The notes under the pieces: model-generated
Told to the model about the DNA's origin: nothing
Databases searched by the model: none
The model's input: only the letters and a program-made list of their open reading frames with translations
Position numbers and translations under genes: made by a program
Assembly (NCBI GenBank): GCA_947628955.1
Contig: CANRBX010000028.1
Location: 1-35,206, forward strand
Source of the DNA: an uncultured Lachnospiraceae bacterium
Lineage (GTDB): Bacteria > Bacillota > Clostridia > Lachnospirales > Lachnospiraceae
Direction: 5' to 3'
DNA: 35,206 bases
In this document: positions 1-35,206 of the stretch, in pieces
Position numbering within the stretch: position 1 is the stretch's first letter
How the letters are laid out: each line of letters starts with the position of its first letter

Positions 1-250
1 ATTTAATTGTTTGTGACTTTAGGCTACGCTTTTGTCGGTTATTCCCACCGTTTTGGGCGTAGAACGTGTCACACTATTTGCGAATACATCTATACGCCAC
101 TGTTCTCCAGCCAGATTGATAAGACTCTTGCTTCGATTGCACTGAAGTCTGATACAACGAATTTGTATCCAGGCTGATCGCCCGGAATAATCAGCGTATC
201 GTCGTTTATGCATATTTGCCCTGCTTTCTGTACATAATCTGCTATTACAA
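1..250. other. No recognisable gene at left edge
   Basis: No convincing gene is seen. A 64-codon frame on the minus strand (19-213) has no ribosome binding site or family I recognise, and may be the tail of a decayed gene. Base composition is AT-richer than the core of the window, as at the far right edge, which suits an accessory boundary. Confidence 0.4.
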
Positions 251-316
251 TATGCAGAAAAGCGTCCCTGCGATATTGACTTTCTGCATATAAAAAGATA
301 AAATATATGCAGAAAG
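251..316. promoter_or_regulatory. Triple operator-like repeat around the Fic promoter
   Basis: The 10-mer TATGCAGAAA occurs at 251-260, inverted at 281-290, and again at 306-315. The second and third copies extend to a perfect 12-bp inverted repeat (280-291 and 305-316) with a 13-bp spacer. Copy two overlaps the -35 element and copy three follows the -10 element directly, so a bound protein would block polymerase. A weaker match lies at 224-235 (CTTTCTGTACAT). The Fic protein itself ends in a winged-helix-like segment, so autoregulation is a reasonable inference. Confidence 0.65.
276..304 (+). promoter_or_regulatory. Promoter of the Fic gene
   Basis: TTGACT (276-281) and TAAAAT (299-304) are separated by 17 bp, a good sigma-A-type arrangement. 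Transcription would begin near 311. That excludes the in-frame ATG at 307 as the translation start and favours ATG 328. Confidence 0.6.
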
Positions 317-327
317 GAAGGCGTGAT

Positions 328-1374
328 ATGAGAAAATTTGATTACTCTTTTTTGAATAACGGTTTGCTGCCTGCAAATCTTGTGACCTTGACTTCTAATA
401 TTGCATCGCTAAAGACAATGGCTGGTGTTCGTAAAGAGATGCATCAGGCAGTTTTCATGAAATTAGAAGCTGCAGCAAAGATTCAGTCTATTAAAAGCTC
501 TAACGCCATTGAGGGAATCGTAACAAGCGATGAGCGTATTGCAGCGATTGTCAATCAGAATAGTGCACCGCTCAATCATAACGAGGCGGAGATTGCAGGA
601 TACAGAGATGCTCTGAACGCAATCCATTTGGGATATGACTTCATTGATTTTCGGGAAGCGGACATTCTGCATCTGCACGAGATGTTGATGTCAATCGCCG
701 GATACGAATACGGCGGGCAATACAAAACAGATGACAATGTAATTCTGGAAGTTGATGCAGATGGAAACAGGCGAGTGCGGTTTCGTCCTACACCGGCTGC
801 TGAAACGAAGCAGGCCATGGAACAGCTGGAACTTGCATATATGGAGGCAAGAAATGACGCAGGTATCAATCAGCTTCTTTTAATTCCATGCGTTATTCTG
901 GACTTCCTCTGTATTCATCCGTTCCGTGACGGTAACGGAAGAATGTCCCGTCTGCTTTCTCTGCTTTTGCTGTATAAAAACGGCTATGATGCAGGAAAGT
1001 ATGTTTCTTTTGAAGAGCAGATCAATAACTATAAGGCGTGGTATTATGAAGCTCTGCGGCAGTCATCTGCAGGTTGGGAGACAAATGAAAATTCCTACTT
1101 CCCATTCATCGAAAACTTCCTGTCAACTCTGTATATGTGCTATAAGGAACTGGGCAAACGGTTCACAGTAGTACATGGAAAGAAAATTACCAAAAAGGCA
1201 CGGATAGAGGCAACTGTTTTAAACAGCCTGACGCCGCTTTCCAAAGCAGAAATCTGCAGGATCCTGCCGGATGTCAGTCCTACCACCGTGGAAGCCGTAC
1301 TGGGTGCGATGGTGAAAAGTGGTTCAATTAAACGTATCGGAGCATCAAGATCGGCACGGTATATAAAGATATAA
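328..1374 (+). CDS. Fic family protein (probable AMP transferase) with N-terminal inhibitory motif and C-terminal winged helix
   Basis: Fic enzymes usually transfer AMP from ATP to a hydroxyl side chain of a target protein. The catalytic motif HPFRDGNGR is complete at residues 197-205 (catalytic His197). An S-x-x-x-E-G motif at residues 58-63 matches the inhibitory helix that lies N-terminal in class II Fic proteins, so activity is probably self-restrained. The last 60 or so residues look like a winged helix (a TVLNSLTPLSKAEICRIL segment followed by a strand-rich end). The start at ATG 328 is chosen for the AAAGGAAGG ribosome binding site at 313-321 and the predicted transcription start near 311; ATG 307 lies inside the operator. 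The length of 348 residues fits stand-alone Fic proteins of gut Firmicutes and Bacteroidetes. The target is unknown. Confidence 0.9.
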   Translation: MRKFDYSFLNNGLLPANLVTLTSNIASLKTMAGVRKEMHQAVFMKLEAAAKIQSIKSSNAIEGIVTSDERIAAIVNQNSAPLNHNEAEIAGYRDALNAIHLGYDFIDFREADILHLHEMLMSIAGYEYGGQYKTDDNVILEVDADGNRRVRFRPTPAAETKQAMEQLELAYMEARNDAGINQLLLIPCVILDFLCIHPFRDGNGRMSRLLSLLLLYKNGYDAGKYVSFEEQINNYKAWYYEALRQSSAGWETNENSYFPFIENFLSTLYMCYKELGKRFTVVHGKKITKKARIEATVLNSLTPLSKAEICRILPDVSPTTVEAVLGAMVKSGSIKRIGASRSARYIKI

Positions 1375-1392
1375 TACCTTATAGAATCAGGT

Positions 1393-1449
1393 ATGAATGC
1401 AGGGATGGATGATGACTTAAAGGACTCCTTCGAAAGCGAGGATGACTAA
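1393..1449 (+). CDS. Short acidic ORF overlapping the next start (possible antitoxin tail)
   Basis: An 18-codon frame, rich in Asp and Glu at its end (ESEDD), stops with a TAATG overlap onto the start of the PIN-like fragment at 1449. The frame stays open a few codons upstream (IESG before the Met), so it may be the surviving tail of a longer protein. Overlapping small gene plus PIN-like gene is a common toxin-antitoxin layout, but no antitoxin domain can be recognised here. Confidence 0.25.
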   Translation: MNAGMDDDLKDSFESEDD

Positions 1450-1694
1450 TGAAAGCAGATATAGAAGTGGTCAATCCGGCATTTCAAAGTATCATGCAAA
1501 ACCCAAATCAGAAGGTATTTTTGGATGCCAATTTCTTTATTCCACCAGACAGGAGTGAAATGGCAAAGGTAAGGGCTTATTCATTTACAGATTTTAAGTA
1601 TCAGTATTATTTGACACGTGGAGATAAACGAATAAATCCAGATTGGGGGAGTTTTATAAAGCAGATGGATACACTCTATAGCGGAATAATGTAA
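1449..1694 (+). pseudogene. N-terminal fragment of a PIN-like domain protein
   Basis: The first 45 or so residues carry VFLDANFFIPPD, which looks like the opening strand of a PIN-type nuclease, where the Asp would bind the active-site metal. After an AYSFTDFKYQY segment the protein ends at 81 residues, far short of a complete PIN domain, and the DNA passes straight into the tail of an unrelated ATP-binding protein. I read it as a truncated remnant. The family assignment rests on a short motif only. Confidence 0.4.
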
Positions 1695-2002
1695 TTTTCC
1701 GAAATATCGGATATGCAGATCAGCTGGGTTCCGGTGTGAGAAATTTATTTAAATATACAAAATTTTATTCCGGAAAAAATCCGGAATTTAAAGAAGGAGA
1801 TGTATTTCGAATCATCGTGCCGCTGGATGATTCTTATTCTTATGATTTTACCTCCAGTGATATGAATGATACTAATGACACCATTCATGACACCAGTGAC
1901 ACCATTCATGGCACCAATGGTGCCATTCATGACATCAGTGGCACCATTTATGACATCAATAACACTGCTTTCAGGGAATGTCTTTTTTGTGTGCAGCGAT
2001 GA
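1694..2002 (+). pseudogene. C-terminal remnant of an AlbA_2/HATPase_c_4 ATP-binding protein
   Basis: The frame from 1694 reads IFRNIGYADQLGSGVRNLFK and then a segment ending in FRIIVPLDD. This is the usual end of the GHKL-like ATPase part of AlbA_2-type (RecG-like) transcriptional regulators; the G-S-G-x-R element belongs to the nucleotide-binding lid. It is followed by a 21-bp-period repeat encoding D-T-I-H-type units and then a stop, without the C-terminal winged helix. No start or N-terminal half is present, so it is a 3-prime fragment. A full-length relative lies at 32008-33366. Confidence 0.6.
1865..1966 (+). repeat. 21-bp-period coding repeat (NDTIHDTS-type linker)
   Basis: About five degenerate copies encode variations on N-D-T-I-H-D-T. 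The repeat sits where intact members of the family have a low-complexity linker between the ATPase part and the winged helix. The intact homologue at 32008-33366 has an analogous NGTV repeat at the same place. Confidence 0.7.
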
Positions 2003-2148
2003 GATTAAGAAACAAGATTATTCTTTCGGGAGGAATTTCAAAAGCTGTCGCGTATTTTCTGAAAAAAGAGAAATGAAAATAATTTATGCAGTATTAATAA
2101 GATAATTATAAAATAATACCAAAAATTTATAGAATATAATGAAAATAG

Positions 2149-2177
2149 TTGCAAAATTATGTTAAAAATGTTAATAT
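2149..2177 (+). promoter_or_regulatory. Promoter of the secreted zincin gene
   Basis: TTGCAA (2149-2154) and TAATAT (2172-2177) are spaced by 17 bp in a very AT-rich stretch, about 125 bp before the gene. The rest of 2003-2300 holds only a 25-codon frame (1999 to about 2076) that I do not regard as a gene. Confidence 0.45.
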
Positions 2178-2302
2178 GGTATAAAAATATAAACACAAAT
2201 GAAAACACAAATACGAACACAGACAAGAACTGAAATGAAACAGAAAGAAAATGGAAAAGGGGGCGCTCGACGATCATAAACAGGAAAAGGTTTATAGTAA
2301 CT

Positions 2303-3166
2303 ATGCTTCTGATGAGACTCTGCATTGTGGTTCCGGAAGTGTCTGCTGATTCTGAGACGTTAAGGCCTGCCGCAGTGTGGTCCATACCGGAGAAAAGAAT
2401 TTCTGTCAGGACCAGGACGAAAAAATCGGTGAAGACGCTGAAGAAAAAAGCAGAAAAGACCTATACAAAGAAGAAGGAAACGAAATCGAAAGATACAAAT
2501 ATCGAAACTGAGGAAGAGACGAAGACAAAGACCGTGATCGATACGACCGTCACGACAACTTCAAAGTATAAAAAAGGCTCAAGAAAAGTCAGTGTATCAA
2601 CTGTGACCAGGACGGTGACGACGACATATAAATATATGACAGTAAATGCGTTAAAAGAACTCTCTGCGGACAGGACGGCCCTGACGCTTCTCCCGGCTGC
2701 TCCGCCTGTTGTTTATAATATCACAGACCTGGCAGACCGGGTAGACGCAAATCTGCTCAGGGCTTTCGATGAGTTCGGGATGACGCTGATCATAGACGGA
2801 TCGGCGGATGCGCTGGGCACCTTCAGGATGGAAGAGAGGCAGATCATACTGAAAAGACAGGATTCATGCATTTACCATGAGCTTGGCCATTTTCTTTTCT
2901 TTGTTGCGGGAAGGACGGACAGGCTGCCTGCCGCGAATGCGGTCTATCTTGCAGAGAAGGATCTTGCCACATCCGTCAGCAGCGGATATTCAAATGTAAG
3001 TGTAAGCGAGTACTTTGCGGAAGCATACAGATGTTATGTGCTTGACCGCGCCGCGCTTCTGAATGAGAGACCGCAGACCTGTGCGGTCGTGCAGGACGCA
3101 CTGTCTAAAGTGACGGACGCACAGGTACTGAGAATCAAAAATACATACTCCGCAGTCTGGAAATAG
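2303..3166 (+). CDS. Secreted zincin metalloprotease-like protein (ATLF/PPEP-like, M34-type fold)
   Basis: Residues 192-196 read HELGH, the zinc-binding and catalytic helix of zincins, and SEYFAEAY (235-242) downstream supplies the third ligand region (Glu240 or Glu236). HELGH followed about 40 residues later by E-x-F-A-E is the pattern of anthrax-lethal-factor-like domains, including clostridial Pro-Pro endopeptidases; substrate preference cannot be read here. The N-terminus is hydrophobic and resembles a signal peptide ending near EVSA. Residues 33-110 are extremely Lys/Thr-rich, probably an extended linker interacting with the cell wall. The start is uncertain: ATG 2303 has AGGAAAAGG at 2282-2290 (12 bp away), while the frame is open upstream with basic residues (NRKR) that would improve the signal peptide but only non-standard start codons. 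Confidence 0.7.
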   Translation: MLLMRLCIVVPEVSADSETLRPAAVWSIPEKRISVRTRTKKSVKTLKKKAEKTYTKKKETKSKDTNIETEEETKTKTVIDTTVTTTSKYKKGSRKVSVSTVTRTVTTTYKYMTVNALKELSADRTALTLLPAAPPVVYNITDLADRVDANLLRAFDEFGMTLIIDGSADALGTFRMEERQIILKRQDSCIYHELGHFLFFVAGRTDRLPAANAVYLAEKDLATSVSSGYSNVSVSEYFAEAYRCYVLDRAALLNERPQTCAVVQDALSKVTDAQVLRIKNTYSAVWK

Positions 3167-3174
3167 CTTCCTCT

Positions 3175-3217
3175 GGCTGTCTGTCGGGAATCTGTCATAT
3201 CCGCAGGCAGCCTTTTT
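3175..3217 (+). terminator. Rho-independent terminator after the zincin gene
   Basis: GGCTGTCTG (3175-3183) pairs with CAGGCAGCC (3204-3212) with one wobble pair, followed by TTTTT (3213-3217). Confidence 0.75.
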
Positions 3218-3239
3218 GCGCGATAAAAATGATTTTTCC

Positions 3240-3272
3240 TGCACCAAAATGCCTTTCTGTGGTATCTAATAG
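3240..3272 (+). promoter_or_regulatory. Candidate ECF-type, possibly autoregulated promoter
   Basis: TGCACC (3240-3245) is followed after 16 bp by GTATCTAATAG (3262-3272). This layout resembles ECF promoters (a -35 with an AAC/ACC core, a -10 with a C-T-A core) rather than a sigma-A promoter. Lying about 100 bp before the sigma factor gene, it may be the sigma factor's own target. Inference only. Confidence 0.4.
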
Positions 3273-3373
3273 ATGTAATTACAATACGGCCGGCCGGGAA
3301 CAGGAGGGCGCGCTGCCCTGCAGATGGAAAACTGCATGGCATTGGGGCGCTCTCCGAAGGAGGAACAAGTAAG

Positions 3374-3874
3374 ATGCAGATGTTAGTTAAAAGAGCCCAG
3401 AAAGGGGACGCGGAGGCGTTTGTGGAGCTGATCGAGTCCTGCAAGAGCAGTATGTACCGGGTCGCAAAGGGATTTTTCCGGAGCGAGGACGATATTGCGG
3501 ATGCGATTTCGGACGCCGTCCTCTCTGCCTGGGAGCATATCGCGGAGCTGAGGCGCGCGGAGTTTTTCAGGACATGGCTGATCCGGATCCTGATCAACTC
3601 CTGCAACCGGATGCTGCGCGAACACAGAAAATGTGACGTTGTGGAGATCCTTCCGGAGGCGCGCTATCTGGAGCGGGAATTTTCTGATGTGGAATTCCGG
3701 GAGATGCTTTCGTCATTCCCGGAGGACTGCCAGATGATCCTGCTGCTGTACTACGGGGAGCAGTTTACGACGCGCGAGATCGCCGGGATCCTGGGGATCA
3801 GGGAGAACACGGTCAAGAGCAAGCTGCACCGCACGCGCGGTGCGCTTCGGAACATACTTGTCAACAGTTTATAG
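3374..3874 (+). CDS. ECF (group 4) RNA polymerase sigma-70 factor
   Basis: The 166-residue protein has the two-domain ECF layout: sigma2 at roughly residues 10-75 (FRSEDDIADAISDAVLSAWE matches the core-binding and -10 recognition helices) and sigma4 at 110-160 (FTTREIAGILGIRENTVKSK, a helix-turn-helix for the -35 element). It directs RNA polymerase to a small regulon, normally in response to envelope or extracytoplasmic stress. ATG 3374 has GGAGG nine bases upstream. The stop is 17 bp before the next gene, a DUF4179-type membrane protein that is its likely anti-sigma partner. Confidence 0.92.
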   Translation: MQMLVKRAQKGDAEAFVELIESCKSSMYRVAKGFFRSEDDIADAISDAVLSAWEHIAELRRAEFFRTWLIRILINSCNRMLREHRKCDVVEILPEARYLEREFSDVEFREMLSSFPEDCQMILLLYYGEQFTTREIAGILGIRENTVKSKLHRTRGALRNILVNSL

Positions 3875-3891
3875 GTGCAGGAGGAAACATT

Positions 3892-5262
3892 ATGAGGCAT
3901 TATACAGAACAGGAAATGTACAGAGTACTCGGGAAAGAAATGCAGGTATCTGAGACGGTCGAAGAACGGCTGTCACAGACCTATCAGCAGATCCGCGCAC
4001 AGAGGCAGCCTGGAAGGGCGCACAGCCGCCGGCTGTGGTGCGGAGCGGCCGGTACAGCCGCGGCCATGCTGGCGGCCGGCATCTTCTGTGTGAGCAATCC
4101 GGCGCTGGCCGCCCAGATCCCGCTGATCGGCCATCTGTTTGAACAGATCGGGAGCGACGTCAGCTATCCGGGAGATTACAGCGGCGTCGGCACGCCTCTT
4201 GTGCCGGAAACGGAGACGGACGGCGGTGAGCAGGCCGCCGCGTACACACAGAGCGCGAATGGAATGACTGTGACACTGTCGGAGGTGTACTGCAATGAGA
4301 CCGCACTGTATGTGACCATGCAGCTGAAGACGGAGGAACCGATGACGGATCACCTCGCGATGTGGAACGACGGCGCGGAGCCGATCCTGGATCTGAGGGG
4401 AGAGGCGAGGTTTGGCTACAATGATGCGCCGGTGCAGCTGATGGCCGGTGAGCTGAGCGGAAAGCTGGCCGACGACTGTACGTACCTTGGCATGTACCGG
4501 TTGGAGCTTGCCGAATCACTTACGGATTATTCTGAGTTTTATAAGACACTGGAGGAACAGGGAACAGATGTGATGGTTGACGCGCAGGTCCTTGAGGAGT
4601 ATGGGGATCTGATCCGGAAAAATGAATTGCCGGAGCAGTTTGACGTATCGATTTCCATCGATCAGATTGTCGGCTACCGGAAGGATCCGGTTTCCATCTA
4701 TGAAGCTGCGGGGGTGGAAGTGCCGGACGAGGAGACTATCGAACAGATGTCAGATGAAGAGTTCCAGGCATGGCAGAACGAGCTGGCTGAAAAGGTGCCG
4801 GACTATGAGGACTACCCCAGCAAATACGAAAACTACTGGTATGACGGGCCGTTTGCTTTTGACCTGAGCGTGCAGGTGGATCACGACCGAACCATCACCG
4901 TGCCGGTGGATGAGGATGCCGGGGACGGGTTTGCAGTTTTCTCAGTGACCCGGACGCCGTTTGAACTGCTGATAGAGAACAATGCCGTCACGGTCGGCGG
5001 CGATGCGATCCTGCAGGTGCTGGATGCGGACGGCAGGCGGATGAGCACCGGAAGCAGGGGCGGAAGCGAAAACATGCTGCCGGTCGACGGCCATGACGTC
5101 TCCAGAATTGATATTTACCGGGTATCCTGGGAGGATTTTGAGGGCCGGAAGATTAAGGGCAGCTATTTCGACGAGCATGAGACGAACGAGGACGGCCAGA
5201 CGCTGAAGGAGGTGCTCGACGGCTGCAGCCTTTATCACCGTGAGGTCGTTCTGGAGAAATAA
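3892..5262 (+). CDS. DUF4179-type membrane protein, probable anti-sigma partner of the ECF factor
   Basis: The first 45 residues are cytoplasmic and basic and would contact the sigma factor. One membrane helix follows at about residues 46-68 (AAGTAAAMLAAGIFCVSNPA). The LIGHLFEQIGSDVSYPGDYS block just after it is typical of DUF4179 proteins coupled to ECF sigma factors. The remaining 380 residues are extracytoplasmic, acidic and rich in beta-strand-like segments, suiting a surface sensor domain. It is preceded by GGAGGAAA at the right distance and is co-transcribed with the sigma gene. I infer anti-sigma function from position and architecture; no zinc-binding anti-sigma motif is visible. Confidence 0.8.
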   Translation: MRHYTEQEMYRVLGKEMQVSETVEERLSQTYQQIRAQRQPGRAHSRRLWCGAAGTAAAMLAAGIFCVSNPALAAQIPLIGHLFEQIGSDVSYPGDYSGVGTPLVPETETDGGEQAAAYTQSANGMTVTLSEVYCNETALYVTMQLKTEEPMTDHLAMWNDGAEPILDLRGEARFGYNDAPVQLMAGELSGKLADDCTYLGMYRLELAESLTDYSEFYKTLEEQGTDVMVDAQVLEEYGDLIRKNELPEQFDVSISIDQIVGYRKDPVSIYEAAGVEVPDEETIEQMSDEEFQAWQNELAEKVPDYEDYPSKYENYWYDGPFAFDLSVQVDHDRTITVPVDEDAGDGFAVFSVTRTPFELLIENNAVTVGGDAILQVLDADGRRMSTGSRGGSENMLPVDGHDVSRIDIYRVSWEDFEGRKIKGSYFDEHETNEDGQTLKEVLDGCSLYHREVVLEK

Positions 5263-5292
5263 CACCCTCCGGCTGCGGTTTTCTGCGGAGCT

Positions 5293-5324
5293 CTCATTGC
5301 CCGAAGGGCCGGACGGACAATGAG
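5293..5324. terminator. Hairpin between convergent genes
   Basis: CTCATTG (5293-5299) pairs with CAATGAG (5318-5324), with weaker pairing inside and possible CCGGCT/AGCCGG pairing outside. It lies between the convergent ends of the DUF4179 gene and the minus-strand gene at 5339. The following T-rich stretch is imperfect. Confidence 0.45.
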
Positions 5325-5338
5325 CCGGAAACATTTTA

Positions 5339-6205
5339 TTACGGGGGCGGCGCCCGGCGGATATAATCCTCCAGAAAGCAGGATTCCATGTGCCGCTCCC
5401 GGAACCATTCAAGCGCAGCCTCGACTTTTTGCCTGAAATCGGGCTGGTAGTCTGCGTAATCCGGATAAAAATACTGTTCGTGGATCATCACCTGATAGAA
5501 CTGCCTGCGCTGCCTGTCCGGATACGGCGTGATTTCCGGCAACGCCAGGCGGTTCAGATACGGCGTGATTTCCGGCAGCGCCAGGCGGTTCAGGACGCAG
5601 TCGTTGCTTGCGAAGAACAGCCCGGTCTCTTCATCGCGCCATATCGGGAACTGCATGGCGTCAATCTGGCTCTCACTGAAATAGTAAGGGAGCAGGGGGG
5701 ATTCCGGTGAACGATAAAACATTCCGATCAGAGCCTGCACGCCTTCCCGGTGAAGCGCGGTGCAGGCTTCTTTTGCGGCACACATGTAATGGATCGTGGT
5801 TGTCTGTGATGTGGCTGCTTTTCCGGCAATCCGCCGCAGCTGCTCCATTACTTTCCGGAAATCTGCCGTGAGCTTCTGTGCGTCTGCGTGCTGATAGGGA
5901 AATGGCGGGTCGTTGTGCAGCGCATGGAAGGAAAAGCGCAGCCAGCCGGCATTTTCTTCCAGCTCCTGCCGCCAGCAGTCCGGCACGTCCGCGAGGGAAA
6001 AGCCCCCGGGCGCATAGCTGTAGTACATGTTCAGCTGAAATCTGGCCTGGTATGTCCGGCTGCATTTCTGCAGAAAAGCAAGGTAGGGGTGCTCGAACAG
6101 GGAGGCCAGATGTTCTTTTGTACTCTGCTCCAGAAAGCGGATATTATCGTCCAGAGTAAAACAGTATGTCCCGGAGTCCGGAACGCGGTTTTTATTGTTC
6201 TGCAT
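5339..6205 (-). CDS. Uncharacterised 288-residue protein, perhaps a NodB/polysaccharide-deacetylase-like fold
   Basis: No catalytic family can be named with confidence. The motifs TLDDNIRFL, FEHPYLAFL, WLRFSFHALHNDPPFPY and MIHEQYFYPDY, with regularly spaced strands, recall carbohydrate-esterase-like (NodB-fold) proteins, where an early Asp pair and a later S-F-H could sit at the active site. This is inference. There is no signal peptide, so it should be cytoplasmic. ATG 6205 has GGAGAG at the right distance. It lies downstream of the sugar ABC genes on the same strand but is separated from them by a repeat array, so co-transcription is possible, not certain. Near its C-terminus NRLALPEITPY is present twice in tandem, a 36-bp in-frame duplication. 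Confidence 0.55.
   Translation of the reverse strand: MQNNKNRVPDSGTYCFTLDDNIRFLEQSTKEHLASLFEHPYLAFLQKCSRTYQARFQLNMYYSYAPGGFSLADVPDCWRQELEENAGWLRFSFHALHNDPPFPYQHADAQKLTADFRKVMEQLRRIAGKAATSQTTTIHYMCAAKEACTALHREGVQALIGMFYRSPESPLLPYYFSESQIDAMQFPIWRDEETGLFFASNDCVLNRLALPEITPYLNRLALPEITPYPDRQRRQFYQVMIHEQYFYPDYADYQPDFRQKVEAALEWFRERHMESCFLEDYIRRAPPP
5521..5592 (-). repeat. 36-bp in-frame tandem duplication inside the 288-residue protein
   Basis: 5521-5556 and 5557-5592 are identical except for one base (A/G at 5541/5577). Each copy encodes a 12-residue unit beginning NRLALPEITPY. The near identity indicates a recent event. Confidence 0.92.
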
Positions 6206-6223
6206 AAAGCTCTCCGTCTGAGG

Positions 6224-6339
6224 TTCCGCATATCCGCGGCAGAAGATTCAGTATATCTGCGGCAGAAAATTCCGCATATCTGCAGGAGAAGTTCCGCATA
6301 TCTGCGACAGCAGTTCTCCTGCATATCCGCGGCAGAAGA
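6224..6339. repeat. About 23-bp tandem repeat array, five degenerate copies
   Basis: Units begin near 6224, 6247, 6270, 6292 and 6314. The shared core is GCATATCYGCGGCAGAA. Units run 22-26 bp and each contains the partly palindromic CCGCGG or CTGCGG step. The array fills the gap between the sugar-binding-protein gene (stop at 6392) and the 288-residue protein gene. Direct contact without unique spacers excludes a CRISPR array. Confidence 0.85.
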
Positions 6340-6391
6340 TTCCGTCAGGATTTCAGCTTCGGTGTTTCAGCGGCGGGCTCTGCGCCGGCAG

Positions 6392-7717
6392 CTACTGCCT
6401 GTTCTGGTAGAATGCGATCGTCTCTGTTTTGATCTGCTCGATGAATTCCTCCGGTGTGATCGTGCCGAAGAAGAGCGCGTCGTCCGCCGGATAGAAGACA
6501 TTTGCCCACCATTCCGGAGCGGCCGCCATGGCGCCGTCGTAGTTCGGATGGTATGCGAGTGCATTGTCGACCGTCGGCTTTACGTCCGCGAGGGCGTCCG
6601 GATAGACGGCGTCGGTGCGCGCGGCCATGTTTGCGGTCAGCCCGACCAGGCGGTCTGCGGACGCCTTTGAGGAGCAGTAGGCGATAAAGTCCTTTGCCGC
6701 CTCCTTGTTTGCCGCGTCCTTCGGCACACAGAAGGCCATCAGCTGAGCCTCGATGTCCGTTGGGGAGCCTGTGCCGCCCTCGATGGCGGGGAACGGGAAG
6801 AAGCCGTATTCAAAGGCGCCGTCGGTCAGGTCGGCCGTCTCGAGCGGGATCCAGGTGCCGCAGTAGATGAGGCCGGAGCCGCCCATCGCCCAGTCAGACT
6901 GTGCCGCCGGGTAGGCGGAGCCTGCATAGCCCTCCTGGAAATAATCCCGGCCGGCCGCGCTCAGCTCGCTCACCTTCTGAGCCGCCTCCAGGAAACCGGG
7001 CGCGTCCCAGGAGCCGCCGGTCTCGTCGAGCGCCGCGGCCAGGAAGCTGCCGCTGCCCATCAGGCGCTGGCAGAGTGCCTGATAGTAATAGCAATTGTAG
7101 AAGCTGATGTTTCCGTCTGCGGCGAGGGCCGGGATGCCGCTTTCCTCAATGGCATCGCAGACTGCCAGAAATTCGTCCCATGTCTGCGGAACCTCCAGGC
7201 CGAGGCCGGAAAACAGCTTCCTGTCGTAGAAGAATCCGCTTGTGATGTAGATGAAGGGGACGGTGTACTGGCTGCCCTCTTTTTCGTACAGGATATATGC
7301 GCCGTTCAGGTTGTCCCTGATCGGCGTATTTTCGCCGCGGGCGCAGCGCTCGTAGATGTCGTCCAGCGGCTCGAGCAGGATCTCTTCGTCGGAGAGAAGT
7401 GCGGATGCGATCTCGCTGGCGTCGTTGTCGATGATATCAGGTGCATTTCCGATCAGGATGTCTGCCCGGACGGATGTGAGGACGTCGCGGCCCGCGAAGC
7501 TGAAGCTGATCTCGCCGCCGGTCTCATCCGACCACTGTTCTGCCATTTCGGTCAGCCAGACGGCCTGCTGCTCCGCTTCGTTGAAACAGCTTGTATACTG
7601 GACCGTAACGCCCTCGAACGAAGGGGCCTCTTCGGCGGATACCGCGCAGGAGGGGAGATTCGTGCTCCCGATCGTGAGTATGGCGGCGAGAGTCAGGGAT
7701 TTCAAACGGTTTTTCAT
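6392..7717 (-). CDS. Carbohydrate ABC transporter substrate-binding protein (family 1)
   Basis: The protein has an N-terminal signal (MKNRLKSLTLAAILTIG) with an LPSC sequence that may be a weak lipobox, or cleavage at AVSA. The body has the family 1 solute-binding layout: DIIDNDASE near residue 95, a tryptophan-rich ligand loop, GSGLIYCGTW, and the late PKDAANKEAAKDFIAYCSS helix. It captures a sugar or oligosaccharide outside the cell and passes it to the two permeases encoded just upstream on the same strand. AAGGAGG lies six bases before ATG 7717. No ATPase gene is present, so a shared MsmX-type ATPase encoded elsewhere is likely. Confidence 0.9.
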   Translation of the reverse strand: MKNRLKSLTLAAILTIGSTNLPSCAVSAEEAPSFEGVTVQYTSCFNEAEQQAVWLTEMAEQWSDETGGEISFSFAGRDVLTSVRADILIGNAPDIIDNDASEIASALLSDEEILLEPLDDIYERCARGENTPIRDNLNGAYILYEKEGSQYTVPFIYITSGFFYDRKLFSGLGLEVPQTWDEFLAVCDAIEESGIPALAADGNISFYNCYYYQALCQRLMGSGSFLAAALDETGGSWDAPGFLEAAQKVSELSAAGRDYFQEGYAGSAYPAAQSDWAMGGSGLIYCGTWIPLETADLTDGAFEYGFFPFPAIEGGTGSPTDIEAQLMAFCVPKDAANKEAAKDFIAYCSSKASADRLVGLTANMAARTDAVYPDALADVKPTVDNALAYHPNYDGAMAAAPEWWANVFYPADDALFFGTITPEEFIEQIKTETIAFYQNRQ

Positions 7718-7769
7718 AGGTTGCCTCCTTTTAATGAAATTTTTTTATAGCAAAGACGTGTCGTCTCTG

Positions 7770-8621
7770 TTATTCCTTGACGGCCCCCATGGTGAGGCCC
7801 TCGATGATCTGACGCGAGAGGAACAGATAAATGACCAGTGTCGGCAGGGCGATGACGACGAGCGCCGCAAACAGCGCCACCCAGTCGCCGGTGTACTGCA
7901 GGCTGCCCTGCAGCGCGTAAAGCCCCACGGACAGGGGATAGTCGCCGCTGTCGTTCAGGAAGGTCAGCGACAGCAGAAATTCATTCCACAGGCTGATAAA
8001 ATTGAAGATGGCGGCGGTGACCAGGCCCGGCTTCCCGAGCGGCAGCATGATCGTGAAAAAGGTGTGCATGGGGCCGCAGCCGTCGATCCAGGCGGCTTCC
8101 TCCAGAACCCCCGGAAGGGAGCGGAAGAAGCCCTGGATCAGGAAGACGGTAAAGGGGATGGACAGGGCGATGTAGATCAGGATCAGGCTCAGCTTTGTCC
8201 CCACGATGCCATAGGTGTACATCTGAAAGAACAGCGGCACCAGAAGCAGCTGGAAGGGGACGCCCATGCCGAGTGCAAACAGTCTGCTGATGAGGGCGAT
8301 CCCCCGGATCTGGCAGCGCGCGAGCACATAGGCAGCCGGCGCGGAAATCAGGATGATAAAGAAGACCGCGGCGGTTACGATGATGATGCTGTTCGCAAAA
8401 TTGACGCCGAGATGGCAGGAGGTAAAGATCTTGGCATAATTTTTCCACTGCGGCACTTCCGGAAGACCCCAGGCATTCCTGAAAAATTCCTTATTTGTCT
8501 TGAGGCTGCACAGGATCATCCAGCCAAAGGAAAACAGGGAAAACAGGCACCAGAGGTACAGGAAGATCCGTGACAGGCCTTTTGCCGCCGGGCAGATGTG
8601 AAAATGTTTGCGTTCTCTCAT
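7770..8621 (-). CDS. Carbohydrate ABC transporter permease, MalG-type
   Basis: A 283-residue integral membrane protein with six predicted helices. The EAA loop that docks the ATPase reads EEAAWIDGCGPMHTFFTIMLP near residue 180, with the EAA-x3-G spacing of MalG-like subunits. The end, RQIIEGLTMGAVKE, is characteristic of this family. AGGGGG precedes ATG 8621 by about 10 bases. Only 12 bp separate it from the MalF-type gene before it, so the two are co-transcribed. Confidence 0.92.
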   Translation of the reverse strand: MRERKHFHICPAAKGLSRIFLYLWCLFSLFSFGWMILCSLKTNKEFFRNAWGLPEVPQWKNYAKIFTSCHLGVNFANSIIIVTAAVFFIILISAPAAYVLARCQIRGIALISRLFALGMGVPFQLLLVPLFFQMYTYGIVGTKLSLILIYIALSIPFTVFLIQGFFRSLPGVLEEAAWIDGCGPMHTFFTIMLPLGKPGLVTAAIFNFISLWNEFLLSLTFLNDSGDYPLSVGLYALQGSLQYTGDWVALFAALVVIALPTLVIYLFLSRQIIEGLTMGAVKE

Positions 8622-8633
8622 AAGTGCAGCCCC

Positions 8634-9539
8634 CTAATATTCCAGACGGTCGCGTTTCATTGCGGCGCCGATGATGACGACGATGAGCGCGACGAAGAGA
8701 AACATGACGACGCCCATCGCGGTGCTGTATCCCATGCGGTAGATGGTGACCCGTTTGCCGAAGGCCGTGATATACATGCGCACGGCGATGTTGGTGGCCC
8801 CGTCCGGCGGGATGTCCACGCCGCCGCCCCAGGCGTACAGGAGGGCAAATTCCTTGATGGAGTTGATGCCCCAGAGTGTAAGGGCCGTGATCAGCACGTC
8901 CCATATGAGCGGGATCTTGATCTTGAAGAAGATCGTGAATCCGTTTGCCCCGTCCAGCTTTGCGCATTCGATATAGTCTGAGGGCACGCGGTCCAGGGCG
9001 GCCAGAAGGATCACGCAGTAAAATCCGGTGTACATCCAGACCATTGCGGCCAGGATCGCCCAGAAGAGCCGCCCGGGCTCCATCCACACGACGCCCGGTA
9101 TGCCGAACAGCGCCAGAAAATTATTTAAGAGCCCCCATTTGTTGTTGTAGATGAAGGTCCACAGGACCGCGATGGCGATCGGGCTGATGACCGACGGGAA
9201 AAAGATGAGCGCGCGGAAGAACTTTTTGCCCTTTATATCGGCGGAGAGCACCGCGCACAGAGCGAAGGCGGCCGCAAAGATGAGGGCGCCGCCCGCCACG
9301 GTGATCCGCAGGGAATTTCCGGCGGCAATATTCCAGAAGGAGGTGTCGCCCATCAGCTCGGCAAAGTTTTTCAGGCCGATGAACACTTTGCTGCTGGTAA
9401 ACCCGTTCCACTCGAACAGGCTGATATAGAATGCATTGACGGTCGGATAGAGGAAGAGCACCAGGTAGAACAGAAGCGCTGGTGCGAGAAAGACGGCCGC
9501 CATGCGCCGGACGGATCTGTGAATATGACTGCGTTTCAT
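8634..9539 (-). CDS. Carbohydrate ABC transporter permease, MalF-type
   Basis: A 301-residue membrane protein with six predicted helices (FLAPALLFYLVLFLYPTVNA is the first) and an EAA loop near YIECAKLDGANGFTIFFKIK. It pairs with the MalG-type subunit to form the sugar channel. The frame is open upstream to 9644, but the start at 9539 is chosen because AAGGAG lies nine bases before it and the protein then begins with the usual short basic tail (MKRSHIHRSVRR). It is the first gene of the minus-strand sugar operon and faces the divergent AraC regulator. Confidence 0.92.
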   Translation of the reverse strand: MKRSHIHRSVRRMAAVFLAPALLFYLVLFLYPTVNAFYISLFEWNGFTSSKVFIGLKNFAELMGDTSFWNIAAGNSLRITVAGGALIFAAAFALCAVLSADIKGKKFFRALIFFPSVISPIAIAVLWTFIYNNKWGLLNNFLALFGIPGVVWMEPGRLFWAILAAMVWMYTGFYCVILLAALDRVPSDYIECAKLDGANGFTIFFKIKIPLIWDVLITALTLWGINSIKEFALLYAWGGGVDIPPDGATNIAVRMYITAFGKRVTIYRMGYSTAMGVVMFLFVALIVVIIGAAMKRDRLEY

Positions 9540-9640
9540 GATGGAAGCTCCTTTTTTAACTGTGTTTTTCCGGGACGGGAAGAGTGTCTGGCCGGTCTGT
9601 TTATGTTTTTGACTGCAGCGCAATGTTATAATAATTAAAA

Positions 9641-9660
9641 TCAACAGACAGAATTGTTGA
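9641..9660. promoter_or_regulatory. 20-bp palindrome in the divergent sugar-operon/AraC region
   Basis: TCAACA (9641-9646) and TGTTGA (9655-9660) are perfect inverted arms with an 8-bp centre. It overlaps an isolated TTGACA (9657-9662) on the plus strand and lies beside TTATAATAATT, which could serve as the minus-strand -10. It is a plausible operator for the divergent operon. No clear complete promoter could be assigned on either strand. Confidence 0.4.
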
Positions 9661-9788
9661 CAGGATTCAGTGTATCATGGGAACATATGACTGTATTTGT
9701 GGAAAACGATGCTTTTTGTGTGCGAAATGCTCATTTTTTTGCAAATATAAAGGCCTTGTTTTCACGCCTGTCTTTAGAGCAACTGGCC

Positions 9789-9890
9789 TCCCGGTCTCTG
9801 CCGGGGCGGCTTTTATGCGCGGCAAAATCCCGGTCTCTGCCGGGGCGGCCATTATGCGCCGAAAATCCCGGCATTCTGCGCGGCGGCCGC
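9789..9890. repeat. 39/38-bp tandem repeat in the leader of the AraC gene
   Basis: Units 9789-9827 and 9828-9865 share TCCCGGTCTCTGCCGGGGCG and an ATGCGC segment; a third partial unit starts at 9866. The otherwise gene-free stretch 9661-9975 holds nothing else recognisable. Each unit contains CCCGG and CCGGGG steps that could form hairpins. Confidence 0.85.
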
Positions 9891-9975
9891 AGGGCTTCGC
9901 TTTCGCGTGCGGCTTTGGCGGCCTGAGCGGGACAGGCAGTGCAGGGAAAAAGCAGATCATAGGAGGATAACCTGT

Positions 9976-10887
9976 ATGGATATGTCAGAACATTACCGCC
10001 CGATCCGGGTGCGCTCCGGCGTCAGGGTAGAAAGGCTGTATACGCTCCACTACTTTGAGAACCACAGCAAATTTTATTTTGAGGGTGAGAGCCATGATTT
10101 CTGGGAGCTGGCCTATGTGGATCGCGGGGAAGTGGTGGCGGAGACGGATGGCCTGGACGGGCCGCTGCATCTGAAGCAGGGCGATATCGTCATCTACCGG
10201 CCGAACGAATTTCACCGTATTTACGCAAACAGTGTGACTCCGTTTAATATGCTGAACCTCTCGTTTTCGCTGGACGGGCCGCTTGCGGATTATTTTCTTT
10301 CTCATACGGTATTCCACACAGACGGACAGGTGCGGTTTCAGCTTGGGGTGCTGCTGGATGAGGCGCAGAAAGGTTTTTCCCATGATTTTGCAGATCCCCG
10401 AAGCTCGGTTGAGCGCCGCCGGGATGCGGACGCGTGCTGTGAGCAGGTGGCGGTGATGATGCTGGAATGGCTCCTGATTCAGCTGTACCGCAGCGATGTC
10501 CGGAGGGAGGGCAGCCGCCGGGAGCACAGTACGGAGCCGGTCATAACGAACGTCCATGTGAAGCACGCGATTCAGTTTATGAAGGAAAATATCAGTCAGC
10601 CCATCACGCTGGCGGATATCTGTGCGCACGTAAATTTCAGCCGCTCGCAGCTCCAGAAGCTGTTCCGCGAGCAGGTGGGCGTCAGTGTGATCCAGTACCT
10701 TATCCAGATGCGGATCGACGAGGCAAAATTCTATATCCGGTACGGGGACATGAATTTTACAGAGATTTCCAGAAAGCTCTGCTACAGCTCGATCCACCAT
10801 TTTTCAAAACAGTTCCGGCAGATCACGGGGATCTCGCCTTCGGAATATGCAGTGTCCGTCTTTGCATTTCAGGACGGCATCATCTGA
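9976..10887 (+). CDS. AraC family transcriptional regulator (cupin + HTH_18)
   Basis: Residues 1-150 form a cupin-like sugar-sensing domain (HDFWELAYVDRGEV, LKQGDIVIYRPNEFHRI). Residues 200-303 carry two helix-turn-helix units (ITLADICAHVNFSRSQLQKL, then FTEISRKLCYSSIHHFSKQF with the closing GISPSEY). It most likely senses the sugar imported by the divergent ABC operon and activates it. ATG 9976 is chosen over the upstream in-frame codon at 9907 because AGGAGG lies at 9961-9966 and the domain starts directly after it. Confidence 0.93.
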   Translation: MDMSEHYRPIRVRSGVRVERLYTLHYFENHSKFYFEGESHDFWELAYVDRGEVVAETDGLDGPLHLKQGDIVIYRPNEFHRIYANSVTPFNMLNLSFSLDGPLADYFLSHTVFHTDGQVRFQLGVLLDEAQKGFSHDFADPRSSVERRRDADACCEQVAVMMLEWLLIQLYRSDVRREGSRREHSTEPVITNVHVKHAIQFMKENISQPITLADICAHVNFSRSQLQKLFREQVGVSVIQYLIQMRIDEAKFYIRYGDMNFTEISRKLCYSSIHHFSKQFRQITGISPSEYAVSVFAFQDGII

Positions 10888-10954
10888 CCTGACATCCTGA
10901 TATTGGGAGTGAACAGCAGCTTCTGGGCAGCATTTCCGGGCGGCGAATAGTGTA

Positions 10955-10983
10955 TTGACAAAGATAGACTACTGTGGTAGTAT
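10955..10983 (+). promoter_or_regulatory. Promoter of the blaI-like/M56 operon
   Basis: TTGACA (10955-10960) and TAGTAT (10978-10983) with a 17-bp spacer, immediately before and within two palindromic operators. Confidence 0.75.
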
Positions 10984-11005
10984 AAAATTATACTACTGCA
11001 GTAGT
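10968..11005. promoter_or_regulatory. Twin BlaI/MecI-type operators
   Basis: ACTACTGTGGTAGT (10968-10981) and ACTACTGCAGTAGT (10992-11005) are near-identical palindromes with centres 24 bp apart, slightly over two helical turns. The first overlaps the -10 element, the second the probable transcription start. TACTAC-N-GTAGTA half-sites are typical of BlaI/MecI/CopY-family repressors, and the gene they precede encodes one. Confidence 0.88.
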
Positions 11006-11026
11006 TTTGTATTGGAGGATAAAAAG

Positions 11027-11440
11027 ATGGATGTAAAACTGTTTGACTCGGAACTCAAAGTCATGCATGTGCTCTGGAAAGAGGGCGACTGTACCGCAAA
11101 ACATATCTCGGATGTGCTGAAGGAGAAAGTCGGCTGGGATAGGAACACGACCTATACGCTGATCAAGCGGTGCATCAGTAAGGGGGCGATTGAGCGGTCG
11201 GAGCCGAACTTTCTGTGCCACGCGCGGATCACGCAGGAGGAAGTACAGGCGGCGGAGACGGATGAGCTGATCAACAAGATCTATGACGGCTCGGTTGATA
11301 AGCTGTTTGCGGCTTTGATCGGCAGCAGGCGGCTGTCGGCGGAGCAGATCGGGCGACTGAAGAAGATGGTGGAAGAGAATGGCTCAGACCCGGCTGATCC
11401 GATGCAGGGGAGGACTGCCGCGGCGGAAGAGAGGAAGTGA
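11027..11440 (+). CDS. BlaI/MecI/CopY family transcriptional repressor
   Basis: A 137-residue protein with an N-terminal winged helix (FDSELKVMHVLWKEGDCTAK, then WDRNTTYTLIKRCISKGAIE, the recognition helix) and a C-terminal dimerisation part that carries the cleavage region in this family. It would repress its own operon by binding the twin palindromes upstream, and would be inactivated when the neighbouring M56 protease is triggered. ATG 11027 is preceded by GGAGG at 11014-11018; the frame is open to 10955, but that would place the start inside the promoter. The next gene follows 11 bp after the stop. Confidence 0.93.
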   Translation: MDVKLFDSELKVMHVLWKEGDCTAKHISDVLKEKVGWDRNTTYTLIKRCISKGAIERSEPNFLCHARITQEEVQAAETDELINKIYDGSVDKLFAALIGSRRLSAEQIGRLKKMVEENGSDPADPMQGRTAAAEERK

Positions 11441-11451
11441 GGTGCGCAGAT

Positions 11452-13827
11452 ATGGATTTTTTTCAGATGAGTCTTTCGGGCGCGGTTCTGATACTGGCAG
11501 TGACTGTGGTGCGTGCCCTCTTTCTCAGTCATCTTCCCAAGATAACTTTCCATATCCTGTGGATGGCGGCACTGATCCGCCTGCTTGTGCCGTTTTCCCT
11601 CAGCTCGGCCACGAGCATATACACGTGGATTCCGGGACTGGGAGCGCTTGAGGAAACGCTGACGGCCAGTCTGTCAGAATTTCTGTCGGCGGAAACAGGA
11701 GCGGACGATGCGGCTGCGCGACAGAAAGCGGGGGCTGGGACGAATGGTTCAGCTGCGCGGCAGAAAGCGGGGGCTGGAACGAATGGTGCGGCTGCGCGGC
11801 AGACTGCGGGGATTGGGGCGGACGGAATATCAGGCGTGCAGGGAGCGGATACAACCGTATTTGTGGGAGCAGAAGATCCTATGCCGGCGAACGGCGGAGT
11901 GGAACCGGCGCTGGCAGGCAGCAGAGGGATTGGAGGCGTTTTGCTGCTGCTGCCGGTCTGTCTGGCCGTGTGGATTGCCGGGGCCGCTGCTCTGGCGTTT
12001 TGCTTCTTACTTGCCTATGTCCGGGCCTACAGAGAATTCGGGACTTCGCTCCCCGTGGAGAACAGTACGGTTCAGGAATGGCTTGCTGTGCATCCTCTGA
12101 GGCGGAAGCTTGAGGTGCGTTATTCTGACCGGATCTGTGCGCCGCTCGCCTACAGAGTGTTTCGCCCGGTGATTTTACTGCCGGGGAGGGCGGATAACAG
12201 AGAATCAGCCGGGACAGGAGGTTATGCGGATTCTCTGCTGTACATTCTGGAACACGAATATGTCCACATTCATCGGCTGGACGCGCTCACGAAGATTCTC
12301 ATGGCGGCGGCGCTGTGTCTGCACTGGTTCAACCCCTTTGTCTGGATGATGTACATTCTGTTCAACCGCGATATGGAGCTCTCCTGCGATGAGGCGGTTC
12401 TCTGCAGGCTCGGCGGGAATACAAAGTCTGCCTATGCAATGACTCTGATCAGGATGGAGGAGAGGAAAGACAGTTTTACCCCTCTTTTCAGCAATTTCAG
12501 CAGAAATGCGATGGAAGAAAGGATTGGTGCGATTATGAAACTGAAGAAACGCACGCCGGGAAGGCTTGTGACGGCCTGCCTGACGATCATGGTGATCTGC
12601 GGCCTGTTTGCGACGTCAGCGATGAAGCAGCCGGCGCAGGCATCTGTGGAGGCGCAGTCGAAGACGGCAGCTGCAGATGAGAAAGAGGCAGCTTACGCGG
12701 AGGATGCGATCAGCGCGGCGATGACAGCGCTCGGGGAACTGAATCATGCGGTTGCCAGGCTGGAAGAGAAGATCCGTGCGGCGGAGACAGTGCTCGGAGA
12801 ACCGGGCTATACGACTGCCGGGCAGGAAGAGGCAATCCGCGCGGCGGAGACAGCGCCCGGAGAACCGGGCAATACAGTTGCCGGGCAGGAGGAAACTGTC
12901 CGTGCGGCCGACGCCGATCTGGAATCTCTTTATAAGACCTTATCCTACCTGCAGCTTGAACAGGAAAAGATGGAACAGCTGATCTTCTTTGAACAGGAGT
13001 ATGGCAGCTATGGGATTCATTACGATCCGACGGGTGAGGGAACCCTGCGGATGGACGGAAGGACGGTCGGCCATTTCGCCGATGAGGACAACGGCGGGGA
13101 GCTCTGGACGGCGAATGGCTGCGAGCTGAACGTGACGGTGGAACGGGACGACGGGGAGATCGCGTATTTTGTCGTGATGACAGAAGGTGATGCGCAGAGC
13201 AGTTTTACGGTGAAGGCTGTGGAGGATGCCGGGGAGAGTGAAACGGATGTGCAGACGGAGGCTGTGACGGTTACAGAGACAGTCTATACGGATACGACGG
13301 GGGAAGCGCCGACGACAGCTGAAGCAGACGTGCCGGGAGGAGCGCTGGAGGCGGCTGCGGAGGATATCACGGAGGAGATGCCGATGGAAGGCGCAGAGAA
13401 TGCCGGGGAAGAGATGTCGGCGACAGCTGTGGAGGATGCGGTGAAAGAGATGCCGGCGGGAGCTTCGGAGAATACTAGGGAAGATGTTTCAAAGGATGAA
13501 ACCGCGGTAAGTGAAATGCTGCAGGCGGAGGCCGCCGTGGCAGCCGGCAGCTATGAACCGTCTGAGGAGGATCTGAAAAGGGAGCAGGAGTACAGGGAGG
13601 CCGGGATTACGGAGGATCCGCACACAGGTGAATGGCTTTATGACGGACGGGTGATCAGTATGATGGTGGATGAGGGCGGCGGTATCTACATGAATAATAT
13701 GGAGGATACGCCGAAGGAAGACCGGCTGTATGTGATCGTGGAGCGCGGTGAAGACGGCAGTGTGAAAGGGGCGAAGACAGTGACTCTGGAGGACGCCGTC
13801 CTGAGTTATGTGAAAAACAGATACTGA
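11452..13827 (+). CDS. M56 (BlaR1-type) membrane metalloprotease with a long repeat-containing sensor region
   Basis: BlaR1-type proteins sense an outside signal and cleave the partner repressor in the cytoplasm. Two N-terminal membrane helices are followed by a loop with a 13-residue repeat (AARQKAGAGTNG, three copies), another helix pair near residues 160-195, the zinc motif HEYVH at 268-272 with DMELSCDEAVL at 307-317, and a further helix near 370-395. The last 400 residues are extracytoplasmic and unlike the penicillin-binding sensor of BlaR1: a 21-residue repeat, a coiled-coil-like segment (SLYKTLSYLQLEQEKMEQ), two similar strand-rich domains (YDPTGEGTLRMDGRTVGHF and EDPHTGEWLYDGRVIS) and an acidic linker. 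Beta-lactam sensing is therefore unlikely; the ligand is unknown. ATG 11452 is chosen for the GAGG nine bases upstream; GTG 11437 overlaps the repressor's stop. Confidence 0.88.
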   Translation: MDFFQMSLSGAVLILAVTVVRALFLSHLPKITFHILWMAALIRLLVPFSLSSATSIYTWIPGLGALEETLTASLSEFLSAETGADDAAARQKAGAGTNGSAARQKAGAGTNGAAARQTAGIGADGISGVQGADTTVFVGAEDPMPANGGVEPALAGSRGIGGVLLLLPVCLAVWIAGAAALAFCFLLAYVRAYREFGTSLPVENSTVQEWLAVHPLRRKLEVRYSDRICAPLAYRVFRPVILLPGRADNRESAGTGGYADSLLYILEHEYVHIHRLDALTKILMAAALCLHWFNPFVWMMYILFNRDMELSCDEAVLCRLGGNTKSAYAMTLIRMEERKDSFTPLFSNFSRNAMEERIGAIMKLKKRTPGRLVTACLTIMVICGLFATSAMKQPAQASVEAQSKTAAADEKEAAYAEDAISAAMTALGELNHAVARLEEKIRAAETVLGEPGYTTAGQEEAIRAAETAPGEPGNTVAGQEETVRAADADLESLYKTLSYLQLEQEKMEQLIFFEQEYGSYGIHYDPTGEGTLRMDGRTVGHFADEDNGGELWTANGCELNVTVERDDGEIAYFVVMTEGDAQSSFTVKAVEDAGESETDVQTEAVTVTETVYTDTTGEAPTTAEADVPGGALEAAAEDITEEMPMEGAENAGEEMSATAVEDAVKEMPAGASENTREDVSKDETAVSEMLQAEAAVAAGSYEPSEEDLKREQEYREAGITEDPHTGEWLYDGRVISMMVDEGGGIYMNNMEDTPKEDRLYVIVERGEDGSVKGAKTVTLEDAVLSYVKNRY
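11710..11826 (+). repeat. 39-bp in-frame repeat, three copies, in the M56 protein
   Basis: Units 11710-11748, 11749-11787 and 11788-11826 encode AAARQKAGAGTNG, SAARQKAGAGTNG and AAARQTAGIGADG. The third is the most diverged. They lie in an extramembrane loop that varies freely in this family. Confidence 0.92.
12703..12910 (+). repeat. 63-bp in-frame repeat in the M56 sensor region
   Basis: Units 12766-12828 and 12829-12891 encode 21 residues each (EKIRAAETVLGEPGYTTAGQ and EAIRAAETAPGEPGNTVAGQ, each plus one Glu). A partial unit (ETVRAAD) follows, and the preceding 63 bp (12703-12765) encode a diverged version. The units would form helical segments leading into the coiled coil. Confidence 0.85.
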
Positions 13828-13861
13828 TACCGTGAACTGCATTCCCTGATAAACAGATACT
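13815..13861 (+). repeat. Partial echo of the M56 gene end
   Basis: AAACAGATACT occurs at 13815-13825, covering the last codons before the TGA stop, and again at 13851-13861. The match is only 11 bp, but the position mirrors the clearer stop-spanning duplications elsewhere in the window. Confidence 0.4.
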
Positions 13862-13881
13862 ATATTTTAAAATTGCTTTTG

Positions 13882-13929
13882 ACCGGAGCGCTGGAAAACA
13901 CAGATTGGTTTTACAGCGCTCTGGTTTTA
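13882..13929 (+). terminator. Rho-independent terminator of the blaI-like/M56 operon
   Basis: ACCGGAGCGCTG (13882-13893) pairs with CAGCGCTCTGGT (13914-13925) over 12 bp with one wobble, with GAAAAC/GGTTTT-type pairing continuing inward, followed by TTTAT. Confidence 0.85.
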
Positions 13930-13987
13930 TCTGATCAGCAAACAGCCCTGCGCTGCTGAATATTAACGTTCAGGAGCCCTGGGATTG

Positions 13988-14038
13988 TTCAGACCAGGCC
14001 GAAGCACCTGCCGCTGAGGCCGTAAGAAAGTGATTCAA
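13988..14038 (+). repeat. Displaced copy of the tail of the 20712-21314 hydrolase gene
   Basis: The sequence matches 21269-21318 at 45 of 50 positions by eye. It keeps the reading frame, encoding DQAEAPAAEAVRK and a TGA stop where the hydrolase ends DQAEALAAEAARK and TGA. Nothing before it resembles the rest of the hydrolase. It is either the remnant of a deleted paralogue or a transposed gene tail. Confidence 0.75.
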
Positions 14039-14077
14039 CAAGCCTTGGGACCGGGAAAATGCAGGGAGGCACACGTA

Positions 14078-14107
14078 TTGACAGGGGGAGGAAATATACG
14101 GTATCAT
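14078..14107 (+). promoter_or_regulatory. Promoter of the flavodoxin-ferredoxin gene
   Basis: TTGACA (14078-14083) and TATCAT (14102-14107) with an 18-bp spacer, 103 bp before the start codon. The gap 13828-14209 otherwise holds the terminator and the displaced gene tail. Confidence 0.6.
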
Positions 14108-14132
14108 ATGGAAAGATGACGATACCCACAGG

Positions 14133-14169
14133 GCACCCCGCAACTCAGATCCCTGCGGGATGGAGGTGC
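14133..14169 (+). promoter_or_regulatory. Hairpin in the leader of the flavodoxin-ferredoxin gene
   Basis: GCACC (14133-14137) pairs with GGTGC (14165-14169), and CCCGCA with TGCGGG (14154-14159) inside. No U-run follows, so it is not a terminator. No known riboswitch core is recognised. Confidence 0.35.
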
Positions 14170-14209
14170 TGCGGAAAATGCCGGAATCGGAAAGGAGATG
14201 TGAATTTCT

Positions 14210-15172
14210 GTGAAAGTACTGATTATCTATTACACACAGTCGGGGAACACGATGAAAATCGCAAAATGCATCGGCAGGGGCGCGCGCGACGCGGGCGCTG
14301 AGGTTAAAGTGGTCAGGCTGAAGGACGCGGACTATGAGATGCTGAAGGATTACGACCTGATCGGCCTCGGTTCGCCCACGTGGAAGGCGGATACGCCGAA
14401 TATGCACGCTTTTATCGACAAAATGCCGGATCAGGGAGGAAAGCACTGCTTTGCGTTCAACACGCATGGCACGCTGCCGCATCTGTATTTTCCGATCGTG
14501 ATCCCGAACCTGAAGTCCAGGGGCTTCCTGCCGATCGGATATAAGGGCTGGTACGGCGACGTCAATATGCCGGGCATGCCGAAGCCCTACTATACCATGG
14601 GACATCCGGACCAGCAGGATCTGGACGAGGCGTTTGCGTTCGGCAGGGAGATGGCCGAGAACAGCGCAAAGATCGCCGCAGGCGATACGGGACTTATCTA
14701 TCCCGATCCGGAGATAAACGATAAGGTGCTGGAACAGGCGCTGCTCTGCTCCAATATGCTGCTGAGCCCGACCAACCCGCAGGGCGCGTTCATCCGCGAT
14801 CCGGAGAAGTGCCATTACCCGAAGTGCCATGTCTGCATGGACAACTGCACGATGGGATATATTGATCTGTCCAGAGATCCTCAGGTGTTCGGGAACCGGG
14901 GCGACCGCTGCGACGACTGCCATGAATGCTCCTACTGCTTTATGATCTGTCCCTTCGGAGCCATCCACACGGAGGATCCGCAGCAGTTTGAGCGGGATCG
15001 GGGCGTCCGGCACAAAAACTTTGAGGTGATGCTCGACCGGGACGAGGCGGAGGGAACCTTCCGCAGACACATTCCGGCGGACGAGGTCGGGTTCGATACG
15101 CCGTACATATACTGGCATCCGGAACGGCCATACCTGAAGGTGCCGAGGGACAAGGGAGGACTGGACGACTAA
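14210..15172 (+). CDS. Flavodoxin-like protein with C-terminal 4Fe-4S ferredoxin domain (EFR1-like)
   Basis: Residues 1-160 form a flavodoxin-like domain; TQSGNT at 9-14 is the FMN phosphate loop and GSPTWKADTP the second loop. Residues 200-255 carry two cysteine groups, CHYPKCHVCMDNC and CDDCHECSYCFMICP, enough for two iron-sulfur clusters. The first is irregularly spaced compared with a standard ferredoxin and the second has an extra Cys. It should shuttle electrons between FMN and iron-sulfur clusters in the cytoplasm; partner enzymes are not encoded nearby. The GTG start at 14210 is supported by AAAGGAGAT at 14191-14199 and by the position of the flavodoxin strand. The stop sits at the beginning of a seven-copy repeat array. 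Confidence 0.85.
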   Translation: MKVLIIYYTQSGNTMKIAKCIGRGARDAGAEVKVVRLKDADYEMLKDYDLIGLGSPTWKADTPNMHAFIDKMPDQGGKHCFAFNTHGTLPHLYFPIVIPNLKSRGFLPIGYKGWYGDVNMPGMPKPYYTMGHPDQQDLDEAFAFGREMAENSAKIAAGDTGLIYPDPEINDKVLEQALLCSNMLLSPTNPQGAFIRDPEKCHYPKCHVCMDNCTMGYIDLSRDPQVFGNRGDRCDDCHECSYCFMICPFGAIHTEDPQQFERDRGVRHKNFEVMLDRDEAEGTFRRHIPADEVGFDTPYIYWHPERPYLKVPRDKGGLDD

Positions 15173-15390
15173 GCAGGCAGGAGGGCCGGGAGAACCGGAA
15201 AACTAAGCCGGGGCAGGCCGGGAAGGACCGGACGACTAAGTTGGCAGGAGGGCCGGGAGGACCGGACCACTAAGCCGGGCAGGTTGGGAAGAACCGAACC
15301 ACTAAGCCGGGCAGGCCGGGAAGAACCGGACGACTAAGCAGGCAGGAGGGCCGGACAACTAAACTGTGGCAGGATGGGAAAGACCATGAC
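15169..15390 (+). repeat. About 33-bp tandem array spanning the flavodoxin gene's stop codon
   Basis: Units begin at 15169, 15203, 15236, 15270, 15302, 15334 and 15359, with lengths 34, 33, 34, 32, 32, 25 and about 32. Each starts CTAAG (CTAAA in the last) and contains a purine-rich GCAGG and CCGGGA segment and a GACGACTAAG-like end, so each repeats the gene's GACGACTAAG terminus with its TAA. The last unit has decayed and contains the ATG codons at 15374 and 15386 that could start the next gene. Confidence 0.9.
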
Positions 15391-15415
15391 TGCTCTGGTG
15401 TTTGACAGGTGGACT

Positions 15416-16642
15416 ATGAAAAATATTGTATTTATTGAAAATTCAGATCTCCCGTTTTCGGAGGGAATCCGGATGGCAGAGCGCATCCGCCGGGAGATCG
15501 GGACGGATCTTCTTACGGTGATCGCGGAGGGGGATCTGCGCTCAGACGGGTGTCCCGCGAAGCGCTCCGCAGAGCAGAGGGCCGGCATGTGGCTGGACGC
15601 AGGGGCCGACCTGGTGCTGCAGCTCCCGGTGTTCAGCGTGCTGGGAGGATATGGGAAAAAGGACTTTGCCGTCGCGGCGCTGATCCAGAGGCTGCACAGT
15701 GCGGAACGGGTGATCCTGCCGTGCCGCCACCTGCCGGGACAGACGGCGGAGGAATGCGGGGAACTGCTCCGCAGGTGTGCGATGCTGATGTTCCGGGAGC
15801 GCCCGGACTACCGGAAAGAGCTGCAGGAAAATCTGCGCAGGAGAATGCCGTTTCTGAGAGCGCAGATGGAGGCGGTTGCCTTCTGCATCCCGGAGGCGGC
15901 AGGGCTCCTGCAGCTTCCGGAGAACAGGCAGAGTGTCTGTATGCTGGACGCCATGCTCCAGCTGTACTATATTGTGCGGGTGGATTTTATGGAGACTGAA
16001 AGCGGCGCGGAAGACACGAGCATTTCGGCGGCCGGGAACCGTGCTCCGGGTGGCCGTACCGGACTTTGGGAAGACCATACGCAGACCGGGAGTGCAGGAC
16101 TACGCGAAGGCTGTGCGCAGGGCGGCCGCGCCGGATCCCCGTCTGGCGGGGAGGAAAGGCGGCGCCTTTGCTTTGAGCGCCGTGCGGCGCGGGAGCTGAA
16201 AAAGATGCTTGAAAATCAGTCCCGGGATTTTCTGATGAACATTTCGGGGAGCACGGAGAGAGCGGTGAGCAGGATCCTGGATATTTCCGGGGAGATCTGG
16301 GAGGGAACCTGCCTCCAGGAGATCGTGGAGCGTGTGGAAGCAGCTTTTCCAAACAGGGATATGGCGCGGCTCTTTCTCCTGCGCATCGTTCTAAATATCC
16401 GGCACAGCGATATGCTGATCAGCGGACTGTACACATACGTGCCGTACTGCCGGGTTCTGGGAGAGCGCGGGCAGAGGCAGGACGAGATCGGGCGCATAGA
16501 GGAACTTTCCTGGGTGCCATTTATACGGGAGACCGGCTCGGGGCAGAGCAGAGAGGACAGCCCGGGGCAGGGCGGACAGGCGGACGAGACGCTCAGGCTC
16601 CTGCTCGCCATCGACCGGAGGGCCGGGCTGCTGTTCGGGTGA
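15416..16642 (+). CDS. TmcAL-like (tRNA-Met cytidine acetate ligase family) protein lacking the nucleotide-binding motif
   Basis: The alignment by eye is with TmcAL/YlbM, which uses acetate and ATP to make N4-acetylcytidine in tRNA. AEGDLRSDGCPAKRSAEQRA followed by WLDAGADLVLQLPVF matches the substrate loop (in TmcAL, a G-D-F-x-Q-R-G-E-P element followed by A-G-A-D-L-V-x-E-L-P), and LFLLRIVLNI followed by VPYCRVLG matches the C-terminal helix. The N-terminal nucleotide-binding H-x-G-H of TmcAL is replaced here by SDLPFSEGIR, so ATP chemistry is probably lost. A Gly-rich insertion near residues 205-240 is a degenerate 12-residue repeat. Start uncertain: 15416 matches the family's first strand but has a poor binding site; ATG 15386 has AGGATGGG, inside the repeat. 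It lies 38 bp before the first DUF262 gene and is probably co-transcribed with it. Confidence 0.65.
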   Translation: MKNIVFIENSDLPFSEGIRMAERIRREIGTDLLTVIAEGDLRSDGCPAKRSAEQRAGMWLDAGADLVLQLPVFSVLGGYGKKDFAVAALIQRLHSAERVILPCRHLPGQTAEECGELLRRCAMLMFRERPDYRKELQENLRRRMPFLRAQMEAVAFCIPEAAGLLQLPENRQSVCMLDAMLQLYYIVRVDFMETESGAEDTSISAAGNRAPGGRTGLWEDHTQTGSAGLREGCAQGGRAGSPSGGEERRRLCFERRAARELKKMLENQSRDFLMNISGSTERAVSRILDISGEIWEGTCLQEIVERVEAAFPNRDMARLFLLRIVLNIRHSDMLISGLYTYVPYCRVLGERGQRQDEIGRIEELSWVPFIRETGSGQSREDSPGQGGQADETLRLLLAIDRRAGLLFG

Positions 16643-16680
16643 TACAAATGCATTGGCCAGGCAGAAGAGGAGGCGGTCTC

Positions 16681-18366
16681 TTGTCGGAGATCATTTTGGA
16701 TACGAAGCTGGTTGGTTCCATTGAGGGAACATTTTTTGTGCCTTCTTATCAGAGGGGATACAGATGGGGCAGGGACGAGGTGATCAGGCTGCTGGACGAC
16801 GTCTGTTCCAACGGGACGGACAGCTATTGCCTGCAGCCGGTTGCGGTGCGGAAAAAGGGGGACAGCTATGAGCTGATCGACGGCCAGCAGAGACTGACGA
16901 CGCTGTATCTGATCTACCGCTTTATGCACAATGAGAGCGGGGGCTTTTTTGATGAGCCGAAGTTTTCCCTGACCTATGAGACGAGAGAGAAGTCAGAAGA
17001 GTTCCTGTCTGAGATGGATCTGTCGAAGAAGGAGGACAACATCGACTTCTGGTTCATCTGCAGCGCGTATGAGACCATTCAGGAATGGTTTGCGCAGAAG
17101 GAGAAAAGATCCGTTCTGACAAACATCAACAAGTATTTTGATGAAAATGTGAGGGTCATCTGGTACGAGGTGGGGGAAGCGGAGGACGCGGCTGCCCTGT
17201 TCGAGAGGCTGAATATCGGGAAGATCCCGCTGACCAGCGCGGAGCTCGTGAAGGCGATGTTTCTGAGCAGGGACAGCGGCGGGGGCATGAGCCGCGAGAG
17301 GCAGGAGGAAATCTCCCTGCAGTGGGACAGTATCGAGAGAGAGCTGCACAGTGAGCCGCTGTGGGCCTTCCTGACGAACGACGGGGCGGAGGACTGTCAG
17401 ACGCGGATCGACCTTGTGCTGAATATCATCGCTCAGACGCCGGCCGGAACCCGGGAGAAATACCATACTTTTTTTGTATTTGACGAGCTGAGAAAAACGA
17501 AGCCGCTTTCAGACATCTGGAATCAGGTACAGCACACCTTCCTCATTTTGAAGGACTGGTATGAGAACCATGAGCTGTATCACAAGATCGGATACCTGAT
17601 CGCGTCCCGCGCGCTCTCCCTGCAGGAGATCTACAGCATGTCGCTGGGCAGAAAGAAGAGCGATTTCATAAAAGAGCTGGACGCGCAGATAAAGGACAGC
17701 ATAGAGATCGGCTGCAATTATGCGGAGCTGAGCTACGAGCGGCGGGGCGATTATGACAGGATATCCAGGCTGCTTCTGCTGTTCAATGTGGAATCGGTCC
17801 GGCAGCTGGAGGAAAAGACTCACCGGTTTCCCTTTGACCGCTACAAGGAGAGCGGGGCATGGAGCCTGGAGCACATCCATGCGCAGCAGTCGGAGGGAAT
17901 GCGAAAGCAGGAGGAGTGGAAGGAATGGCTGAGGCTGCATATCCGATCGCTGGCCGCTCTCTCAGGGCAGGAGGCGCTGATCGGGAGGATGAAGGAGTGC
18001 CTGGACAGGCCGAGGCTGGAAAGACGGGAATTCGAGACGCTCTGCAGGGAGGCGTCCGAGGCGCTGTCTGCGCCGGGGAGCGCAGGATATCTGCACTCGA
18101 TCTCCAATCTGGCGCTTCTGAATACGAGCGATAACGCCGCGCTTAATAATTCTGCCTTTGATGTGAAAAGAAATAAGATCATTGAGATGGACATGGCCGG
18201 AAGGTATATCCCGTTCTGCACGAAAAAGGTATTCCTGAAATATTACACGCCGTCTGAGGAAAACCAGCTTCACTTCTGGGGACAGGCGGACCGCGCCGCG
18301 TATGTGCGCGCGATCAATGCCGTATTGAAGAATTATCTGACGGAGAGCATATCTGCAGGGTGGTGA
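16681..18366 (+). CDS. DUF262-DUF1524 (GmrSD-like) protein
   Basis: An N-terminal DUF262 domain carries PSYQRGYRWG near residue 25 and DGQQRLTTL from Asp67, the nucleotide-dependent ParB-like motif. The C-terminal part has SLEHIHAQQ (His398, His400) and, from residue 476, NLALLNTSDNAALNNSAF and then D-V-K-R-N-K. This is the DUF1524 His-Me/HNH-type nuclease signature (H-I-x-x-Q, then N-L-x-L-L, N and K-R). Proteins of this plan include GmrSD type IV restriction enzymes and SspE. The TTG start at 16681 is preferred: GAGGAGG lies at 16667-16673, seven bases away, and DUF262 begins directly after it; a GTG at 16639 overlapping the previous stop has no good site. It ends 6 bp before a second DUF262 gene. 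The target (modified, foreign or host DNA) is unknown. Confidence 0.88.
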   Translation: MSEIILDTKLVGSIEGTFFVPSYQRGYRWGRDEVIRLLDDVCSNGTDSYCLQPVAVRKKGDSYELIDGQQRLTTLYLIYRFMHNESGGFFDEPKFSLTYETREKSEEFLSEMDLSKKEDNIDFWFICSAYETIQEWFAQKEKRSVLTNINKYFDENVRVIWYEVGEAEDAAALFERLNIGKIPLTSAELVKAMFLSRDSGGGMSRERQEEISLQWDSIERELHSEPLWAFLTNDGAEDCQTRIDLVLNIIAQTPAGTREKYHTFFVFDELRKTKPLSDIWNQVQHTFLILKDWYENHELYHKIGYLIASRALSLQEIYSMSLGRKKSDFIKELDAQIKDSIEIGCNYAELSYERRGDYDRISRLLLLFNVESVRQLEEKTHRFPFDRYKESGAWSLEHIHAQQSEGMRKQEEWKEWLRLHIRSLAALSGQEALIGRMKECLDRPRLERREFETLCREASEALSAPGSAGYLHSISNLALLNTSDNAALNNSAFDVKRNKIIEMDMAGRYIPFCTKKVFLKYYTPSEENQLHFWGQADRAAYVRAINAVLKNYLTESISAGW

Positions 18367-18372
18367 ACAGCT

Positions 18373-20577
18373 ATGGAGACAAGGGCACATACGTTTATGG
18401 ATATTTTTGACACGGATTTTTCCGTGGGGCGGGAGCGGGTGCGGCTGAAGAAAATCGTCATCCCGATCATCCAGCGGGACTACGCCCAGGGGAGGACGGA
18501 TGAGGACTCAGCCAGGATCCGCGCGCGGTTTCTGAGGGCGCTGCATGAGGCGGTGTCGGGTTCTCCGGCCACGCTGGATTTTGTATACGGAGATATCGAT
18601 GAAGATGGAACCATGACACCTCTGGACGGGCAGCAGCGCCTGACCACGCTCTTTTTGCTGCACTGGTATGCGGCGAAAAAAGGAGGGGCGGGGGAAGACG
18701 AATACCGTTTCCTGTACAATTTCAGCTACGAGACGAGGTACAGCGCGCGCGATTTCTGCTCGCTTCTGATCGGCTTCGACCCGTCTTTTGAGGGCAGCAT
18801 CTCGGATGAGATCACGGATCAGTTCTGGTTTCCGCTGGACTGGCAGAAGGATCCGACGATCCGCGCGATGCTTGTCATGCTGGATGACATACAGGATGTA
18901 TTTGCAGATATTGACGGCCTCTGGGAGAAGCTGAAAGGGCGGGCCATCCAGTTTTACTTCCTTCCGATCCGGGACATGGGGCTGACGGATGAGCTGTATA
19001 TAAAAATGAACTCGCGGGGAAAGCCGCTCACGGCCTTCGAGCATTTCAAGGCGGAGCTGGAGCACGAGATCCGGCAGGCGGACGAGGAGCTCTGCCGGAG
19101 GATCATGAGAAAGATCGATATTGACTGGACGGACATGCTCTGGAAGTACCGCGGGAGCAACAACATCACGGACGACGAGTTCCTGAGATATCTGCGCTTT
19201 GTCTGCGATATTTTATGCTACCGCAGCGGCGGCACCATGCAGGGCAGGAGAATGAGCGAGTTTGATCTGCTGAATGAGTTTTTCTCACCGAGATGCAGAG
19301 ATGCGAAGGAGAACCTTCTTTCGCTCGAATCGTTTTTTGACGTCTGGTGTTTTGAAAATCTGGGGGCAGAGCCGGACGAGTTCCTGGGGCGCTTTATCTC
19401 GACAGAGCATGAGGCAGGGAAGATCCTCGTTGACAGCCGGCCGGACCTGTTCGGCGACTGCCTGGAGAATTATACGGACGGGTACGGCATGAGGTCCAGG
19501 ATGTTTCCGCTGGGACGGGTTGTACTTCTGTACGCGGCGGTGGTTTACCTGATGAACCGGCAGACGGTCACCGAGGCGGAATTTGCCCGAAGGCTGCGCG
19601 TGGTGCATAATCTGGCGGAAAACTCGGAGGACGAGCTGAGTGACAGCACCCAGAGGACCTCCGGAAACCGGATGCCGGCGATCCTGAGGCAGACGGACTG
19701 CATCATCCGAACCGGAAGGATTGACAGGACGATCGAGGGCAGCTTCAATCAGTATCAGCTGAACGAGGAAGAGGAAAAGCTGGAATGGACAGAGCAGAAC
19801 CCGGAATACGCGGAGACTCTGTTTGTGCTTGAGGATCATGAGCTGCTGTACGGGCGGATCGCGGTCGTGGGCCTGGACGAGCCGGAGCTGTTCGGGCGGT
19901 TTGCAGAGCTGTTTGCGTGCGATAAGGACGCGGTGGACTGCGCGCTGACGGCGCTGGGCGATTACACCCAGCAGGACGGGGCCGCGTGGAGATACCAGAC
20001 CGGCTCATCCAGGATCCTGAGCTCCTGGATGAATCTTTTTCATAACGTGTCGGCCGCGGGCTTCGGGCGCACCAGGGAGATCCTGCACAGGCTTCTGAAG
20101 CGCAGGGAGACGTTTTCGGACGGGATGCTGCGCGGGATTGCGGACAGGTACCTCGCTGCCTGCGAGGAAAAGGGCCGGTACGGCTGGAGATACTATTATC
20201 TCAGATATGGGGATGTCTTCCGGCCGGGAAGGTACGGAAAGATATACTGGGAAGACAAGGCCGGGGCCCCATACGAGATGCTGATGCTGTACGCTGAGCT
20301 GTACCTTTCGCAGAATGCGTACCAGCCATTTCTGAAGCTTCTTGATGAGGATGCATTGTCGAGGGACGACTGGGGACAGTGGCTGGTCAGGGGCGATTAC
20401 TGGATCGAATGCAGAAACGACGGTTTTTACCTTTATGCTGGCGCTGAGGCTGAAGAGCCTGCGTACTGTCTGGAGATTGCGCAGGATGAGAAGGGCGTCG
20501 ACACGGAGGACCGGGTAAAAAAGGCGGGGCGCTGGTACAGAAAACTGTGCAGAAGGCTGGAAACAGAAAAAGCTTAA
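18373..20577 (+). CDS. Second DUF262 protein, without a DUF1524 nuclease motif
   Basis: A 734-residue protein with the DUF262 signatures IPIIQRDYAQG (near residue 33) and DGQQRLTTLF from Asp85, plus MNSRGKPLTAFEHFKAELEH near residue 212, typical of long DUF262 members. No H-I-x-P/Q plus N-L-x-L-L pair can be found in the remaining 500 residues, so the usual nuclease half is missing. The C-terminal end holds GVDTEDRVKK and many aromatic residues and is not assigned. It follows the DUF262-DUF1524 gene by 6 bp, so the two are very likely one operon and perhaps one complex in which only the first subunit cuts. The last codons and stop are part of a 16-bp repeat array. Confidence 0.85.
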   Translation: METRAHTFMDIFDTDFSVGRERVRLKKIVIPIIQRDYAQGRTDEDSARIRARFLRALHEAVSGSPATLDFVYGDIDEDGTMTPLDGQQRLTTLFLLHWYAAKKGGAGEDEYRFLYNFSYETRYSARDFCSLLIGFDPSFEGSISDEITDQFWFPLDWQKDPTIRAMLVMLDDIQDVFADIDGLWEKLKGRAIQFYFLPIRDMGLTDELYIKMNSRGKPLTAFEHFKAELEHEIRQADEELCRRIMRKIDIDWTDMLWKYRGSNNITDDEFLRYLRFVCDILCYRSGGTMQGRRMSEFDLLNEFFSPRCRDAKENLLSLESFFDVWCFENLGAEPDEFLGRFISTEHEAGKILVDSRPDLFGDCLENYTDGYGMRSRMFPLGRVVLLYAAVVYLMNRQTVTEAEFARRLRVVHNLAENSEDELSDSTQRTSGNRMPAILRQTDCIIRTGRIDRTIEGSFNQYQLNEEEEKLEWTEQNPEYAETLFVLEDHELLYGRIAVVGLDEPELFGRFAELFACDKDAVDCALTALGDYTQQDGAAWRYQTGSSRILSSWMNLFHNVSAAGFGRTREILHRLLKRRETFSDGMLRGIADRYLAACEEKGRYGWRYYYLRYGDVFRPGRYGKIYWEDKAGAPYEMLMLYAELYLSQNAYQPFLKLLDEDALSRDDWGQWLVRGDYWIECRNDGFYLYAGAEAEEPAYCLEIAQDEKGVDTEDRVKKAGRWYRKLCRRLETEKA

Positions 20578-20702
20578 ATCAGAAAGAGCTCAGATCAGAA
20601 AGAGCTCAGATCAGAAAGAGCTTAGATCAGAAAGGGCTTAGATCAGAAAAAGTTCAGATCAGAACAGGCTTAAAATCAGAAAAAGTTTAAATCAGGAAGA
20701 GG
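20564..20702 (+). repeat. 16-bp tandem array spanning the second DUF262 gene's stop codon
   Basis: Eight copies of a CAGAAAGAGCTCAGAT-like unit start at 20564 and recur every 16 bp (one unit is 17 bp). The first covers the last codons and TAA stop (20575-20577). A ninth, shortened copy (20693-20702) reads CAGGAAGAGG and acts as the ribosome binding site for the hydrolase gene at 20712. The units are directly adjacent, so this is not a CRISPR array. Confidence 0.93.
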
Positions 20703-20711
20703 TGTCTGGCG

Positions 20712-21314
20712 ATGGAGAAAACGAAGCTGGCAGTTTTGTTTCCGGGGATCGGCTATACATGCGACAAGCCGCTGCTGTACTACGGCGGAAAGCTGGCGGC
20801 GGCAGGAGGCTATGAGCTGAAGCAGGTTCCCTACGGCGGCTTTCCGCCCGGAGTGAAGGGGGATCCGCAGAAGATGGAGGCGTGTTTTTACAGCGCGCTC
20901 GCGCAGGCGGAGGAGATCCTGGGCGGTGTGGATCTGGAGGGGAGAGAGCTTCTGTTCCTCTCGAAAAGCATCGGGACCGCCGTCGCGGCGGCCTTTGCGA
21001 AAAAGCATGACCTGAAGGTGAGAAGCATCTCCTTCACGCCGGTGGAGCAGACGTTCCTGTTTGCGTGCGGGGACGGCATCATGTTTCACGGGACCGCGGA
21101 CCCGTGGGCGAAGAATACGGACCGCATCCGGGAGTGCTGCGAAAAGATCGGCCAGCCTTTGTACCTTGTGGAGGGCGCGAACCATTCTCTGGAGACCGGC
21201 GATGTGGAGACGGATATTCAGAATCTTCAGAAGGTCATGAGACAGGTAAAAGAGTACATCCGTTACGCTTCAGATCAGGCCGAAGCGCTTGCTGCTGAGG
21301 CCGCAAGAAAGTGA
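20712..21314 (+). CDS. Small alpha/beta-hydrolase family protein
   Basis: A 200-residue protein beginning LAVLFPGIGYTCDKPLLYY. The nucleophile elbow LSKSIG places Ser86 as a G-x-S-x-G variant (first Gly replaced by Ser); Asp130 in HGTADPWA and His158 in GANHSLE complete a catalytic triad in the correct order. The fold is complete though short and has no signal peptide, so it should be cytoplasmic. The substrate is unknown. The ATG has AGGAAGAGG upstream, formed by the last copy of the repeat array. It may be the last gene of the DUF262 operon, 134 bp downstream of it. Its final 45 or so bases are duplicated at 13988-14038. Confidence 0.8.
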   Translation: MEKTKLAVLFPGIGYTCDKPLLYYGGKLAAAGGYELKQVPYGGFPPGVKGDPQKMEACFYSALAQAEEILGGVDLEGRELLFLSKSIGTAVAAAFAKKHDLKVRSISFTPVEQTFLFACGDGIMFHGTADPWAKNTDRIRECCEKIGQPLYLVEGANHSLETGDVETDIQNLQKVMRQVKEYIRYASDQAEALAAEAARK

Positions 21315-21339
21315 TTCAGGGTACATCCGTGCATCTGAG

Positions 21340-21363
21340 GCGGAAGCGCAGGGGCTTTTCCGC
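21340..21363 (+). terminator. Weak hairpin after the hydrolase gene
   Basis: GCGGAAGC (21340-21347) pairs with GCTTTTCCGC (21354-21363) imperfectly. No clear U-run follows; it lies just before the next promoter. Confidence 0.3.
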
Positions 21364-21365
21364 TC

Positions 21366-21394
21366 TTGACGCAGGCATTTTTTCAGCGTATAAT
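21366..21394 (+). promoter_or_regulatory. Strong promoter of the peptide transporter operon
   Basis: TTGACG (21366-21371), a 17-bp spacer and a perfect TATAAT (21389-21394). The leader before oppB is about 170 nt. Confidence 0.85.
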
Positions 21395-21413
21395 GTGAAG
21401 ATGCTAGTCATCT

Positions 21414-21441
21414 GCCGCGGGCTGTCCTGACATCCTGCGGC
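21414..21441 (+). promoter_or_regulatory. Hairpin in the oppB leader
   Basis: GCCGCGGG (21414-21421) pairs with CCTGCGGC (21434-21441), with one wobble pair. No U-run follows. The rest of the leader to 21560 has a T-rich stretch (about 21500-21525) but no recognised riboswitch. Confidence 0.4.
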
Positions 21442-21571
21442 GGGAATCTGCGAACTGAACAGCTTTCTGAGAGGAATTAGCCGGGCAGAAATGTCCAGAC
21501 TGATTTTTTGTTTTATTTTTTACTACACCGTATTGCAGTGTTAGTGCGGGACTAATTTATTGAGGTGAATT

Positions 21572-22489
21572 ATGCTTAAATATTTTGTGAAGCGGTTTCT
21601 GATCATGCTGGCGGCCCTGTTCCTGATCGCGCTGATCACGTTTGTGATCATGCATGCCGTGCCGGGCAGCCCGTTTACTACGGATAAAAAGATCTCCCCG
21701 GAGATCGAGGCGGCGCTGGAGGCCAAGTATCATCTGGACGATCCGCTGCCGGTGCAGTTTATCGATTACATAAAGGGCCTGCTTCACGGAGATTTCGGCC
21801 CCTCCTATAAGTATACCGGCAAGACGGTCAACGACTTTATCTACAACGGCTTTCCGGTGTCGGCGAAGCTGGGGACCATCACGATCGTGTTTGTGATGCT
21901 CACGGCCATTCCCATGGGGATCGTGGCGGCGATCAAGAACGGGAAATGGCAGGACATGACCATCATGGCCATAGCGACGATCGGGGTGACGATCCCGTCC
22001 TTCGTGATCGCGTCCCTGCTGATCTATGTGTTTGCCTACCGCCTGAACTGGCTGCCGACCTTCGGCCTAGACAGCTGGAAGGGCTACATTCTGCCTGTGA
22101 TCGCGCTGGGAGGATACTCGATGAGCTACCTGGCCCGCCTGATGCGCAGCAGCCTTCTGGAGGTCATGGGACAGGACTATATCCGGACGGCCAGGGCCAA
22201 GGGCCTCTCCGAGACAAAGGTCATCCTGAAGCATGCCATGCGCAATGCGCTGATCCCGATCGTCACGGTGCTGGGGCCGACGGTGGCCGGGCTGCTGACG
22301 GGAAGCTTTGTGATCGAGAAGATCTTTGCGATTCCGGGACTGGGCGTCCATTTCGTCAACAGCGTCTCCCAGCGGGATTATACCACCATCATGGGCGTGA
22401 CAATTTTCTATGCCACATTTCTGCTGGCGATGGTCTTTCTGGTGGACGTGTTCTACTGCCTGATCGACCCGAGAATCAAGTTTGAATAG
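21572..22489 (+). CDS. oppB: Peptide ABC transporter permease OppB/DppB-type
   Basis: A 305-residue protein with six predicted helices; it starts MLKYFVKRFLIMLAALFLIA, typical of DppB/OppB. HAVPGSPF and the docking loop DYIRTARAKGLSETKVILKH followed by ALIPIVTVLG are family hallmarks. With the OppC-type subunit it forms the channel for di- or oligopeptides. GAGGTGA precedes ATG 21572. First gene of the operon behind the TATAAT promoter. Confidence 0.95.
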   Translation: MLKYFVKRFLIMLAALFLIALITFVIMHAVPGSPFTTDKKISPEIEAALEAKYHLDDPLPVQFIDYIKGLLHGDFGPSYKYTGKTVNDFIYNGFPVSAKLGTITIVFVMLTAIPMGIVAAIKNGKWQDMTIMAIATIGVTIPSFVIASLLIYVFAYRLNWLPTFGLDSWKGYILPVIALGGYSMSYLARLMRSSLLEVMGQDYIRTARAKGLSETKVILKHAMRNALIPIVTVLGPTVAGLLTGSFVIEKIFAIPGLGVHFVNSVSQRDYTTIMGVTIFYATFLLAMVFLVDVFYCLIDPRIKFE

Positions 22490-22504
22490 GAGGCCCCGGC
22501 TGCC

Positions 22505-23698
22505 ATGGAAAAGGAAATAAAGAATACGGAAGCATTGGATCAGCTCTGTAAGGATCCCTGGGGGATGCTCCCCGAGAGCGAGCAGGACCGCGAGAAGATC
22601 TCGGGCAGAAACCGCAGCTTCCTCTCGGACGTGTGGTTTCGCTTTCACAGAAAGCCCACGGCGCTGGCCGGCCTGGCTATGATCGTGATCCTGATGGTGT
22701 TCGCACTGATCGGACCTTTCTTTACAAAATACAGCTATTCGGACCAGAATCTGGATCTGGTCAATATCCCGCCGTATCTCTCTGTGTTTGAGGCGGAGGA
22801 CGGCTCCTGCTATTTTTATATCACGCAGAGCCTGAAGGTGGTCGTCGTGAATAAGGACGGCACGCTGGGAAAACAGCTCACCAGGCTGCGCGAGGACGAA
22901 AAGCAGAAAATGATCTTCTTTGACTATAACGGAGAGGAGATCGTCATCTTTTACGGAATGCAGCCGTACGTGATCGCCAACCCGGTGACGCGTACGATCA
23001 TGACGCGTGCCAGGGTTTGGAACCGCTCTTACATTCTGGGCACAGACACGCTGGGGCGCGACATTCTCACCCGCCTCATGTACGGGACGCGGGTGTCCAT
23101 GCTGGTGGCGCTGATCGCGGTTCTGGTGAACATGGTGATTGGCATTGTCTACGGGGGCATCTCCGGCTATGCGGGCGGCGCCGTAGACAACATCATGATG
23201 CGCGTTGTGGATATTATCAGTACGATCCCCCTGACGCTCTATGTGATCCTGATCATGGTGCTGCTGGGGAGCGGGCTTCACAGTATCATCATCGCGATCG
23301 GAACCGTGTACTGGGTGGATATGGCGCGCGTAGTCCGCGGGCAGGTGCTGACCCTGAAGGAGCAGGAGTTTGTCATCGCCTCCAGGACCATCGGATCGTC
23401 CACAAAGACGATCCTTCTGCAGCATCTGATCCCGAACGCCATGGGCCCGATCCTGGTGACCGTGACCATGCTGATCCCCTCGGCGATCTTTATGGAGGCG
23501 TTTCTGGGCTATCTGGGCATCGGCCTGCAGCCGCCTCTGGCCAGTCTGGGGACGATGTGCAACGACGCGACGGAGAATCTGAAATCCTGTCCGCACCAGC
23601 TGTTTATTCCGGCGCTGGTGATCTGCCTGATCATGTTTGCCTTCAACTTTGTGGGCGACGGCCTGCGGGACGCGCTGGACCCGAAGCTGAAGAAGTGA
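22505..23698 (+). CDS. oppC: Peptide ABC transporter permease OppC/DppC-type with large extracytoplasmic insertion
   Basis: The C-terminal two thirds are a standard DppC core (LGTDTLGRDILTRLMYGTRV, docking loop EFVIASRTIGSSTKTILLQH). At 397 residues it is about 100 longer than usual. The extra residues (about 75-170) lie outside the membrane between helix 1 and the LGTDTLGRD block and form a strand-rich insertion (CYFYITQSLKVVVVNKDGTL). Such insertions occur in some Firmicute OppC proteins and probably shape the docking of the binding protein. AGGAGG lies just upstream of ATG 22505. It follows oppB by 15 bp. Confidence 0.93.
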   Translation: MEKEIKNTEALDQLCKDPWGMLPESEQDREKISGRNRSFLSDVWFRFHRKPTALAGLAMIVILMVFALIGPFFTKYSYSDQNLDLVNIPPYLSVFEAEDGSCYFYITQSLKVVVVNKDGTLGKQLTRLREDEKQKMIFFDYNGEEIVIFYGMQPYVIANPVTRTIMTRARVWNRSYILGTDTLGRDILTRLMYGTRVSMLVALIAVLVNMVIGIVYGGISGYAGGAVDNIMMRVVDIISTIPLTLYVILIMVLLGSGLHSIIIAIGTVYWVDMARVVRGQVLTLKEQEFVIASRTIGSSTKTILLQHLIPNAMGPILVTVTMLIPSAIFMEAFLGYLGIGLQPPLASLGTMCNDATENLKSCPHQLFIPALVICLIMFAFNFVGDGLRDALDPKLKK

Positions 23699-23732
23699 CT
23701 GCCCAAAGCTGAAGGAAGGATGGGAGATACAT

Positions 23733-24743
23733 ATGGAACATATACTTGAAATCAACAATCTGCGGACCTCTTTTCTCACGAGCAGCGGGGAGGTTCAGGC
23801 GGTCCGGGGCGTCACCTTCCACGTGAATCAGGGCGAGATCCTGGGCATCGTGGGCGAGTCAGGCAGCGGCAAGAGCGTCACCTCCATGTCGATCCTGCAG
23901 CTTCTCGGGGACACGGCCGTCATCAGGGAGGGCTCATCCATCCTGTTTGAGAACAGGGAGCTGACGAAGCTGAAGAAAAAAGAGCTGCGCTCCATCCGGG
24001 GAGAGAAGATCTCCATGATCTTTCAGGATCCCATGTCCTCGCTGAATCCGCTGATCCCGGTCGGGAAACAGGTGGAGGAGATGATCAGCGAGCATCACCC
24101 GGACAAGAGCAGGGACGAGCTGAGATCCATGGTCCTGGAGCTCTTTGACCGGGTTCGGATCCCGGAGCCGGAAAAGCGCTACCGCGCGTATCCGCACGAG
24201 TTTTCCGGCGGGATGCGCCAGCGCGTGATGATCGCGATGGCCCTGGCGAACCGGCCGCGGCTGCTGATCGCGGACGAGCCGACGACCGCGCTGGATGTGA
24301 CGATACAGGACCAGATCCTCAAGCAGCTGCGCGGGCTGCAGAAGGATTCCGGCACCAGCATTATCTTCATCACGCACGACCTGGGCGTGGTGGCCGAGCT
24401 GTGCACGAGGGTGGCCGTGATGTACGGCGGCCTGATCCTGGAGGAGGCGGACATTGACGAGATCTTTGAGAATCCGAGGCATCCCTACACGCTGGGGCTT
24501 CTGGCCGCGATCCCGGATATCGGGCAGGACAAGAACAAACGGCTCACTCCGATCGAGGGAACGCCGCCGGATATGACAGACCCGCCGAAGGGCTGCCCGT
24601 TTGCGGCGCGCTGCCCCTATGCCCGGAATATCTGCGCCGTGAAGCAGCCTGAGTATGTGCAGGTGAAGGAAGGCCACCGCTCCATGTGCTGGCTTCTGGA
24701 TGAGCGCGCACCGGCGGAGAATAATCCGTTCCGAAAGGACTGA
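23733..24743 (+). CDS. oppD: Peptide ABC transporter ATP-binding protein OppD-type
   Basis: Walker A GESGSGKS (residues 41-48), signature FSGGMRQRV and Walker [13 protein letters not shown] are all present, with the H-loop in FITHDLGVV. The C-terminal Cys-rich oligopeptide extension ([15 protein letters not shown], four Cys in all) is typical of OppD/OppF and may hold an iron-sulfur cluster. It energises peptide import together with OppF. Confidence 0.95.
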
Positions 24744-24749
24744 ACAACT

Positions 24750-25715
24750 ATGAGTGAAAAAGCCATGCTGGAGGTTCAGGACCTCAAAATGCATTTCAGA
24801 CTGAATAATTCCAAAAACCTGATGGTTCACGCCGTGGACGGCATCAGCTTCCGGATTCCCAGGGGAAAGACTCTGGGCCTGGTCGGAGAGTCCGGCTGCG
24901 GCAAGAGCACCTGCGCCAGGACCGCGATCCGCATCTATGACCCCACGGCGGGGAAGATCTTTCTGGACGGACAGGATATCACCAGGCTGTCACAGAAGGA
25001 GCTGAAGCCTCTGCGGAAAAAGATGCAGATGATCTTCCAGGATCCATACGCGTCGCTGAACGCGAGGATGGTGGTCAGGGATATCATCGCGGAGCCGCTT
25101 CTCGCGCACGGGATCATCCGCAGCAAGCGGGAGGCCGGAGAGTATGTCTATCCGATGCTGGAGCGCGTGGGGCTCACGCGGGAGCATGCGGACCGCTATG
25201 CGCATGAGTTCTCAGGCGGCCAGCGGCAGCGCATCGGCATTGCGAGGGCGCTGATCCTTCAGCCGGATCTGGTGATCTGCGACGAGCCGATCTCGGCGCT
25301 CGACGTCTCCATTCAGGCGCAGGTCGTCAATCTCCTGAAGGATTACCAGGAGGAAAAGGGAATCTCATATCTCTTCATCGCGCACGACCTGTCCATGGTC
25401 CGCTACGTCTCTGACGAGGTGGGCGTCATGTATCTGGGACAGCTGGCCGAGCTGTGCGAGGCCGAAGAGATCTACCGCAAGCCGCTGCATCCCTACACGA
25501 AGGGCCTTCTGGGCAGCATCCCGATCCCGAATCCGAAGCTGGCGCGCCAGAAGGAGGTCTCCGGCATGAAGGGGGACATCCCCAGCCCGGTGAATCCGCC
25601 GGAGGGCTGCCGGTTCTGCGCGCGCTGCCCGTATGCAAAGTCAGTCTGCAGTGAGACGACCCCGCACCTGAAGGAGGTCTCGCCCGGGCATCAGGTGGCC
25701 TGCCATCTGTACTGA
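24750..25715 (+). CDS. oppF: Peptide ABC transporter ATP-binding protein OppF-type
   Basis: Walker A GESGCGKS, signature FSGGQRQRI, Walker [13 protein letters not shown] and H-loop IAHDLSMV are complete. The C-terminal Cys-rich extension ([15 protein letters not shown]) is present. It starts 6 bp after oppD with AAAGGA upstream and forms the ATPase heterodimer with OppD. Confidence 0.95.
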
Positions 25716-25755
25716 CGGGACGGCCGGGGCGGGCCCGTGAAAGGGGCTGCTGCCT

Positions 25756-25784
25756 GCGGCATCTGTGAAGGCCGCTGTGTTTTT
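25756..25784 (+). terminator. Partial terminator between oppF and oppA
   Basis: GCGGC (25756-25760) pairs with GCCGC (25771-25775), followed by TGTGTTTTT. A short stem, so probably leaky: some transcripts would continue into oppA. Confidence 0.4.
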
Positions 25785-25831
25785 CTGATGTCAGCTGCTT
25801 CAGGGCAGTTTACATAAAACCCATTTAACAT

Positions 25832-25848
25832 GCTCTCATGCTGAGAGC
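25832..25848 (+). promoter_or_regulatory. Tight hairpin just before the oppA ribosome binding site
   Basis: GCTCTCA (25832-25838), loop TGC, TGAGAGC (25842-25848), then a purine-rich stretch with GAGAGGAAA before ATG 25873. A hairpin this close to the 5-prime end of the binding-protein cistron could protect a processed oppA message. Inference. Confidence 0.45.
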
Positions 25849-25872
25849 GGAAAAGAAAGAGAGGAAACGATT

Positions 25873-27531
25873 ATGAAGATGAAACGACTTGCAGCACTGC
25901 TTCTTGGCGGATGCATGCTGGCCTCTGCCCTTCCGGTGTACGCGCAGGAGATGCTCCCGGATGTGGAAGAGGTTACCGGTGAGGATGCGCCTCTGGCCGA
26001 CACACAGGAGATCACCTATGTGCTCAGCAATGAGCCGGACGGCATTGACCCAGGCATTACGAACAACTCCTTTGCTTCTGTATTCCTGGTGAACTGCTTT
26101 GAGGGCCTGGCTACCTATGACAACAGCGGAAACGTTGTTCCGGGCGTGGCGGAGTCCTGGGACATCAGCGAGGACGGCACGGTTTACACGTTCCATCTGA
26201 GGGATGGCCTGAAGTGGAGCGACGGCTCGCCTCTGACAGCGAATGATTTCGTCTATTCCTACAAGAGAGTGCTTGACCCGGCGACGGGCGCCCAGTATGT
26301 CAACATGATCACCGATTATGTAGTGGGCGCTGCTGAGCTGTATGCAGGAGAGGGCAGCGAGGAGGATCTCGGCATCAGGGCTCTGGACGACCAGACGCTG
26401 GAGATCACACTGATCCAGCCGGCTTCCTGGTTCATCGATATGCTGACCATGTGGGTATGGGATCCGGTTCAGGAGGCCACGATCACAGCGAACGGCGACC
26501 AGTGGACGAACAGCGCCGACACCTATGTCTGCAACGGCCCGTTCATGATCTCTGATATGAGCATGGGCGAGTACGTGGAGCTTTCCAAAAACGAGAATTA
26601 CTGGGATGCTGAGAGCGTGACGCTTGAGAAGATCACGCTGCGCTACGTGCTGGATACCGCTACGGCGCTCACTGCCTATGAGTCCGGCGAGGTGGACGGC
26701 ATCAACACCATCCCGGCATCCGACGTTGCCCGCCTGAAAGCGGAGGGCGCGGGCGTGCAGACCGCTTCGAACTTCGGCACCACCTATTTCAACATTAACT
26801 GCGCAAAGGCTCCGTACGACAATCCGCTTGTCCGCAAGGCCCTGAGCCTGGCGATCGACCGTGAGGCGATCATCAACAACGTTCTGCAGGTGGAGGCTTC
26901 CCCGGCTTACAACCTGATCGGACCGGGCTACGTCGTGGACGGCGTGGACTTCTCTGAGGGCGACAGCACCTGGGAGCTTGGCCCGAACGCTGACCCGGAG
27001 GCTGCACAGGCGGCTCTGGCTGAGGCAGGATATCCGGACGGCGAGGGCTTCCCGACCCTGCAGCTTTCCTACTATTCTTCTGATACGGTGAAGAAGATGA
27101 CGGAGGCGCTGGCCGAGATGCTGGAGACGAACCTGGGCATCGACGTGGAGATCACATCCGCTGACTGGGCGGTGTTCTATGAGGATGTGCAGAACGGCAA
27201 CTATGATGTGGCTGCCATGGGCTGGAGCGCGGACTACGTGCATCCGATGTCCTTCCTGCCGCTTCTGAAGACCGACGATGTGAGCAACAATGTATTCTAC
27301 AGCAACCCGGACTACGACGCTCTGGTAGAGCAGGTGATGGCTGAGAGCGATCCGGCGAAGGGCTGGGATCTGATGAAGGAAGCAGAGGCCCTCGCGATGG
27401 CGGATTATCCGATGCTGAACGTGTACTATAAGGCTGCGAACTATGCAATGAAGGATTATGTGACCGGTTACTTCATGAACGCATCCTCGAGCCTGTTCTT
27501 CAAGGGCGCGAAGGTAATCGCGGCAGAGTAA
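25873..27531 (+). CDS. oppA: Peptide ABC transporter substrate-binding protein OppA-type
   Basis: A 552-residue family 5 solute-binding protein. The N-terminal signal MKMKRLAALLLGGCMLASALP contains LGGC (Cys14), a possible lipobox, with an alternative cleavage after VYA. The family pattern follows: EPDGIDPGI, GLATYDNSGNVVPGVAESWD, FHLRDGLKWSDGSPLTANDF, and FGTTYFNINCAKAPYDNPLV. It binds peptides outside the cell and hands them to OppBC. It is placed last, after oppF, although many opp operons begin with it. The last codons and stop are triplicated downstream. Confidence 0.93.
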   Translation: MKMKRLAALLLGGCMLASALPVYAQEMLPDVEEVTGEDAPLADTQEITYVLSNEPDGIDPGITNNSFASVFLVNCFEGLATYDNSGNVVPGVAESWDISEDGTVYTFHLRDGLKWSDGSPLTANDFVYSYKRVLDPATGAQYVNMITDYVVGAAELYAGEGSEEDLGIRALDDQTLEITLIQPASWFIDMLTMWVWDPVQEATITANGDQWTNSADTYVCNGPFMISDMSMGEYVELSKNENYWDAESVTLEKITLRYVLDTATALTAYESGEVDGINTIPASDVARLKAEGAGVQTASNFGTTYFNINCAKAPYDNPLVRKALSLAIDREAIINNVLQVEASPAYNLIGPGYVVDGVDFSEGDSTWELGPNADPEAAQAALAEAGYPDGEGFPTLQLSYYSSDTVKKMTEALAEMLETNLGIDVEITSADWAVFYEDVQNGNYDVAAMGWSADYVHPMSFLPLLKTDDVSNNVFYSNPDYDALVEQVMAESDPAKGWDLMKEAEALAMADYPMLNVYYKAANYAMKDYVTGYFMNASSSLFFKGAKVIAAE

Positions 27532-27565
27532 AGACCGGCAGAGTAAAGATCTGCGGAGTAAAGAT
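27521..27565 (+). repeat. 15-bp tandem repeat spanning the oppA stop codon
   Basis: CGGCAGAGTAAAGAC (27521-27535), CGGCAGAGTAAAGAT (27536-27550) and CTGCGGAGTAAAGAT (27551-27565). Each contains the GAGTAA that ends the gene; the true TAA is at 27529-27531. Confidence 0.93.
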
Positions 27566-27582
27566 CCATAAGGCAAACACAA

Positions 27583-27626
27583 ACCCCCGCGCCGGGCAGC
27601 GGCTGCTTTGGCGCGGGGGTATTTTT
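27583..27626. terminator. Bidirectional rho-independent terminator
   Basis: ACCCCCGCGCC (27583-27593) pairs perfectly with GGCGCGGGGGT (27610-27620), followed by ATTTTT on the plus strand. On the minus strand the hairpin is followed by a T-rich TTTGTGTTTG, so it can also end transcripts from the amino acid transporter operon. Confidence 0.92.
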
Positions 27627-27716
27627 GGTGATATTGTTCCGGTGATACTGTTCGATCCGGGATATGTACAGACGGCGCGGTGCCCTGCCATGTGGAATTT
27701 CTGAAACAGCCAGGGG

Positions 27717-27768
27717 CAGGCACCCCTGCCCGCAGCGGCCTGCAGGCACCCCTGCCCGCAGCGGCCGG
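27717..27768. repeat. 26-bp perfect tandem duplication
   Basis: 27717-27742 and 27743-27768 share CAGGCACCCCTGCCCGCAGC and more, differing only at the end of the unit. It lies 20 bp beyond the stop of the minus-strand ATPase gene and does not include it. Part of the first copy also forms a CAGGGG/CCCCTG hairpin with the preceding bases. Confidence 0.9.
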
Positions 27769-27787
27769 CCGGCGCCCGATAAAACGA

Positions 27788-28525
27788 CTATTTGTCCGTG
27801 AGGTGATGCAGGAACTGCCTGGTGCGCTCTTCCTTCGGGCTGCTGAATATTTCAAGGGCGGTGCCCTGCTCGACGACGAGGCCGCCTTCCATGAACACGA
27901 CGCGGGAGGAGACGTCCATCGCGAATTTCATCTCGTGCGTCACGATCACCATCGTGGTGCCGTCCTCCGCCAGCTTTTTCATGACGTCGAGGACCTCGCC
28001 GGTCAGCTCCGGATCCAGAGCCGAGGTCGGCTCATCGAAGAGGATCACCTGTGGATTCTGCGCGATGGCGCGTGCGATCGCCACACGCTGCTGCTGGCCC
28101 CCGGACAGCTGGTCGGGATAATAGTGTGCACGGTTTGACATCCCCACCCGGTCAAGCATCTCAAGCGCGGTTTTTTCCGCGCTTTTTTTGTCAATCCTGC
28201 GGGCGGTGACCAGCCCCTCCATGACGTTTCCGAGCGCTGTCATGTTGCGGAACAGGTTGAAGCTCTGGAAGACAAAGGCCATGTCGAAGCGGAGCCTGCG
28301 GATCTCCCTGGAGGAGATATGCGCCATGTCATGGTGAAAATCCCCGAAGGTCATCTGCCCCCGGTCCACCTTTTCCAGAAAGCTGATACAGCGCAGCAGG
28401 GTGGTCTTTCCCGAGCCGGACGGGCCGATCACGGAGACGACCTCGCCCTTGTCAATCCGGAAATCAATTCCCTTCAGCACCTCGTTTGTGCCGAAGCTCT
28501 TGTGAAGATCTGTTACTTCAAGCAT
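27788..28525 (-). CDS. Polar amino acid ABC transporter ATP-binding protein (GlnQ/HisP-type)
   Basis: A 245-residue ATPase with Walker [11 protein letters not shown], signature [13 protein letters not shown], Walker [15 protein letters not shown] and H-loop VTHEM. It powers import of a polar amino acid. The start at 28525 is chosen for GGAGG five to six bases upstream; the longer frame to 28540 would put its start inside that binding site. It ends the minus-strand operon of membrane protein, binding protein, permease and ATPase. The substrate cannot be read from the ATPase. Confidence 0.95.
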
Positions 28526-28536
28526 GGGATCCTCCT

Positions 28537-29238
28537 TCACATCTGTGCTGAGTCTGTCTCGACCAGATATTTTTCATCTGTCTTCCACACCAGCTTTTTC
28601 TCCAGCCAGGACTGGATCCATGTCAGGATCGTCGAGAAGGCGAGATAGATCACCGCGGCCTCGCAGTAAAGCGCAAACGGCTCATACGTCCGGGATGCGA
28701 TCTGCTGTGCGGTGGTAAAGAGCTCCACCACGGTGATGCTGGACGCGAGAGAGGTGTCCTTCAGCAGGCTGATCAGGTTGTTAAACAGGGATGGAAAAGC
28801 GATCGGAAACGCCTGGGGAAGAACGACCCGCAGCATGGTCTGCGGGTAATTCAGTCCGATCATCTGCGCGGCCTCCGACTGCCCCTGCGGGACTGCCAGG
28901 ATGGCGGAGCGGAACACCTCCGCATTGTATGCTCCCAGGTTCATGCCAAACGCGATCACGGCGGCAGGGAACGCGTCAAGCACGATCCCGAGCCGCGGGA
29001 GGCCGAAAAAGATGATAAACAGCTGGACGAGCAGCGGTGTTCCGCGGAATACCCAGATGTAGATCTGTGAAAACTGCTTCAGGATCCGGATATCTGCCAC
29101 CTGAACGATGGCAAGCAGCAGCCCGAGCACAAAGCTGAATGCGAAGGATGCCAGCGTCAGCGGTATCGTGATCCGGATGCCGGGGATCAGGATCTGGGTG
29201 AAGGATGAGACAAGAATCTCGATAATTCGTTCGTTCAT
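28537..29238 (-). CDS. Polar amino acid ABC transporter permease (HisM/GlnP-type)
   Basis: A 233-residue protein with about five membrane helices. The docking loop reads [20 protein letters not shown] with the EAA-x3-G spacing of this family, followed by [29 protein letters not shown] near residue 66 is another hallmark. A single permease gene implies a homodimer. Six bp separate it from the binding-protein gene before it, and 11 bp from the ATPase gene after it. Confidence 0.94.
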
Positions 29239-29244
29239 ATCAGA

Positions 29245-30075
29245 TTAATCCAAATCCTGCTGAGAGATATCGCTTCCGAAGTATTTCTCGGAAAGCTCTG
29301 TCAGGGTTCCGTCCTCCGAGAGCTCGGCGATCGCCGTGTCGATCGCTTCCCTCAGTGTCCCGGTGGCCTCTTCTTTGCGAAGCGGGATGGCGACCTCTGA
29401 GGCGTCCTCGGTGAGCGCTACGATCTTGATCGGCGCGTCGGGATGCTCCGCAAGATAATCATAGAAGGAGACCTCGGCATTCAGCGTGGCGTCCACGCGG
29501 CCGGAGAGCACCATGTCGATCGTCTCGGCCAGCGTATCCACGTTCTGGACGTCCGCGCCGTATTCTGCCGCCATGTCCGCATAGGTGGAGCCGAGGGAGT
29601 TGCTGGTCTTTTTTCCGTCGAGATCCTCGAAGCTGAGAATGTCCTCATTTGACTCGGCGACCACCAGGGCGGTGCGGATATAGGCGTACGGCGTTGAGAA
29701 GTCGTATTTCTCCGCCCGCTCGTCCGTGATCTCCACTCCGTTGATCACGGCGTCGTAACGGCCGATGTCCATTCCGGCGAACAGGCCGTCCCACTCGCCC
29801 TCGACAAATTCTGCCTCGACGCCCAGCTTTTCCGCGATTGCCTTTCCTACCTCGGTGTCGTAGCCGACGAGTTCTCCGTCCTCGTCGTGATACGTCCAGG
29901 GCGCCCACTGGCCCTCCATGGCAAACGTGATGCTGCCCTTTTCCTGGATCTGGGAGAGAAGATCGCCGCCTGCTTCCTCATCTGCGGCCGCGGCCGATGC
30001 GGCTCCCAGGAACAGGGCTCCGGACAGGCCGAGGCATGCAAGGGTTTTTGCTGTCTGAGTGGATAATTTTTTCAT
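29245..30075 (-). CDS. Polar amino acid ABC transporter substrate-binding protein (family 3)
   Basis: The signal peptide spans about residues 1-30 (TLACLGLSGALFLGAASA), with no lipobox Cys at a sensible place. The mature part has the family 3 pattern: ITFAMEGQWAPWTYHDEDGE, LVGYDTEVGKAIAEKLGVEA, DAVINGVEITDERAEKYDFS, and a C-terminal TLTELSEKYFGSDISQ. It binds a polar amino acid outside the cell. AAGGAGG precedes ATG 30075. Anchoring is unclear; without a lipid it may be loosely held. Confidence 0.93.
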   Translation of the reverse strand: MKKLSTQTAKTLACLGLSGALFLGAASAAAADEEAGGDLLSQIQEKGSITFAMEGQWAPWTYHDEDGELVGYDTEVGKAIAEKLGVEAEFVEGEWDGLFAGMDIGRYDAVINGVEITDERAEKYDFSTPYAYIRTALVVAESNEDILSFEDLDGKKTSNSLGSTYADMAAEYGADVQNVDTLAETIDMVLSGRVDATLNAEVSFYDYLAEHPDAPIKIVALTEDASEVAIPLRKEEATGTLREAIDTAIAELSEDGTLTELSEKYFGSDISQQDLD

Positions 30076-30107
30076 AGATAAATTCCTCCTTGAACATATT
30101 ATCGCAT

Positions 30108-30221
30108 CTGAGATCAGTCCGAACCGGCCGGGTACGGGACTGCCTTCAGTATGTTACTGCATTTCTGAAATCAGTCCAGGCCGGCCAGGTATGGGACTGC
30201 CTTCAGTACGTTTTCTGTATT
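30108..30221 (-). repeat. 57-bp tandem duplication containing a gene end and its stop codon
   Basis: Units 30165-30221 and 30108-30164. On the minus strand the first unit encodes the last residues NVLKAVPYLAGLD and TGA of the 30171-30890 gene; the second, beyond the stop, still reads NILKAVPYPAGSD and TGA. Most differences are single-base changes. Confidence 0.93.
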
Positions 30222-30890
30222 CTGGCTGTTGGCGGAAACACAGAGCACCGGTTTTTCAGCGGCGCCGCCGTATTCCCTGTAGACGGCGCTGTCCGAGATG
30301 TCGATGCCGAACGGGATCGGATCCGAGCGGGAGATGACCTCTCCGGACTCGTCGTACTGGAGCACGCTGCCTTCGAGCAGCCGGTCGGACAGCCGGCTGT
30401 ACAGCTCATCCGGGAGAGCCTCGCGCAGATCGCAGAACATGCCGCGCCCGGACTGCTCCTGAAAATCATCCTGGGAACAGATGATCAGATCGACCGCGCC
30501 TGCCGCGATCCTGGTCGTGTATGCCATGTTCATCTGATAGCTGTCCAGATAGAAGACCTCGGTCTGGATGTAATCGTTCTTATTTTCCATCCCGATATAT
30601 TCTTCGAGAAAGCTGTCCAGGGATTCGCTGTCGGCGGGCTCGCTGCCGTTCAGGCAGCAGATGGCCAGAACGCATTCCTTCCGGTTGAAAATGGTGGTGT
30701 TCAGGATGGTTATGAGGAAGACTGCGGCGAGGACCACGACAAGAACGATCTTCAGATAGTAGTCCCTGAAATACCCCAGCCTCTGCCGGAACGGGAGCTT
30801 TTTGATATCCTCCCTGCTGATCGTGTCCTTGGATCTTTTATAGATCAGGGCGTCGTCGTCGAGAGCGGTTTTCTTAAATTTTGTATCCAT
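30171..30890 (-). CDS. Single-pass membrane protein of unknown function heading the amino acid ABC operon
   Basis: A 239-residue protein I do not recognise. A basic cytoplasmic segment of about 45 residues (ISREDIKKLPFRQRLGYFRD) precedes one membrane helix (IVLVVVLAAVFLITILN) and an outside domain of about 170 residues. That domain alternates strands and helices (VDLIICSQDDF, FGIDISDSAVY, KPVLCVSANS), loosely like a periplasmic-binding-protein half, so it could sense a ligand or aid the transporter. ATG 30890 is preferred over 30908 for AAAGGGA upstream. It precedes the binding-protein gene by 95 bp with no terminator seen, so co-transcription is likely. Confidence 0.7.
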   Translation of the reverse strand: MDTKFKKTALDDDALIYKRSKDTISREDIKKLPFRQRLGYFRDYYLKIVLVVVLAAVFLITILNTTIFNRKECVLAICCLNGSEPADSESLDSFLEEYIGMENKNDYIQTEVFYLDSYQMNMAYTTRIAAGAVDLIICSQDDFQEQSGRGMFCDLREALPDELYSRLSDRLLEGSVLQYDESGEVISRSDPIPFGIDISDSAVYREYGGAAEKPVLCVSANSQNTENVLKAVPYLAGLD

Positions 30891-31000
30891 ACTGCACATC
30901 CCTTTCATAAAACCATTCGCGCCGCTGGGCCGGATCAGTCCGGCGCAGTTCGGCGCAGACCTCTTCCTGCAGGCAGATCTCCGGTCTGCCGTTCAGGTTT

Positions 31001-31029
31001 ACGATAAAACGGATTGCGCGATTTGTCAA
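31001..31029 (-). promoter_or_regulatory. Promoter of the amino acid transporter operon
   Basis: On the minus strand, TTGACA (31029-31024) and TATCGT (31006-31001) are 17 bp apart. The predicted leader of about 100 nt has a GCCGGA/TCCGGC hairpin (30929-30944). A TATAAT on the same strand just upstream lacks a good -35. No T-box or riboswitch motif is recognised. The stretch 30891-31179 holds no gene. Confidence 0.6.
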
Positions 31030-31179
31030 ATAAATTATGCGGCGACACCTATTATAAACTGTTTTGGCGCGAAAGGAAAGGTTTCTTTACGGGGTGGTTT
31101 CCCTGCCTAATATTCCCCAAAAAGACGATATAAGGAATAGCGCGGAAGCTGTGTGGGAAAATATCTGAGGAGGACTCAT

Positions 31180-31425
31180 ATGGAAAAGTACAAAGACATT
31201 CTTAATAAATTAGCCCGCGACAGGAACATCACGGTCGAAGAAATGAAGGAGATCATATCCGAGCGCATCAAAGCTGGATTGAATGACCCCGACCCGGTAA
31301 AACGGACACAGTGGGAACGGATACCACACTCGGGGGATATGCCAACACCGGAAGAATGGTTGAAATATGCGGTTGAGAAGTTACGCTTTGAAGGACGAGA
31401 CGATTTTCTTCGGGAGTATCTATGA
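31180..31425 (+). CDS. Small protein resembling the Spo0A C-terminal domain
   Basis: An 81-residue protein: VEEMKEIISERIKAGLNDPD, then WERIPHSGDMPTPEEWLKYA. The helix followed by W-x-x-I-P-x-x-G-D-x-P-T-P-E-E resembles stand-alone Spo0A-C-like proteins common in Clostridia mobile and accessory regions. Their role is unknown; sporulation control should not be assumed. ATG 31180 has GAGGAGG upstream (the longer frame to 31153 does not). The stop overlaps the start of the SLOG-type gene by 4 bp, so the two are translationally coupled. Confidence 0.65.
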   Translation: MEKYKDILNKLARDRNITVEEMKEIISERIKAGLNDPDPVKRTQWERIPHSGDMPTPEEWLKYAVEKLRFEGRDDFLREYL

Positions 31426-31793
31426 GTCAAGAACTTAAAATTCACAGATGTTGCTTTACTGGTCATCGTCCTGAAAAGCTGACGGCTGATTCCGCGGCAA
31501 TCAAAGAGGTACTGGCGACCGAAGTTGATAAGGCCATTGCCGATGGCATCACAGAATTTATTACAGGGATGGCGCGTGGCGTTGATCTATGGGCAGCCGA
31601 GTTGGTATTAGAACGAAGAGAAACAAACCCATCAATCTCACTTTTCTGTGCCATTCCGTATGAGGGCTTTGAGAATAAATGGTCAGAATCTTGGCAAAGT
31701 TTATATCGAAATATTCCAGCCAACGCCGACGGGTCTAAGGTGTTTCAACCGCATTTTAGAATTCTGAAAAACATATTTCATGAAGATATGTGA
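31422..31793 (+). pseudogene. SLOG-family (DUF1273/YpsA-like) protein, C-terminally truncated
   Basis: CCFTGHRPEKL at residues 10-20 is the N-terminal nucleotide-binding strand and loop of DUF1273, a SLOG Rossmann-like family thought to bind nucleotide-derived ligands; FITGMARGVDLWAAELVL (44-61) is its second conserved block. Family members run to about 180 residues. Here the sequence departs from the family after about residue 105 (ANADGSKVF) and stops at 123, with no homologous continuation seen downstream. It is co-encoded with the Spo0A-C-like protein. Whether the short product folds is unclear. Confidence 0.7.
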
Positions 31794-31828
31794 ATCATGC
31801 GCCTGATTGTTTCCTTTCATGTAGAAAT

Positions 31829-31969
31829 TTATAGGACGGGCACCATTAAGTGTCGATAGTCCGGTCGCATCGGCAAAAGGAATCGTCTTTCCGCCACCTG
31901 CAGGAGCTTCGCCACCTCCGCGACACTTTTCCCGGACTGAAGCCGGGCCTCTTTGAATCGGTATGCCAT
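31829..31969 (-). pseudogene. N-terminal fragment of an XRE-type helix-turn-helix protein
   Basis: On the minus strand ATG 31969 (preceded by GGGGGTGAG) reads MAYRFKEARLQSGKSVAEVA and KLLQV, the first two helices of an XRE DNA-binding domain. The frame then leaves the family and stops after 46 residues, before the recognition helix is complete. A different minus-strand frame over the same stretch stays open (IPFADATGLSTLNGARPINF) and may be another scrap. The gap 31794-32007 holds nothing else. Confidence 0.5.
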
Positions 31970-32007
31970 AAGGCTCACCCCCTGTTACAGTGAATTCGGA
32001 TATCGGC

Positions 32008-33366
32008 CTACTGCTTACGTTCAGTTATTTTCCAATATCCGGATTTGTCGGAACCGATTCTTTCAATGATTCCTTTTTCCTTTAGCCTTTTTATTTGGAC
32101 AGATACAAACTTCCTGCCAACACCCAATCTGCCGGCTATATCCTGATAGGTATAAGAAGGATTCTCTGTGAGCAGTTCGAGTATACGACTTTCATCTCCC
32201 GTCAAGTTTACAGTTCCATTTACAGTTCCATTTACAGTTCCATTTGGACCCCGAACAATGCGGCCTTCCGGAGCTGTAAATTTAATCATAACTGTATTAC
32301 CGGTAATATCGTATTCGGGTAAGGGGACATGATCTGCTTTGCAGGCATCACATATTTTTTCAATGCCGCGTCCCCAGCTTTCAATGAAACCCGCCAGATA
32401 ATAAACATGGGCAATGTTGGGATTGAAAGGCTCGGAGGAATGCTTTTCCATAAGCCTTGTCGCAGACCAATTCTCGGGGAGACGCCCACAGTTAGCGATA
32501 TAAAGTCTGTCATCATATACGCTCACTTGAATTGGGATTCCGCGTGCATAGTCCTTGTGGCATAGGGCATTCAACAGGGCCTCTCGCAGGGCCTCGTCCG
32601 GTACAAAATAGCGCTCAATGCGTTGAATACCTTCATAGGTAATCTTCGCCTTCATGTATTTTAGGTGGACAATTTCGATGATGCGATCAATCTGATCAAG
32701 CAAAGAACCATGGATCTCATCCTGATAACGCAAATCGGAGTCGCTTTCAAAGTATCCGATTTTGGTAAATGCGCCAAGCTGCCAGGTTTCGGGATCTTCG
32801 GCAAAGAGGAGCATCGCCGCGTTTGTCAGATATCCGTTATTCATCAGATGCAGCTTTTTCATCAAGGTTTCTTTCGTCTCATCTAATGCGCTTTTGTCGA
32901 TTCGCCCTTTTTTAGCAGCCCATTTTTTGAAACGCTTTACTACACCATCATCAACGTCATCTAACGTAAATGACGGAAGCGGGAGATTATCCCAGGTTGC
33001 TCCTTGTTTACGCAGCAAGAAACTCTCAAGCTCTAATCCAACCAATCTTTGGTTGGTACTGCCGCTTCGATAATAGTATGTGCCCTTATAGGAAATGGCA
33101 ATCGGGTAAGACTGAACTGAGATTTCAAGATATTCCTTTCCGCCGTCCTCCAACAGTCTTATGGGGACAATGATTCCCAAGGCATCTCTTATTTTATTTG
33201 GGAGATCTTCGAGGAGCTTGCGGGAATTTTTAACTCCTACAATTTCCCCCGCGTCATTCTTTCCGATATAAAGAGTACCACCTTGCGCATTGGCGAAGCC
33301 GCAAATCCATGCAAGATAATCATCCTTCCATATTTCTTTCCATTCTTCAGTCTGTAATTCAGGCAT
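32008..33366 (-). CDS. AlbA_2 domain ATP-binding transcriptional regulator-like protein (RecG-like C-terminus)
   Basis: A complete 452-residue member. Residues 1-120 form the AlbA_2 (Schlafen-type) domain: EWKEIWKDDYLAWICGFANA, GGTLYIGKNDAGEIVGV. Residues 240-370 form the HATPase_c_4-like part (EALREALLNALCHKDYARG; ESWGRGIEKICDACKADHVP). A linker repeat NGTVNGTVNGTV follows near 383-395, then a winged helix to the end (YTYQDIAGRLGVGRKFVSVQ). Such proteins are common in accessory regions and often called transcriptional regulators, but their role is poorly known. The start ATG overlaps the stop of the small HTH gene before it (ATGCCTGA), so translation is coupled. Confidence 0.88.
   Translation of the reverse strand: MPELQTEEWKEIWKDDYLAWICGFANAQGGTLYIGKNDAGEIVGVKNSRKLLEDLPNKIRDALGIIVPIRLLEDGGKEYLEISVQSYPIAISYKGTYYYRSGSTNQRLVGLELESFLLRKQGATWDNLPLPSFTLDDVDDGVVKRFKKWAAKKGRIDKSALDETKETLMKKLHLMNNGYLTNAAMLLFAEDPETWQLGAFTKIGYFESDSDLRYQDEIHGSLLDQIDRIIEIVHLKYMKAKITYEGIQRIERYFVPDEALREALLNALCHKDYARGIPIQVSVYDDRLYIANCGRLPENWSATRLMEKHSSEPFNPNIAHVYYLAGFIESWGRGIEKICDACKADHVPLPEYDITGNTVMIKFTAPEGRIVRGPNGTVNGTVNGTVNLTGDESRILELLTENPSYTYQDIAGRLGVGRKFVSVQIKRLKEKGIIERIGSDKSGYWKITERKQ
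32209..32244 (-). repeat. 12-bp perfect coding repeat (NGTV linker)
   Basis: TACAGTTCCATT occurs three times in a row on the plus strand (32209, 32221, 32233), encoding N-G-T-V units on the minus strand. Perfect copies suggest recent expansion. It lies between the ATPase-like part and the winged helix, as in the remnant at 1865-1966. Confidence 0.92.
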
Positions 33367-33565
33367 CGGTCTGTCCCTCTTTTCGCTTTATATATTTCCC
33401 GTTTTTAATGCGAGCGTCCGATGGCTTTTGCGCATTGTCGGGAATGATCCATGTTGCTCCGGCTTTCTGTGCGCCATCAATTCTGCCGCTGTTACACAAC
33501 GTAATGATGCGCCGTCTTGAAAGATTCCAGCGATCCGCTGCCTCCATGGCTGAAATGTATTTCAT
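33359..33565 (-). CDS. Small MerR/excisionase-like helix-turn-helix protein (68 aa)
   Basis: MKYISAMEAADRWNLSRRRI, then TLCNSGRIDGAQKAGATWII. An A-A-x-x-W-x-x-S-x-R-R-I helix-turn-helix is followed by a two-strand wing, with a basic tail. These small proteins are frequent in mobile and accessory regions of Clostridia. The start at 33565 has AAAGGAG ten bases upstream. Its stop overlaps the start of the AlbA_2 gene by 8 bp, so it probably regulates or partners that protein. A paralogue of identical length lies at 34250-34456. Confidence 0.8.
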   Translation of the reverse strand: MKYISAMEAADRWNLSRRRIITLCNSGRIDGAQKAGATWIIPDNAQKPSDARIKNGKYIKRKEGQTDA

Positions 33566-33640
33566 CTTGCAGGGCTCCTTTCTGAACTCACCACCTATTA
33601 TATTCATAATTTGGAACAATATCAAGGGCCTGAAAGAAAA

Positions 33641-33815
33641 AAGCTGACGGAAGCTGACGGAAAAAGGGAAACAGTTTGCAGAGCGAACCGCATCCCGCCT
33701 GATTGAAATCGAAAATTCCATTTTCGGTTCATGGATGGAAGAAGATGTCCAAAAATATCTCGAATTAACGGAACGGTTTTCTCTTAGCTTAAAAGCGAAA
33801 ATCGGAGAGTTGTAA
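33641..33815 (+). pseudogene. C-terminal fragment of a MarR family regulator
   Basis: The frame LTEKGKQFAERTASRLIEIE and KYLELTERFSLSLKAKIGEL to TAA at 33813-33815 is the end of a MarR winged helix plus the dimerisation helix. AAGCTGACGG is duplicated at 33641-33650 and 33651-33660, exactly at the breakpoint. No N-terminal half is present. Confidence 0.6.
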
Positions 33816-33837
33816 GCAATGTCAGGGAGGTGCTTAT

Positions 33838-34011
33838 ATGCTGCACAGAATGGAAGATAATAAATTGATAACCCGTTACATTCTGCCATCTATCAGCGCA
33901 ATGGTTGTTTCATTCGCCTATAATGTAGCAGACGGAATGTTTGTAGGTCAGGGAGTCGGTGAAAATGCGCTCGCTTTTGTTAATATAACGGTTCCGTCAC
34001 TGAGATCATGA
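33838..34011 (+). pseudogene. N-terminal fragment of a MATE family efflux transporter
   Basis: ATG 33838 (GGGAGG seven bases upstream) reads ITRYILPSISAMVVSFAYNV and ADGMFVGQGVGENALAFVNI, then T-V-P, the first helix pair of a MepA-like MATE exporter. After about residue 53 the match ends abruptly and a stop follows at 57, where the DNA switches to a serine-recombinase fragment. A MarR regulator directly before a MATE gene is a common pair, so both fragments probably derive from one resistance-type operon cut by recombination. Confidence 0.65.
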
Positions 34012-34012
34012 C

Positions 34013-34165
34013 GGGACTGGCGTTTCTGGGACGACGTTCGATAGACCGAACTTCAACCGGCTGGTGCAGGATGCGACGGCGGACGGGAAGATTAACCTGA
34101 TCCTCACAAAGGATCTCAGTAGGCTGGGTAGGGATTACATCGAGGCTGGCCGATATACGGATGTT
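34013..34165 (+). pseudogene. Internal fragment of a serine recombinase (resolvase N-terminal domain)
   Basis: GVSGTTFDRPNFNRLVQDAT, then ILTKDLSRLGRDYIEAGRYT, is the conserved resolvase catalytic-domain block (S-G-x-x-F-D-R-P and K-D-L-S-R-L-G-R-x-Y) of large serine recombinases. The catalytic Ser region, the rest of the domain and the DNA-binding part are absent. It is the best sign that a mobile element once occupied this edge. Confidence 0.7.
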
Positions 34166-34249
34166 TTAAATATCCGTCACCGCAATAATCTTGAAAAAGT
34201 TCGTTTAACCGCATATAATGACAATGATGAATGGGAGGAATGGCTTATC

Positions 34250-34456
34250 TTGCTCAATGCGATTTCTGTAAAAGAAGCTGCGGAAAAATGGCAGATTTCC
34301 GAACGACGGGTTCAGAGGCTGTGCGAAAGCGGCAGAGTCAAAGGTGTAAAGCGTTTTGGGCACTCGTGGATGATCCCCGCAGATGCAGAAAAGCCTTTCG
34401 ATTTAAGGCGCAAAGATCAGTCAGAGGGAGGCGCGAGTCATGCTGAAACAGATTAA
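34250..34456 (+). CDS. Small helix-turn-helix protein (68 aa), paralogue of the 33359-33565 gene
   Basis: AISVKEAAEKWQISERRVQR, then LCESGRVKGVKRFGHSWMIP, is a single helix-turn-helix plus wing, matching the other 68-residue protein in length and layout. A TTG start at 34250 is preferred: it has GGGAGG about 10 bases upstream and gives the family's short N-terminus. A longer frame from 34064 merely fuses the recombinase scrap. Its end overlaps the start of the LysR gene by 17 bp, implying coupled translation. It probably helps regulate that unit. Confidence 0.65.
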   Translation: MLNAISVKEAAEKWQISERRVQRLCESGRVKGVKRFGHSWMIPADAEKPFDLRRKDQSEGGASHAETD

Positions 34457-35206
34457 ATACTTTCAAGCCGTCGTTCGCGCAAACAGCTTCAGCGAAGCGG
34501 CGGAGCAATGTTACATATCGCAGTCCGCGATCTCTCAGCAGGTTCAGGCCTTGGAACGGGATCTGGGCGTAACGCTGCTGAAACGGGAAAACCGGCGTTT
34601 CTCCCTGACACCTGCCGGAGAGCATTTCTATCGGCAAAGCCTTCTGCTGATGGCGGATTTTGACCGGCTGTGCAAAGAAACAAAAAGGATCGCACAGGGA
34701 GAGGATTTTGTCCTGCGTATCGGATATATCAAAGGATACGGCGGTGCGGAATTTCAGCGGGCCGTGGCGGAATTTACGGCAAAGTACCCCGATATTCCCA
34801 TTGATATGAAAAACGGCAATCACGAGGACTTGTATGAACTGCTGCGTTCTAATCAGGTAGACTTAGTGCTGAACGATCAGAGACGCGCTTTCTCAGACGA
34901 GTATGTCAATACCGTTCTGACCGTTATAAGCTGCCATATTGAAATCTCCGTCAGAAATCCCATAGCCAGTCTGGAGTATGTCAATGTAGGCGATCTGCGG
35001 AACACTCCCTGTATTATAGTCGCGTCGAGGGAACAGCAGGAGAACGAACAGTCTTATTATCGTGAAATATATGGGATCGAGAGCAAATTCCTATTTGCCG
35101 AAAATCTGGATGAAGCTCGGCTGATGGTCGTGAGCGGGAAAGGTTTTCTCCCCATTGAGGGAGGCGAAGCGCCCACACAGTTTGCCGAGACGATTGCAAG
35201 GCTGCC
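34440..35206 (+). CDS. LysR family transcriptional regulator, cut by the window end
   Basis: The frame from ATG 34440 (GGGAGG eight bases upstream) stays open to the window edge (255 codons). Residues 1-60 are the LysR winged helix (FQAVVRANSFSEAAEQCYIS, QSAISQQVQALERDLGVTLL, SLTPAGEHFY). From residue 90 the effector-binding domain follows (LRIGYIKGYGGAEFQRAVAE, LYELLRSNQVDLVLNDQ). About 35-45 residues are missing beyond the edge. The target is unknown; LysR genes usually control a neighbouring operon, which would lie outside this window. Confidence 0.9.
   Translation, partial: MLKQIKYFQAVVRANSFSEAAEQCYISQSAISQQVQALERDLGVTLLKRENRRFSLTPAGEHFYRQSLLLMADFDRLCKETKRIAQGEDFVLRIGYIKGYGGAEFQRAVAEFTAKYPDIPIDMKNGNHEDLYELLRSNQVDLVLNDQRRAFSDEYVNTVLTVISCHIEISVRNPIASLEYVNVGDLRNTPCIIVASREQQENEQSYYREIYGIESKFLFAENLDEARLMVVSGKGFLPIEGGEAPTQFAETIARL

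Follow-up and report, generated by a model that had tools for sequence, protein, structure and literature searches.

Bacterial minisatellites (VNTR loci) are built from head-to-tail units of tens of bases that are specific to their locus and are gained or lost between relatives (PMC2884548); the arrays described here share these traits. The tandem repeats of Borgs are described in PMC9879509 as perfect, A-enriched units. They have four features in common with our arrays: positions both between and inside genes, unit lengths divisible by three within reading frames, loci that are rarely conserved between close relatives, and flanking partial repeats. Abundant intergenic direct repeats are also reported for Beggiatoaceae in PMC4679880. 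A literature search whose coverage left out most subscription journals showed, among the titles listed, no survey of arrays lying over bacterial stop codons and nothing related to minisatellites in Lachnospiraceae.

The window, that is, the whole 35,206-nucleotide stretch of Lachnospiraceae DNA analysed here, contains 13 TRF arrays at a score of at least 50, compared with a mean of 0.08 and a maximum of 1 in 50 dinucleotide shuffles. Its arrays are head-to-tail units of about 10-100 bp in excess of chance, as in minisatellites. A stop codon lies inside three of the 13 and the remaining ten are in genes or spacers, so array sites are not confined to gene ends. The initial annotation had reported gene tails repeated together with their stop codons at four genes, and the coordinates bear out all four (Table 1).

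Table 1. Repeats at and beside gene ends in the window.
Feature	Position	Strand	Context
~33-bp array, seven copies	15154..15366	+	spans end of flavodoxin-ferredoxin gene 14210-15172; TRF array 15154-15354
16-bp array, eight units plus a partial	20564..20702	+	spans end of second DUF262 (GmrSD_N) gene 18373-20577
15-bp array, three units	27521..27566	+	spans end of oppA 25873-27531
57-bp duplication, two copies	30108..30221	-	tail of gene 30171-30908
11-bp exact repeat, 36 bp apart (13815, 13851)	13815..13861	+	end of M56 gene 11437-13827
26-bp spacer array	27715..27777		between oppA and convergent gene ending at 27788

Copy 1 of the flavodoxin-ferredoxin array is the gene tail with the real stop. 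CTAA recurs at 15169, 15203, 15236, 15270, 15302, 15334 and 15359 (spacings 34, 33, 34, 32, 32 and 25, the seventh copy being short), and the array ends before the start of the next gene at 15374. The DUF262 array runs in units of 16-17 bp and carries the stop TAA in unit 1. In the oppA array, GAGTAAAGA is found at 27526, 27541 and 27556, the first occurrence being the oppA end itself. The two 57-bp copies are identical at 43/57 positions (0.754) and each can be read as a protein tail plus TGA, the upstream copy forming the tail and TGA of the annotated gene; the pair is missing from the TRF list even at score 30, and an adjacent 57-bp pair of equal quality arose in 0/50 window shuffles. A fainter version had been suspected at the M56 gene end, where the 11-bp repeat proved to be at chance level by itself (shuffled windows average 0.74 such close repeats). 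The 26-bp array contains no stop and represents an ordinary spacer array beside the stop-crossing oppA array. Rfam at gathering scores gave zero matches within the window.

In our view the echoed tails probably form the fringe, at gene ends, of genome-wide spacer minisatellites, short duplications persisting where they are harmless. Short tandem duplication most likely arises anywhere; slippage may produce it, or recombination at short matches. Arrays would be expected to last wherever they cause no damage. A duplication crossing a stop would keep the original tail and stop as its upstream copy and be nearly neutral, whereas at a start the leader and the ribosome-binding site would be disrupted and the duplication purged. 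Arrays may be so abundant in these genomes because they are born more often or are removed less effectively from spacers.

Array positions were analysed in a further 40 stretches of 20 kb from the window's own genome (800 kb, 161 arrays) and in a comparison genome of the same genus, G011 (97 arrays in the uniform-placement test). The stretches were drawn non-randomly from longer contigs, and stops and starts were set by a home-made gene caller. In both sampled genomes about 10% of the spacer bases lie in arrays, and array abundance varies strongly within the genus. Against uniform placement at random genome positions, a stop lay inside 29 of the 161 own-genome arrays (15.6 expected) and a start inside eight (15.9 expected), and 56 arrays were located between genes (13.6 expected); the corresponding counts for G011 were 19 of 97 against 8.5, 4 against 8.2 and 34 against 6.2. 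In the first 20 own stretches alone, the stop excess over random positions was not significant (12 versus 9.3). A second null, in which each array was re-placed inside its own spacer in 2000 shuffles, gave a different picture. Stop-crossings matched expectation in both genomes (own, 28 versus 24.5 ± 3.7; G011, 24 versus 27.5 ± 3.7), and start-crossings were few (own, 6 versus 21.8 ± 3.8; G011, 5 versus 19.5 ± 3.6), with none of the 2000 shuffles as low; this depletion held at TRF cut-offs of 40, 50, 80 and 120. The excess at stops relative to random placement in the genome is genuine, but it is accounted for by arrays living in spacers and being kept off starts.

The initial annotation had suggested unusually frequent duplication at 3' ends. 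The same-spacer null leaves no excess at stops in either genome, and this part of the annotation is not supported. When placements across starts were also forbidden, stop-crossings numbered 27 versus 29.9 in the own genome, 22 versus 33.1 ± 3.5 in G011 (2/2000 shuffles as low) and 52 versus 66.5 ± 5.1 in the pool including the window. The shortfall in G011 indicates that stop-crossing is probably not wholly free.

The likeliest alternative, which we nevertheless regard as very improbable, is that gene 3' ends are duplication hot spots, for instance through stalling of replication or RNA polymerase at terminators. The roughly two-fold stop-crossing excess over uniform placement in two genomes agrees with such a hot spot, as does the count within same-direction spacers, where stop-crossings reached 23 versus 17.8 expected in the own genome and 19 versus 16.9 in G011 (expectations given without a spread). 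We take the same-direction excess to be the counterpart of purging at starts, and the hot spot has to contend with the loss of any excess once arrays are re-placed within their own spacers or start placements are forbidden. Array coverage increases through the gene tail, over the stop and on beyond it, where it is still climbing to 60-120 bp, forming a shoulder without a peak at the stop; at starts and about 30 bp upstream of them arrays are strongly depleted. A link to transcription termination had also been suggested. Terminator-like sites, however, are no commoner on stop sides with arrays than on those without in any of four spacer-length classes: 0/6 versus 3/211 below 60 bp, 0/27 versus 24/298 at 60-150 bp, 5/73 versus 22/185 at 150-300 bp and 8/67 versus 18/80 at 300 bp or more.

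Marginally less probable still is that the copies are kept for a function, as spare stops or as a repeated 3' RNA structure. CTAA is retained in 7/7 flavodoxin-ferredoxin copies and the oppA motif in 3/3 units, as this explanation would predict, but the stop is not kept in every DUF262 unit. In 27 of 47 stop-crossing cases with an alignable neighbour, the neighbouring copy matches the stop triplet exactly, and other triplets predict 26.1 such cases; the copied stops show no special preservation, and spare stop codons are without support. Arrays also fold no better than other spacer pieces (mean z against shuffles -0.83 for 110 arrays versus -1.23 for 110 pieces, p 0.29), and neither folding nor the terminator counts support RNA structure or terminators as a cause of arrays. 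An array is seldom common to both orthologs.

We give very little credence to an origin of the arrays in one mobile or dispersed repeat or in an assembly artefact: the genome is a binned draft and a dispersed MITE-like element shares the spacers and forms part of a few arrays, but 161/174 arrays match nothing elsewhere in the sample, G011 has as many arrays without a match to the element, the 81-88% median identity within arrays (by class) is not something an assembler invents, and the pattern recurs in other genomes of the genus. The 174 arrays comprise the own sample plus the window; only 13 match anything else there, in keeping with locus-specific units rather than with one unit at many loci (MITE, REP or TAACTGA type), and the initial annotation was right to see a repeated process here instead of a single mobile repeat. 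The MITE-like family itself is small, also present in the window and dispersed in array-bearing spacers. A single array of the own sample (L069, 69-bp units) contains its element, as does one array found in two relatives (L219 and L222, 140-bp units); G011 gave zero matches to the element at up to three mismatches. It was rejected as the array source.

Unit length is a multiple of three in 14/32 stop-crossing arrays of the own genome and 10/28 of G011, compared with 73/77 and 95/98 of the arrays inside genes and 22/59 and 19/62 of those between genes, the division between genes and other DNA seen in Borgs. Stop-crossing arrays occur in 19 of 160 ortholog pairs, two of which carry one on both sides, with differing periods; at 17/19 loci the array is one-sided, although at one of these 17 the stretch ends within the other gene. 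Protein ends agree in 12/18 pairs with an array and 95/134 without (Fisher p 0.78), and the idea that arrays remodel protein ends was rejected, there being no excess. The freedom of unit length and the agreement of protein ends support the earlier proposal that tandem duplications across a stop are selectively close to neutral.

Beyond this, it is possible, though we hold the view only tentatively, that in this group of bacteria a raised short-tandem-duplication process rewrites spacers from species to species, with gene tails as one seed stock. L070 and L160 would then be two species independently duplicating the same conserved tail, the oppA array would be present in the own genome alone, and spacers would record the duplications that were tolerated. 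The oppA protein end is identical in G011, which lacks the array (tail taken from L129, with L100 and L102 set aside), and this speaks for the minisatellite reading as well. So does a short-match signature, found in 9/10 recent duplications versus 12.5% of 200 simulated ones, a sample of ten arrays of which seven are inside genes and in which worn three-copy arrays could mimic the signature. Junction microhomology is described at spontaneous Salmonella rearrangements in PMC3411829. Both MutS1 and RecJ score above the family cut-off in G000 and G011, and each does so in 41/47 genomes of the genus; absence of neither explains the arrays.

On the minisatellite reading, the striking stop-codon pattern follows from a simple rule, that tandem duplications are kept where harmless. 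The harmless zone extends into a gene's last codons and ends about 30 bp before a start, and arrays are frequent enough in these genomes for it to be mapped statistically. When random positions in the genome serve as the control, a test can point to a hot spot at stop codons where none exists. If the duplication rate is indeed raised, the group would offer a natural system for studying the control of short tandem duplication in bacteria.

Compared with the bacterial minisatellites of PMC2884548, the spill-over across stops and the avoidance of starts have been measured here, and arrays occupy about a tenth of spacer bases in two sampled genomes. The Borg repeats of PMC9879509 belong to an archaeal extrachromosomal element, whereas our arrays are on a bacterial chromosome; copies here differ (median match 81-88%) instead of being perfect, and the base measure compared, G+C, is higher in spacer arrays than in other spacer DNA (0.584 versus 0.478). 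In Beggiatoaceae, according to PMC4679880, a single heptamer, TAACTGA, is repeated genome-wide and mostly upstream of start codons, whereas the arrays described here nearly all differ in their units and keep away from starts.

At four of the five genes where the initial annotation had described tails and stop codons echoed in tandem, the window bears the description out. In the flavodoxin-ferredoxin gene, the second DUF262 (GmrSD_N) gene and oppA, the stop lies in the first unit of a short tandem repeat listed by TRF (an array). The fourth tail repeat is a two-copy duplication (43 of 57 bases identical) at the end of a minus-strand gene; it is absent from the TRF list and has no equal in 50 window shuffles. 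The M56 tail shows a single 11-bp repeat, of which shuffled windows average 0.74. Arrays with a score of at least 50 number 13 in the window versus 0.08 in shuffles. The DUF262 array finishes with a partial unit (CAGGAAGAGG) at the place expected for the ribosome-binding site of the next ATG (20712), so that the array stops just before this start. Between oppA and a convergent gene lies a 26-bp array with the palindromic GGCAGGCACCCCTGCC in every unit.

Window positions of genes and repeats discussed in the text
Feature	Positions
MITE-like element, copy 1	13986-14037
Flavodoxin-ferredoxin gene	14210-15172
End of the DUF262 array up to the next ATG	20693-20712
Gene ending in element copy 2	20712-21314
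Element copy 2 with flanking direct repeats	21254-21330
MITE-like element, copy 2	21276-21314
26-bp array beyond oppA	27715-27777
Minus-strand gene with 57-bp tail duplication	30171-30908

The source genome (G000) is a binned assembly of 3.5 Mb (93.8% complete, 6.2% contamination), of which the window is contig 28 of 136. We sampled 40 other 20-kb stretches, called genes with a purpose-written simple hexamer-plus-start caller, counted arrays with TRF score ≥50 and period ≥9, and placed them at random 500 times. The anticipated enrichment at stops was recovered in this own sample, where 29 of 161 arrays contain a stop versus 15.6 ± 3.5 expected and no shuffle was so high, while only 8 contain a start versus 15.9 expected; 70 lie within genes (121.5 expected) and 56 between genes (13.6 expected). 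Taken by themselves, the first 20 stretches had 12 stop-containing arrays versus 9.3 expected, which is not significant. In the first 20 stretches of G011, an array-rich genome of the same genus (oppA 91% identical), 19 of 97 arrays contain a stop (8.5 expected) and 4 a start (8.2), with 41 intragenic (77.6) and 34 intergenic (6.2). The stop excess over random positions is thus genuine and repeated in G011. Twenty stretches from four further genomes of the genus yielded 29 arrays, none of them with a stop (summed expectation 2.0). Contig C4 of the source genome (stretches L037 and L067) has a G+C of 0.44 versus 0.55 sample-wide and one array per 20 kb; given the 6.2% contamination, it is possibly foreign to the bin.

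Arrays reside in spacers, whose edges are always stops or starts, so we shifted every array that touches a spacer along that same spacer. Stop-crossings then numbered 28 versus 24.5 ± 3.7 in the own sample (85 arrays) and 24 versus 27.5 ± 3.7 in G011 (40 stretches, 86 arrays), and start-crossings 6 versus 21.8 ± 3.8 and 5 versus 19.5 ± 3.6, respectively; none of 2000 shuffles had so few start-crossings in either genome. At TRF cut-offs of 40, 50, 80 and 120, starts were depleted throughout and stops stayed within about 1.4 spreads of expectation. Same-direction spacers alone showed stop-crossings above expectation (own 23 versus 17.8, G011 19 versus 16.9), a surplus that is expected if start-crossing placements are removed. 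With these forbidden in the null, stop-crossings were 27 versus 29.9 ± 3.5 in the own sample, 22 versus 33.1 ± 3.5 in G011 and 52 versus 66.5 ± 5.1 with the window pooled in. Within the gene, pooled array coverage is 0.007 at 60-120 bases from the end, then 0.015, 0.029 and, in the last 15 bases, 0.052; past the stop it is 0.073 in the first 15 bases, then 0.099, 0.138, 0.189 (60-120) and 0.156 (120-250), with no peak at the stop itself. Around starts, coverage is 0.011-0.015 within the gene and 0.012 in the 15 bases upstream, reaching 0.028 (15-30), 0.059 (30-60), 0.098 (60-120) and 0.148 beyond. In array coverage, stops are a shoulder and starts a hole. The 3'-end hot spot proposed initially therefore dissolves once spacer placement is controlled, stop-crossings being near or below expectation. 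Its suggested link to transcription termination fares no better, terminator-like sites being no commoner on array-bearing stop sides; arrays also fold no better than other spacer pieces.

Several comparisons bear on neutrality. Unit length is a multiple of 3 in 73 of 77 arrays inside genes (own sample plus window; G011, 95 of 98), in 14 of 32 stop-crossing arrays (G011, 10 of 28) and in 22 of 59 between genes (G011, 19 of 62). A neighbouring copy could be aligned in 47 stop-crossing cases; it carries the same stop triplet in 27 of them, versus 26.1 expected from the other triplets. We compared own sample and window with relatives' stretches through 160 reciprocal best pairs (≥60% identity). 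Stop-crossing arrays occur in 10 own and 11 relative genes, involving 19 pairs (in one, the own gene is truncated by the stretch end); just two pairs carry them on both sides, with periods of 49 versus 34 and 31 versus 26. In the first of these (L070/L160), the same conserved tail is duplicated in both species. Both 3' ends are available for 152 pairs; among these, 12 of the 18 that bear a stop-crossing array have agreeing protein ends, as do 95 of the 134 that lack one (Fisher p 0.78). The cleanest case is oppA: since the G011 protein end is identical to ours and the array absent, the array was gained in the source genome or lost in G011. In a second species, G055, the oppA (66% identical, L103) carries a stop-crossing array too, with a 38-bp unit that is unrelated. 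The best match to the flavodoxin-ferredoxin gene among 40 relatives searched is 29% identical over partial length, none being close, and relatives 74-84% identical occur in other MAGs labelled Lachnospiraceae or Blautia, a distribution that may reflect horizontal transfer or binning error. Among 16 relatives of this gene from other MAGs, an array lies within 300 bp past the stop in three (L002, L004, L016), and in none does it span the whole stop codon.

Most arrays probably arise in place, because 161 of 174 match nothing else in the sample. Ten arrays (period ≥25, exact run at least one and below two periods) formed a recent-duplication set; 9 have an extra match of at least 3 bp versus 12.5% of 200 simulated blunt duplications, although 7 are intragenic and eroded arrays of three copies can mimic this signature. 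The extra match fits an origin in which arrays would be born by slippage or recombination between short matches. Arrays cover 9.7% of spacer bases in the source genome, 10.4% in G011 and 12.3% over the 57 pooled spacers of the rpoB sister group of G000, with few spacers per genome (G061 21.3%, G015 3.1%, G059 13.2%, G004 11.4%, G060 23.6%). Elsewhere in the genus, coverage is 0.9% in G012, 5.7% in G023, 2.2% in G007, 3.2% in G044, 0 in G016, G019, G041 and G054, and 14.1% in G055, a value based on just 11 spacers; in four order-level genomes it is 1.5%, 1.4%, 0 and 0. As rpoB places G011 outside the group of G000, array abundance has had several origins, has disappeared from other genomes or extends more widely than this thin sample reveals. 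Both genomes have mutS1 and recJ. RecJ profile matches are interrupted near positions 146-150 with extra residues in many genus genomes, and near 322 in G011.

The window also contains two copies of a short dispersed element whose 39-base core has 46 matches in the source genome at ≤3 mismatches (backwards-read pattern, 0). Counting the source genome, 12 of the 47 genomes of the genus have a match, with none in G011 at the same threshold. A script for end-repeat pairs close to GTTACTGTTCA with 8-bp flanks differing by at most one base returned nine hits: an unrelated 2330-bp hit in L067 and eight complete copies of 97, 132 or 156 bp, with inverted ends and 8-bp flanking direct repeats (exact in 5, one mismatch in 3). 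By this make-up, the element is MITE-like. Shorter copies are also often flanked by 7-10 bp direct repeats (39 copies listed). Paired changes lend modest support to a putative hairpin in the core: two pairs are changed on both sides, in 4 cells, levels reached by 83 and 3 of 500 shuffles, using variants picked from the core-match search. Copy 2, flanked by the 10-bp direct repeats GTACATCCGT, provides the last codons and stop of its gene. Near rpoB, G059 (L222 10739-11049) and G061 (L219 17263-17599) carry tandem units of 140 bp in which the element is contained, an inserted element having been duplicated in tandem.

Overlap with some stops is also seen for the TAACTGA repeats of Beggiatoaceae, but these consist of a single unit and lie mostly near starts (PMC4679880). 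The arrays described here fit the class of bacterial minisatellites, at high density, and are a new, measured case of this known kind.
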